Shown here piece after piece: positions 1 to 64,000 of a stretch of DNA of 64,000 bases (its first letter is position 1; each line of letters begins with the position of its first letter). The position numbers and the translations under genes were made by a program. A model generated the notes under the pieces. That model was not told the DNA's origin, made no database searches, and saw only the letters and a list, made by a program, of their open reading frames with translations. The DNA is from Agelas oroides. Lineage: Eukaryota; Porifera; Demospongiae; Agelasida; Agelasidae. The stretch lies in the NCBI GenBank assembly GCA_949130485.1, contig OX422185.1:9920118-9984117 (forward strand), in the 5' to 3' direction.

Positions 1-2925
1 ATGGAGATGCACCTACAAAATTAGAAGACCCAGTTAAATTTCAGCTGCAATGTGTACCAAAGGTACAGTTATGACCTTACTTTTAGGCTTTCCACAGGCT
101 ATGGATCTACATCTACTGTGATTAATTAAAACCCTTTAACTACTAATGACGACTATAGTTGTCATCGAAATTTGGACGGATGTTATCAGTTGGCACAACC
201 GTTTTTGAAGATAGGTTCTGCGGTAGCAGAAAGGGTGGGACGAGGGGAGGTGGGTGGGTGTCACCCGGACGGTGACAGTACATGGTGGCTGTTGCAGCTG
301 GCTGTAGAAAAGCCCTGGTCAATGCTGGGTGGGCCACTGTTCTGCTTTCTTGCACAAACGGGCCTAGAAAACACTCCCTTCACCTTGTAGGGTCTCCATT
401 TCTGACATTTAGGCAGCTTTCAGTCCGGAGGAGTGCTCTCTCTGTTTGGAGGGCCCTGACTATTGAATGCTTGCTAATGAGTGGGTGTGGTCAAGGTCAT
501 GAACTTGTAAAGGACATGTGGAAGGAGCTGTGGCTCAAGTTTCCAGGGCTAACTCACAGCAGAAGTGGAAATACAGGTGAAAAAATGCGTGACTAGTCTA
601 AACAAGACCTCTAGAAAATACAATTCAGTAGTTAAAGGGTTAATTAATGAAACACCCACTGGACATGCACATCACTCTTATCTAAGTCAGCAATGAGTTG
701 ATCTTCAGTGGAAACTCATACAACAAAACAACTAAACAAAGCAACTAAAAGTATGAGTATGAAGTGAATTAATGATGACATATTCAGTTCCCGTATGAAA
801 GTCCCTTTGGCACTAGAGACACTCCCAATTTATGTGCTAAGGAAGAGCAGTAATAACATACTTGCACACATGATAGCACTCTCCCACACTTCATGAATTT
901 TATTTTGAAGTAGGGCTGAAACTCAGCTGCAGGATACTTGGATGACAATTTACACTGATATGTTGTACACACTAGGAAAGTCTATCTTCTCTATCAGGAC
1001 CAAACTGTGAAATGATCTTCCTGTTTCATGTAGAGAGAAGACATTGCTGTGCATGTGTTATCAGTCCCATAGGCAGCAGAAGAGACTTGAGATTGTCGGG
1101 GCACATGACTACAACCACATAGCATCTAGGGAGGTCTGGGGGCATACCCTCCACCCCCCCCCTCCCTGAAAATAATTTCGGAATAACATGCTCTGAGATC
1201 ACTTCTGAGGCCTTTATAGACTAAAACTTGCTACTACTCTCTTGGCAACACTAGTTCATACTGTGCTTGATAGCTTGGGGCATCAATTGGGTCCGCCAGG
1301 TATCTGTCTCATTCCCAGGGCTCCCATTTCTTTCATCGTTGCTTATCTCGCCAATGTTGCCACTGTCGGAGTGTCCGAATATAGACTAAACATGAAGACA
1401 CTTGCTCTTTGTGAGTTTGCATGCTAGGAGGTGTGGACTTAAAGAAGCTGACTAGGCTACGTTGCCTCTTCATTGATTGGTTGATCAAATCATGCGCCTG
1501 CCAATGTAAGATTTTGTGGGGGCACTGACCCCCTGCATAAAATTCTATATGCCCCCAGTGGCTCCCTGGTTCTGCCTCTTATGAGTCCTCACCTATTAGG
1601 TGTATATAAATGCATGGTCTAATCATCCACTATAATCTACTTTTTCAAACGAACATCTAGATATTTTTGCGAAAAAAAACAATATACTCCTGGAGGCTCA
1701 TTAGTTGGACAGGGATGCTGCTGAATACTTACTTGTCCACTTTGTAGTTATGTCCACCAGATTACACAGATTAGAGTATGTTACCATGGAGGTGGCCATA
1801 TTCTAAGTGAGTTGTGGTCTTATAGGCAAAACTGTGGCTGTGATCTACATAGATACTTGGGACCAAACCACATAGGTTGTGTGCAGAGGAAGTTAGAATA
1901 TAGTAATTAGTAGTGTGTGTGTGAGGAAATAACTAGGTTGTCATAGCAGCCCATAGTGAAGATGAAATTGATTTGCAAAACAATCCTTGTTTATTGGAGC
2001 AAACTTGGAGATGAACAGAATTTTTGATGCACAGAATTTTCCATGGAAGGAACCATTCCAACTCCTCCAAATACAGCTTTCCTACTGGTTGTATTCACTT
2101 TTAGTTATACCACTAATTGCAACCTTGCCTGTACCACTAACCTGTTACTAATATGCAAGCTGCTTCTTAGTCAGTACTTGACTTTATTGATTGTTTGATG
2201 GCCGATGTCATTGAAAAATGTGGGGAAGGAAGCTCTGCGGTTGCCAGGCATGTACTCATTGCATTCATAACTTCTGTTTGTAACTGCTAAATTGATTCAT
2301 GAGGTGATACTATCAAAAGGATGCTGATTGGCTCAATGTGATGATATCACAAAGTGGAAATTGTATTCATAACCAAAATAATCATACCACATGGTGTTAA
2401 TAAGTCTGAACTGTGCTGCACTCTTACTTTACGCCTACTGCAAGTGTGCCGCCAAGTTTGTTATGAATTTGTTTGGCATGTGACCACAATCAACAGACAC
2501 CACTGGGTGTGTCATGATTTGAAGGTGTTTGGATTGGTCAATGGGCTGATTTTGAGGGCGTCTTAGGTTGCTCTACCTAAGGGCTATAGTATAGAACATT
2601 ATAAAAGTAGCCTTGAATTAAAAGTCTTGCTGGCAACTAGCTGGCTACTGAAGTGTGAAGATCAAGGCTTAACATGACTGAAGTCAATGATGGCATAGAC
2701 TGGGACATGCCTTTTTTATGCTACACTCTTTTAAGCTCGACAGATGGGGAGGTAGCACCATATGCGTATAAACCCTTACTGTACTCACTTCATGACTAGT
2801 GTAGGTTTGAGCACTGAGACTGCTCACCATCTAAAAGTGCACTACCTGAGACAACTCCCCTCTAGAGATGAACAATGCAGGTATGATGGAGTCAAGTAGG
2901 TGTCAAAACTATAGTAAGGCTACTT
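1..2925. other. gene-free stretch
   Basis: I see no coding region with recognisable domains here; open frames are 60-104 codons, overlap on both strands and have no family signature. One faint structure is present. Sequence around 1,069-1,090 (CATAGGCAGCAGAAG) is a loose inverted match to about 1,560-1,580 (CTGGTTCTGCCTCTTATG). Between them lies a G/C-rich GGGGGCAT block like those inside the hAT-like elements elsewhere in the window. This could be a very old MITE, but divergence is too high to call its ends. Confidence 0.5.
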
Positions 2926-3246
2926 CAGAAGTGGATCTAGCCAAGAAGAAGGGGGTGGTCCTGGAAAGAATGAAGTCGGAGAAGCACCTTATTTTTGCGT
3001 GTTTTGTGCTGAGCGCAGAAGAATGTTATTATAGGAACAGCTGTTGTGGCAATTCACTGTGTTTCAAACTTCAACTGAAGTAGCCTATGGCTTCTATACC
3101 CATGGAATGTACTCTTATGGCAACGCTACTTTTGGATTATTGCTGTGCGATTTCAAGTGCTTTGAAGGGGCGGGGCAACACTGAACAAGAGTGAGTTGCA
3201 AAAGAGAGGGAGGGGCTTAGGCCTCCCTATCTTAGATTCACCACTG
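2926..3246. mobile_element. degenerate hAT-like MITE
   Basis: The left end reads CAGAAGTGGATCTAG and the right end, reverse-complemented, reads CAGTGGTGAATCTAAG. These are diverged versions of the CAGTGGCGGATC termini of the two clear hAT-like MITEs at 25.1 and 40.9 kb. The roughly 320 bp between them has no coding capacity. No convincing target duplication remains. Inferred to be an old non-autonomous hAT-type insertion; a chance match cannot be excluded. Confidence 0.35.
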
Positions 3247-3766
3247 GGTTAATTACTTAATGGGTATGGCCTAAGTTCTGAATTGAAGACTGAAGGTACA
3301 GTGCAAACAGATGGCAATGAATACACAAAGTTGAAAGGCTCACCGGGAGGCAAATGGTCAGTCAATGGCAATAGACAGTACATTCAATAGCTATAGTTAG
3401 TGCTCATTGTCTCGAACATGGTTACAGCTGCTCAAATGTGCATAGTATCTGGCAAAGTGAGTGAAAAGGGTGGAGATAATTATATTGCCCACCTAGACTA
3501 CACACAACATCTACAGGCTAAACATGAGTTATATGTACATGGCATGTACATATACACAGTACCCATCATTCCATATTTAGGTAAGAAACATTTCATCATA
3601 TTCACCAGGGCATACTCACACAAATTACCAAGCAACTAATAATAGTGCCCACTGATTTGTACAAAAGTGTAAATGGAGTAGGCTTCAAGTCTATGCTGTT
3701 TACAGTGTGGCAGTGATGATTATGAACAGGCTAAATATTGTATAGTTGTCAGGCCAAGTGATCATG

Positions 3767-3885
<119 letters not shown>

Positions 3886-3893
3886 ATACATGC

Positions 3894-3968
3894 TTGCATG
3901 CATGGCCCACATACACACATTACACACACATGCACACAAACGAGCACACAAACGAGCACACAAACAAG

Positions 3969-4026
<58 letters not shown>

Positions 4027-4464
4027 TGTACACACACACACAACACACACACATACACCATGACATACACACACACCCCAACACCCACCCACCCACACAC
4101 ACATGTACAAACTCACATATATGCACACAACACACAAACCACACCACCCTCTGTGGGAAAAATCCTTTAGATTAAAGTCCATTTTGTCTGATTGGGTATC
4201 AGAAACAGAAGACTGTATTTGATACGCATGTACACACATTGCGTGCGGTCCCTTGGGACTCCTGACATCCCTTCCAATTCCTCCACACCAGAGGAGGTCT
4301 AACATGCATCACTAAACTCAAAACTTGTTTGCTAGTTCTATTTGGCTTAGAAATGTAAATCAAACACACCACACTTTTATACTCCCAAGCCAACTGTTTG
4401 TGTGGGTGTTGGGGTGTGTGTGTATGTCATGGTGTGTGTGTGTGTTGTGGTGTGTGTGTGTACA

Positions 4465-4512
<48 letters not shown>

Positions 4513-4563
4513 CTCGTTTGTGTGCTCGTTTGTGTGTAATGTGTGTATGTGGGCCATGCATGC
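3894..4563. repeat. inverted repeat of a complex CA/TG block
   Basis: The left arm (3,894-about 4,090) starts TGCATGCATGGCCCACATAC and contains ACAAACGAGCAC repeats, ACATGTAC, CCATGACATACAC and CCCCAACACCCAC. The right arm (about 4,401-4,563) is its reverse complement in the same order, ending GGGCCATGCATGCA. The arms differ mainly in CA-repeat number (about 197 versus 163 bp). About 310 bp of unrelated sequence separates them. The preserved order of several non-repetitive words shows one arm was copied from the other in inverted orientation, rather than two CA tracts arising independently. Confidence 0.9.
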
Positions 4564-6570
4564 AATTGAATTACCAGCAAGACCAGCTCTAAATTTTGAT
4601 ATTTTATACATGTGTCATGCATGTTTGATTACCACATGCACTTATCACAAGCATTCTACACATGAAAATGTCATAACCTGCGGTGTGGTATTACTCCACT
4701 CCTACTCAGTTAATGGTGCTAGTCACACATACTACACAAACATAAATGACCACTGGTTGTGTGTTCAGAGGCATTCTACCAATTAAAACATTGTTGCCAT
4801 ACTAAATTGATGCCACACATAACACAACATCACATGACAGGGCAATTAATATTGTTACTACACATGCATGATAGTAGAGGCCATGCCATGTACACCCCCA
4901 TACCTTTTACAGCCGTGGCTTCATAGTTATTGTACGCAAATCCTATTCCTCACCTAGGTACAGTGCAATCACCTACATGATGGTTATGATGTCTTGCATA
5001 GTGGTATGCTACTAACTCCATAGTTCACTGAGGAGGATAGCAACATAAGAAATGAAAAACTGGGAAAAGGGCTTGGTCACACTTGTATGCGCTGAGTCAG
5101 CTAGTATATTGCCTTACATGAGATCTTGTGGTAGCCATGTACTGTTGACGATGACATTACAGAATAAGTGAACTACAGATTTTGCCAAAAAGTGACTACA
5201 GGCTAATTCTAGGAGGCGAGAGTGGTATAGCTCAAGTGTAAATGAGCTCTAAGTTTCTAAATTTCGAGGCCTACGAAAAGTCTGGTAGCTTCGTCAGGGT
5301 ACTCATTTTTAAAGTGAGGCTACTAAGTTGACATGGTCAAGAATTTAGTAATTGGTAATGGAAGAACATGATTCGTCTACTCTAAATGAAGACTGCTGAC
5401 ACAGCACATATGGGAATTTTTGCATGTGCGACCAGGTCCTTTTCCCGATTTTTCAGACGGGGCCTGAGGATGATGCTACACTTTCTGAACATCTGGTTTC
5501 CTATTGCATTAGGTCATTATTGAAGGCCAAGAGCACTTACATGGTTGAAAGAAGTTCCATGTGAGGAAGTTCTACTCCTTTTCTAACGCCAGACAGTTGT
5601 TGTGCACTCAGACATTACAGTAAGCATGGTTGACATCTGTAGTTTGCAGTTATATTGTAGGGGGACAAGAACAAGGTTTAGACAGGTACACTTACAGAAT
5701 ATTAAGTGAAATCATGCTTAGAAAGGAACTTCCTAACATGGTATAAGTTCATGGAGGTAAATGTAAAGTGGTGAATAACCACAAACAGTGAATAGTGCAA
5801 TGTGATGCTGGCTGCTATGCAATTAGCTATAATATACCCCCCTCTGACTTCCTGTGATAAACTAGGTGTTGATAGTCACAACATGAATGTTACAAGTTGG
5901 ATGCTATCTTTCTCCCAAACTGGCAAAATACCCCTCCCTCGCCATAAGTATGTTGATGAAAATGTGCCCAGGTATATAAGCTGTGGGAGAGCAGTGGCTT
6001 CAAGTATACTACTTTTGGGAATGTTACACAACTTTTCTATTCCTCTGTTCAGTAACCAGTGTGTGGATTGTGTTGTGTGTATACATGACTGTGTGTGTTA
6101 TATGTATGCGCATGTGTGTGTAAGGGCTGCTGGGGGTAAAGAGAGCCGGTAAGCTATTCATGCGTGAAGTGGATGGCAAATTTGTTGTCCTACTTTTAGC
6201 AGCCAGAAAACTGTCATCAAACTTTAGCGTAAAGTTAGCTACATTGCAATTTACTTCCAAAGTGAAGGTCCTGCTTGCTCTAATACATGACTTCAACCGA
6301 TCATGGCAATGGATACTATACTAAATTGAAGTGCTATTCAGTCTGAGAAAAAGAACACACACAAGACGAAAGTGAATAGCACATGAAAGTGAATAGCACA
6401 TTAAGATTGATGGACCACCAACTGCATGAGACCTGCTATCCCTTGTTATGCTTCTGCATGACATACAAAACAGCCATGCTTTGCCTGGTATGTAGAAATA
6501 TGGCTTTGTATTATCATGCCACAGTTAGGCACAGAGTATAATATGTATAATGAAACCAACAAGAAATAAC
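4564..6570. other. gene-free stretch
   Basis: No domain-bearing ORF, RNA gene or clear repeat is visible. The longest frames (about 90-116 codons near 5.8-6.3 kb) lie on opposite strands over the same bases and carry no recognisable motif. Confidence 0.5.
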
Positions 6571-8482
6571 TCAAACGGTAGAGACAAAAAAGGCAATATA
6601 GTCCAGTTCCTCCATGGAAAACCCATCAATCAGACCTCCACATAGTCGAATTTCATGTATAAGATACGCCAATGCCATCTCTTCCTCAGAGTAAAACCTA
6701 CAATACTTAGGCCCAAACAAACTGTTAAATCCAACAGAAGTATCACACTTTGCTGCAGCTTCAGAAAAGACTGAAATAACAGTTGGGTTTCGAGATTGAA
6801 GAGCTGCTTCAAATAATTTCCTGGAACGACTATAAACCATGTTACAGATACTTGAGAAACCTGCAATCTTGTGAGTCAAGTTCACATGCGAGTTGTAGGG
6901 TAAACGCCATATCAATCGTATTATCTCATTAAGAGAGACTTCCAAGTTCTTCAGCTCTCCACATTTCAAAGACCAGGTGGCTGCTCCATGGAAGGCTGTC
7001 GAATAAGCCCGAATGAGCTGTGTAACAACATCTGGATTACACCCCAAGAAACGAATCCTAGTACTGTTCGCAAGACGGATAAACTCAGCAGACTTCCTGT
7101 GGACATCAGCACCGTCATCCAGTCTAGAATCTAGAAAATGGCCCAAGTGAATAACTTCATCTTGTAAGCCCACCACATGACCAGCAATCACAAACTTGTC
7201 ACACAAAAAGTCTAGGGAGACAAACCAGTTAAAACAGATGCATTGCGTCTTATCTGGATTGAACTTGATACCATGATACCATGCTCACAACCGTATTCCT
7301 CACAACACCGCAGCATTGCTCTGAGTGCAGCAGGACATGGAGCCAATAGGGTCAGGTCATCTGCATAACAAACAGCCCCACAGAAGAACTCATCCATACA
7401 GCAACCAACCCCAGAGTCAGCCAGGCGAACAAGCAAATCATCCATATAGAATAAAGGAGAAAGCACACTACCCTGTCGTACCCCATTAGAGGAAGCGAAT
7501 GGAGCAGAGTCAATGCCATTCCAACGAACAGTAAAGCGCTGATCCTTATACCAAAGAATCAGACAACGAAGGATTGCAGGCTGCAAGTCCCGAGCAACCA
7601 ACTTAGAAAATGGTCAACTAAATCAAAAGCTTTGGACGCATCCAAAAGGCAGCAATACACAGGAGAGCCACCATGGTTATAATGATGTACAACGCTCTTG
7701 AGAAACTGTCTGCACATGGAAGTGGACACCCCACGTTTAAACCCAAATTGAAGATCGGATGAGCTGAACACACTAGGATTACTTAGAATGATACACCATT
7801 CCAAGACCTTACTCAGTGATGAAGCCAGAGCAATACCTCTGTAATTAGCAGAACAAGATTGGTCTTTACCACCACCTTTTGGAATGGGTTGCAGAATCGC
7901 ATCTCGCATGCAGATAGGAGTGTGACCATGCCTTAGAATCGCAGTAAACAAGCGGGCCAAGGCCAAGAAAAACGAAGAAGGTGCATTAATTACATTGTCA
8001 GACAATAACTGACGACCATCAGATTTAGCACGCTTAAGCTTCCTGACAGCTGTCATCACCTGCACATCTGTCACACAAAGATTCCCAAGAATGCTAGGAT
8101 TCAGAGCAGTAGAAATCTGACCCAAAAGCCTCTCCCTTCCTTCCGGGTTCTTAGTATTCAAAAGGGCCTCAAACTTCCCAGCCCAAAGATCTGCAATAGA
8201 AGCTGACCCACTGGTACCATCAATAACACCAGAAGTTCCTCTGGTGGACCGCCCTTCAAAACGCTTCACCTCAGTCCAAAAGTCACGAGAGGAATCAGAA
8301 CAGAGAGCCTTAGCTAATACCTCCCTTCTTAGGTGGTTCTGACGTCTATGTAACCTTCTCACAGCATACTTATACTCTGTACATGTATTTAGTTGGGTTT
8401 CATGGAGACTACAGGATACTTTACGGCACGTTACATGGGTGCATGAAAAGTTACTTTGTGTGGAATCGTGCCACATTTGCAT
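6571..8482 (-). mobile_element. decayed LINE, reverse transcriptase region
   Basis: Read on the minus strand, this is the C-terminal two thirds of a non-LTR retrotransposon ORF2. It has a linker region, then RT block ILQPIPKGGGKD with SANYRGIALASSLSKVLE, QFGFKRGVST, LLDASKAFDLVDH, NGVRQGSVLSPLF and the catalytic CYADDLTLLAP (about 7,340-7,380). A carboxy-terminal domain follows, ending at a stop at 6,571. The endonuclease domain is absent, so the copy is 5'-truncated. The reading frame shifts at about 7,560-7,600, between the DLVDH block and the IL-WYKDQRFTVRWNG block, and again near 7,210-7,280 after the catalytic block. The copy cannot encode one protein. Its tail (LIHEIR...IAFFVSTV) matches the LINE at 45.8 kb, so the two belong to one family. 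The clade is not assigned from sequence alone; a CR1/L2/RTE-type relationship is plausible. Confidence 0.93.
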
Positions 8483-9590
8483 AACTAAGCTAGAACAGCT
8501 ATGTCTTTTACGTCAGAGGCACTCAGATACAGTGCCGCTGACATCTAGGTGCTCTAGATACACTACCTCGGACATCACATATAGACGGGCTAAACTTCAG
8601 ACTTTGCCTTTAGCTGTGTTGTTAAACAACACACTGTACTCACCACTTGGGTAACATCTCAGGTACAGCCCTTGAAGTACATTTACAGCTGTGCAGTATC
8701 AACATGTCTGTCATGAAAAAGCCACACGGCAGATACAATGGGTAAACATCTGCATGTCTGCTTATGCCAATACCTTACTGCTCAGTACACTGAACACATA
8801 CTAATACAATTTTGGGAGTAAAATCTACATTCTCTTATATGACCTATCTGACTCAACTTCAGAATGTCTAGACGCTCACTCAACGTTTCCAAAGAAGCTT
8901 GAAAATGGTACAGTTACCTGTATATGCATGAACAATCAATAAATATAGCAGGCCTAGACGTTATACAAAGTCACCCAGTGTGCCAGACGCATTTTGGCCA
9001 ATACAGGACTCATCACCTGGCTGGGATGACCGGGAGATGGGTGCTGTTATCCCAAGCATGCATGCTATAATTCCATGCAGCTATCATGGAACCAAGCACA
9101 AAGTCACCCAGTGTGCCAGACATGTTGATACTTCACATGTGGGTAAGTTGGCTCTTAGTGTTAACTACAGATACAAATGCGTTTTGGCAATCAATGTCTC
9201 TATCTCAGCCACTAAGGCCTCTCCTGTGTAGACTCTCCCTTTCCCAAAACATTTCATTCCAAAGCTATTCAAGTCTGCAGATTTCTATCTTAGATTTGCA
9301 TATCTGTCTGGCTGGTCTCACAGTCCCATACGATGAATATGACCATCCCAGAAATTCCCATATTCATCCTCCTCAGGAATTCCCTGGATCTCAGTGTCCT
9401 GATCACATGGCAAGGGTGTATTAATCTGTTCCTACATACTGTAAGCAATCAAAAACTGGAGGTAAGGAAGATCTGTAAATGAGGCTAGACATGGAACATT
9501 GGGATGTCTTGTCATGACTCAAACCTAATGGCTGCAAATTGTATTCCTAGGAAACCGTAATCTACTGTAGATACCCCAAGTGTACACCGT
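8483..9590. other. gene-free stretch with a small relic
   Basis: No gene is visible. TCACCCAGTGTGCCAGAC occurs twice (8,971 and 9,103). At 9,431-9,475 there is half of the hairpin element seen at 13.3 kb (CAATCAAAAACTGGAG ... GAGGCTAG), a solo arm without its partner. Confidence 0.5.
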
Positions 9591-9818
9591 CACTGTAAAA
9601 AAAATTTGCTGTTTTAGCAAATTATTTGGTTACTACAATTACATGACTGTCCTTCCTATACAATTCAAAGAATGCGGTGCTTGTAAAACATTCTGTGGGA
9701 GGCTGCATGAATCCTTTTCCAGCACTGCATTCATACAATTTGCATAGTACATGTAAGGATAGTCACGCAACAGTAGTAACCAAATACTTAGCTAAACAAC
9801 AACATTGTTTTTGCAGTG
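9591..9818. mobile_element. MITE with CACTGYAAAAA termini
   Basis: The left end CACTGTAAAAAAAATTTGCT and the right end, reverse-complemented CACTGCAAAAACAATGTTGT, both run on into TATTTGGTTACTAC and TGACTATCCTTAC-like sequence. This gives imperfect inverted repeats of about 65 bp in a 228 bp element with no coding capacity. The first bases match the element at 13,557, so this is a family with at least two members here. No target duplication is evident, and the superfamily is not assigned. Confidence 0.72.
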
Positions 9819-10418
9819 ATGGGGTTATCACACCCATAGTCACAACTGCATGTGACCATCATGTAGGCTATTTGACCACTTGACAACATTGCAAATGAGA
9901 CCTTGACTGTACACAAATTAACTTCTTAACACCTTGATGGATTGAGCAGAAAAAGCTTTCATGGATGTTTGCATGGGGTGATCAAACTGTCCTACTCTTG
10001 TACAGTTCATGTTGTCGTGATGAATAGAAATGAGCTTTTTTCTGTGATGTGTGATACTTCAGCAGTGTGAATATAATGCCATCTTTTTCATGACCTATGC
10101 TGATTACAAGAAGCTTGGGAGGGCCGTAGAACCCACTATGGCCAGAACGACCATGGCTGTAGTGGTTTTTATTAGTATCATGGTTTTGCACTGCTGCTCA
10201 CAATAAGTACGCAAGACTAAATCAAAGTTTAAATTTAGTTCAAACCTTCAGAAACATGCTCGTAATAGCTAATAGTAGGAGTCGTAGGTTGGTAAATTTA
10301 CCAAAGAACATTTTCCCAGGCAATTCCAAAGTTGTCAGCCATGCTTTTCAGCGTCTGGCTGGTTTTAAGGTTTGAGAAGCCACCAGAAGCTGTCTTCCTG
10401 GGGAGGCATGCCCACAGA

Positions 10419-10756
10419 TAGTCTCGCGTGGCCACACCCCGTTCCGCAAGAGAAGGAAGGGGTCTGGTAACTTCTTTTACAGCAGTTTGTTGTCTCGCAC
10501 TGTGGAGTGCGGGACCAATCACAGCGCAGTATTCTGTCACATGAGTGCTGTTATCACAACTTCAATAGGAAATTACAAGGTGTAAATCAACTGTGAAACC
10601 ACAAGCAGCTGCTTCGTCAGTATTCTCGAGATAATTATGCGGCCTTAGCGCCCGTGCAATGCGAGTAAATGAAATTCCTGTGCAACAAGCGGCTGCAGCG
10701 AAAGTTACCGGACCCCTTCCCTCTCTTGCGGAACAGGGTGTGGCCACGCGAGACTA
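10419..10756. mobile_element. TAGTCTCG inverted-repeat MITE, 9 bp TSD
   Basis: A 338 bp element bounded by TAGTCTCGCGTGGCCACACC and its inverted copy ending GGTGTGGCCACGCGAGACTA. The inverted repeat continues inward for about 95 bp (CGTTCCGCAAGAGA, GGAAGGGGTC, GGTAACTT). It is flanked on both sides by the exact 9 bp direct repeat GCCCACAGA (10,410-10,418 and 10,757-10,765). Nothing in it codes for a transposase, so it is non-autonomous. A 9 bp duplication is typical of Mutator-like elements, but terminal sequence alone does not prove that. It is the longest full member of the hairpin family described in the findings. Confidence 0.9.
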
Positions 10757-10765
10757 GCCCACAGA

Positions 10766-11960
10766 GTGTTCATGCTAGCCCTTCACTGGCTTTTCCTTGG
10801 TTCTTGCTAGGGCATCATGAGAGACCTACTGCAGGAACAACGCACCCACTGTGGACTTGTTCCTACACAGCACGTCTGAAATGTGAAGTGATGAATAGCT
10901 ACTTGATTTAACATCTTGCCCTAGCTGAAGAATAAAGGAAATTGAAAAGCTAGCAGTAGCTAAGAATAGAACCCAGAGCTTCTATGGTGTCATTCCCTTC
11001 GTTGGTCAGCATTTTATGTAGCAAAAGGAATCCCTTGGACATGGACCACCCTAGTTAATTTGGGGGTTTGTACTTCCAGGACATAATAACATTTCACCCA
11101 GGGGCCCCTGGACTTAATGGACTAATTGTACAGCTAGACTACGAACAGGCAAAGACCATTTACCTAGAAGATGAACTTGCTGCACCAACTTGTCTTGCAG
11201 GAGTGCAGCTCACCATTGCAGCTGGGCACGAATTTTGTAGCACAAGTAGCCACACCCACGAAAGTATAAAGAACGCGTCCCATGCATCTGGTCTCGGAAT
11301 CAAACCTATGTTCTACAGGCGAGTTGCAGGCTGAAACTACTTCCTAAGATTTCTTGCTACATAACTTACAAACTTTGAACACCTTCAAGGCCTACCTCAT
11401 GCTTTTGCCTTCCTGGACTCATCCAAAAGTGATATGATATTTGCATTCAGAGTGAAGTCAAACTTGCAGGGAGAGACTAGCTAAGTACTGCTCTTTGCAT
11501 TTCAGCTGAAGTAACAAAAAGTCTTTGACTGTCAAATTTCTCTGTAGTCACTCTGTTTGATCTGGGATTGCTCTGCTGTTGTTTTTGGTTGCACATTAGA
11601 TCACACCCCAGCTGGCCCACGTGATCACCACTTCCAACTATTCTAGTTCGTTTTAGAGAAGGTTAGAACATCAAAGCTGACTGGTAGCTATAGGCCATGT
11701 GATTATGTATGGAATTGTCTGTTGCTTGAGGCCATTTGTGTAGATGCAGCATTCCTGTCTCAAATTAAAATTCCATTCCTTTCCATTTGAGTAAACCTTG
11801 CTCACCACAAGCCCATATGCTTGGTGTTTGTTCCCCACTTCCTGAAAACTTTCAGGAAAGTACAAAATCACCACAATCATATATGCAAGTTCAGCTGGCT
11901 GGTAATTCACAGCACTCCTCCTAAACACTAGTTATAAAACACAACACTCCTCGCTATAGC
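10766..11960. other. gene-free stretch
   Basis: No recognisable gene. The last 150 bp (from about 11,820) match the 3' flank shared by the minus-strand kelch genes (CTTTCAGGAAAGTACAAAAT, AGTTCAGCTGGCTGGTAAT), so the kelch duplication unit begins before the pseudogene itself. Confidence 0.5.
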
Positions 11961-11974
11961 TCAATGCTGCCAGT

Positions 11975-12835
11975 TCTCTCAGTTCACAGAACTGCAGGCA
12001 ACTTGTAGTAATTGGAGGCAATCGGGGGACAAGTGGCAGTGAGACTCCTACTATCAATGCATACAATGCCAACAAAGATTCATGGTACGAGATTGGCAAG
12101 CTGGCAAGTGGGCGCTCACATCTACTTGTTGCTCAACTGTCTGAAGATACAGTGGTGGTTGCAGGGGGGAAGGGTCGTGTTGGTCAAGTTCTAACTGAAA
12201 TCGTAACTGCATGGTGAGAGAGGCACATGTGGCATGTTCATTCAGTGGAGATTGGCTTGGTGTCACCTCAGTATCAATTCATCAAGGAAGCATCGGTAAA
12301 CCCAGCCACCCCAGCCACCTCCATTCATCACATAGAGCTCATCGCCACAAACTGCAGCAGAAGGAAATGGTGAGCCCTTTGGCAGTTCTGGAGCTTCTGA
12401 CCATTTGGAAAATTTTGTGTCCAAGATATCAACTCGACTCTCAACTCCACTTTCACCCACTCCTGCAATTACTATCAGTGAGTTTCCAATTTGGACAACA
12501 CCTGCTCTGGCCTTCTTCAAATTTACACCCAGTGCCGGATCATTGTTCCATGGCTGGAAACTTTTCAACCCACCATCTGTTGAATAAGCTGTACAGGTGG
12601 TTGGAGAATTCTTCATCAGCTATGCCATGCTCTCTTTTTCGACCACCCAGAGCAGTGAGCAGGCCATCACTGGCAGGCTCATGTTTTTTGTATGGTCATT
12701 TGCACAGTGGAAACCAGTCATCCTTTTCCACATTGTACATCCATAAGTCATATTGCATTTGGAGTGTTTTTCCCTCTTTTGATGGTAACTGTCTTCAGCT
12801 GCTGTCCTTCACAGTCATACTTACCAGTATGGTGG
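11975..12835 (-). pseudogene. kelch propeller pseudogene with internal inversion
   Basis: Most of this copy lies on the minus strand. From about 12,825 down to 12,235 it encodes pieces of blades 1-4, including VESRVDILDTKFSKWSEAPE and GDELYVMNGGGWGGWVY. The last third (blades 5-6: GGNRGTSGSETPTINAY, DSWYEIGKLASGRSHLL, SEDTVVVAGG) is present at about 11,992-12,213 but on the plus strand. Both junctions are clean. The 3' flank AGTTCACAGAAC runs straight into inverted coding sequence, which ends just before GAGAGAGGCACATGTGG. The short word AACTGCA sits at both breakpoints. Blade 1 also lacks the stretch that encodes the GKCYFMSEDKH region in its paralogues, and the frame is broken elsewhere. 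No functional product is expected. Confidence 0.92.
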
Positions 12836-13320
12836 ATGAATTATCTTATTATGGATTCTGTAATCCATTTTCAAGGCAAATTCAGGTATCCATTTCCCCC
12901 AAAAATGTACAGGTTTCTGCAGGCATCTATCTACTATGGGTACACATCACCAGCAGGCCATTAATTGGAACCTGAGTTGTGAACCCGATCCTGCAACAAG
13001 CAGGAATGATTTCTGAGCAGCTGTATGCAGTAGAATTAAACTGTCTGGTTTCACGGTCAGTTGCATTTGCAATCAAAACCCTGTATAGCTTGGGTGACTC
13101 TTGCAGCTGGGTTTTCCTTTCCCTTCCATCCACTTCTGGCCCAGTGACGTGCCAAATTCAGTATTCATGATGAACTTCATTATGCACAAGGCCGTGAATT
13201 GGGCAAGCCAAATCAAACTATTACCTCTGTATGTGCATTGATTTTGGCAAAATAGACATGTGGGGGGGGCAAGCTAGACAAGATTAAGCATGCTCTGCTA
13301 GAGGGGTCTGGGGGCATATA

Positions 13321-13441
13321 TAGCCTCGTTCCTAGGCCTTCCCCGGCTCCAGTTTTTGATTGCTTGCAGTAAGCAAAAACTGTTTTTGCATACTGCAAGC
13401 GATCAAAAACTGGAGCCGGGGAAGGCCTGGGAATGAGGCTA
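13321..13441. mobile_element. 121 bp hairpin element, 8 bp TSD
   Basis: An almost complete palindrome. The left half TAGCCTCGTTCCTAGGCCTT...GCAAAAAC is mirrored by GTTTTTGC...AAGGCCTGGGAATGAGGCTA. The flanks carry GGCATATA on both sides (13,313-13,320 and 13,442-13,449). It resembles the TAGTCTCG family in terminal sequence and size of duplication but is longer. There is no coding capacity. Confidence 0.85.
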
Positions 13442-13556
13442 GGCATATACGTAATCCTGGCTAAATGTGATTGGGCAAAAATAGCCAGCTTCTATGGCCC
13501 AGTGGTCCATTTATCCATTGCCCCCTACCAAAAAGTGTCCTTAACACGTTTCACCA

Positions 13557-13904
13557 CACTGCAAAAACTACTTGGTTAAAATGACCATGAGCGCAGGTGA
13601 CTGTTTCAGGATTGATTGAACAGGTGAGTCTACGACTAATTTAAAAGAAATCCAAAACACAATTAGCATCCACCAACCCCCTCACAATCCATCAAGCTTC
13701 AGAGACACTTGTCTGCTATACATATATGTTGGCTAGCAGACAGGTGTCTGTGCTTGGTTTTGAAGCTAGATGGAATTGTGAGGGGGTTGATGGATCATAA
13801 TTATGTTGAAATCCCTTTAATCATACTACCCACCTGTTCAACGGACCTTGAAGCTGTAGTAACCCTGCACTTGTAGTCATTTTAACCAAGTATTTTTTGC
13901 AGTG
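13557..13904. mobile_element. MITE with CACTGCAAAAA termini
   Basis: A 348 bp foldback sequence. The left end CACTGCAAAAACTACTTGGT and the right end, reverse-complemented CACTGCAAAAAATACTTGGT, share TTAAAATGAC, TTGAACAGGTG, and an inner block (CCCCCTCACAATCCATC, GACACTTGTCTGC) that almost meets at the centre (TATACATATATG). No transposase and no obvious target duplication. Same family as the element at 9,591. Confidence 0.85.
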
Positions 13905-15080
13905 ACATATGCATAACAAGCCCAACATGATTTGCCTACTTCACACACACAGTCAGTGAGTAGCTAAGTTTGCAAAAATCGGAGACTGTCAAGAGTTTTT
14001 GCCATGTAAGTTTGTTGGACGTAAACTCATGTAGTAAGTGAACCATCCCAGACTGGTTTGTCATCTGATGGAAACGAGCTCCCTAATTGGTAGCTCCCTA
14101 TTTTTGGTAGCTAAGTCCCAAAGGAAATTTGTGACTTGCTCTTGTTAGCACGGACAAGCAATATGTAGTCTCACAAGCCAGACTCATGCACTTTCCTAAT
14201 GAGTCAGGCTTGGGACTCTGATACACCAGTTAACCATCAGAGGGTCAACTGTCCATATTACCAAGAACTAGCCCAGTCACACTACTATTCTCTGAAAATG
14301 ACTTGTCCCAGTAGTTGCAATTTGCTCACATGATATCAAGTATTGCATGCTGGGACATGCCCAAGCAAGTGTATTACGAATGTGCAAGAGGTGAAAAGAT
14401 CAGCACATACACATATTAGATCTGCACATTGATGAAGTGTCTGTCAAATCAGTTGGAAATCACCTAAAAGTGGAAATCTAGCTCGCATGCAATCACTTTC
14501 ATGTTGATGCACTGCACCAGATTCTAAAATGGACTGTCAATTGCTTTGCGTCAATGTACAACCTTTCTTCTCGCGTCACATGCTTTCTGTCTTTGTGATT
14601 GCCTGACCAGTCTCTCTCATGCGTAATTGTCACTATCTACTCATGCATCAGGTCTGAAACATGCACAGTTTGTGCAATATCATTACAAAATGTACAAATA
14701 CACATATATGCCTCTACTGATAGCTAATTGTTGTTTCCACTACTGTGACTTGGGAGTAGGAACTGCCAACTTCCCACATTATGAACATAAAATTTGGCAG
14801 CTCATCCATGCAGGATCACAAGTGGGTAAAAGGAAACCCAACTGCATGCAGAGGTTAGTTCTAATTGTACACAGGGAGTGTACACAGAACTCAACTATCA
14901 GTCCTGAGTTGGTCCTGAAGCCTTTTCTAGTGTTTTGGGAAAGAGAGGGTCTGAAGCATCTAGCCATAACATCCTTGGAAGCCATTTATGCTAACTGACA
15001 CTGAAACCAAGGGCTAGCTTGCAGCAATCCGTCTTTGGGAGGGGGGGGGGCTTTGTTCCTATTGACATATCAGGCCTATA
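13905..15080. other. gene-free stretch with one small hairpin
   Basis: No credible gene. At about 14,166-14,219, AGTCTCACAAGCCAGACTCAT is followed by a reverse-complement partner ATGAGTCAGGCTTGGGACT. This is a decayed relative of the TAGTCTCG hairpins, without a visible target duplication. Confidence 0.5.
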
Positions 15081-15087
15081 GATAAGC

Positions 15088-15094
15088 TATATAA
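15088..15094 (+). promoter_or_regulatory. possible TATA box of kelch gene 1
   Basis: TATATAA lies 41 bp upstream of the ATG of the plus-strand kelch gene. The other copies have a different upstream sequence with no equivalent motif. If used, transcription would start only a few bases before the coding region. Position and motif only; not otherwise supported. Confidence 0.3.
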
Positions 15095-15134
15095 TTCCTG
15101 TTCATTTACAAGCCTTTCAGTCTACAAACTCATC

Positions 15135-16031
15135 ATGGTTGAAGAACAGCAGTTGAGGGCAGTTACCATCAAAAGAGGAAAGAATGCTCCAATTGCAATG
15201 TGCAGAGGAGCAGCTGCAGCTGGTGATGGCAAGTGCTACTTCATGTCCGAAGACAAGCATGAATTATGGATGTATGATGTAGTGAAGAACGACTGGTTTT
15301 CACTGCGGCAATGCCCATACAAAAATACATCCTTGGCTGTCATCAATAACCTGATAACTGCTGTCGGTGGTCAAAAAGGAGAGTATGGCACTCCTGACTA
15401 TGAATTCTCCAACCACCTCTACAGCTTCTCCAATAGACGATGGGCTGAAAAGTTTCCACCCTTGAATGGTGTGAATTCGAAGAAGAGCAGAGCAGCTGTT
15501 GTCCAAAGTGAAAGCTCACTGGTAGTAATCGCAGGAGTGGGTGAAAGTGGATTTGAGAGTCGAGTTGATATCTTGGACACAAAATCTTCCAAATGGTCTG
15601 AAGCTCCAGAGCTGCCAAAGGGCTCACCATTTCCTTCTGCTGCAGTCTGTGGTGATGGGCTCTATGTGATGAATGGGGGTGGCTGGGGAGGCTGGGTCTT
15701 CCAGTGCCTCCTGGATGAGTTGATAGGTGACACCAAGTCTACTGCCAATGTGTGGTCAAAGAAAGCAGATGCACCCTTTCAAAATGCCACATGTGCCTCC
15801 CTCTATGGGCAACTTGTTGCAGTTGGTGGCAATCGTGGGACAAGTGGTTCTGAGACTCCTACTATCAATGCATACGATGCTAACAAAGATTCGTGGTATG
15901 AGATTGGCAAGTTGGCAAGTGGGCGCTCACAGCCACTTGTTGCTCAGCTGTCCGAAGACACCCTCATAGTTGTAGGGGGGATAGGTCAGACTGGTGAAAT
16001 TGTAACTGAAATTGTAACTGGTATTCTCTGA
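15135..16031 (+). CDS. kelch-repeat propeller protein, MVEEQ type (copy 1)
   Basis: A single uninterrupted frame of 298 codons with ATG start. The protein consists of six kelch blades and nothing else, with no BTB, BACK, F-box, signal peptide or membrane segment. Blade signatures can be read in order: LWMYDVVKNDWFSL (res. about 40-55), AVGGQKG followed by LYSFSNRRWAEKF, VIAGVGESG with VDILDTKSSKWSEAPE, YVMNGGGWGGW with NVWSKKADAP, AVGGNRG with INAYDANKDSWYEIGKL, and a final VVGGIGQTG strand. Kelch propellers are generally protein-binding scaffolds; the partner here is unknown and cytosolic location is inferred from the lack of targeting sequence. The start is chosen because all paralogues share M(A/V)E(G/E)Q. 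Compared with them, the 9 bp CACAGTAAT just before the ATG is missing. It is convergent with the copy at 17.8 kb. It differs from the 47.3 kb copy at six residues, so that duplication or gene conversion is recent. Confidence 0.93.
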   Translation: MVEEQQLRAVTIKRGKNAPIAMCRGAAAAGDGKCYFMSEDKHELWMYDVVKNDWFSLRQCPYKNTSLAVINNLITAVGGQKGEYGTPDYEFSNHLYSFSNRRWAEKFPPLNGVNSKKSRAAVVQSESSLVVIAGVGESGFESRVDILDTKSSKWSEAPELPKGSPFPSAAVCGDGLYVMNGGGWGGWVFQCLLDELIGDTKSTANVWSKKADAPFQNATCASLYGQLVAVGGNRGTSGSETPTINAYDANKDSWYEIGKLASGRSQPLVAQLSEDTLIVVGGIGQTGEIVTEIVTGIL

Positions 16032-17792
16032 ACTGAGACATGCTGTAATGATGACTGTACACTGATTTGAAACGTTTCTGTATGAGTGTGTGGAGTAAGC
16101 ATGAACGAGACCCACCTTGTCAGTTGAATGTACTTTGTTGCAGTGCATGCATGTATGCGTCATTAACACAATCTCCACACCAGAAAAAAATGGAGGTCAG
16201 TTAATCCAAGATGGGTTACCTCAGTTCCACCTCCCATTTCCATGGTTTAGGATTACATCTTTCATGTACTCAAAGTCGAATAGAACTCATGTAGTTGGGT
16301 TAAACTCTGGGCAGTATACTATTACATAAGTGTTAATGGTTGTATACATGAGTGTTAATGCAATGTGTGATAAAAGCCAGTTGCACTCCTTCTTTGTCGC
16401 AAATAGAAATCACTTGCAGCCTTAGTAATAGCATGTTTACTACAGAAATGTTTGGACCAAGGACCCCACTTGGAACCCCTTGAAAATACTGGTGCTCCAA
16501 TTCATTGTATAGCACCATGCAGTTTAGGTATTTCAGTTGCATACTCTGTGGTAGTTTATCCATGCCTCTGAATGGTTGTATACATGTAGTGCCGAATTAC
16601 TACACACTAAGTGATATGGAGCGCAGTATTTCTATAATGGTCTTGCCATAGGTTATGTATTTTTCCGAATCTACAGACAGCACACAGCAGAGAATTATCA
16701 GTGATCTCTATTGTGCTAACTAGCAGGGCATAAAATGAACACTACCCATGGCCCATGGCCAGCAATGATGAAGCTGAAGGCAAAGTGCTGATGCATCCTG
16801 GAGGGTGGGGAAGTTGGGGGGCATGTCCACCACAAAGTTCTTTAGATCAACCCTGAGGACATCTCTTTGTGGCTGCTATTGACAATGGCTGGGCCATAAT
16901 CCATCTGTTGGAATTGCCCTGTGTACATGTTTGCACAATTAGCAGAACCCACATTAAGTATCTAGCTGGATACGTAGATTGACAAAGCAGAGAAATGGAC
17001 AGTTTGTCACTGGGGCTTTTCTCTGGTTGCTTGTTGTCTCATACATCGCTATAGCTAGCACTTGTCCTGGGCTAATGCTTAGCTTCCACCATTTCTAGAC
17101 TACCGTACCTGAGACTTGATGGGGTATCAATTAAATTTGAATTGCCTTATCAACACATTTTTGAAACTTAGGACCTATAGTCGTCATTGGATGTTGAAGG
17201 TCAATAGCTAAGTAGAAAACATTCTGATACTCCTGCTACAGCAGACAAGTTCATTCTGATACTCCTGCTACAGCAGACAAGTTTGTGGGTTCAGATGTCT
17301 AGAAGTGAGAGCATAGGCATGCAGTAGCAACTTTGAACCTAGTAAATTTTATGAAGTGTGTGCTAATTTGGGTAGCAAGTTAGCAAACTTAACTGTTATG
17401 TACTGACTCAGCTCCTGTAAATTGGGAAAAATCCAGTGTTAAAATATTTTCGTTGGCCTGTGCTGACTTCCCACTTTCTTCTACATTACCTTCATTTGAC
17501 TGCTACAAGTAGCTATTCCCCATGACAAAATCAGTGTAGCTAGGAGTAGTATGTACCGGTATCTCTCTAGAGTGATGAAGGATAAACCTTGGCACCTGAA
17601 AAATTCGGAATATAATCCACTTCTCAGGAAAATGCAAAATCAGTACACTAATATATGCATGTTTAGCTGGCTAGTAATACACAGTTGGTACACCAAAAAA
17701 AAAACAAAAAAACCTTGGTAGCTTTACAAAACCCTGTATAGCTAGTTCAACACTGCACTCTTTGCTATGGCTCAATGCAGCTAGTTTTCAGT
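16032..17792. other. convergent intergenic region shared with other kelch units
   Basis: This spacer between the two convergent kelch genes is repeated at 36,980-38,560 and, in part and inverted, at 46,930-47,320. Shared words include GACCCACCTTGTCAGTTGA, CTCCACACCAGAAAAAAAT and ACCTCAGTTCCACCTCCCA. The polyadenylation signal present in other copies (AATAAA at 37,273) reads GATAAA here (16,369). At 17,220-17,284 a 32 bp word beginning CATTCTGATACTCCTGCTAC is tandemly duplicated. No additional gene is seen. Confidence 0.75.
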
Positions 17793-18704
17793 TCACAGAA
17801 CACCGGTTACGATTTCAGTTAGAAGTTCACCAACGCGACCCTTCCCCCCTACAACCACCACTGTATCCTCAGACAGTTGAGCAACAAGAAGATGTGAGCG
17901 CCCACTTGCCAACTTGCCGATCTCGTACCATGAATCTTTGTTGGCATCGTATGCATTGATAGTAGGAATCTCACTGCCACTCGTCCCACGATTGCCTCCA
18001 ATTACTACAAGTTGCCCGCAGAGAGAGGCACATGTGGCATCGTCATAAGGTGCATCTGCTTTCTTTGACCACACACTGGATATTGGCTTGGTGTCACCTA
18101 TCAATTCATCCAGGAAGCATTGGTAGACCCATTTACCCCAGCCACCTCCATTCATCACATAGAGCTCATCTCCACAAACTGCAGCAGAAGGAAATTGTGT
18201 GCCGCCTGGCAGTTCTGGAGCTTCAGACCACTCAGAGGATTTGGTGTCCAAGACATCTATCCGCTGTTCAAAACCACCTTCACCCCTTCCTGCAATTACT
18301 AACATTGAGCTTCCACTTTGAACAACAGCTGCTTTGCCCTTCTTTAAATTCACACCCAGCGCAGGATCATGCTTCATGGCTGGGAACTTTTCAGTCCACC
18401 GTCTGTTGGATAAGCTGTAAAGGTGGTTGGTGAATTCATACTCGGCAGTGCTGGGCTCTCCTTTTTGACCACCCACTGAAGTAAGCAGGCCATTGATAAC
18501 TGTCAGGCTTGTGTTTTTGTATGGGCATTGGCGCAGTGGAAACCAGTCATCCTTTTCCACATCATACATCCACAGGTCGTGTTTGTCTTCGGACATGAAG
18601 TAGCACTTGCCATCACCAGCTGCAGCTGCTCCTCTGTGCATTGCAGTTGGAGTATTCTTCCCTCTTTTGATGGTCACTGCTTTCAGCTGCTGTCCTTCAG
18701 CCAT
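17793..18704 (-). CDS. kelch-repeat propeller protein, MAEGQ type (copy 2)
   Basis: 303 codons on the minus strand from the conserved MAEGQQLKAV start at 18,704. An in-frame ATG 13 codons upstream (18,743) exists but is not shared by the 54 kb paralogue, so the inner start is preferred. Six kelch blades are present. Visible elements include LWMYDVEKDDWFPLRQCPY, SVGGQKGEP, LYSLSNRRWTEKFPAM, VIAGRGEGG with IDVLDTKSSEWSEAPELP, MNGGGWGKWVY, VIGGNRGTSG with INAYDANKDSWYEIG and VVVGGKGR. Compared with the MVEEQ type it has a five-residue longer loop between blades 2 and 3 (KHDPALGVNLKKG). The function is presumably a protein-interaction scaffold; no catalytic domain is attached. Its terminus faces that of copy 1. 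Confidence 0.93.
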   Translation of the reverse strand: MAEGQQLKAVTIKRGKNTPTAMHRGAAAAGDGKCYFMSEDKHDLWMYDVEKDDWFPLRQCPYKNTSLTVINGLLTSVGGQKGEPSTAEYEFTNHLYSLSNRRWTEKFPAMKHDPALGVNLKKGKAAVVQSGSSMLVIAGRGEGGFEQRIDVLDTKSSEWSEAPELPGGTQFPSAAVCGDELYVMNGGGWGKWVYQCFLDELIGDTKPISSVWSKKADAPYDDATCASLCGQLVVIGGNRGTSGSEIPTINAYDANKDSWYEIGKLASGRSHLLVAQLSEDTVVVVGGKGRVGELLTEIVTGVL

Positions 18705-19019
18705 AATTACTGTGGATGCATTTGTAGACTGTATATTCTGCATAACTTATATACTGTGTCACTATCTTGGTATGGATTCTGTTATCCATTTTCTGCCAAA
18801 TTCATGTATCCATTTCCCCCCAAGGTGTCTGCAGGCAATACACTTTAGCATCAAAGTATTCAGCAGCAGGCGACTAATTATCTTTTGGAACCTGAACTGT
18901 GAACCCCTTCCTGCTTTCCCAAGCAACAAGCACGAATGATGTCAGGGCGGCTGTAAGTATAATTAAGTCATCTGGTTTTCAGGGTCAACAAAGTCCTGTA
19001 TAGTTTGGCTGGCTTTTGC

Positions 19020-19402
19020 AGGTCTGGGGGCATGCGCCCCAGGAAATTTTTTGATTTCAGACCTTCACCTTCTGAGACCTTTTCTGGTGCCGTTTTGGGG
19101 TGAAATAGCAAGAGTTGGACGACCTACTGCCAAATCCAGTCATTGTGTTTGAAGCCTTGCAGAATTTATTAAAAGGCGTGGCTCCGCTTCGCTCTGCAGA
19201 GGCTGCAAAGCAGCCATGAGGCGCAGGGAAAAAGGAAAACACATGCGTTATTGCTACTGTGAAGCTTCAGTGTGGCTTCTGTGTATCTCCAGTGTGGGCT
19301 GTAGTGTACGAGGTTACGTTTGCGCAGACTTACTAACTATAGCTACGCAAAGGCGCCCTTCAAAAGGGGGTTCCATGGAACCCCCTCTAGATCCACCACT
19401 GC
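19020..19402. mobile_element. hAT-like MITE fragment
   Basis: The right end, AACCCCCTCTAGATCCACCA followed by CTG, matches the CAGTGG(C/T)GGATC termini of the hAT-like MITEs in inverted sense. The internal GGTCTGGGGGCATG block followed by AAATTTTTT is the same motif found in the other hAT-like copies. No matching left terminus is found, so this copy is probably truncated. It holds no coding region. Confidence 0.5.
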
Positions 19403-19884
19403 AAGTTTATATACACTGACTCTACTCGAGTCGTACTACGGTAGTGAGTACTGACGTTGGATGCTGTAGTTGGCCACTCTATCGTTAATTCTTCATTTTT
19501 AATTTTGATCCATCAAAAAGCGGTGGGGCGACTGCCCTATACCTGCCCCAATGGTAGTTACACCCCTGAAGCAGAACATGTATTACAAATTTACTGAGTT
19601 TAAGACCAGTTTGAAAGTGTTCTTCTGAACATAAATATATTTGGCTTGATAACACAGCGATAGTTCCAGATGGGCCGTGATCTAGAGCTGTATCCCAAAC
19701 CTTCAGCCACTCCATATGGCTGCCATGGCGACTTCTGCAACTCTTGGCTTCACTCAGTAGGAGTGAACAATCGGCTTTGATAATTTGTTCTAATAGGCGA
19801 CACTGATTGATGAGAAGTGTGGATTCAATACTGGGAAAGGTCAGAGTATTAAAAACCTCTGTACTCAATGTACTTTGCTGTGAA

Positions 19885-22275
19885 CGGGAACGCTTTAAGT
19901 CACTACAGTTGACTTAAGTTGCCTTGATATACTATTCCATCCTACCTCTCATGGGTCCATTTAAGTCAAGTCATTAAAGAGTATGCCCCTGTCATCTCAC
20001 ATCATCAGAGTAAGTCCCTAATGATTACCAAGTCTCAGGAAGACAGTGACTTAAAATGTTCCCATGAGTAATACTATCCACACTATTTCTGGTGGGACAA
20101 TTTTAAGTCAAGTTATTGAAGAGTATGCTCCTGTCATACAACCTCATCCAAGTAAGTCCCTGTCAATTACCAAGTCTCTTGCATCATACTATATGGTCAT
20201 TGACCAGACTAGTATGTTGCAACACAGCAGCCTTGCATCAAGAATATTGTAGCTGGTACTGCAGTCCCATAACACAGTGCTAAAGCCCCACCTCCGGAAA
20301 CGTGTACAGTACTTCCTGAGTATTACAGTGCTGCAGCCCCGCCTCCATAATACTGAATCAGAATGCAGAATGTAAACAAACTCATCCCACTTAAGATATG
20401 CAATGCTTAACATGGACAAGGCAGTTTGTGCTAAGCACATTGCTACAGAGAAAGTGGTGTAAGTATTTCCCACAGGGACAGAAGTGAGACAGCAAGGCGT
20501 TCTGCGGCTCAAACGAGGCAAAGGCAACATCTGGCTAAGATTTATCCTGATGATTTGAAAGCACAAAAAGGACCTCAAGACTGAGCATGTCACTTTGGAC
20601 AAGGATGTTGTATCAACCTACTACTAAAATGTGGGTTCAGTTGCAATCACTGTAATATCTGGGTACAAGACAGACTTTAGAGAGAACTAGAGAGAACTAC
20701 AGAGAGACTTGAGAGAACTGATAAAACTCCAGACTTAAATACTCATGAACCACGTGCATACATAACTAAATATAGAACAGTAACAATAGAACAGTGACAT
20801 CACTACAGATGTAAGATGTATGATTTGCAATTTGTTTAAGTTGCCTCATATACTTTCCAACTTCTTCTTGGAAAATATTGGAGAGTGTGTGACCATTTCA
20901 ACAATGTGGCTGATCAGCATGAGAAATGTAATGCGTACTTTTTGTAACTAAGAACATGTAATCAGCAGTCATGCTGCTTTTTCTTAATTCAATTGGCCGT
21001 CACATAGCAAAGAAACTTCTAAGGCTAAAAACTATTAACCAATGATGACAGTGACAGTGACTTTGAAGTATTATCTGGGCCAAGTGAAAACAGGTAAAGG
21101 AACATTAGTATACAATTATGTGCACATGGTAGTTATTATGTATTATGACAAGGACTTCAGGTTTACTTGCTAACTGTATTGCAATGCAGGCATTTGAGTT
21201 TGCACTCCATGATTGACAACCTATTTGCTAGCACTCCACCAGACTTTAGTCCACACATCAATATTTGTTCAGGAAGAATTATATCAACAATCATGTTCTT
21301 GTTTGAGTTATGGTTGAATTTGGAATTCACTACATCTTCATTTAGATTTTCAGCATTGCACAAATTAGCTAACTTCATTCCAGTTATAGGTGTATGCTGT
21401 CTACATATTATGTCCACTTATCCTTTTGCTACTTAACTGTCACAGCAGTGACTTGTAATCCAGGAAGACAGTTACTCAGGGGCATACTCTTTGATCACTT
21501 GACTTAAAATGGTCCCACATGAAATAGTGTGGATAGTATTATTCATGGGACCATTTTAAGTCACTGTCTTCCTGAGACTTGGTAATCATTAGGGACTTAC
21601 TTTGATTATGTGATGACAGGGGCATACTCTTTAATGACTGGACTTAAAATTGTTCCATGAGAGGCAGGATGGAGTATCATTACTCATGGGACCATCTTAA
21701 GTCACTGCCTGCCAGAGACTTCGTAATTAGTAGGGACTTACTCTGATGATGTGAGATGACAGGGGCATACTCTTTAATGACTTGACTTAAAATGGTCCCA
21801 TGAGAGGTAGGATGGAGTGTTATTACTCATGGGACCATTTTAAGTCACTGTCTGCCAGAGACTTGGTAATTGGTAGGGACTTACTCTGATGATGGGAGAT
21901 GACAGGGGCATACTCGTTAATGACTTGACTTAAAATGGTCCCATGAGAGGTAGGATGGAGTGTTATTACTCATGGGACCATTTTAAGTCACTGTCTGCCA
22001 GAGACTTGGTAATTGGTAGGGACTTACTCTGATGATGGGAGATGACAGGGGCATACTCGTTAATGACTTGACTTAAAATGGTCCCATGAGAGGTAGGATG
22101 GAATAGTATATCTAGGCAACTTAAGTCAACTGTAGTGACTTAAAACATTCCCATGGGTGTCCCATGGATTTTGGTGACTTAAATCAGTCCCATGAGACAC
22201 CCATGGGAAGGGTGACTTAAATCAGTCCCATGGGTAACCCATGGGATTTTATACCATTTTAAGTCCATTGCTGCA
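19885..22275. mobile_element. 2.4 kb foldback element with repeat-built arms
   Basis: The left arm begins TTTAAGTCACTACAGTTGAC and continues TTAAGTTGCC, TACTATTCCATCCTACCTCT and CATGGG. The right arm carries the exact inverse at about 22,082-22,145. Inside, both arms consist of the same repeat in opposite orientation, two units on the left (period about 139 bp) and about five on the right (period 143 bp). Beyond the inverse match the right arm adds three CCCATGGG/GACTTAAAT blocks up to about 22,275. The 1.25 kb centre (20,190-21,450) has no recognisable transposase; its longest frame (137 codons, minus) has no motif I know. This resembles foldback transposons with long repetitive inverted ends. 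Exact ends and any target duplication are unclear. Confidence 0.75.
21470..22115. repeat. 143 bp tandem repeat, each unit with a hairpin
   Basis: GACAGGGGCATACTC recurs at 21,615, 21,758, 21,901 and 22,044, exactly 143 bp apart, with a diverged unit before them. Every unit contains GACTTAAAATGGTCCCATGA and, about 40 bp on, its inverse TCATGGGACCATTTTAAGTC. Each unit can therefore fold into a stem of about 20 bp. The last units are nearly identical, indicating recent homogenisation. Confidence 0.95.
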
Positions 22276-23424
22276 CAACCAATTTTATGAAGGATAATTT
22301 GGCGTACAGACAGCGGCATGGTGGTCTTAGAATCTTCTTGCCTATTTCAGATTGGAATGATTCTAACTTCGATAGCAAAGAGGCATTAATAACTCCCAGT
22401 TCCAGCTAGCACGTCTGCTCTCTGCGGTGTTTAACTTATCCACGGCCAAGAATGTGCAAGCAGGACTCTCAGAGGGATGACCAGCCCCCTCAGCATCCCA
22501 CAAAGCCATCAGGCAGATGATCCGCGAGGAGATCGCCGCAGCCCTTGCCTCTCTGCCGCCCCCCGCCAGCTGTAGTAACCCACGTCCGTCTCAAGGTACC
22601 CTCATGTGCTATACCTCCTGACTTCATGGTCAGGCGCTCTCATGTTGTCTCCTGCTCTGTCATGCATGCGCATAGCTATATGTTCCTCCAGGTGCGCAGT
22701 CTCAATCTCATACTGCTGCCCCTGCTACCACCATCCATAAGTGAACCAATCTCTCAGCTGGCAGAGCCAAGTACAGCGACAGAGCTGGAGACCACCGTGC
22801 TCTCCTGGCACATGCCTGCCACCCAACCAGCATCTTCTGTTGCTATCATCAGCCGCGCCAAGTCCCGCGCCATTTTGCCTCGCCAGCAACCATCCTCCCA
22901 TCCCTGCCAAGCTGGTGAAGCGCATTCAGACACTGGAGTTCATCGAGATGCGGGAATTGGTCCCTGACAACATGGCCGTTGCAGAACGGTTGCATGGAGG
23001 CACTCCCTGCCCGCCTAGGCCAACAAGCCAAGCAGGCGGAACAGAGAGAAATTGGGTCACTCTTCACATGGGTCTCCTCCCTCATTACTTATGTGACCAT
23101 AGTAGCAGAAGCCCACTCAGAACGGGTTCGGGACATGCTGGGCTACATTACGCTCATCATCAGAGAGGCCCACAAGCATGGCGGCCAAGGCTGGCTCATC
23201 TATGACACAATGTTTCGCCGCAACAATCAGGGCAACTCTCAGCCCTGGAACATCCTGGACTCCTCCCTCCACACAGCATATGTGGCCGGCCAAAGTCTCC
23301 CATCCCATGTCCCGTGCAAGCACTGCAATGAGACCGACCACTCTCAGGAGGAGTGTGCCCTGGCTCCCACCATACCACCAGTTCGTACCAGCCAAAATTA
23401 TGGGAGCAGTTCCCCTCAGGCGCA

Positions 23425-23476
23425 TAGTTTGGTTCCCAGACCCTTCCTGTACAGGAAGGGTCTGGGAACCAAACTA
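23425..23476. mobile_element. 52 bp perfect hairpin insertion
   Basis: A perfect palindrome of two 26 bp halves, starting TAGTTTGGTTCCCAGACCCT and ending with its inverse. It is flanked by TCAGGCGCA (23,416-23,424) and TCAGGTGCA (23,477-23,485), a 9 bp direct repeat with one mismatch. The inner CCCAGACCC is shared with the TAGTCTCG hairpins, so I group it with them. It sits inside the gag-like part of the DIRS fossil. Confidence 0.88.
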
Positions 23477-23837
23477 TCAGGTGCACGCCTCTACGTACGG
23501 TCTCCCCTTTAATTAAATAGTACCTCACAGCCAGTGAGCAAAGCTCTGCATATCATGGGACAAGGGGCCAGGCACTCCTGTGGTAGTGCAGAACACAAGG
23601 CCAGAGACTGTGCCCATGTGCCTTCCAACTCCTTATGCTGTAGAGCCGTCCAAAAATGCCATGCTCACCCGTCGACTCAACAGCTCAGGTCAGAGCCCCC
23701 TGTAGAGCCACTATCAGCAGCATTATGCTGACCTTTTGTTATCAGTTATGCTGAGCGCGCCGCCAAGGTCGCCCCTCCCCTAGCCCTGCCGTAGGCGAAT
23801 TTCTATCTGACGCACCCTTTTCGAACATAGTCTCTGC

Positions 23838-23876
23838 TAGTCTCGTGCCCAGCCGGAACGGCTGGTCACGAGACTA
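23838..23876. mobile_element. 39 bp TAGTCTCG hairpin, 9 bp TSD
   Basis: TAGTCTCGTGCCCAGCCG, a GAA loop, then CGGCTGGTCACGAGACTA. Flanks are AGTCTCTGC (23,829-23,837) and ACTCTCTGC (23,877-23,885), a 9 bp repeat with one mismatch. The inverse end of the host element (around 26,245) lacks the hairpin, which gives a within-element empty-site comparison. Confidence 0.92.
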
Positions 23877-25131
23877 ACTCTCTGCTCGAAGTTCATGCTA
23901 ACGAACTGTGCATGCGTGGATGGGTGGAGTTAAACGCTTGAACTCTATAAAGATGCATTTCTGCTACCAGTTAAACCTGCCAACCTGTAAATCTTCAGCA
24001 TATGTAGTAGAGCCGTCCAAAAATGCCAGCAGTATAGTTAATCTGGATTATATTGTATCTCTGATCGTGATACTTATCGCAAAGAGAGGAAGAGTCTTGT
24101 CACACTACAACTGATGACTCGTCACTGATAAATACAATAATATTATTGTACTGCACGGCTAAATCTGTCTTGCTATCCTGTCACCTGTGTCACCTTCAAC
24201 ATCAAACAATGACTTTGGGAGGGACAATTTTCTTGTCTATTTGTTCATGTGTCTCCAAGAGTCCAATAGGAAAGGACAGCAATTTAGTGTGACAATAGGA
24301 ACTTGTGCAGGTTCATATCAGCAAAAATAGGACATTTTTGTGGACACAATTTCATATGAAAAATAAATGAATGCATGCCATTAGCTTTAATTTTCCATCA
24401 TCTTTGTATCACTTTGAGGGTGGCCTGGAAGACTTTCTCCATCAGGAAGGTACAAGGATTCTCCACACCCCTCCCTTCCTAGGAAGACATTGATGTCTCT
24501 CATGTGGTAAAATCTCCCAGCCTGGACTTGTATGCAAACTTCAAACACAGCCACAGTGCATCTGCATATACAGTGGGAGAAGGCGGGAGATCTCATCACA
24601 TGCAGTGATGCCATGTAACATCAGGTAGACAGAATGCAGTCACACAAGGGGCGGTACTCGATCATTACAATTTACTTGGGACTTTGTTGATCAGTTCTGA
24701 GTGTACCAAAACAGTGCATGACACTGCCTTGCAAACGTTTACACTTCTAACAGAAATAGGATTTAGAAGCCAGAAGGGTCTCAAGATTGTTTGTCGAGCA
24801 GAGCCTTCTGTGTGCCTACTTTCTGTCTACCTAATGCTACATGAAATGATCACATGTGATGACATTTTCAGGTCGTATTCCACTGTATTTGGATAGAAAT
24901 ATAGCTATACAAATACTGCATGGAGACATTGAAGATAGGTTGACTTGTAGTCAAACACTCAAGCTCTCGGTTTGCAGTGAAATCAAGCTGTCAAGTACCC
25001 AAGTGTTCGAACTTTTAAGACCTTTGTCTTTACTGTGACCATTAAAAAATAATGTGGTTGACCAACCAATTGCTTTTGTCAACCAATGAATGACTGATGA
25101 AGATATTGTAGGGTCCATAGGCATTGGCGGA

Positions 25132-26186
25132 TCTAGAAATTTAGAAAGGGGGGTTCAGTCACCGGCGCGCGAAGCGCGCTGGAAAGGTTACCACGCCCAA
25201 TTTCGGTCACGTGAACGCATCCATACAATATAGCTGGAAGGCCGAACCGAGGGGTCTGTCACAAAAGAAATCTCGTACACTGTCCGACAGTGTTGTTTTA
25301 GTTAACTATAACTTTAACTAAATACATTTTAGTATGGCCTTTTTAAAATTTAGTTAACCAAAACTACAACTAACTAAAATTTTTTGCTAAGCTGGGAACT
25401 ATATAACTAAAATATCCAAGAACATACAAGAAAAAACCTGTCGGCAGAAATCCAAACTGAAATCCAGAAATCCACTATTTTGTGCTGGCACAATGATGCA
25501 AAAATACAATTATGCTCTTCCCTTTGTATGCATATAAGATGGTTTTCATGGGGCGTGGTCTCACTTCCGGAGGGCAAGAGTCGGGGTCTGTGTTTAGTGC
25601 AGCTGTGTGCAAAATACAGGCTAGTAAGCGCTACATCAAGTCCTTACCATTAGTACCGAAAGATAAATGAAGCTGCTTCTCTCAAGGTGAAGGGTCCGCT
25701 GTACAGCTGCCTCTTGATCGCGCGTTTGCCCTCCGGAAGTAGGACGCTCAATTGACATTTGGAAACCATCTATAGGCTGAGAGGAATGCGGTTCATGATC
25801 GTTCATGAGTATATTTTAGCTATATCTTCAGAATAATAGCGGTTGAAATGAAATCCAGAAATCCACTTTGAAATCCAGAAATCCACTCTGAAATCCGAAA
25901 TCCACGTGAAATCCAGTGGATTTCGAAATCTCGTACGCCGAGGCGCGCCGTGGCGGACCCCTCGGGCCGAACTGAATATCTCGAAGCATCTCTAGGCCTA
26001 GTCAAACGTCTGGAGATCAGTAAGGAACTGACACGTGAGTGTGTAACTGTGCCTGGTTGTTGTTGCTGCATGCCACTGCTGCATAATCATTTGATGGACT
26101 CGTGCAGTTATGTACGCAAAATACATTACTAGCCGCCAAAGGGGGGTGCATTTGCACCCCCCTTACCCCCCCTAAATCCGCCACTG
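25132..26186. mobile_element. hAT-like MITE, copy at 25 kb
   Basis: Starts CATTGGCGGATCTAGAAATT and ends TAAATCCGCCACTG. Its sequence is nearly identical to the complete copy at 40,867-41,543 apart from an extra segment of about 390 bp (25,477-25,866). A run of GAAATCCA-containing short repeats lies in the middle. The last 250 bp contain an open frame of about 60 codons that is also open in the other copy but starts with GTG, not ATG. No transposase is present. The 5 bp flanks ATAGG/ATATT match only in part. Confidence 0.88.
25536..25773. mobile_element. MITE nested in the hAT-like copy
   Basis: The left end TATAAGATGGTTTTCA and CACTTCCGGAGGGCAA are matched in inverse by TTGCCCTCCGGAAGTAG and TGGAAACCATCTATA. 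This gives an inverted-repeat element of about 240 bp inside the extra segment that the 40.9 kb copy lacks. It is the innermost of the nested insertions in this region. No TSD identified. Confidence 0.72.
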
Positions 26187-27021
26187 ATATTATTAGGTAC
26201 AACTCTACCCACTCACGCATGTGCAGTTCGTTTCCTGAACTTTGGTGCAGAGACTAAGTTCGAAAAGGGTGCGTCAGATAGAAATTTGCCCCCCCCCCAA
26301 GTAGGGCAAGGTTACTGCATATTGCGGTTACGGTACACGCCTGCCCCTCCCCTTCTGCAGGACAAACCCAGCCGCCTAACCTAACCCCCTGCAACTTCAA
26401 GCGGGGAAGGTATCTCTATATCAATGACCTCCTCATGTTGGAGGCCCGGCGAAAAGGCCCACCGCTGCCCATTCCTCTAGCATATCTCCACCCTCCTGCA
26501 GGCAGAAATGTGGAGGAGCTCCTGGCCGCCCACCCGACCTGACCTTTGCCCAGTACATCTTTTGCGGCATTCGGAGCGGCTTCAGGATAGGCCTGCAGGG
26601 CCGAGGCACAGCGCTCAGCGTATGAGCACCCAGACGTTTAATATATAGAGTCATACCTGGCGCAGCAAGTGGAACTAAGCCGAGTAATTGCATCTACGTC
26701 TCCCAGAAGATGAACTACAAAACCTGGCAACCCTTCTAGGCCGGTGAATGCGGGGTGGCCCAGCCCCATCGCCTCAGCGCTCAGGCACAAAGCGAGACCT
26801 CCTCTCCCTAATTGGTCTCCTGAACTGTGGTCAAACCGGGCAGGACATTCACGCGCAGCCTCATTGAGCAGCAGAAGCCAGGGCAGACATAGCCTGGTGG
26901 TACACATTCCTGCAGTCGTGGAATGGAAACTCATTCCTCCCAGCCACAGAGCCATCGCACGAAATACGGTCCGATCCATCAGGCGCTTGGGGGTGCGGGG
27001 AGACTTGGAACGGCCAGTGGG

Positions 27022-27160
27022 CAGGCCCGTAGCCAGAAGGGGGGCCAGTCTACATGGGTGTCTGATGTGTATGTATGCATGCATAAGCATCAAAGACTGT
27101 GTGTGGGGGTGGGGGTGGGGGGGGGTATGCTCCCCCATGAAATTTTTAGAAAGGCAGCAG
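27022..27160. mobile_element. hAT-like terminus fragment
   Basis: CAGGCCCGTAGCCAGAAGGG is a typical hAT-like left terminus, close to CAGGGCCGTAGCAAGC at 40,019. It is followed by the GGGGGTATGCTCCCCCATGA / AAATTTTTAG block seen in other copies. The right end is missing. It interrupts the DIRS fossil between its RNase H and recombinase parts. Confidence 0.6.
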
Positions 27161-27185
27161 TTGCTTCTCAACCGAGAGCTAGGGT

Positions 27186-27347
27186 GGACGTCACCCAACT
27201 GGACGAGGCTGTTCAGTTCCACCTTGGACGTCACCCAACTGGACGAGGCTGCTCAGTTCCACCTTGGACGTCACCCAACTGGACGAGGCTGTTCAGTTCC
27301 ACCTTGGACGTCACCCAACTAGACGAGGCTGTTCAGTTCCACCTTGG
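27186..27347. repeat. 40 bp minisatellite, four units
   Basis: GGACGTCACCCAACTGGACG followed by AGGCTGTTCAGTTCCACCTT repeats at 27,186, 27,226, 27,266 and 27,306, nearly without change. Because 40 is not a multiple of three, each unit is read in a new frame; no protein repeat is implied. Confidence 0.97.
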
Positions 27348-28065
27348 AGAGTTGTGTCACATTCTCCACCTGTGCTAGTTACGCCTTGGCCCAGCGCCGT
27401 TTCCAGTCCTTCTGCCAAGCCAGTGGTATTCATGACCCCTTCTCAGTGAAAGAAGAGACTCCCTGTCGCTTGCTGCACATCTGGGACAGCAGCACTTGAA
27501 GCACCGCACCATAAAATGCTATCTTTCAGGAATATGGTTTACACAGATTCACCTCAGTCTGGGATGCCCATTTAAGTATAAAGCTGTGCCACGTCTTGAA
27601 TATGCTCTATCAGGAATTAAGCAAGTTCAGGCCAAATCAGCAGCACCCCCAGCTGAAGCCACGGCTTCCAATCACCCCAGAACGTCTAGCGCACCTCAGA
27701 TCTGTCTGGCTTAAGGCCCCTCCGCAGCCTGACCTTATCATGCTCTGGGCAACTGCATGATTCACTTTTCAAGTATTGTAAGCAGCTAATACAATCATGT
27801 TCAAGGCCTAACAACACACACACATACACACACACCTAAATAAAGCTTGGCAGGAGGTAGCTGCAGGCAATTTTAGTCCCATACCCACTGCCCCTTCCCT
27901 GAGACCCATTCCCTTGGGGAGGAGGTGGCATCATCCATACCCCCTGGAGGTATAGACGAGGCCATAAAACCCCTGGGCTTGGGGGCTAATGCTGGGAGCC
28001 CCAACTGTGCTATAACTCCAAGGCTGCCCAGCAATTCACCCCCCAAGGAAGGAGAGCACTCCTTC

Positions 28066-28090
28066 CCCCCCCCCCCCCCCCCCCCCCCCT
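28066..28090. repeat. poly-C tract
   Basis: A homopolymer C run of about 24 bases with one T, between the two DIRS-like fossils. The flanking 27,770-28,330 stretch shows no gene. Long homopolymers like this are also places where an assembly can be wrong. Confidence 0.9.
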
Positions 28091-28347
28091 CCCCCAAGCC
28101 CACCTGCAACTACCCCCCGGACCCCTTCGCATTTAATGCCCTCCCGGCCTCCCTGCCACGCAAGTAAGAAATGTCATCCAGATACAAACATGAACAGGGG
28201 AGTACATTGAAATGCAAAGACAGCTATGTTTATAATATTATAACCACGCCAACCAGAAGTTTGACTACTGACAAACGACGAAAACCCGCTGGGACCACAG
28301 TCCTTACTTAGGCTTCCGATAGTCTCTTCGAAGCACTTGCCAATCTC

Positions 28348-29154
28348 TCACGGCACATACAGTTGGTAGGCTGCGCTCTGCCAGCGGCCTAGTGTCTTTA
28401 TAAGGGAGTCCTCTAACCCAACGGTTGCCGCCGTAGTCGCCGCTCTAATACGGAAACTATGTCCCGAGTACTGGCTAACATCCACGTCAAATTGGGAGAG
28501 GGCTGAGCGTAGCTGTTTGACTAGGGCCTCCCGCGTTAATGCCGTCCCAGACGCCAATCTAAAAAACGGACCGGGTTCCCTGCCCCGGACAGCAAGATAT
28601 GCCGACCCTGCCGCCACTGGGCAGAGATCGTTTCCGGTTGCTCCCAAATAAACATAGACACCTTGCCGAAAAGGGTCTGTCTTTGAGGCTTTGATGTGGA
28701 CTCTGACCACAGTGGGGTTAACCAGGTCGTCCAGAGCAACGTCACCCTCACTCAGATCAGCCACATGGTCAAATTCCCGGCCCGACGTCAACGTTACCTC
28801 CCCAGACCTGAGGAAGCCATAAAAGCACATACAACACACCGCCCAAAGCATACTATTATCCACAAGATGAGCTTCCTTACCCCACACCTCTCTCAGTTTC
28901 CCGAGAATGCCCGGGGTGATGGGTAGGCGTTTCTTTGCCCGAGACTTCTTGTCTTTTGCTTGACGCAGTTTTAACCCTCTGAGTGTATACTCCAACAATG
29001 GCCATGAAGCCGCAAATGGGTCTCCGAGTCCCCTCACTATCTGCAATCTCCTTATCGCAGACAGATAACCCTTTATTGAAGTGTACTGTAGGCCTTCATC
29101 CATAAGGTAAGCTACAAAAGTGCACAATTGATCCTCAGATAGAGGGAAGGACAA
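28348..29154 (-). mobile_element. tyrosine recombinase part of the DIRS-like element
   Basis: Begins with an N-terminal SAM-like core (SIKGYLSAIRRLQIVRGLGD), then CFYGFLRSGEVTL with the first catalytic arginine, VVRVHIKASKTDPFR, and the C-terminal box GHSFRIRAATTAATVG followed by LGRWQSAAYQLYV with the nucleophilic tyrosine region. In DIRS elements this enzyme replaces a DDE integrase and inserts circular cDNA without target duplication. Confidence 0.92.
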
Positions 29155-29197
29155 TAGCGTTTCTGGCCACTGGCGTACACTCGTCTGGTGGACGGAG

Positions 29198-30883
29198 CTA
29201 GTGAGTCGTTAATAAGGTCCCTAGCCAAGTCTTCCAGTCGTCTGAGGTCCATGGTCTGTCTCGGATCAGGTGGCCCACTAGGTTGTCCGGCACTTTGCAG
29301 GGGCTTTGATGAGCCTGCGGGAGGAGGTCAAAGAATAGAGGTAGATTATTCCTTGAAATACTATCAGCAGCCCCGTTTTCGATACCGGGGACGTGTATGG
29401 CCGAAAGTGAGGCATCATACTCAGCCTCCAAGAAGAACAGGCAACGCAGCATGTGGGCCAGTGTCGGGTCCCTACAGTAACCACTCTTCACCGCTGCTAC
29501 CACCGCCTCATTGTCACAATGACAAAGTACTGTTGCACCTCTCCAGGACGGCCCCCAGATTGCTGTTGCTACGATAATTGGTAGTAACTCCTTGGCTGCA
29601 ATTGACGCGCCTGCGAAGCCTGGCCATCCACTCCACTGTACTTCAAACCACTGGGGTCCCCAGAACGCTCCACAACCCCAGGAACCAGACGCGTCTGACC
29701 AAATTTCCTGAAAGGCCATGTTTCTCAACATTGAGACACCATTCCACTTCTCTGCGAATACATGCCACCACTCCATATAAGCCCTGAATGCCGCATTGAG
29801 CCAGATCACATGGTCTGTATACGTTCGAATCTTGACAGCAACCCAAACACCCCTCGTAAAAAACGACGACCAGGTTTGATCACCTTGCAGGCATGGTTAA
29901 GGTAGCCTGCCAGTGATTGGAGCTCCCGTTTTGTGCAGGCCTTACGCCGTCTCCATTTCTCCACCAGCTCCCTGAGTTTCAACAACTTCTTCTGTGGCAA
30001 TCTCAATTCCATCAATTCCGTGTCGAGTTCCAACCCAAGAAGCAACAGAGAAGTGGTTGGGCCTTCTGTCTTCTCTGGGGCCACTCGGAATCCCACCTCC
30101 TCACATGTCGCCAACGCCACCTCTAGATTTCTCTTGCATTGTTGGGACCTGGGTTTTTCAACAAGTGTAAAGTCATCCAGGTAGTGATCCATTCCGTCAA
30201 CCCCTCATTCCCAGAAGCCTTCGGTCATCCGGGTGGACTGGGATATGTCTGTATGCTGCTTTCAAATCAAACTTGGCCACAAGTGCCCCCCTACCCAGTT
30301 TGAGAACTCTGGTTGCTATGTCATCAACCGTGACATATGAGAGAGAACATAGTTCTTTCGCAATCCCATCGTTAACACTGTTTCCACGTGGGGAGGAGAG
30401 GTCGAGGATGAGTCTCCATTTTCCTGTGTCCGCTTTCGGAATGACCCCAAATGGGCTGACATGGACCTCCGGAAAGAGAGAACGCTTGAATGGGCCCAAC
30501 GCCCTCTGCGCCTCTCGCTCCTCGCCAAGGTACCTCTCCACCACTTCACCATGCTCCATCGCGGACTTCATATTTCTATGAACAGGTATGAGCTGTGCCC
30601 GATGGTAATCGAATCCAATGCGGAAGCCATGACGGATTCCCGCGCAGACATACTGAGCGAAGTCTCTGTTAGGATGGACCGCCAGAGCTCTCTCCCACAC
30701 GTCTGGCTTGAGGGTAGTTGTAATCAGTGACCACTCCGGGTGTGGCCCGCTGGCTTCCGGAGGATGACATCTCTCCAGAGCAAGCAAGGCGTCGGTTTTA
30801 AAGTTTGGGTCCTCTGTCCTGAACGTTCCTGTACCGAACAAAAAAAGGGGGGGGAGGGGGGGTTGGGTAGTGATTAGTTTCAC
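29198..30883 (-). mobile_element. RT and RNase H part of the DIRS-like element
   Basis: The RT is recognised from VSPFGVIPKADTGKWRLILD, the metal-binding region VAKFDLKAAYRHIPVHP and the palm sequence MDHYLDDFTLV. RNase H follows with IWSDASGSWGCGAFWG, the acidic residue in HCDNEAVVAAV, and HVPGIENGAADSISR. The domain order matches the DIRS/Ngaro type. Confidence 0.9.
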
Positions 30884-31149
30884 TTACCTAGTGTTTGATC
30901 TAGTGCGACCTAGCTGATCTACGTGTTAGGGATGACCCCCTGCCCGTTAGATTAAATCAAATCACACTCACACTTGTGAGTGGAGAGACAGAAGTCATCC
31001 TAACACCTACCGGTGCACTATAGTTTTTCCCCACCTAACTCCATTATCCCAACCCGGTCTAATTATTGTCATTATATATCCTGTCACATACTGAGGAAGT
31101 TGGCATTAATAAGAACTCAACCATACGCATCCCAACCGAAATACACCAT

Positions 31150-31925
31150 ACATAATTATGATAGCTCAGTATCTCGAACAGCAACAGGCAACTGTTACTC
31201 TCACTGGCGCTCCCACTGCCCTCCACTATAGCTTCCCGGTAGGCGAGGGAGTGGTTTGGGGAGGACTCCCCCGGATCGACTACTGCAGGCTCTTCTTGGG
31301 TGGTTTCCCAAACACCACTCGCAGCGATGGGCGAACTTGAAATTCTTGATGGTGCATTCGCCATCATTGAAGAGCCAGCACACCCCGTTGCTGGACGCCT
31401 CCTCTTCTGACCTGGTCTCGCCTCCTCTGGGGTCCCCACTTGTTTTGGACGGGAATTACACAGCTCGTGGTAGAGGGACACGTCCATCCCTGTCCAGTAT
31501 TTCTTGTCCGTCGCGGCCATTTTCTCTCTGAAGGCCACATCGTACTCCTGCCATGCCGGCTGTTTTGCCTCACAGTACGCTTTCATCGCTGTGAGGAGAT
31601 GACTCATAAATCCAGGGGTGCATCCTGGGTACTCCTTCGCCATTGCTGCGGTATAGCGAGAAAAACACTGGATCCAGGTGAAGATGCCATCCACTGGCTT
31701 CTTCCTTGGTTGAGACACCTCAAAGCCCGGGAGCACTATCAGCTTCTCAGTGTCTGATTCCGAGATGGAACAGTCACCGGCAGATCTTGGGCGGAAGTTG
31801 TTCATATCCATGACTTCCCATTTCAACATACGCTCTTGGACACGCTTCGGGATTGAGCCCAACCCGTCTCCCAGCCATACCCTACCAGTTTTCGATGCTG
31901 GGTTCAGGCTCTCCTGAACCTTCAA
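31150..31925 (-). mobile_element. gag-like part of the DIRS-like element
   Basis: Contains a W-x-EYDVAFRE-type core followed by WTGMDVSLYHELC, the arrangement seen in the gag-like ORFs of DIRS elements. The other fossil has an equivalent (WLIYDTMFRR...). A C-x2-C zinc-knuckle-like word is also present. Assignment rests on this pattern and on its position upstream of the RT. Confidence 0.7.
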
Positions 31926-31930
31926 CTAGA

Positions 31931-32804
31931 AAGATGCTGAATCATCCTGGGGCGAGCCTGAGCGAGTAGCAGATTGCATTTGGGATGCCCACACAGACAT
32001 CATGCAGCTATTCGTCCAGCCGGACTACTATGGCTACACTGGCATGGGCTAAGCTTCACAGTCAAACCATGAGCTAGCAGGGAGATCCCTGCTATGTATG
32101 AGCGGTCATGCCAAGGGCGTGCCTGAAGCCAGCGTACATCCTGCAGCCTGTCACTCATAGCCTGGCCTTGTCACGCGATCGTCAGACTCACCATAGTTCA
32201 GAAAGTTGCCGTGCGTGCTGCCAGCGCATTCAACTTGAATCGTCTTCGCTCTCGCTCTCTTTCACGCCGACCCTGCAGTCTGGCAGTATCCCTTCACGCT
32301 CGTTCTCACGGCTTAGCTGAAGTAAACGTCGGCGTAGACATCGTGAAATATTAAAATGCGCTCACTTCAAATTTACGGTAAGTGGTTGGTCCAAACAAGC
32401 GTACAAGTATAGATACACACACACGTGCTCAATGCAGTCACGCTAGTGTGGGGCTCGCTCAGGTTCGCCCCAATAACAACATGATCATGGCTGTCTGACC
32501 GGCCACTTTGGCCATTGACTCCACCCCTTGGACTGCAGGATATTCTTCGGCCTTACTACTCCCAGCGTCGCCTTTTTCCTTTCCTTTCCCATTCTCCGCC
32601 GTCTTCCCCTTTCCTTTTCCAAAGGTGGGCACTCCCTTTAGTGCCTCTTTACCAGGCGTAGTACCTAGAGATACTGTATGGCAAAGCGATGTGGGGGTGG
32701 GGGGGGAATGGGTATCAATACATGTACTGCTCTCTATCCCTCAGAAGACCCTTCATGAAATGGCAACCACCTGATACCCATTAATGAGGGCTGAATGCCC
32801 CTAC
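31931..32804. other. gene-free stretch
   Basis: Moderately GC-rich DNA upstream of the DIRS-like element (minus-strand sense); part may belong to its leader or terminal repeat. No host gene is seen. Confidence 0.45.
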
Positions 32805-33122
32805 ACCCCAATATTCACCTACCCGTATGCCCTCAGCACCACCCAGTGTATCTCCACCCACTGCCCAGTGCGCCTGCTTAAGTGTGCCCTGCTGCAACCA
32901 TTCCCTGCCCCCTCGAGCCCCATCATCCAATATGACCTAGCCCAACCAATACACCCACCCGTTGGGACTGTGGTACGAACCACTGCCACCAACATCCACC
33001 ACCCAGTATGCCTTACCGGGACTGCCATATCACCCAACATACACACCCCCCAGTATGACCTACCGGGACTGCAGTATGACCCACTGCAACCAACATCCGC
33101 CACCCCGTATGCCCTACTGGGC
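32805..33122. repeat. minisatellite, left part
   Basis: Imperfect repeats built from CAGTATGACCTACTGGGACT and GCAACCAACCTACACCCC-like words. This is the same array as at 34,698-35,510, from which it is separated by the LINE insertion. Confidence 0.88.
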
Positions 33123-34697
33123 CTTTTTTTTTTTTTTTTTTTTTTTTTGCTATGAAAATTTATGCATAAATGCAATGGATACACAAATAGCCAACTGCTA
33201 ATATAACAGTGTACCCAAAGTAATACTATTACATTACAGAAAGAGTGGCAATGTATAATACTTAAACATAGGGAGAGTGGTACAATTAACAGCTTCTAAA
33301 GGTAAATTATTCCATAGAGTGATAGAATTAGGTAAAAATGAGTATTTAAAGTGATTGGTGCGTGCAAAAGGAATACTATATTGTTGATCATGATTACACC
33401 TTAAAGAGGATGAGAGGGGTGTTGGGTGAGAATTGACTGGGAAGTAAATGAGATTATGAATAATCTTAAAAAAAGTTGACAGTGACAAGAAAAGCCTCTG
33501 ATTCTCCAGTGAGGGTAACTGGAAGATATCTAGTAAGTCTTGGTAGCTCGAATTCCAGTGCCTTGTACAGATCCGTAATCCAAACTGCTGAACCTTCTCC
33601 AATGTATGTGCATCTTTGGCCGTATATGGATGCCAGACTTGTGCTCCATATTCCAAGTGTGGTCTCACAAGGGATAGATAGAGTTTTGCCATAACTTGTG
33701 GGTCAGTATTGCTACTGAATTGGCGGTATAGTAGGCCCAGAAGTTTTCTAGCCTTGGTGCAGGTGCTTTCAATATGGTGAGTCCAACTGAGGTCTGAAGA
33801 TAGCAATAACCCCAAATACTTATAGCTTTGAACTTTCTCTAGTTGGTGATCATTGAGGTTCAAATTAATAGGTGGGAAGATTGTATTTCGTCTTCGTGAG
33901 ACCAACATGCATTTGCATTTGGAGACATTGAAAGTCATCAAATTTGCAGTAGACCAACCGTTAATCAGATCAATGTCTTGTTGGAGTTCAGCAGTCGAGG
34001 TGATGGTTTTATAGAGTAGCATGTCATCTGCATAGAGAGAAAGTTTTACTGTTTTCAGAGAGGGCCAGTGTAGAGATGTCATCAATGTATATCAAGAATA
34101 GTAATGGTCCAAGGACAGATCCTTGGGGTACTCCGGAGATCACATGAGTGGAGTGTGAGGATGTTCCATTAACCACAACACTTTGTTGATGTTTTGTAAG
34201 GTAGCTGTGTAACCAACTCACAATCAAAGGATGTAGATGAAGCTGTTTTAGCTTTTCCATGAGCCTTCTGTGAGAAACAGTATCAAAAGCTTTCTGGAAG
34301 TCGAAAAATACACAGCATATTTCTTTATTTTGGTCAAGTTGCGTTAGCCAATCATGTGTAGTAGAAAGCAGAGCTGTCAAGGTGGATTTCCCCTTTTGAA
34401 ATCCCCATTGTGCATCTGAAAGTGGGTGGTGTTCATTAAGATGGTCAGTGATTAATGAATGGAAGTGCTTTTCAAGAAGTTTGCTGAGTATTGACAGGAG
34501 GGATATTGGTCTATACCCAGATGGACTGTGTTTAGTTGTTGATTTGGGAATTGGTACAACTCTAGCTGCCTTCCATAGTTTGGGAAAGTGACCTTTTGCA
34601 ATGGATAGATTAAAAATATTTGTCAAAGAAGGAGCTATGCTTTCAGATGTGGCCTTGAGCATGCGTGCAGAAATCCCGTCAGGACCATTAGCTTTAT
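33123..34697 (-). mobile_element. 5'-truncated LINE inserted in the minisatellite
   Basis: A minus-strand non-LTR retrotransposon fragment of about 1.57 kb. RT motifs are GYRPISLLSILSKLLEK, FFDFQKAFDTVSH, ISGVPQGSVLGPLLFLIY and YADDMLLYK, then YKYLGLLLSSDLSW, SLVRPHLEYGAQVW and a C-terminal SITLWNNLP domain ending at 33,234. The 3' end is a run of A on the minus strand (T tract at 33,123-33,148). Endonuclease and upstream RT are missing. One frame change occurs around 34,050-34,080, just before YADD. Otherwise the frames are long and open, so the insertion is fairly young. The motif style fits the Jockey/CR1 group and differs from the LINEs at 6.6 and 45.8 kb. Minisatellite lies immediately on both sides. 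Confidence 0.93.
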
Positions 34698-35510
34698 AAC
34701 CTATTGCCACCAACATACACCCCATCCAGTACGCTCTACTGGGACTGTAGTATGACTTACTGCCCCCAACCCACATGCACCTCACCCAGTATGACCTACT
34801 GGGACTGCGGTGTGCCACCAACCTACACACCGCCCAGTATGACCTACTGGGATTGCAGTATGACCTACTGCAACCCGCCTACCCCCCACCCAGTATGACC
34901 TGCTGGGACTGCAGTATGACCTACTGCAACCAACCCACGTACTACCCAGTATGGCCTACCGGGACTGCAGACTGCAACCAGCCTACCCCCCACCCAGTAT
35001 GACCTACTGGGACCTACTGCGACCAACCTACCCCCCACCCAGTATGACCTACTGGGACCTACTGCGACCAACCTACGCACTACCCAGTATGACCTACTGG
35101 GACTGCCTTATGACCTGTTGCAACCAGCCTATCCCCCACCCAGTATGACCTACTGGGAATGCAGTATGACCTACTGCAACCAGCCTCCCCCCCCCCACCC
35201 GGTATGGCCTACCAGGACTGCAGTACGACTTACTGCGACCCACCTACACACCACCCCGTGTGCCCTACTGGGACTGCAGTATGACCTACCGCAACCAACA
35301 CGCCTTCCCCCGTATAACCTACTGGGACTGCAGTATGATCTACTGCCACCAACCTACATATGACTCAGTATGGCCTATTGGGACTGGACCCGCTGCCACC
35401 GACCCGCACCCTCAGTGTGGCCTACTAGGACTGCCGTATGACCCACTACAACCCTGCAGCCCCTGGTGTGATCTACTGGGACTGCTGTACGACCTACTGC
35501 GACGAACACG
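34698..35510. repeat. minisatellite, right part
   Basis: About fifteen imperfect units of roughly 45-60 bp, each with CAGTATGACCTACTGGGACT, often followed by a second GCAGTATGACCTACTGC and CCAACCTACCCCCCACC. GC-rich and strand-asymmetric (C-rich on plus). No protein is implied. Confidence 0.93.
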
Positions 35511-35671
35511 CCCCAACTCAGTAAGGGCAGGAACACTCATCATCCGTGACTGAGTGGCCTACGGGTCGTATTACAATCTACTGTTCCTCTGGCCCTTGAA
35601 AGTAAGCCCCGCTGCTTTCCTTTCCCAAGCTAGGTTCCATTACAGGTCTAGTGGGGACGTCCCACCTTCCC

Positions 35672-35697
35672 GGGGGGGGGGGGGGGGGGGGGGGGGG
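35672..35697. repeat. poly-G tract
   Basis: An uninterrupted run of 26 G. Like the poly-C run at 28 kb it could form G-quadruplex structures and is also a likely place for sequencing length error. Confidence 0.95.
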
Positions 35698-35842
35698 TTG
35701 GCAGCCTTTCATACAAGTCGCACCCTGCACATACGGTTAGGCTGCCGTACCGAACCTGGCCCTGACCGGGAACCCAGCTTCTACCCGTGCTTGCTGTATC
35801 TACGTATTCCAGCTCACCTGGAATGAGATTTGCTGTGCCAAA

Positions 35843-36019
35843 ATGAGCAGCGAAGAAGGAAAAGGGACAAAAAAGGATGGAGAGTCGACGGCTAAAGTCA
35901 TACCTGATGAACCAGCGACTTTACAGGAGCTGGAAGACCGATTGATGGACAGGCTACTGGGCAAGGTCCGTGAAGAATCAGGCTCAGAGGAGCTACATTC
36001 GGAAGGACTAGCAATTTAA
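35843..36019 (+). CDS. small acidic ORF of unknown nature, 58 codons
   Basis: ATG-initiated frame MSSEEGKGTKKDGE... containing a strongly helical, charged segment LQELEDRLMDRLLGKVREE (residues 27-45) and an acidic tail. The stop codon is followed at once by GGTACGTACC, which resembles a splice donor, so the frame could be a first exon. The composition recalls the start of gag-like ORFs of retroelements, and a recombinase scrap lies 200 bp further on the other strand. I do not recognise it and cannot say that it is expressed. Confidence 0.3.
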   Translation: MSSEEGKGTKKDGESTAKVIPDEPATLQELEDRLMDRLLGKVREESGSEELHSEGLAI

Positions 36020-36229
36020 GGTACGTACCAAACTATGACTTGGCAAATGATATCACGAGGCCTAAGCTATCAATGGTACTGCGCATGCGCTAGCTAGGCC
36101 ACACCCCTGCAGACTACGCGCGGCCTGCGACTACTGGATGTGGACACCCTTCCCTGCTAACCTGGTCGTCCTTTCCCATTAACTTGGTTTAACCTGTGGT
36201 TAAACTGCATACTACAGCTACTGTTAGCA

Positions 36230-36480
36230 TGCTAGTATAAAGTATAATCCCATAACAGAGGAATGGCAATAAAAACAGTCTCAATTAAGATGTGTGGATC
36301 CAAGCATGCCCACGTCAACTTTAAGTTTATCCACTCCCTGACAGAATGGGTCCATTTCACTCTGGTGCGCAGATGCACCACTGAGGGGGAGATGTGGCTG
36401 TTGATTGCCGCATCCTGAAGGCTCAGGTGCACCCCAGGGTCATAGCCTTGTAGTGTTGCCACAGTGAATTCAGCATCCCT
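36230..36480 (-). mobile_element. tyrosine recombinase scrap of a DIRS-like fossil
   Basis: The minus-strand translation contains AEFTVATLQGYDPG and HLSLQDAAINSHISPSVVHL. These correspond to the FLRSGEVTL and DVALDDLVNPTVVRVHIK regions of the intact recombinase at 28.4-29.2 kb. Only about 80 residues of the domain remain. It is broken, with no partner domains nearby, and its sequence is clearly different from the two larger fossils, so it is a third lineage. Confidence 0.6.
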
Positions 36481-36959
36481 GAAGAAACAAAAGAAACCTA
36501 TACATGCTGCTGTGTCTTCCTAAGAGCCACCTATACACTCTAATTGATGGGTCAAGCTGGCAAGCCAGCTTTGTGGGCAGTAAGGGTTGCTGAAAAGGGG
36601 GAAGGTCCATGCATGCTCCCCTAGCATGAGGATAGTCTAGTGTGTGGGGGTAGGAAGACCCACAAGCATAGGTCAAAGGTCAAAGGGCAAAAGTCTTCCT
36701 CCACCAAGCCATTGTACGCATGCCTGTCCATGTAGAAAAGAGCTGGAAATGCAGAGGAGTGAACTGCTTTGGTCTCTATCAGGTACACATACATGATTTT
36801 TTTTAGCTTGTAATGTCATTGCCGCATACAGCAATCGTTTAACCCTGCTGATTTCAAAAATTTTCACTGGACTGACGAGCTGACAAAATGAGAAACTGAC
36901 AAACTGACAAACTGAAAGCCAGACAAAACCGATTGCTTAACCCCTTCGTGCATGCATGT

Positions 36960-38560
36960 GCGCGTGGGGTAATGATGTATGCTAGTGCTTACAACTATGC
37001 AACTGATTTTGAAAGGTTTCTCTAGGAATGTGTGGAGTGAGCATGAATGACACCCACCTTGTCAGTTGATGGTTGACACAAGCTACTGATCTCCACACCA
37101 GAAAAAAATTGGAGGTCAGTTAACCCAAGATCAGTCACCTCAGTTCCACCTCCCACTTTTACTGTTTAGGATTACATTCTTCATGTACTCAAAGTCAATT
37201 AAAGCATTAACATTCATGTAACAGTATATAAATACTGCCCAGAGTTGAACCCTACTCATCCAACAGTGCATGAATAAAGTCAGTTACACTCCTTCTCTGC
37301 CACAAATAGCAATCATTTTCAACCTAATTTACGAGTTACTGGCCTTTAGTGGACAAGAAATGTAACCGTAAATCGTGGCATTAGTGGGAGGAGGCCATGC
37401 ACTGCTTGAGACTGCATGAGGCCAAACTGCAACTGAGTTTACCTTGTCTTGGGTTAAAATCAATCTCCAATGTATACTGTTACATACTTTCCTATCCTGC
37501 ACATAGCTACTACTCATTCTATCATTTATGGCTAGTACATGAATGCATACTTTTATAGACAGCAAGAGCGCATAATGACGTCATTTATAATGACGTCATT
37601 ATGCACTCTTGTAGACAGTAATAACATATTTACTGCAGAAATATTGATAGTGTGGACCAAGGAACCCACTTGGAACACCCTACAGTAATGCATGAATATA
37701 CTGGTGCTCCAATTCATTGTAGCACCATGCAGTTTGAGTATTTCAGTCCGGTTGCATACTTCATCCATGCCTCTGAATGGTTGTATGTAGTGCCAAATTA
37801 CTACATACTATTAGAAGTGATATGGAACAGGGATCTATTTTCTACAGTGGTGCGTAGGTTATAAATCTACAGACAGCACACAGCAGGGAATTATCAGTGC
37901 TTTATCGTGCTAACTGGCAGTGCATACACTTACCTGTGGGAATTATCAGTGCTTTATCGTGCTAACTGGCAGTGCATACACTTACCTGTGGCCAGAAATG
38001 ACGAAGTTGAACACCAGGGGCAAAGTGATGAAGCATGCTGGGGAGTGGGGAAGTCAGGGGGCATGTCCCCCACAAAAAATCCAAGTCTATTCTGAGGTCA
38101 TCTCTTTGTGGCTTCTCATTCTCGGTGGCTGGGAAAAGATTCTGATTCTCATGCTATAGCAAATGAGTTAGTGGGGCAGATGTCTGGGCACCATGGAGTG
38201 TGTGCATATTTGGGTTGCAAGTTAGCAAACTTAACCAGTATGTATTGACTCAGCTATACTGTAAATGCTGTAAATTGGGAAAAAATTGCTGTTAAAATAT
38301 TTTGTTGGCCTGTATTGACTTCTCACTTTCTTGTGTTTACTTACTACACTGACAAGTATTCCCATGGCTGAATCTAGCTATGTAGTAGCTATGTAGTAGC
38401 TATGTACTTCTCTAGAGTGATGAAGGATACACCTGGCACCTAAACATTCAGCCACTTCTTCAGAGAAAACTTTCAGGAAAATACAAAATAAGTTCAGCTG
38501 GCTAGTAATACACAGTTGGTGCACCAAAATTATACCTAGCTACCTATACAAAACACTACT
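36960..38560. repeat. kelch-unit flank, second copy
   Basis: This stretch parallels the convergent spacer at 16,032-17,760 but starts exactly where a plus-strand kelch gene should end. That gene is absent and unrelated DNA precedes. AATAAA at 37,273 would be the polyadenylation signal of the lost gene. A word of about 50 bp (GGGAATTATCAGTGCTTTAT...) is tandemly duplicated at 37,889-37,990. No gene other than the flanking kelch copy. Confidence 0.82.
37563..37611. mobile_element. hairpin insertion with 9 bp flanking repeat
   Basis: CAAGAGCGCATAATGACGTC/AT, loop TTATA, then ATGACGTCATTATGCACTCTTG: arms of 22 bp with one mismatch. It is flanked by TATAGACAG (37,554) and TGTAGACAG (37,610), 8 of 9 identical. 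Each arm contains the palindrome TGACGTCA, which is a consensus CRE site, so the insertion brings in two such sites. Termini differ from the TAGTCTCG group. Confidence 0.72.
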
Positions 38561-38609
38561 AGTTCAACAGTGCACCCTTCGCTATGGCTCAATGCAGCTA
38601 GTTTTCAGT

Positions 38610-39521
38610 TCACAGAACACCGGTTACGATTTCAGTTAGAAGTCCACCAACGCGACCGTTCCCCCCTGCAACCACCACTGTATCCTCAGACAGTTGAGCA
38701 ACAAGTACATGTGAGCGCCCACTTGCCAGCTTGCCGATCTCGTACCATGAATCTTTGTCAGCATCGTATGCATTGATAGTAGGAATCTCAGAAGCAATTG
38801 TCCCACGATTGCCACCAATTGCAACAAGTTGCCCACAGAGAGAGGCACATGTGGCATGTTCATAGGGTGCGTCTGCTTTCTTTGACCACACGCTAGAGAC
38901 GGGCTTGGTGTCACCTATCAACTCATCCAGGAAGCATTGGTAGACCCATTTACCCCAGCCACCTCCATTCATTACGTAGAGCTCATCTCCACAAACTGCA
39001 GCAGAAGGAAATTGTGTGCCCTCTGGCAGTTCTGGAGCTTCAGACCACTCAGAGGATTTGGTGTCCAAGACATCTATCCGCTGTTCAAAACCACCTTCAC
39101 CCCTTCCTGCAATTACTAACATTGAGCTTCCACTTTGAACAACAGCTGCTTTCCCCTTCTTTAAATTCACACCCAGCGCAGGATCATGCTTCATGGCTGG
39201 GAACTTTTCAGTCCACCGTCTGTTGGATAAGCTGTAAAGGTGGTTGGTGAATTCATACTCGGCAGTGCTGGGCTCTCCTTTTTGACCACCCACTGAAGTA
39301 AGCAGGCCATTGATAACTGTCAGGCTTGTGTTTTTGTATGGGCATTGGCGCAGTGGAAACCAGTCATCCTTCTCCACATCGTACATCCACAGATCGTGTT
39401 TGTCTTCGGACATGAAGTAGCACTTGCCATCACCGGCTGCAGCTGCTCCTCTGTGCATTTCATTTGGAGTGTTCTTCCCTCTTTTGATGGTAACTGCTTT
39501 CAGCTTCTGTCCTTCAGCCAT
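38610..39521 (-). CDS. kelch-repeat propeller protein, MAEGQ type (copy 3)
   Basis: 303 codons from the conserved MAEGQKLKAV start at 39,521; an upstream in-frame ATG (39,554) would add MCVSTNSSTVI, which is the translated conserved leader and is not favoured. Six intact kelch blades, close to copy 2. Distinguishing positions include PEGTQFPS in blade 4, APYEHATC before blade 5, GGNRGTIASEIP in the blade 5 loop and VVVAGGNGRVGG in blade 6. Differences concentrate in surface loops between strands, while the blade core residues (GG doublets, conserved Y and W) are unchanged, as expected for a gene still under constraint. There are no extra domains. The 5' side shares TACAAATTCATCCACAGTAAT with the copies at 47.3 and 54.4 kb. 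Confidence 0.93.
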   Translation of the reverse strand: MAEGQKLKAVTIKRGKNTPNEMHRGAAAAGDGKCYFMSEDKHDLWMYDVEKDDWFPLRQCPYKNTSLTVINGLLTSVGGQKGEPSTAEYEFTNHLYSLSNRRWTEKFPAMKHDPALGVNLKKGKAAVVQSGSSMLVIAGRGEGGFEQRIDVLDTKSSEWSEAPELPEGTQFPSAAVCGDELYVMNGGGWGKWVYQCFLDELIGDTKPVSSVWSKKADAPYEHATCASLCGQLVAIGGNRGTIASEIPTINAYDADKDSWYEIGKLASGRSHVLVAQLSEDTVVVAGGNGRVGGLLTEIVTGVL

Positions 39522-39769
39522 TATTACTGTGGATGAATTTGTAGAGACACACACTCACATATTCTGTTATTGTATTCAGAGGGAAATTTAGAAAGTTCTA
39601 CAGAAAAAGGTTTGGTCAGTCATAGATACAGTGTGCATTCCCAAGGCCTCCTTACTGCTAGCACTGGGTTAATAGTATATTATATATTTTACAGGAGTGA
39701 TTAACGTATTCCATAGAATTCGAACGCCAGAAATTAATTTTGTTCGAATAATTAGACTCATTACGGTAA

Positions 39770-40690
39770 ATACATAATTGAATGTAAGCCCATCTGATTG
39801 TATTTTCTTTTTACTTGAGATATTGTTACCGCTTAAAAATTGCAAACCATGAACATGTGAGTCAAGTGCAAACAGTCTAGACCATTAGTCCAGAGTCCAG
39901 GTTTTACACCTATCCTCAGGATTGCAGCCATGCAAGGTCAGTGATCTGCAAGGCGTTTTTTATCAATGACCTACTGGGAGTTGACATCCCGGGAAGATAT
40001 AGCTCAGTCTTCTCAATGCAGGGCCGTAGCAAGCTATTTGAAGGTGGTGTGGCCAAAGTTTACATACCGCACGTAGTATCTATAGGGCATGCTCCGCCAG
40101 GAAAATTTTGTTAAATTAGACGCTAAGAGAGTGCGTCTGAGGCCATGTTTAGCCTCAAATCTCATCTGTTCTGCAATTCTTAGCAAACAAAATTTCAATA
40201 GTTGCTACATGCACGTACTCTCTAGGAGTTAGTGATCGCAGGTTGCGCGTAACATGCCCCCGCAGCAAAAAGAAAATAGCTTCTTAGCTGTGATCATCGG
40301 CAGCAGGATTGTGATTCACATGGAGTGCTGAATGAGTAGTCTTGTTCCCAGGCTCCCGCCCAGCTGGCAGTACGTATACTGCAAACGATGGAAAGCTGGC
40401 CGGGCCTGGGGAACGAATGGCCGTCGAGTAACGCAACGTAGCTTTTTTGTCAGTGAAATTTGCACGATGGTGGGCAGCCGTTTTCCGAGACGTGTATTCA
40501 AAGTGCACATGCATGTGCGCATTTAGTCTGCGAAAATGTGGTCGGGTCAAAACCCGACACAGCCCAACCGCTTGCTACGGCCATGCAATGAGCAGAGACT
40601 CTTCATCATCAAAGCATCGATCATTGGAAGGTAACAATAAATACCTTCCACTGCCTGCATGTTGACATTCAAAACAAGCAACAGCTAACT
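39770..40690. repeat. 5'-flank module of kelch copy 3
   Basis: Begins with TTTTCTTTTTACTTGAGATATTGTTACC, then AGTCCAGGTTTTACACC and TGACATCCCGGGAAGATAT, resuming after a MITE (40,019-40,585) with GAGCAGAGACTCTTCATCAT. Related copies are at 48,760-49,040, 52,610-52,980 and 59,270-59,600, with an inverted copy at 55,490-55,885. It has no coding content. Confidence 0.88.
40019..40585. mobile_element. hAT-like MITE, 5 bp TSD
   Basis: CAGGGCCGTAGCAAGC at the left and GCTTGCTACGGCCATG at the right form 16 bp terminal inverted repeats (one mismatch). CAATG flanks both sides (40,014-40,018 and 40,586-40,590). The uninserted sequence survives in inverse at 55.6 kb, where CAATGAGCAGAGACTC is continuous. 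The 567 bp interior has no transposase. It contains a further foldback at 40,337-40,416 (TAGTCTTGTTCCCAGGCTCC ... GGCCTGGGGAACGA). A 5 bp duplication fits the hAT5 type described for some hAT elements. Confidence 0.88.
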
Positions 40691-40866
40691 GACTCAACGC
40701 TGATGCTTGTAGCTATCATGGCGTACGGTAGTATGCCATATGTAGGGATGGCCCCGGGAAAAAATGGCCGCCTTATTAAAAGTGCTCAAGTGACACGCTC
40801 GAAATGTCTGCGTTAGACTAGTCAACGGCCTCTATGAACCATATCAGTCATTATCGAGTACTTCTA

Positions 40867-41543
40867 CAGTGGCGGATCCAGAAATTTAGAAAGGGGGGTT
40901 CAGTCACCGGCGCGCTTCGCGCGCCGGAAATTTTTGCGTCGCCACGCCCACTTTCGGTCACGTGAACGCATTCATACAAAATATAGCTGGAAGGCCGAAC
41001 CGAGGGGTCCGTCACAAAAGAAATCTCGTACACTGTCCGACAGTGTTGTTTTAGTTAACTATAACTTTAACTAAATACATTTTAGTATGGCTTTTTTAAA
41101 ATCTAGTTAACCAAAACTACAACTAATCAAAATTTTTTGCTAAGCTGGGAACTATAACTAAAATATCCAACATACAAGAAGAAACCTGTCGGCAGAAATC
41201 CAAACTGAAATCCAGAAATCCACTGTGAAATCCAGAAATCCATTCTGAAATCCAAAATCCACGTGAAATCCAGTGGATTTCGAAATCTAGTACGCCGAGG
41301 CGCGCCGTGGCGGACCACTCGGGCCGAACTGAATATCTCGAAGCAACTCTAGGCCTAGTCAAACGTCTGGAGATCAGTAAGGAACTGATACGTGAGTGTG
41401 TAACTGTGCCTGGTTGTTGTTGCTGCATGCCACTGCTGCATAATCATTTGATGGACTCGTGCAGTTATGTACGCAAAATACATTACTAGCCGCCAAAGGG
41501 GGGTGCATTTGCACCCCCCTTACCCCCCCTAAATCCGCCACTG
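40867..41543. mobile_element. hAT-like MITE, complete copy, 5 bp TSD
   Basis: Termini CAGTGGCGGATCCAGAAATT and TAAATCCGCCACTG, flanked by TTCTA on both sides (40,862-40,866 and 41,544-41,548). 677 bp long, without the extra segment present in the 25 kb copy, so it shows the ancestral layout. The interior has several GAAATCCA repeats and a G-rich/C-rich palindrome near the right end (GGGGGGTGCATTTGCACCCC). The same 60-codon frame is open in both copies (GGACCACTCGGGCCGAACTG ...), with a GTGAGT donor-like word inside it. Confidence 0.92.
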
Positions 41544-42243
41544 TTCTATGAGCAACAGGACTGTTAACTTTGCTGGAAAGCATCACTAAAGTACCGAATC
41601 GGCAAATCGATTTTCTTCTCTCTTTCCAATTTCCACCAGGATAGCACGATAATGGCTGAAGCTATAACAACGATTCAAACGCCAAAGAACAGCATAAATT
41701 ACAGGGTACTGCACTCACTACTTATCGTTCTCAAAGAAAAAACTCATACTAGTCGGCGATTTTCAGGTAGCCCCACGCTTACGCTTGCCAGTATACGCCG
41801 ATTATTGTAACATTATTCATAGCAAGTACGCCCCCGGAAGCTCAACCATAGATAGTGGACTATCTATGGCTCAACTGAGCACGTGTTTAGATAGCTTATC
41901 GTGATATAGACACGAAGAAGGCACACTAAGTACTTGAAGACTGTAACAGGTAAGGTCAGGTTGTATAAACGCAAAACATAGAGAGGGGATTATGTGCATG
42001 CTTCCAGGAGAAGTATTATTACTAGGGCTGTTGTACATGAAAATGTGAGGACTCCACTGAGTATGTGTAGTTAGCAAGGGCGACAGTTTCTGCTTCTGTA
42101 GAAAAGTTTGATGGTTACAATTTCAATTGAAAGCATTTGAATTTACAGCAACTGTTCTTTGTGAGCAACATTACAAAGTTCTGTACTTTCCCATGGCCGC
42201 CCCTCCCACCTCTCTTCTCTCTTTCTTACCATAAAAAAAGCAA
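41544..42243. other. gene-free stretch with one 22 bp hairpin
   Basis: Nothing recognisable as a gene. CATAGATAGTGGACTATCTATG (41,847-41,868) is a short hairpin between two copies of GCTCAAC (41,840 and 41,869), a possible micro-insertion. Confidence 0.5.
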
Positions 42244-42901
42244 CAGAAACAAGTCACAAAGAAGTTTCTGGACAAAAGCAAGCACATGTAGGGATGGAAC
42301 CCTCAAAAACCAACCAAACTAGATGGGAGTGACACCACAATACTTTCACACCATCCGTACATCTTGTGCCATTTTGCCAACTATACACACCACAAAATTC
42401 TCCACATGCACATTGGCCTATTCACATCCACTAAAGGAATGCATGAGTACACACCAACAAGGCACTCAGCACTGCTCATTCAACAGCCTTCCACATGCAA
42501 GACAACCATATGTACCATGCATGTTCAGCAGCAACAAAAGTTCACAACATAACTGACACTCCAACATGCCATACAGGCTCAGCACTGCTCGTGCACTCCA
42601 CAGCTTCTGCATACAAGACAGACCATATCTGCCATGCCGAGTCAGTAGTAACCCACAACATGACTTCTCCATGCACATTAACTTGGCATGCACTACACTC
42701 CCATGCAGCACTACCCACCCCACTGCCTTCCACAACCCTCCTATGCACACAAATAACAAACACAAGGTATAGTTGGCAAAATGGCACAAGATGTAGGGAT
42801 GGTGTGAAAGTGTTGTGGTGTCATTCCCATCTAGTTTGGTTGGTTTTTGAGGGTTCCATGTGCTTGTTTTCGTCCAGAAAACTTTCTTGTGACTTGTTTC
42901 T
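42244..42901. mobile_element. 658 bp foldback element with internal repeats
   Basis: Inverted repeats of about 140 bp: CAGAAACAAGTCACAAAGAA ... GTTCCATCC/GTACATCTTGTGCC on the left, and the inverse from 42,767 (GGCACAAGATGTAGGGATGG) to GTGACTTGTTTCT at the right end. The centre holds two diverged tandem units of about 110 bp, each with CTCAGCACTGCTC and CATGCC. The right boundary is supported because unrelated module copies (for example 62,095) begin at AACACC. No coding function is seen. Confidence 0.85.
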
Positions 42902-44520
42902 TAACACCTTCGTGCACACATTAGTGAATCTGTACTTTGGTGTTCTAAGTGTTTATAGCCTTGTTTTAAAATCTGATTGAAGTTGCCAGAATTCTGGAGA
43001 GAGCATAAGAAACATGGACTGTAATCAACCAACCATTTCCTGTGCGTAAACACTTGTGAGTGGTGTATACATGTATATAATACCCACCTGTTACTATAGA
43101 TACAAGGGTGATGTAGAGAATATATACATGTATACTGAGTTGAAGGGTCTGGGAACCCAGAGACTGAGACATGCAGGAATAACATACAATGAGGAAAGTT
43201 TGGCTAATCACAAATTGAGATCAATTTGTAGTGGACTGACTTCCTTGAGTGAGTGTCATATAAGGCAAGTACAAAGTTTGGTTCTCATATGGATATGAAT
43301 AACTTTAGTGTAGAAGTTAACATGCAAGTACACCTGTCCTGTCTCTCCACGTACATTATCTACTGAAAAGGAGAGTGTTAAGCCCATATAGTTTCTTACC
43401 ACCAGCTCCGGTGTAAAAGTATGTGCTTAACAAAAGTGCCTCATTATACTGACTCAGTATTAAATTTGTACTGTAAAACTACATTGTTAGTATAGCTACT
43501 ACAGAAGATACAATTGCTATTGTCATATGCTGCACTCTGTGTGTCATGTGTCATGTGCTTATCTGGTCACATTGGTATCAGTAGATCTATAGCAACTCAA
43601 GTGGAAATCAGATAGCATTAATAGATGGTATCACAGTGTAATTGAAATAGGTATATACTATACCCCAGATAGCTACATACACATATACTGCACTGTTACA
43701 ATGTTACAAAGTTAGTAACAAGTGCTTGGGCATCCTGTTACCATGCTACATAGCTATAACTTGAGTGTTTGTCCACCAAATATTAGGTTAGAACATAAAC
43801 AAGGTGAACTAAGCATTTGATCATTGAGCAGAAACCTTGTCCCAAGTTTGAAATTTCCTCTTTATGTATACATATATACTGCTAAGTTGCTTGTACCAGT
43901 TAGCTAATAGTGTAATTTTTGTCGTTGTGAATTAACTACAAGCGAAGGATTTTCCTGTTAAGCAGACTTATCTTATTGATGTGATCAATACAGTTATTGT
44001 ACATAGCAGGCTGCATCAATAATGTTGTTTGGTCAACTTGTCGTGAAGGTTTTGAAAACATGTCTTCATTAGGGTCGTATAGTGCAAAGCTACGTAGCTC
44101 TTTTGCGTAGCAACTTTTGGCTGGCAGTAGGGTGCATACTACTGGAATCTCCTTGAGATTCTGTCTCTGGCGAGGGCACAGAAACTGCCCATAGGGATAG
44201 AAGCAAGGTTGCTGCATAGCATGCAATAAAACCTTGTACTACGCGTTGCAGTATATGTATTCACCACTACTTGCATCAAGCAATTGCATGTCTTGGTAAT
44301 TTTTAAATTTGGACAGTCACAATGAAACAAAAATTTGTATCACTGGTCAAGGTATTTACTGTCTACAGGAAGAATAGTTATTATAAAAAATGCTATGCTA
44401 GTGATTGGCATAACATTTTTGTTAGGGCATAAAAACGTATAGCCAGTATATGTCTACGTTTAGGCACACATACATCTGCTAGAGTGGTTTATACGATAGT
44501 AACATGCTATACTACTAATG
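42902..44520. repeat. long module, copy 1
   Basis: First of five or six copies of a 1.5-2 kb non-coding module. Recognisable words, in order, are TTAAAATCTGATTGAAGTTG, CACTTGTGAGTGGTGTATAC, GGAACCCAGAGACTGAGACA, AACTTTAGTGTAGA, GTTAAGCCCATATAGTTTCT, TGTGTGTCATGTGTCATGTG, AGGTTAGAACATAAACAAGG, GAAGGATTTTCCTGTTAAGC, TCTCTGGCGAGGGCACAGAA and GGCATAACATTTTTGTTAGG. Small ORFs inside are not conserved between copies. Confidence 0.9.
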
Positions 44521-44636
44521 ACAAACGTTATTCGTTGTCGTAGAGGGGTAAAGGCAAATAGTGGTGGCGGGTAAGTAATTAATACACGTGCACGATACTC
44601 GTTTTCGGTTTCCGCCACGCTGTACTTTCTTCTAGA

Positions 44637-44795
44637 ATGAAGGAAATGACTGCAGCAGCTCCTTCATTAGTTTGTCGAAGGTTACGTAGTCTTATTGCAG
44701 GTGACAATGCCCTGAAAAGTTCCTACGCCGTCGATCGCCGTACGTTCTTGGTCACACTCCCCACAAGACCATGGAATACGGACAACTTTAGCTAG
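44637..44795 (+). CDS. conserved 52-residue small ORF, copy A
   Basis: ATG frame MKEMTAAAPSLVCRRLRSLI then AGDNALKSSYAVDRRTFLVT and a PW-containing end, stop at 44,793-44,795. The same length and frame are open at 51,594, carry one stop at 57,737, and survive as a fragment at 51,266. The N-terminus is rich in Arg, Leu and Ala with no acidic residue between positions 4 and 22, like a mitochondrial presequence or a first exon. I do not recognise the protein. The shared upstream words GTTTTCGGTTT and TGTA(C/T)TTTCTTCTA suggest a common promoter region. Whether any copy is transcribed is unknown. Confidence 0.4.
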   Translation: MKEMTAAAPSLVCRRLRSLIAGDNALKSSYAVDRRTFLVTLPTRPWNTDNFS

Positions 44796-45321
44796 TCATT
44801 TCTTGTCGAGAGAGTGACGTGAAGCAATCCTGACTAACGAACGCTGGGGAGCGTTGGCACTGCGAAGCGGCAACATTTGACGACGCAGCAAGTTATCACT
44901 TTCAACCCCTCTCACACTGTGCGAGCGAAACGTCCGACCACTGGTGTCCGTCATTTTCTTTGCATCATGGTTTGTTACATACCATTAAAGTAGTATTCGC
45001 CTTTAAATACCAAGTTTGACTATAAGTGATTGCAAGACTGACATTTAAAAAAAGATAATGTGGATAATACTATAGGCTTACCCACCGCCTTACTACAAGC
45101 CTTCTTGTGTTTTTTTTTTGGCTTTGAAAAAGACCGTAGACAATCTATCGATTGCTGTGAGAATTGCAGAACTTACGCCTGTGAGGAAACGTCGAGGAAG
45201 GATTGTCACCACGCGTGCTCGGTGCTGGGTACGAGGCTAGTGAAATATTGGCAGTTAGTACTCAACTATATGTTGGCCAAGCAAAGTGGATTCATTGTCA
45301 CCGCCCACTTCACCTTTGTCC

Positions 45322-45575
45322 CACAAGACAGACTCTTTCCGCTCCACAGCGGAGCGGTACTGAAAGCGATCGGTTCTGTGGAACCGAAAGCGTCTGGCTT
45401 GCGCGACTAGCTTTCCCAGGCCTCTCTCTCTCCCGAGGCGAGAGCGTCTCGAAAATCAGACCTGTTCTGTTACGCAGCGCCGATCCCTTCAGAATCCAAT
45501 ATCCGATAAGCGATACTGGAAGCGATCAGCGCTGCTGAATGGAAGGGGTCTGGCTTGCGAGACTACTCAGACTAG
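45322..45575. mobile_element. two adjacent foldback hairpins of the TAGTCTCG kind
   Basis: First hairpin (about 45,322-45,410): CAGACTCTTTCCGCTCCACA pairs imperfectly with TGTGGAACCGAAAGCGTCTG, ending GCGCGACTAG. Second (about 45,448-45,568): CAGACCTGTTCTGTTACGCA with GCGCCGAT pairs with ATCAGCGCTGCTGAATGGAA and GGTCTGG, ending CTTGCGAGACTA. Both right ends read as TAGTCTCGCAAGCCAGAC in inverse, linking them to the small hairpins. Both are also present in copies B and C of this module, so they predate the duplication. Confidence 0.7.
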
Positions 45576-45815
45576 TCTTTTAGTCTGACGTAGCTGGAGC
45601 CAGGAAATTTGCTGGCTAAGTTCAATTGCCCTTGGAGTTCCGATGGAGAGAGATAACAAGCTGTAACGTTAGTGGCCATCTAGTTTAACTTGCGGAGAAT
45701 TATTGCCAGAAATCCTGTAACTGGGATATGCACCATATTTGGCTAGCTTCGAAGTAATGTACGCAGCGCTGTTTATCCCCTGGCTAGTATCATTTCTTTG
45801 CGCAACGAGTCAATG

Positions 45816-46907
45816 CAGCTGTTTGTCTCCGGGACTCTATAATTCAGCCAATACCTAAAGGTGCCAAAGACCCTGCCAAGTCGTGTAATTACCGTGGTAT
45901 TGCTCTCGCATCATGTCTCAGCAAGCTGCTAGAATTGTGCATCTTACAGCTATTCCCTAAATTCTTCAATACCTCGAGATTACAATTTGGTTTCAAGAAA
46001 GGATGCTCAACAGATCTGTGCACTGGACTGCTGAAAATTGTCAGTTCACATTACGTGCAACGGGGGTCGAAGGTTAGATGTGCACTGCTGGACATGAGTA
46101 AAGCTTTCGATATGGTTGACCATGGATATTTATTTGACCTGCTGTTGTTATGAGAACTTCCATACCCAGTCTTACGCTTTCTGATCCAGTGGTACTCCCA
46201 CCAACGCCTTCAAATTCGATGGAAGGGCACACTATCTTCCACCTTTTCAGTGGCAAATGGTGTGCGGCAAGGAGGCATACTATCTCCAATCCTGTTTACT
46301 GTATATATTGATGAACTTCTGCAACGGTTGACTAATATCGGAGTGGGATGTCACTGGAAAGGCATGTTTGCCGGCTGCCTCTGTTATGCGGACGACCTTG
46401 CTCTACTAGCTCCATCCGCACATGCACTCAGAAGAATGTTGAAAGTCTGTTCTGATTTTGCCATGGAGAGAAATCTGATGTTCAATGCAGGAAAGACCCA
46501 GTTAATTTGTTTTCGTCGTCACAGATCCATTGTGGTTGATGATTGCATCGAATTCTGTGGGCAGAAACTGAACTTCTCTGACTCAGTTTGTCATCTCGGT
46601 CACATGTTGTCTGCTTTCTTGGTGGCCGTGAGTCTGTATCCTGGTGCTTTCTTGGTTATAACCATCTTTACGGCCACAGGCACATCAAGTTGTACAGTCA
46701 TTTAGATGATACAATTGCACAATTAATAAGAGAAATTAGGAGTGACTACCATTACATTCCTGGCTTTAAGAAATGTGATCTTGAGTGCATTGTGAACTAT
46801 ATTAGCACCCTTTAGCTAGCTGAGTCTCTTTGTATCATTAATTTAATTTATTGTATTTAGCATCTTTTGTGCCTTTCTCTTGGCATGTGGCTAATAATAA
46901 TAATAAT
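45816..46907 (+). mobile_element. 5'-truncated LINE at a site with a known empty copy
   Basis: RT motifs are IQPIPKGAKDPAKSCNYRGI then ALASCLSKLLE, LQFGFKKGCSTDL, LLDMSKAFDMVDH, NGVRQGGILSPILFTVYIDE and CYADDLALLAPS. The C-terminal end ...ECIVNYISTL stops at 46,815, followed by a 3' UTR and a (TAA)n tail. A stop interrupts the RT after YLFDLLLL (46,151). Part of the C-terminal domain after CHLGHMLS is replaced by an internal deletion or rearrangement. It is the same family as the LINE at 6.6 kb. The matching module copy at 59.18 kb reads GAGTCAATGGCCGCT without the element; here CAATG precedes and AATGGCCGCT follows it, which fixes both ends and suggests a duplication of only about 4 bp. Confidence 0.93.
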
Positions 46908-46979
46908 GGCCGCTAGCTCAAGGTGATAAATTAGGCTGAAAATGATTGCTATTTGTGGCAGGGAAGGAGTGTAACTGGC

Positions 46980-46985
46980 TTTATT
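46980..46985 (-). terminator. polyadenylation signal of kelch copy 4
   Basis: AATAAA on the minus strand about 340 bp past the stop of the 47.3 kb kelch gene, in flank sequence shared with the other kelch units (AATAAAGCCAGTTACACTCC). The motif is conserved at 37,273, supporting it as the genuine 3' end. Confidence 0.55.
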
Positions 46986-47326
46986 AATGCATTGCTGGAT
47001 GAACTCATGCAGTAGGATTGAACTCTCGGTTATTTATATGCTGTTTATTAATGCTTTATTTGACTTTGAGTATGATAAACAATGTAATCCTAAACCATGG
47101 TAAAAGTAGGAGGTGGAACTGAGGTGACCCATCTTAATCTCCAATTTCTCCTGGTGTGGAGATCAGTAGCTTGTATTAACCATGCATGCATCCATGCACT
47201 ACAACAAAGTATGTAGTACCCATTCAACTGACAAGGTGGGTCTCGTTCATGCTTACTCCACACATCATAGAGAAAACTTTCGAAATCAGTAATGCGCTAG
47301 CATAAATCATTACAGCATGTCTCAGT

Positions 47327-48223
47327 TCAGAGAATACCAGTTACAATTTCACTTACAGTTTCACCAGTCTGACCTATCCCCCCTACAACTAAGAGGGTGT
47401 CTTCGGATAGTTGAGCAACAAGTGGCTGTGAGCGCCCACTTGCCAACTTGCCAATCTCATACCACGAATCTTTGTTAGCATCGTATGCATTGATAGTAGG
47501 AGTCTCAGAATCACTTGTCCCACGATTGCCACCAACTGCAACAAGTTGCCCATAGAGAGAGGCACATGTGGCATTTTGAAAGGGTGCATCTGCTTTCTTT
47601 GACCACACATTGGCAGTAGACTTGGTGTCACCTATCAACTCATCCAGGAGGCACTGGAAGACCCAGCCACCCCAGCCGCCTCCATTCATCACATAGAGCT
47701 CATCACCACAAACTGCAGCAGAAGGAAATGGTGAGCCCTTTGGCAGCTCTGGAGCTTCTGACCATTTGGAAGATTTTGTGTCCAAGATATCAACTCGACT
47801 CTCAAATCCACTTTTACCCACTCCTGCGATTACTACCAGTGAGCTTTCACTTTGGACAACAGCTGCTCTGCTCTTCTTTGAATTCACACCATTCAAAGGT
47901 GGAAACTTTTCAGCCCATCGTCTATTGGAGAAGCTGTAGAGGTGGTTGGAGAATTCGTAGTCAGGAGTGCCATATTCTCCTTTTTGACCACCGACAGCAG
48001 TTATCAGGTTATTGATGACAGCCAAGGATGTATTTTTGTATGGGCATTGGCGCAGTGAAAACCAGTCGTTCTTCACTACATCATACATCCATAATTCATG
48101 CTTGTCTTCGGACATGAAGTAGCACTTGCCATCACCAGCTGCAGCTGCTCCTCTGCACATTGCAATTGGAGCATTCTTTCCTCTTTTGATGGTAACTGCC
48201 CTCAACTGCTGTTCTTCAACCAT
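47327..48223 (-). CDS. kelch-repeat propeller protein, MVEEQ type (copy 4)
   Basis: 298 codons from MVEEQQLRAV at 48,223. An in-frame ATG exists up to 22 codons upstream, but that sequence is the conserved leader and the other copies do not keep it open. Six kelch blades as in copy 1, from which it differs at six residues (GVGKSG for GVGESG, GDE for GDG, GTSDSE for GTSGSE, LLVVGG for LIVVGG, ET for EI, VSEI for VTEI). It lies in opposite orientation to copy 1 and has the same 3' flank, here ending in a clear AATAAA. The near identity, despite 31 kb separation and inversion, points to recent duplication or gene conversion. Likely a protein-binding scaffold; partner unknown. Confidence 0.93.
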   Translation of the reverse strand: MVEEQQLRAVTIKRGKNAPIAMCRGAAAAGDGKCYFMSEDKHELWMYDVVKNDWFSLRQCPYKNTSLAVINNLITAVGGQKGEYGTPDYEFSNHLYSFSNRRWAEKFPPLNGVNSKKSRAAVVQSESSLVVIAGVGKSGFESRVDILDTKSSKWSEAPELPKGSPFPSAAVCGDELYVMNGGGWGGWVFQCLLDELIGDTKSTANVWSKKADAPFQNATCASLYGQLVAVGGNRGTSDSETPTINAYDANKDSWYEIGKLASGRSQPLVAQLSEDTLLVVGGIGQTGETVSEIVTGIL

Positions 48224-49440
48224 GATTACTGTGGATGAATTTGTAGAGACACACAATGTCATCGATTCTGTCATTGTATTCAGAGGCAAATTTAGAAAGT
48301 TCTACAGAAAAAAGGTTTGCTTAGTCATAAATACAGTGTGCATTCCCAAGGCCTCCTTACTGTTACAGACTTGCTAAATTATAGTAACAGTACGTAATTG
48401 CAGATCAGTGCATGATGCTGCATATGCATTAAACTTTTCAGTAAGCAGCCTCCAAAGTGCCACACTCACCAGAGTGTGGTACATGTGTGGAAATGCTCTT
48501 GTAGTGTGTTAGAGCAGTAACAAAACTCCTGAGTTTGGACAGTATAGTGCTGCAGTATTTGTATACCAAAGGCTAGCACCTAAGGTTTTACATTGGGAGT
48601 CAAGTTAGTCTCAGAATGTTAACTCCTTGAAAGTCAACACTCAAATTAACTACAAATTTCTACAGTAACTCTAAATGACTCTGAATTTTCCCCAAAATTG
48701 AGGCCAAACATGATGTGTCTAGAATCAGGGCTGGTGTAGAACCTGGACTGGAGTATTAAACTGCATGGGTTAATAGTTTTTATAGCGGTAAACACACAAT
48801 GCAAGTGAATAGAAGTCCTGTATTTTCTTTTCAATTGGGATATTGTTACCACTTACAAAAACTTGCAAAACACCTGAGTCAAGTAATAATAGTCCAGACC
48901 TTTAGTTCAGCTCATAGTCCAGAGGCCAGGTTTTACACTTGTCTGCAAGGCGTTCTTTATCAATGACATGCTGGGAGTTGACATCCCAGGAAGATACGGC
49001 TTAGTCAATGAGCATAGACTCATCATCAATGCATGTTGACATTCATAAGGTCGTCGGAAGTGGGGTGACTGGGGCGCCCCGGGCTGCCCCACTTTTCTAG
49101 CTGTTTTGTAGAACTTCGAACTTTAAACACATGTCATGCAGTTCTGTCGAGTTAGTGCAATGACTGATCAGCTGCCTAAGCTTGCAATAGGTGACAAGTC
49201 TTTACTTGGGAAGACATGAGCCTCAGTGGTTCGACAGCTGGTCGTGGCTTCACTACAAGGAAGACAAAGATCGTTCTGTTTTACTTGACTCTTACCTGTG
49301 TAACTGCTTACCAGCATTCTGTTACTTGCTTGGAGTGAACTGGGTTCTCTAACTTGAAGGATGAGGTTGTGAAATTTACTTTCCATGCACACAAAAGCTG
49401 TGCATGTGTAGTGAGTTTGCGCAGTGTGAAATGCCGGCAG
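48224..49440. repeat. kelch 5' flank and linker module
   Basis: 48,224-48,370 is the leader shared by three kelch genes (GTAGAGACACACA ... AAATTTAGAAAGTTCTACAG ... CCCAAGGCCTCCTTACTG). 48,760-49,040 matches the module at 39,770. 49,045-49,440 holds GGGGCGCCCCGGGCTGCCCC followed by a segment repeated at 52,990 and 59,605. The minus-strand frame over that segment (VREPSSLQASN...SQVKQNDLCLP) is partly open in all three copies but has no ATG in common and no known motif. 48,370-48,760 shows nothing recognisable. Confidence 0.75.
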
Positions 49441-51440
49441 GTTGCTTCCTGTGCGTAACACTTGTGAACGGTGTATACATGCATGTATATATTACCCACC
49501 TGTTACTATACAAACAAGGGTGAAGTAGAGAATATATACATGTATATATGCTGATCTGAAGGGTCTGGGAACCCAGAGACAGAGACATGCAGGACAATGA
49601 GGAAAGTTTGGCTAATCACAAATTGAGATCAATTTGTAGTGGACTGACTTCCTTGAGTGGGTGTCATATAAGGCAGGTACAAAGATTGGCTAATCACAAA
49701 TTGAGATACTGACTTCCTTGAGCGGGTGTCATATAAGGCAGGTACAAAGTTTGGTTCTCATATGGATATGAATAACTTTAGTGTAGAGGTTAACACCTGT
49801 CAAGTCTCTCCATGTACATTATCTACTGTTGCTGTACAGTGACATTTCAGAGAGCTGTAGAGTTTCATGGAGACTAGACTGTGTGTTTTCCATAGGATTC
49901 TGTATGGAACACAGAGAATTCGAAAATTGAAATTCGGTGTATTGCAATAACACATCATGGTCAGGATAGGAGAGTCCCTTTCCAGCCCGTAGCGCGAATG
50001 GCAATATTGCGAAGGAAGAACGTGTTGCGTATTGCGTATCATATCGCCAATTGGGAAACAGCTACAGACTTCTGGTAAAAATATTATAGAGCCTTATAGT
50101 TCGCTTAGCATCAGTGGAGTTTTGAAGCCTACCACAAAAAGTACAGGCTGTAAGACAAACGTAAGTTTTCAGACCGGAAATCGCTACCTTCGGTATATTC
50201 TCAAGCTTATAGCTTGGCTGTTTCGTGTTTGTTCTTCTTGAAATCTGCAGCGTAGTTAGTGCTTTCCTTTAGCTTCACGTAGCTTTTTATTGCATCTTCG
50301 TCGCTTGTATACTTTTCGAGATCGGTCGTGACTTACACGTCAATGTCGCCCGTGCGATAAAATGCACGCTACGCTACGTTAACTTCCGGTCCGGAAGTAG
50401 TTAATTTTCAATTTATCTATGCGATATTAGCTTCCGGTGGGTGTAATGAATACAGTTACTAACGCAGAACGTTCGTACTACACCGCTAACGTGAACGGGA
50501 AGACTGAAAAAGGACCTTGTGCGGCCATGACGCCGTACGGCGTCATTGGGCCGGAAAGGGCCCATATAGTTTCTTACCACCAGCTCCTGTGTAAAAGTAT
50601 TAACAAATTAATAGTGCCTCATTATGCTGACTCACTCATATAACATATATACATCACTGTAAAAACTACATTGTTAATATACTACAGAAGATACAATTGC
50701 TATTGTCATCTGTTGCACTCTGTGTGTCATGTGTCATGTGCTTATCTGGTCACATTGATATCAGTAGATCTATAGCAACTCAAGCGACAATCAGATAGAT
50801 GGTAGGCACTGTGCATTCACACAATACTTTAAACTTTATTGTGTAATTGAAATATGTATAAACTATGCTCCAGGTAGCTACATACACATACTGCACTGTT
50901 GCAATGTTACAAAGTAGCGTAATGCATTCATAACAAGTGCTTGTGCATCATGTTAACATGCTACATAGCTGTTTGTTGCCAAAAATATTAGGTTAGAACA
51001 TAAACAAGGTGAACTAAGCATTTGATCATTGAGCAGACACCTTGTCCCAAGTTTAATTTCCTCTCTGTATATACATATAATTATATTGTTTGTATCAGAT
51101 AGTGTAATTTTTGTGAATTAACTACTAGCGAAGGATTTTCCTGTTAAGCAGACTTATCTTATTGATGTGATCAATACAGTTATTGTACATAGCAGGCTGC
51201 ATCAATAAAGTTGTTTGGGCAACCTGTCGTGAAGTTTATGAAAACGTGTAGGGTCGTATAGTATACGCCGTCGATCGCGGTACGTTCTTGGTCACCCTCA
51301 CCAAAAGGCCATGGAAATACGGACGACATTTTTGTTAGGGCATAAAAACGTATAGCCAGTATATGTCTACACAGGACTGCTAATTTAGGCACACATACAT
51401 CTGCTAGAGGGGTTTATACAAGAATAACTTGCTATACTAC
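49440..51440. repeat. long module, copy 2
   Basis: Same word order as copy 1. A stretch of about 70 bp (TTGGCTAATCACAAATTGAG ... GGCAGGTACAAAG) is tandemly duplicated near 49,605-49,750. A 585 bp insertion at 49,976 interrupts it. At 51,266-51,330 a fragment of the small-ORF module is embedded, showing past exchange between the two module types. Confidence 0.85.
49976..50560. mobile_element. 585 bp inverted-repeat insertion in module copy 2
   Basis: CCCTTTCCAGCCC at the left pairs with GGGCCGGAAAGGG at the right. Other copies of the module read straight through (GGATAGGAGAGTGTTAAGCCCATATAG), while here GAGAGT and CCCATATAG flank the insert and GTTAAG is gone. The interior has a perfect ATGACGCCGTACGGCGTCAT palindrome near its right end and CTTCCGGTCCGGAAG. 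No transposase. The superfamily is unclear. Confidence 0.72.
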
Positions 51441-51479
51441 TAATGACAAATGTTAATTCGTTTTTTTTGTTTTTTTTTT

Positions 51480-52605
51480 GCGGTGGTGGGGTACAGGCAA
51501 ATAGTGGTGGCGGGTGAATATAATTAATGCACGCGCACGATAATCGTTTTCGGTTTACGACCACCATTGTATCACGTTGTATTTTCTTCTACAATGAACC
51601 AAATGACTGCAGTAGCTCCTTCATTAGTTTGTCGAAGGTTACGTAGTCTTATTGCAGGTGACAATGGCCTGAAAAGTTCCTACGCCGTCGATCGTCGTAC
51701 GTTCTTGGTCACGCCCACCAAAAGACCATGGAATACGGACGACTTTAGCTAGTAACTATCTTCAATTTCTTGTCCATAATAGTCGAAAGAGTGACGTGAA
51801 GCAAACTTGACTATAATGAACGCTGGGGAGCGTTTGCACCGCGAAGGGGCAACAGTTATCACTTTCAACCCGCCATCCGCGCCTATAGCTTATTTTACAC
51901 GTAACCTATAGCTTATTTTACACGTAGCCCCACCAACAACTGTTGAACTTATTTTTCTGATGTGGCTCTCACACTGTGTGAGCGAAACGTCCGACCACTG
52001 GCGTCCGCCTTTTTTTTTTTTACATAAGTATAGTATTCGCCTTTGAATACCAAGTTTGACTATAAGTGATTGCAGGACTGACATCTAAAACAAAAATTTC
52101 ATGATAATTTTACTAGGCTTACCCACCGCCTTATTACAGGCCTATCGAGAATTGCAGAACTTTTGCCTGTCACGGAGGAATCGTCGAAGAAGGATTGTCA
52201 CCACGCGTGCTCCGTGCTGGGTACGAGGCTAGTGAAATCTTGGCAGTTAGTAGTCAGGTCAAGCAAAGTGGATTCATTGTCACCGCCCACTTCACCTTTG
52301 TCCCACAAGCCAGATTCTTTCCGCTCCACAGCGGAGTCGACACTGAAAGCGATCGGTTCTGTGGAACCGAAAGCGTCTGGCTTGCGAGACTATAGCTTTT
52401 ACTTGGACTCAGTCCCAGGAAGGCCTCTCTCTCTCCCGAGGCGAGAGCGTCTTGAAAATCAGACTCGTTCCGTTACGCAGCGCCGATCCCTTCACAATAT
52501 CCGGTACGCGATACTATACTGGAAGCGATCGGCGCTGCTGAACGGAAGGGGTCTGGCTTGCGAGACTACTCAGACTAGTCTTTTAGTCTGACGTAGCTGG
52601 AGCCA
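51480..52605. repeat. ORF-bearing module, copy B
   Basis: Second copy of the 44.57 kb segment, with the small ORF open. CCTATAGCTTATTTTACACG is tandemly duplicated at 51,889-51,931. Both foldback hairpins follow at 52,310-52,570. Confidence 0.88.
51594..51752 (+). CDS. conserved 52-residue small ORF, copy B
   Basis: MNQMTAVAPSLVCRRLRSLI then AGDNGLKSSYAVDRRTFLVT and PTKRPWNTDDFS, stop TAG at 51,750. It keeps the same start, length and stop as copy A despite several nucleotide differences, some of them in third positions. The arginine-rich N-terminal half is unchanged apart from positions 2, 3 and 7. Function unknown; best regarded as a candidate small protein or first exon. Confidence 0.4.
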   Translation: MNQMTAVAPSLVCRRLRSLIAGDNGLKSSYAVDRRTFLVTPTKRPWNTDDFS

Positions 52606-53755
52606 AACATGATGTGTCTAGAATCAGGGCTGGTGTAAAACCTGGACTGGATTATTAAACTGCATGGGTTAATGATTTTTATGCGGTAAACACACAAGTG
52701 AATAGAAGTCCATCTGATTGTATTTTCTTTTCAATTGGGATATTGTTACCACTTACAAAAACTTGCAAACCACCTGAGTCAAGTAATAATAGTCCAGACC
52801 TTTTAGTTCAGCTCATAGTCCAGAGGCCAGGTTTTATACCTGTCTGCAGAGCGTTGTTTATCAATGACATGCTGGGAGTTGACATCCCAGGAAGATACGG
52901 CTTAGTCAATGAGCAGAGACTCGTCATCAAAGCATCCACCATTGAAAGGCAACACCTTCCACTGCCTGCATGTTAACATTCACAAGGCTATCGGAAGTGG
53001 GGTGACTGGGGCGCCCCGGGCTGCCCCACTTTTCTAGCTGTTTTGTAGAACTTCGAACTTTAAACACATGTCATGCAGTTCTGTCGAGTTAGTGCAATGA
53101 CTGATCAGCTGCCTAAGCCTGCAATAGGCGACAAGTCGTTTTTTCCAGCGTGAACTTGGAAAGACATGAGCCTCAGTGGTTTGACAGGTGGTCGTGGCTT
53201 CACTACGAGGAAGACAAAGATCGTTCTGTTTTACCTGACTCTTACCTGTGTAACCGCTTACCAGCATTCTGTTACTTGGAGTGAACTGGGTTCTCTATCT
53301 TGAAGGATGCCGTTGTGAAATTTACTTTTCATGCAAGCAAAAGCTGTGCATGTGTAGCGAGTTTGCACAATGTGAAATGCCGGCAGATTGCTTTCCTGTG
53401 CGTAACACTTGTGAATGGTGTATACATGCATGTATATAATTCCCACCTGTTACTTGTTACTAGGGTGAAGTGGAGAATATATACATGTATACATGCTGAG
53501 TTGAAGGTCTTGGAACCCAGAGACTGAGACATACAGGAATAACATACTGTGATAGACGTTTGGCTCTTAACCACAAAATGAGATCAATTTGGTAGTGGAT
53601 TGCCTTCCTTGCATTGCAGTAGTGATAAATGTAAGGCAAGTACAAAGTTTGGTTCTCATAGGATATGAATAACTTTAGTGTAGAGCTTAGCAACATCCAA
53701 GTACACCTGTCAAGTCTCTCCATTTACTGTAGCTGTACAGTGACATTTCATGGAG
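52606..53755. repeat. linker module and partial long module (copy 3)
   Basis: 52,606-52,980 matches the kelch 5' linker, 52,990-53,390 the GGGGCGCCCCGGG segment, and 53,390-53,755 only the first quarter of the long module (ending GACATTTCATGGAGACTAGA). It joins abruptly to the kelch 3' flank at about 53,760. That junction marks a duplication breakpoint. Confidence 0.8.
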
Positions 53756-54360
53756 ACTAGACCAAAGAATGAAGCATGCTTGGGAGTGGGGAAGTTGGGG
53801 GGCATTTCCCCCACAACAAATCCAAGTCTATTCTGAGGTCATCTCTTTGTGGCTTCTCATTCTCGGTGGCCGGGAAAAGATTCTGATTCTCATGCTATAG
53901 CAAATGAGTTAGTGGGTCAGATGTCTGGAAGTGGCACGCAGTAGCAACTTTGAACCTATTAAATTTGTGTGGCACCATGGAATGTGTGCATATTTGGGTT
54001 GCAAGTTAGCAAACTTAATCGTTATGTATTGACTCAGCTATACTGTAAATGCTGTTAAATATTTTGTTGGCCTGTATTGACTTCTCACTTTCTTGTGTTT
54101 ACTTGACTACTACACTGACAAGTATTCTTAGTCTATGTAGTATGTACTTCTCTAGAGTGATGAAGGATACACCTGGGCACCTAAAGATTCTGAATATAAT
54201 CCACTTCTTCAGAGAAAACTTTCAGGAAAATACAAAATAAGTTCCGCTGGCTATAGTAATACACAGTTGGTGCACCAAAATTATACCTAGCTACCTATAC
54301 AAAACACTACTAGTTCAACACTGTACTCTTCGCTCTGGCTCAATGCAACTAGTTCTCAGT
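53756..54360. repeat. 3' flank of kelch copy 5
   Basis: Matches 38,020-38,600 closely (GGGGGGCATTTCCCCCACAA, TCATCTCTTTGTGGCTTCTC, GCAAGTTAGCAAACTTAA). No gene. Confidence 0.8.
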
Positions 54361-55266
54361 TCACAGAACACCGGTTACGATTTCAGTTAGAAGTCCACCA
54401 TTGCGACCCTTCCCCCCTACAACTACCACTGAATCCTCAGACAGTTGAGCAACAAGTAGATGTGAGCGCCCACTTGCCAACTTGCCGATCTCATACCACG
54501 AATCTTTGTCAGCATCGTATGCATTGATAGTAGGAGTCTCAGAACCGCTTGTCCCACGATGGCCACCAATTGCAACAAGTTGCCCACAGAGAGAGGCACA
54601 TGCGGTATGTTCATAGGGTGCGTCTGCTTTCTTTGACCACACACTAGAGATCGGCTTGGTGTCACCTATCAGTTCATCCAGGAAGCATTGGTAGACCCAT
54701 TTACCCCAGCCATCTATCACATAGAGCTCATCACCACAAACTGCAGCAGAAGGAAGTTGTGAGCCCTTTGGCAGTTCTGGAGCTTCTGACCACTCAGAGG
54801 ATTTGGTGTCCAAGACGTCTATCCGCTGTTCAAAACCACCATCACCCCTTCCTGCAATTACTAACACTGAGCTTCCACTTTGAACAACAGCTGCATTGCC
54901 CTTCTTCAAATTCACACCCAGCGCAGGATCATGCTTCATGGCTGGGAACTTTTCAGCCCACCGTCTGTTGGATAAGCTGTAAAGGTGGTTGGTGAATTCA
55001 TACGCGGCAGTGCTGGGCTCTCCTTTTTGACCACCCACTGAAGTAAGCAGGCCATTGATAACTGTCAGGCCTGTGTTTTTGTATGGGCATTGGCGCAGTG
55101 GAAACCAGTCATCCTTTTCCACATCGTACATCCACAGATCGTGTTTGTCTTCAGACATGAAGTAGCACTTGCCATCACCAGCTGCAGCTGCTCCTCTGTG
55201 CATTTCATTTGGAGTGTTCTTCCCTCTTTTGATGGTAACTGCTTTCAGCTTCTGTCCTTCAGCCAT
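54361..55266 (-). CDS. kelch-repeat propeller protein, MAEGQ type (copy 5)
   Basis: 301 codons starting at the conserved MAEGQKLKAV (55,266); the upstream leader is not open here, which supports this start for the whole family. Blades 1-3, 5 and 6 look normal (DLWMYDVEKDDWFPL, SVGGQKGEP, VIAGRGDGG, AIGGHRGTSG, VVVGGKGRNGG). Blade 4 is altered: where the paralogues have YVMNGGGWGKW this copy has YVIDGWGKW, two residues shorter and without the glycine doublet that defines a kelch strand. The rest of the frame is intact, so the fold may tolerate it, or this copy may be at an early stage of decay. Other unique residues are AAYEFTNHL and YEHTACASL. Confidence 0.9.
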   Translation of the reverse strand: MAEGQKLKAVTIKRGKNTPNEMHRGAAAAGDGKCYFMSEDKHDLWMYDVEKDDWFPLRQCPYKNTGLTVINGLLTSVGGQKGEPSTAAYEFTNHLYSLSNRRWAEKFPAMKHDPALGVNLKKGNAAVVQSGSSVLVIAGRGDGGFEQRIDVLDTKSSEWSEAPELPKGSQLPSAAVCGDELYVIDGWGKWVYQCFLDELIGDTKPISSVWSKKADAPYEHTACASLCGQLVAIGGHRGTSGSETPTINAYDADKDSWYEIGKLASGRSHLLVAQLSEDSVVVVGGKGRNGGLLTEIVTGVL

Positions 55267-55490
55267 TATTACTGTGGATGAATTTGTAGAGACACACAGT
55301 CATAGATTCTGTTATTGTATTCAGAGGCAAATTTAGAAAGTTCTACAGAAAAGGATTTGCTTAGTCATAGATACAGTGTGCATTCCCAAGGCCTCCTTAC
55401 TGCTAGCAGTATTTTACTGATTAGTAGCATATTTTTTTACAGCAGTAAATACATAAGTGAATATAAGACCGCTATAAAACACTAGGAACA
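55267..55490. repeat. shared kelch leader
   Basis: GTAGAGACACACAGTCATAG ... TTTAGAAAGTTCTACAGAAA ... CCCAAGGCCTCCTTACTGCT, the same non-coding leader as at 39,540 and 48,240. Confidence 0.8.
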
Positions 55491-55885
55491 CTAAAGTACG
55501 GATTCGCCAATGTGTGCATGAAGGTGTTATAGTTACAAGCATCAGTGTTGAAGCATTTAGCTACTGCTTGTTTTGAATGTCAACATGCAGGCAGTGGAAG
55601 GTATTTATTGTTACCTTCCAATGATGGATACTTTGATGATGAAGAGTCTCTGCTCATTGAAAAGACTAAGCTATATCTTCCCGGGATGTCAACTCCCACC
55701 CAGCATGTCATTGATAAAAAACGCCTTGCAGATCGCTGACTTTGGCTGCAATCCTGAGGATAGGTGTAAAACCTGGACTCTGGACTAATGGTCTAGACTG
55801 TTTGCACTTGACTCACATGTTCATGGTTTGCAATTTTTAAGTGGTAACAATATCTCAAGTAAAAAGAAAATACAATCAGATCCTT
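55490..55885 (-). repeat. inverted copy of the kelch 5' module
   Basis: Reverse complement of 39,780-40,018 plus 40,586-40,690: words TTTTGAATGTCAACATGCAG, CTTCCCGGGATGTCAACTCC and GGTGTAAAACCTGGACTCTG read in opposite sense. Because it lacks the hAT-like MITE it supplies the empty site for 40,019-40,585. Confidence 0.9.
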
Positions 55886-57640
55886 GTTTTAAAATCTGAT
55901 TGAAGTTACCAGAATTCTGGAGAGAGCATAGACTGTAATCTATAGCTACCAACCATTTCCTGTGCGTAAATACTTGTGAGTGGTGTATACATGTATATAT
56001 TACCCACCTGTTGCTATAGAAACAAGGGTGAAGTAGAGAATATATACATGTATATATGCTGATCGGAAGGACCTGGGAACCCAGAGACTGAGACATGCAG
56101 GAATAACATACAATGAGGAAAGTTTGGCTAATCACAAATTGAGATCAATTTGTAGTGGACTGACTTCCTTGAGTGTATGCTGTGTCACATTTACATCTAA
56201 AACTATAGTTCATGACTACTTCGACCTGTAATGTAACATTGTAATTTCTAACTTGTCATTTTTCTGTAATTGTAATCATTATTTGTAAGTAACCTTGGTA
56301 ATTGTAATGGGTATTAATTGATGATTCAGGCTCAAGTAATTGTAATCAATAAAACCATGCCAGAATTCAATTACTACAACCCTGAAGTACACCTGTCCAT
56401 GTAGAACTTAACATGCAAGTACACCTGTCAAGTCTCTCCATGTACATTAGCTACTGTAGCTGTACAGTGACATTTCATGGAGACTAGACTGTTTGTTTTC
56501 CATAGGATTCTGAAAAATAAAATTCGTTGTATTGCAATAACACATCATGGTCAGGATAGGAGAGTGTTAAGCCCATATAGTTTCTTACCACCAGATCCTG
56601 TAAAGTATATGTGCTTAACAAAGTGCCTCATCATCCTGACTCACTATTATATTTTTATACACTGTATAAACTACATTGTTAATATACTACAGAAGATATA
56701 CAATTGCTATTGTCATATGTTGCACTCTGTGTGTCATGTGTCATGCGCTTATCTGATCACATTGATATCAGTAGACCTATAGCAACTCAAGTGACAATCA
56801 GATAGCATTAATAGATGGTAGGCACTGTGCATTCACACAATACTAGTTTATTGTGTAATTGAAATACGTGTAAACTATACCCCAGATAGCTATACATACA
56901 CATATACTGCACTGTTGCAATGTTACAAAGTTATTGTAATAACAAGTCCTTGGGCATCCTGTTACCATGCTACATAGCTATAACTTGAGTGTTTGTCACC
57001 AAAAATATTAGGTTAGAACATAAACAAGGTGAACTAAGCTTCAACAGTACAGTTTATTGTGTAATTGAAATACGTATAAACTATACCCCAGATAGCTACA
57101 TACACATACTGCACTGTTGCAATGTTACAACTTATTGCCAGGCTGGCAGTAGGGTGCATACTACTGGAATCTCCTTGAGATTCTGTCCCTGGCGAGGGCA
57201 CAGAAACTGCCCATAGGGACAGAAGCAAGGTTGCTACATAGCATGCAATAAAACCTTGTACTACGCGTAGCAGTAGCTATGTATTCACCACTATACTTAC
57301 ATCAAGTAATTGCATGTCTTGGTAATTTTCAAATTTGCATGGACAGTCACAATGCAACACAAATTTGTACAACTGGTCAAGGTACTCAAGTATTTACTGT
57401 CTATACAGAAAGAATTGTTTTGTTTATGTAGTCAAAAAATGGTATGCCAGTGATGGGTAGTGGATAAGTAATGATTTAATTGGAATAGTTGAACCAGTAA
57501 GGGCCATCACAGTACATGTACATGGCAGATTTTTAAGTGACATACTTATACAACTGTGTGATATGATAAATAAATGAATACAGCTACCATGACATGTAGT
57601 TTATTAGTGTCAGTTCACTGAGAGAGAAAAAGAGGAGGGG
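55886..57640. repeat. long module, copy 4
   Basis: Good match to copy 1 through about 57,430, with an insertion of unrelated AT-rich sequence at about 56,180-56,390 (TAATTGTAATCA repeats). The region around 57,046-57,130 repeats sequence already present at 56,850-56,930. 57,430-57,640 shows nothing recognisable. Confidence 0.82.
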
Positions 57641-57736
57641 GCACCGGTACCCAGGTAATCAGGTAATTATTGCACGCGCACGATGATCGTTTTCGGTTTC
57701 CGCCCACCATTGTATCACGCTGTACTTTCTTCTACA

Positions 57737-57895
57737 ATGAAGCAAATGGCTGCAGCAGCTCCTTCATTAGTTTGTCGAAGGTTACGTAGTCTTATTGCAG
57801 GTGACAATGGCCTGAAAAGTTCCTAAGCCGTCGATCGCCGTACGTTCTTGGTCACCCTCACCAAAAGACCATGGAATACGGACGACTTTAACTAG
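57737..57895 (+). pseudogene. small ORF, copy C, with an internal stop
   Basis: Same frame as copies A and B: MKQMAAAAPSLVCRRLRSLI, AGDNGLKSS, then TAA at codon 30 where the others have Tyr, and afterwards AVDRRTFLVTLTKRPWNTDDFN to the shared stop position. One substitution accounts for the loss. Confidence 0.6.
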
Positions 57896-57946
57896 TAACT
57901 ATCTTCAATTTCTTGTCCATAATAGTCGAGAGAGTGACGTGAAGCA

Positions 57947-57982
57947 GAGATAATATATAACGAAGGTTATATATTATCTATG
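57947..57982. mobile_element. 36 bp hairpin, exact 9 bp TSD
   Basis: GAGATAATATATAAC, loop GAAG, GTTATATATTATCTATG, between two exact copies of CGTGAAGCA (57,938-57,946 and 57,983-57,991). Copies A (44,820) and B (51,796) have a single GACGTGAAGCAA at this point, so the insertion and its duplication are directly visible. The termini are AT-rich and unlike TAGTCTCG. Confidence 0.93.
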
Positions 57983-58283
57983 CGTGAAGCAACCTTGACT
58001 AACGAACGCTGGTGAGCGTTTGCACCGCGAAGCGGCAACATTTGACGACGCAATAAGTTTTTAAGTTTTTCAACCGGCCATCCGCACTGCGTGTGCTTTA
58101 TAGCTTATTTTACGTAGACCAACCAACAACTGTTGAACTTGTTTACAGAAAGAATGATGTGGCTCTCACACTGTGCGAGCGAAACGTCCGACCACTGGTG
58201 TCCGTCTTTTTCTGTGTATCATGGTTTGTTACATATTAAAGTAGTATGCGCCTTTGAATACCAAGTTTGACTGTAAGTGATTG

Positions 58284-58318
58284 TAGTCTCGGAACCAGAC
58301 CCTCGGGTTCCGAGACTA
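58284..58318. mobile_element. 35 bp TAGTCTCG hairpin, exact 9 bp TSD
   Basis: TAGTCTCGGAACC, AGACCCTCG loop region, GGTTCCGAGACTA. Exact AAGTGATTG on both sides (58,275-58,283 and 58,319-58,327). Copies A (45,026) and B (52,066) read AAGTGATTGCA once, without the hairpin. Confidence 0.96.
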
Positions 58319-58750
58319 AAGTGATTGCAAGACTGTGGATACCATAGACACTGTCTAGACTATGATTATACTAGGCTTACCCACCGCCTTATTACAGGCC
58401 TTCTTGTGCTTTTTGGCTTTGAAAAAGAACGTAGACAATCTATTGATTGCTGTGAGAATTGCAGAACTTACGCCTGTCACGGAGGAAACGTCGAGGAAGG
58501 ATTGTCACCACGCGTGCTCGGTGCTGGGTACAGCCAGTACTCAACTATAGAGGCCAAGCAAAGTGGATTCATTGTCACCGCCCACTTCACCTTTGTCCCA
58601 CAAGCCAGACTCTTTCCGCTCTGGATCACAGTGGAGCGATACTGAAAGCAATCGGTTCTGTGGAACCGAAAGCGTCTGACTTGCGAGACTAGCTTTACTT
58701 AGACTCAGTCCCATGCAGGCCTCTCTCTCTCTCCGGAGTCGAGAGCGTGT

Positions 58751-58785
58751 TAGTCTCGCGTAGCCAGACTGGCTACGCGAGACTA
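58751..58785. mobile_element. 35 bp TAGTCTCG hairpin
   Basis: TAGTCTCGCGTAGCCA, GAC, TGGCTACGCGAGACTA. Copies A and B have GAGCGTCT(C/T)GAAAATCAGA continuous at this place. Flanks AGAGCGTGT and AGACCCTGT agree at 7 of 9 positions, so the duplication is less certain; about 20 bp of extra sequence follows (GACCCTGTTGATTAGTCTAG). Confidence 0.85.
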
Positions 58786-59270
58786 AGACCCTGTTGATTA
58801 GTCTAGAAAATCAGACCCGTTCCGTTACGCAGCGCCAATCCCTTCCAATATCCGGTACGCGATACTGGAAGCGAACGGCGCGGCTGAACGGAATGGGTCC
58901 GGCTTGCGAGACTAGTCTGACGTAGCTGGAGCCAGGAAATTTGCTGGCAGAGTTCAATTGCCCTTGGTATAGTTCTGATGTAGCGTTATATATATAGTGG
59001 CCATTTTTAACTTGCTGAAAACTTTCGCCAGAAATCCTGTAACTATAGGATATGCACTATCTTTGGCGTGCAGCGTCGCCATGCATTCCAGCACCGTATA
59101 CAGTGTTGGCTAGCTTGTGAGTAATGTGCGTAGCACTGTTGATCCCCTGGCTAGTATATCATTTATTTGCGCAACGAGTCAATGGCCGCTCAGTCAACGT
59201 GCGACTTGCGTGTCCATTCAAGGTCAGTAACAGATGAATTAGGTTGCAAATGATTGCTATTTGTTGCAGG

Positions 59271-60010
59271 GAAGGGCTGGTGTAAAACCTGGACTGGAGT
59301 ATTAAACTGGGTTAATAATTTTTATGGTGGTAAACACAAGTGAATAGAAGTCCTGTATTTTCTTTTCAATTGGGATATTGTTTCCACTTACAAAAACTTG
59401 CAAACCACCTGAGTCAAGTAATAATAGTCCAGACCTTTAGTTCAGCTCATAGTCCAGAGGCCAGGTTTTACACCTGTCTGGAAGGCGTTCTTTATCAATG
59501 ACATGCTGGGAGTTGACATCCCAGGAAGATACGGCTTAGTCAATGAGCAGAGACTCTTCATCAAAGCATCCACCATTGAAAGGTAACTAAATAAATGTTG
59601 ACATTCACAAGGTCGTTGGAAGTGGGGTAGCTGGGGCGCCCCGGGCTGCCCCACTTTTCTAGCTGTTTTGTAGAACTTCGAACTTTAAACACATGTCATG
59701 CACTTCGTTGAGTGCAATGACTGATCAGCTGATCAGCTAAGCCTGCAATAGGCGACAAGTCATTTTTTCCAGCATGAACTTGGAAAGACATGAGCCTCAG
59801 TGTTTGACAGGCGTTCGTGGCTTCACTACGAGGAAGACAAAGATCGTTCTGTTTTACCTGACTCTTACCTGTGTAACCACTTACCAGCATTCCGTTACTT
59901 GCTTGGAGTGAACTGGGTTCTCTAACTTGAAGGATGCCGTCGTGAAATTTACTTTCTATGCACGCAAAAACTGTGCATGTGTAGTGAGTTTGTGCAATGC
60001 GAAATGCCGG
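59271..60010. repeat. linker module, fourth copy
   Basis: Matches 48,720-49,440 and 52,610-53,390, including the GGGGCGCCCCGGGCTGCCCC block at 59,634. No gene. Confidence 0.85.
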
Positions 60011-62010
60011 CAGATTGCTTTCCTGTGCGTAATACTTGTGAATGGTGTATACATGCATGTATATAATACCAACCTGTTACTAGGGTGAAGTATATGTACA
60101 TGTATACATGCTGAGTTGAAGGGTCTGGGAACCCAGAGACTGAGACATGCAGGAATAACATACTGTGATAGAAGTTTGGCTCTTAACATTAATCACAAAC
60201 TGTGATCAATTTTGTAGTGGATGGCCTTCCTTGCATTGAGTGGGTGTCATTCATTATAAGGCAAGTACAAAGTTTAGTTCTCATAGGATATGAATAACTT
60301 TAGTGTAGAGGTTAGCAACATGCAAGTACACCTGTCAAGTCTCTCCATTTACATTATCTATAGCTACTGTAGCTGTACAGTGACATTTCATGGAGACTAG
60401 ACTGTTTGTTTTCCGTAGGATTCTGTATGGAACACGGAAAATTTGAAAATTGCAATAGCATATCATGGTGAGAAAAAGAAAGAGTTAAGTTGATAATTAT
60501 AGTTTCTTATCACCAGCTCCTATAAGCGCATATGCTTAACAAACAGTGCCTCATCATCCTGACTCACTATTATATTTTTATATCACTTTATAAACTACAT
60601 TGTTAATATACTACAGAAGATACAATTGTTATTGTCATATGTTGCACTCTGTGTGTCATGTGTCATGTGCTTATCTGGTCACATTGATATCAGTAGACCT
60701 ATAACAACTCCAGTGACAATCAGATAGCATTAGTAGATGGTATCACAATACTAGTTTATTGTGTAATTGAAATACGTATAAACTATACCCCAGATAGCTA
60801 CATACACATACTGCACTGTTGCAATGTTACAAAGTTAGTGTAATAACAAGTCCTTGGGCATCCTGTTACCATGCTACATAGCTATAACTTGAGTGTTTGT
60901 CCACCAAATATTACATGTAGGTTAGAACATAAACAAGGTGAACTAAGCATTTGATCATTGAGCAGAAACCTTGTCCCAAGTTTGAAATTTCCTCTTTATG
61001 TATACATATATAATTATATTGTTTGTACCAGATAGTGTAATTTATGTTGTTGTGAATTAACTACTACATAGCGAAGGATTTACCTTAACCCTTTAAACAC
61101 TGAATTTTTTCACTTGAGATTTGTTTTAGCCTAAACATGCCTTTAACGCACCGTATCTCCATTTCTGTCAAAGCTCTGACTCCAAAACTGAACCCAACTC
61201 CACTTCCAGCCTTAGCAAGCAGACTCGTGACCTTAACCACGCCCACTCATTAACGAGCATGCAATGGTCAGCACTCTTGATTGGCAAACACCCGCTTAGA
61301 GCCCAAGAAACCTTCCCTGCCTGAAATGAACCACCAGAAAGGTGAGAGTAGCATTTTCTAAGCCTGCTCATGCAGCCAGGCTGAGAATTGGCCCACCCGG
61401 TGCCAACCATGGTCCTTTTACAGCCAAGCCTAGCAGCTGCCATGTGCACAGCACCCTGCGGGTGACCCCACTCACCTCCCCTTGTCCCACCCTTTCTGCT
61501 GACGCAGAACCTGCGCGCCAGCGCGCAGAGACTATCTTTTCTGCGCAGTGCGCAGTATGATGTTATCAAAAGTGTACTATAGGGTTTAAAGGGATAACTT
61601 ATTAAGCAGACTTATCTTACTGATGTGATCAATACAGTTATTGTACATAGGAGGCTGCATCAATAAAGTGGTTTGGGCAACTTGTTGTGAAGGTTTTGAA
61701 AACATGTCTTCATTAGGGTCGTATAGTGCAAAGCTACGTAGCTCTTTTGCGCAGCAACTTTTGGCTGGCAGTAGGGTGGATATACTACTGGAATCTCCTT
61801 GAGATTCTGTCTCTTGCGAGGGCACAGAAACTGCCCATAGGGATAGAAGCAAGGTTGCTGCACAGTATGCAATAAAACCTTGTACTACGCGTAGCAGTAC
61901 TACTTGCATCAAGTAATTGCATGACTTGGTAATTTTTAAATTTGGACAGTCACAATGCAGCAAAAATTTGTACACCTGGTCAAGGTACTAAAGTATTTTA
62001 CTGTCTACAG
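60011..62010. repeat. long module, copy 5
   Basis: Follows copy 1 in order, interrupted by a 513 bp insertion at 61,085. After the insertion the match resumes at AAGCAGACTTATCTTACTGA and continues to the GTACTACGCGTAGCAG block. Confidence 0.88.
61085..61597. mobile_element. 513 bp MITE with TTAACCCTTTAAAC termini
   Basis: TTAACCCTTTAAACACT at the left and AGGGTTTAAAGGGATAA at the right form inverted ends. Other module copies read GCGAAGGATTTTCCTGTTAAGCAG without it. The interior is more GC-rich, lacks a transposase and includes GCGCGCCAGCGCGC-like words. TTAA plus CCCTTT is a common start for piggyBac-type MITEs, but an intact TTAA duplication is not visible on the right, so the assignment is tentative. 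Confidence 0.78.
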
Positions 62011-64000
62011 AATACCTTCCACTGCCTTTATGTTGACATTCAAAACAAGCAATAGCTAAATGCTTCAACACTGATGCTTGTATGTATAACACCTGCATGC
62101 ACACATTGGCGAATCCGTACTTTGGTGTTCTAAGTGTTTATAGCCTTGTTTTAAAATCTGATTGAAGTTGCCAGAATTTTGGAGAGAGAATAAGAAACAT
62201 GGACTGTAATCTACCAACCATTTTCTGTGCGTAAACACTTGTGAGTGGTGTATAGCTACATGTATATATTACCCACCTGTTACTATAGAAACAAGGGTGA
62301 AGTAGAGAATATATACATGTATATATGCGCTGATTGGAAGGGCCTGGGAACCCAGAGACAGAGACATGCAGGACAATGAGGAAAGTTTGGCTAATCACAA
62401 ATTGAGATCAGTTTGTAGTGGACTGACTTCCTTGAGTGGGTGTCATATAAGGCAGGTACAAAGTTTGGTTCTCATATGGATATGAATAACTTTAGTGTAG
62501 AGCTTAACACCTGTCAAGTCCCTCCATGTACATTAGCTACTGTAGCTGTACAGTGACATTTCATGGAGACTAGACTGTGTGTTCCAAAGAATTCTGTATG
62601 GAACATGGAAAATTAGAAAATTGAAATTCGTTGTATTGCAATAACACATCATGGTCAGGAAAGGAGAGTGTTAAGCCCATATAGTTTCCTACCACCAGAT
62701 CCTGTAAAGTATGTGCTTAACAAATAGTGCCTCATCATCCTGACTCACTATTATATTTTTATATAACAACATTGTTAATATACTACAGAAGATACAATTG
62801 CTATTGTCATATGTTGCACTCTGTGTGTCATGTGTCATGTGCTTATCTGGTCACATTGATATCAGTAGACCTATAACAACTCAAGTGACAATCAGATAGC
62901 ATTAATAGATGGTAGGCACTGTGCATTCACACAATACTAGTTTATTGTGTAATTGAAATACGTACAAACTATACCCCAGATAGCTACATACACATACTGC
63001 ACTGTTACAATGTTACAAAGTAGTGCAATAATAAGTCCTTGGGCATCATGTTACCATGCTACATAGCTATACCTTGAGTGTTTGTCACCAAAAATATTAG
63101 GTTAGAACATAAACAAAGTGAACTAAGCATTTGATCAGTGAGCAGAAACCTTGTCCCAAGTTTGAAATTTCCTGTTTATGTATACATATTGTTTGTACCA
63201 GATAGTGTAATTTTTGTTGTTGTGAACTAACTACTAGCGAAGGATTTTCCTGTTAAGCGACTTATCTTATTGATGTGATCAATACAGTTATTGTACATAG
63301 CAGGCTGCATCAATAAAGTTGTTTGGTCAACTTGTCGTGAGTTTTTGAAAACGTGTCTTCATTAGGGTCGTATAGTGCAAAGCTACCTCTTATGTGTAGC
63401 AATTATTGGCTGGAAGTAGAGTGCATACTACTGGAATCTCCTTGAGATGAGGGCACAGTTCCTGTGCCCTCGCCAGAGACAGAATCAAGGAGATTCTGTC
63501 TCTGGCGAGGGCACAGAAACTGCCCATAGGGATAGAAGCAAGGTTGCTACATAGCATGCTGAATAAAACCTTGTACTACGCGTTGCAGTATATGTATTCA
63601 CCACTACTTGCATCAAGCAATTGCATGTCTTGGTAATTTTTAAATTTGAATAGTCAAAAATTTGTACAACTGGTCAAGGTACTAAAGCATTCACTGTCTA
63701 TACAGGAAGAATTGTTTCGTTTATGTATTATAAAAAATGCTATGCCATTGATTGGCATAACATTTTTGTTAAAAATGTATAGCCAGTATATGTCTACACA
63801 GGACTGCTAATTTAGGCACACATGCATCTGCTAGAGTGGTTTACAACTAGTGACAAATGTTACTTCCTTTTTATTTGTAGCAACTCAAGCGAAAATCAGA
63901 TAGCAGTAACAGCTAGGTAAACTTGTGTTTTATCTGTGATGATGGGCACTGTGCATTCACACATTACTTTGTACTATAACAGACCAGTTTATTGTGTAAC
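62011..64000. repeat. long module, copy 6, running to the window end
   Basis: 62,011-62,130 is a scrap of the kelch 5' module (ACATTCAAAACAAGCAA...GCATGCACACATTGGCGAAT). 62,130-63,860 is another full module. From 63,878 the middle part starts again (GCAACTCAAGCGAAAATCAG, GGGCACTGTGCATTCACACA), so the array continues past the window. Confidence 0.88.
63462..63516. repeat. 25 bp-arm hairpin from local inverted duplication
   Basis: CTGTGCCCTCGCCAGAGACA/GAATC, spacer AAGGA, then GATTCTGTCTCTGGCGAGGG/CACAG. The other module copies have only the second arm. A partial direct copy (GAGGGCACAG, 63,450) precedes, giving direct-inverse-direct order, typical of template switching at a fork. Confidence 0.9.

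What the first reader, a model, noticed from the sequence alone, without database searches (positions are those of the whole stretch)
10410..58785. A family of tiny TAGTCTCG palindromic insertions with 9 bp target duplications
Seen directly: hairpins at 10,419 (338 bp), 23,838 (39 bp), 58,284 (35 bp) and 58,751 (35 bp) all begin TAGTCTCG and end CGAGACTA. A 52 bp perfect palindrome at 23,425 and longer ones at 13,321, 40,337 and 45,322-45,575 share CCAGACCC/GGTTCCC-type inner words. Flanking direct repeats are 9 bp and exact at 10,419 and 58,284, and one mismatch short at 23,425 and 23,838. At 58,284 two paralogous modules show the empty site. Elements of 35 bp that consist of almost nothing but a stem are smaller than ordinary MITEs. 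They leave little room for a transposase-binding site other than the stem itself. Inference: one transposase, Mutator-like by size of duplication, mobilises anything folding into a TAGTCTCG stem, or the hairpins are copied in by a different route.
Basis: partly seen in the sequence, partly recalled or inferred. Interest (0 to 1): 0.9.

Follow-up and report, generated by a model that had tools for sequence, protein, structure and literature searches.

The report
Tiny hairpin insertions with 9-bp duplications
This genome is strewn with DNA hairpins only 20 to 80 letters long that carry the scar of transposon insertion, and many look like mobile elements of about 300 letters that lost their middle where they landed, leaving two ends that nearly touch.

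Summary
TAGTCTCG...CGAGACTA pairs of 21-51 bp occur 703 times in the 259-Mb assembly (reversed-pattern control 4), those of 52-81 bp 825 times (control 1). Flanks repeat at exactly 9 bp: of 70 independent tiny sites read, 31 match 9 of 9 and 46 match at least 7, against 0.5% in mismatched pairings and 0 of 84 for the same pattern in viral contigs. Clean empty sites exist. So these are insertions with a 9-bp target duplication, down to 29 bp.

They are not best read as hairpins mobilised for their fold. A 338-bp relative moves as a unit (10 of 10 copies read have their own 9-bp repeat). Tiny copies show almost one interior per site (76 interiors at 70 sites), often join the two ends of known long elements, and change length in place (52/44/31, 51/55, 24/21 bp). 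Best explanation: MITEs that lost their middle in place; some then spread as passengers in other repeats. A near-identical 35-mer at 7 sites keeps mobility of a 35-bp unit open. No autonomous partner was found.

The parts
10410..10418 (+). left copy of 9-bp target duplication GCCCACAGA
10419..10756 (+). full-length 338-bp MITE, TIRs about 55 bp; one of at least 40 near-full-length copies in the genome
10757..10765 (+). right copy of 9-bp target duplication
13321..13441 (+). 121-bp relative with TAGCCTCG..CGAGGCTA-type ends, exact 8-bp flank GGCATATA (9-bp register fails)
23425..23476 (+). 52-bp perfect palindrome with divergent ends TAGTTTGG/CCAAACTA, flanks 8 of 9 (TCAGGCGCA/TCAGGTGCA)
23838..23876 (+). 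39-bp tiny element, flanks 8 of 9 (AGTCTCTGC/ACTCTCTGC)
58275..58283 (+). left copy of 9-bp target duplication AAGTGATTG
58284..58318 (+). 35-bp tiny element, 13-bp stem, exact 9-bp flanks; only place in the genome with this 35-mer
58319..58327 (+). right copy of 9-bp target duplication
58751..58785 (+). 35-bp tiny element, flanks 7 of 9 (AGAGCGTGT/AGACCCTGT); insertion status uncertain

Best explanation
These are members of a diverse set of miniature inverted-repeat (foldback-like) DNA transposons with termini TAG[T/C]CTCG...CGAG[A/G]CTA that insert with a 9-bp target duplication. Full-length copies (mainly 262-397 bp in the sample) are moved by a transposase supplied from elsewhere in the genome. 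The tiny copies (about 20-80 bp) are mostly not mobilised as such: each is a longer copy that lost its middle at or after insertion, keeping roughly 10-42 bp of each end and the original target duplication. Shown: duplications, empty sites, almost one interior per site, joins that equal left-end prefix plus right-end suffix of known long elements in many cases, length changes in place. Inferred: that the loss follows transposase cutting with incomplete gap repair or end joining, or hairpin slippage in replication, and that the transposase is Mutator-like.
For: 9-bp duplications: 32 exact of 292 end pairs against 1, 2, 1 and 0 for 7, 8, 10 and 11 bp; 46 of 70 tiny sites at 7 of 9 or better. Empty sites with a single 9-bp copy; 9 of 11 places with an unfilled host repeat show both flanks overlapping by exactly 9 bp. 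Long units move: 10 of 10 copies of the 338-bp element read have separate sites, 9 with exact duplications and 1 with 8 of 9. Tiny copies: 76 interiors at 70 sites, one exact interior at two sites. Joins: 17 of 35 strings of one subfamily are exact end-plus-end joins; 5 of 6 products in other subfamilies fit one known long copy and the sixth fits two related copies. In-place length change at one insertion: 52, 44 and 31 bp, 51 and 55 bp, 24 and 21 bp.
Against: No site was seen holding a full-length state in one copy and a tiny state in another. 18 of 35 strings are not exact joins of the library used. A 35-mer with at most 2 mismatches sits at 7 sites and a 48-mer at 4. Overlap at the joins is above chance in one subfamily (11 of 17 with at least 3 bp, 18.5% simulated) but only 0-3 bp in others, so the repair route is open. 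24 of 70 tiny sites have no recognisable duplication.
Confidence: 0.7

Rival explanations
1. Tiny elements are mobilised as such: the transposase needs only the terminal 8-20 bp, so a 29-50 bp unit made of two ends can be cut out and inserted.
For: Exact 9-bp duplications around elements down to 29 bp; the 35-mer GGCCAGAGTCTGGCC and its close variants at 7 independent sites, 6 of them with flanks of 7 of 9 or better; one exact 35-mer at two sites with different duplications.
Against: Almost one interior per site; the identical multicopy tiny elements whose flanks were read (the 24-mer and the 51-mer) turned out to share flanks, so they are passengers; the five clean 35-mers of the group show two alternative joins, which argues for at least two origins. 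Pairing two ends on 35 bp of DNA is sterically hard (established knowledge of DNA stiffness, not tested).
Confidence: 0.18
2. Tiny elements are excision footprints: the transposase removed most of the element and left part of each TIR.
For: For the mosquito MULE Muta1, part of the TIR (up to 13 bp) was occasionally left after excision in yeast (PMC5225508, passage seen). It predicts the kept duplications, private joins and short overlaps seen here.
Against: It is a special case of loss in place, and kept ends of 23-42 bp are longer than the Muta1 remnants. Further length change inside host repeats needs no excision.
Confidence: 0.3
3. The hairpins are ordinary fixed parts of larger repeats, with no insertion of their own.
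For: A 24-mer, a 51-mer and a 52-mer lie at fixed places in multicopy repeats.
Against: Reversed-pattern controls of 4 against 703 and 1 against 825; 60 independent exact 9-bp duplications; empty host copies overlapping by exactly 9 bp; 70 flank-independent sites among 83 copies read.
Confidence: 0.03

Closest known systems
Tm1 Mutator/Foldback elements of root-knot nematodes, Phantom-type (PMC3169594; abstract and passages seen)
   Same: Composite foldback-like TIRs, most commonly 9-bp target duplications without target consensus, MITE-like non-coding members
   Different: Different terminal motifs; Tm1 has a known transposase; the passages seen describe MITE-like members under 0.5 kb but no 20-80 bp class
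Muta1 MULE of Aedes aegypti (PMC5225508; passages seen)
   Same: 8- or 9-bp target duplications without apparent preference; excision occasionally leaves up to 13 bp of TIR
   Different: Autonomous element with assayed transposase; no link to TAGTCTCG ends
Rehavkus and Phantom groups of MULEs (PMC6446971; passages and table rows seen)
   Same: Target duplications of 9 bp (Rehavkus) and 8-10 bp (Phantom) in invertebrates
   Different: Defined by their transposases, which were not found here next to these ends
Internally deleted transposons made by abortive gap repair (P-element type; recalled, not from a call)
   Same: Interior lost with short overlaps at the join, ends and target duplication kept
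   Different: Here the loss goes almost to the bare ends, in over a thousand candidate copies, within elements that were already non-coding

Membership tests
MITE (non-autonomous DNA transposon) | short, non-coding, terminal inverted repeats | tested here: met
   long units 262-397 bp; no frame of 90 aa or more in the 2174-bp unit L097
MITE (non-autonomous DNA transposon) | target duplication of constant length | tested here: met
   9 bp only
MITE (non-autonomous DNA transposon) | multicopy family with defined ends at unrelated sites | tested here: met
   338-bp family: 39 of 40 scored copies span 1-338; 10 of 10 read at different sites
MITE (non-autonomous DNA transposon) | for the tiny copies: movement as that unit | tested here: inconclusive
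   almost one interior per site, but a 35-mer group at 7 sites
Mutator-like elements (MULE) | 8-11 bp target duplication | tested here: met
   9 bp; range from PMC6446971
Mutator-like elements (MULE) | MULE transposase flanked by these TIRs | tested here: inconclusive
   119 MULE matches in the genome; three loci read (L075, L076, L105), none with TAGTCTCG ends; the rest not read
Foldback (FB) elements | long, internally repetitive inverted repeats making up much of the element | tested here: inconclusive
   nested CCAGAC/GTCTGG plan in TIRs, but 12 of 60 elements have stems of 13 bp or less
Merlin (IS1595-type) | IS1595-type DDE transposase flanked by these TIRs | not tested

The most novel reading that the evidence does not exclude
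A 35-bp DNA segment made of two back-to-back 17-bp transposon ends is itself a mobile unit: the GGCCAGAGTCTGGCC 35-mer group at 7 sites with mostly separate 9-bp duplications would be among the smallest mobile DNA transposons, and would show that the transposase can pair two ends on DNA far shorter than a persistence length.
Probability: 0.18. Interest if true: 0.85.

Novelty: new variant of a known kind. Interest (0 to 1): 0.5.

Why it matters
It shows a MITE group in which tiny remnants of 20-80 bp are at least as common as full-length units in the stretches read (13 against 10), and gives a readable series of stages by which a transposon shrinks to its bare ends while keeping its insertion scar. 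It supplies 1,528 strict candidate places (passengers included) at which collapse in place can be tested against mobility of minimal elements in population data, and it shows tiny remnants being spread further as passengers in other repeats.

Tried and rejected
Rejected: chance (0 of 200 shuffles; reversed-pattern controls). A host-independent property of the motif (84 matches scored in the 80 viral-contig stretches handed back of 85, none at 7 of 9 flanks). Pure parts of larger repeats (true only for some). The fold as the recognised feature: my first measure, an unbroken outer arm of 6-11 bp in 40 of 60 elements, overstated this because one mismatch ends the run; allowing mismatches, 12 of 60 have stems of 13 bp or less.

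Tried without result: autonomous partner at MULE loci L075, L076, L105; the 2174-bp unit L097 has exact 9-bp flanks but no frame of 90 aa or more; host lineage from a kelch-like ORF gave 54 protein matches with no organism shown; I recall similar words from sponge genomes, which no call tested. Literature listings: the motif itself (45 papers, 15 listed, unrelated by title), MITE collapse (3 papers), smallest or shortest MITE (12 papers, none on such elements by title), sponge and MITE, foldback and coral, Phantom and Porifera.

Rows set aside: in the length list, the array pairs at L025:686 beyond 54 bp and at L032:3257, 3 of 38 typed strings (another family), while at least two near-duplicates of the 51-mer and the places that one search did not list were not typed. 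leave out L001-L005 as duplicates of other loci.
Full report
Observation. The four TAGTCTCG hairpins and the 52-bp palindrome are in the window as described. Six strict end pairs of 16-450 bp occur (two of them join wrong partners), none in 200 dinucleotide shuffles. Two flank claims are exact (10419, 58284), two are 8 of 9 (23425, 23838), one is only 7 of 9 (58751). 40337 and 45322-45575 do not qualify.

Genome-wide. The window lies in a 259-Mb assembly of 141 contigs, a eukaryote that I could not name. TAGTCTCGN{5,35}CGAGACTA occurs 703 times against 4 for the reversed pattern; the 52-81 bp range holds 825 against 1. At the fixed length of 35 bp there are 20 places and no control match. The counts include passengers in multicopy repeats, such as the 24-mer.

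Target duplication. In the loci read by then, 32 of 292 end pairs up to 450 bp have exact 9-bp flank repeats, against 1, 2, 1 and 0 for 7, 8, 10 and 11 bp. Of 65 tiny copies, 22 match 9 of 9, 10 match 8 and 8 match 7; mismatched pairings give 0.02%, 0.19% and 0.31%. After merging copies with shared flanks, 83 tiny copies make 70 sites: 31 at 9 of 9, 7 at 8, 8 at 7; the other 24 lie at 6 or below, without a recognisable duplication. The same pattern in viral contigs gives 0 of 84 at 7 or more. Sixty independent exact duplications belong to elements of 29 to 397 bp (36 of them up to 58 bp), with no target consensus.

Empty sites. L050 (35 bp) against L034 and L028, L035 (35 bp) against L029, and L055 (36 bp) against L030 show the site with a single 9-bp copy. 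A 51-mer sits in a multicopy repeat: of the 40 scored candidates out of 627, 29 carry it and 11 match only beyond it; 9 of those 11 show both flanks, overlapping by exactly 9 bp.

Long relatives. The 338-bp element: 40 of 367 candidates were scored, 39 span its whole length and one spans 1-331. Of 10 copies read, all sit at different sites, 9 with exact duplications and one with 8 of 9. Other units of 262-397 bp with exact duplications exist. In the twenty 10-kb loci and the window, leaving out the seed copies and the array pairs at L025 and L032, there are 13 elements of 35-85 bp and 10 of 156-397 bp with flanks of 7 of 9 or better. The TIRs of several subfamilies share a nested plan: TAGTCTCG, then a CCAGAC-type word, then an inverted GTCTGG about 30 bp further in.

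Stem. Of the 60 elements with exact duplications, 12 have stems of 13 bp or less even with mismatches allowed, among them units of 294, 309 and 322 bp. A long stem is common (48 of 60) but not required.

Origin of tiny copies. In the GGCC subfamily (54 places, not all listed) the tiny interior often equals the interior of one parental TIR joined to the outer end of the other at the shared word (AG)nAGTCTGG, giving a 55, 53, 51, 49-bp series. Of 35 strings analysed, 17 are exact prefix plus suffix joins and 18 are not; among the 17, 11 overlap by at least 3 bp, against 18.5% of simulated random joins. In other subfamilies, 5 of 6 tested products are one left end plus one right end of a single known long copy with 0-3 bp overlap, and the sixth needs two related copies; the breakpoints all differ. 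Overlaps therefore do not single out one repair route.

Change in place. One insertion inside a high-copy repeat is seen at 52 bp (L030), 44 bp (L023) and 31 bp (L070), with a fourth copy (L008) of 49 bp that lacks its last bases. In a search with the 44-bp copy, all 39 other scored copies (40 of 1,496 candidates scored) span 6-14 bp more than it, so the longer state appears to be the common one, though flank indels may add to this. Another insertion is seen at 51 and 55 bp, another at 24 and 21 bp.

Against my reading. No site was seen with both a full-length and a tiny state. A 35-mer with up to 2 mismatches occurs at 7 independent sites and a 48-mer at 4; one exact 35-mer is at two sites with different duplications. 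Two alternative joins among the five clean 35-mers argue for recurrence, but mobility of a 35-bp unit is not excluded.

Transposase. The genome holds MULE (119 matches) and IS1595-type (23 matches) transposases. Three MULE loci were read. L075 encodes a MULE domain and, downstream, an OTU protease domain; L076 has inverted repeats GGGAGACAATTTATTCACACAAG; L105 has a 1008-aa frame. None has TAGTCTCG ends. Mutator membership is therefore plausible by duplication length only.

Known work. Tm1 (PMC3169594, abstract and passages) is the closest described kind: Mutator/Foldback with mostly 9-bp duplications and MITE-like members. Muta1 (PMC5225508, passages) shows that MULE excision can leave up to 13 bp of TIR. 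PMC6446971 (passages) gives duplication lengths of MULE clades. Listings for smallest MITEs and for MITE collapse showed no description of a 21-80 bp class; the library lacks most subscription papers, so that is weak evidence of novelty.

Noticed in passing
L032:3257-4140 and L025:686-860: Tandem arrays of a 58-bp unit that hold a tiny TAGCCTCG-type element (L032) or begin at one (L025): tiny elements captured in satellite-like arrays.
   Followed up: partly
L075 (G000:C2:11974500-11980500): MULE frame with ALS2CR8 and MULE domains, with an OTU cysteine protease domain encoded downstream; other near-equal MULE matches in the genome suggest a multicopy family.
   Followed up: partly
L097:80-2253: 2174-bp non-coding unit with the GGCC-type TIRs and exact 9-bp flanks, holding other inverted repeats inside.
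   Followed up: no
window 15066-16031, 17793-18746, 38610-39554, 47327-48301, 54361-55299: Five long open frames for similar kelch-repeat-like proteins of 312-324 aa, a local gene cluster on both strands.
   Followed up: no
L106-L185: In viral contigs the pattern mostly hits near-identical 31-mers such as TAGTCTCGCTGGTAAAATACCTACGAGACTA, a recurring sequence unrelated to these insertions.
   Followed up: no
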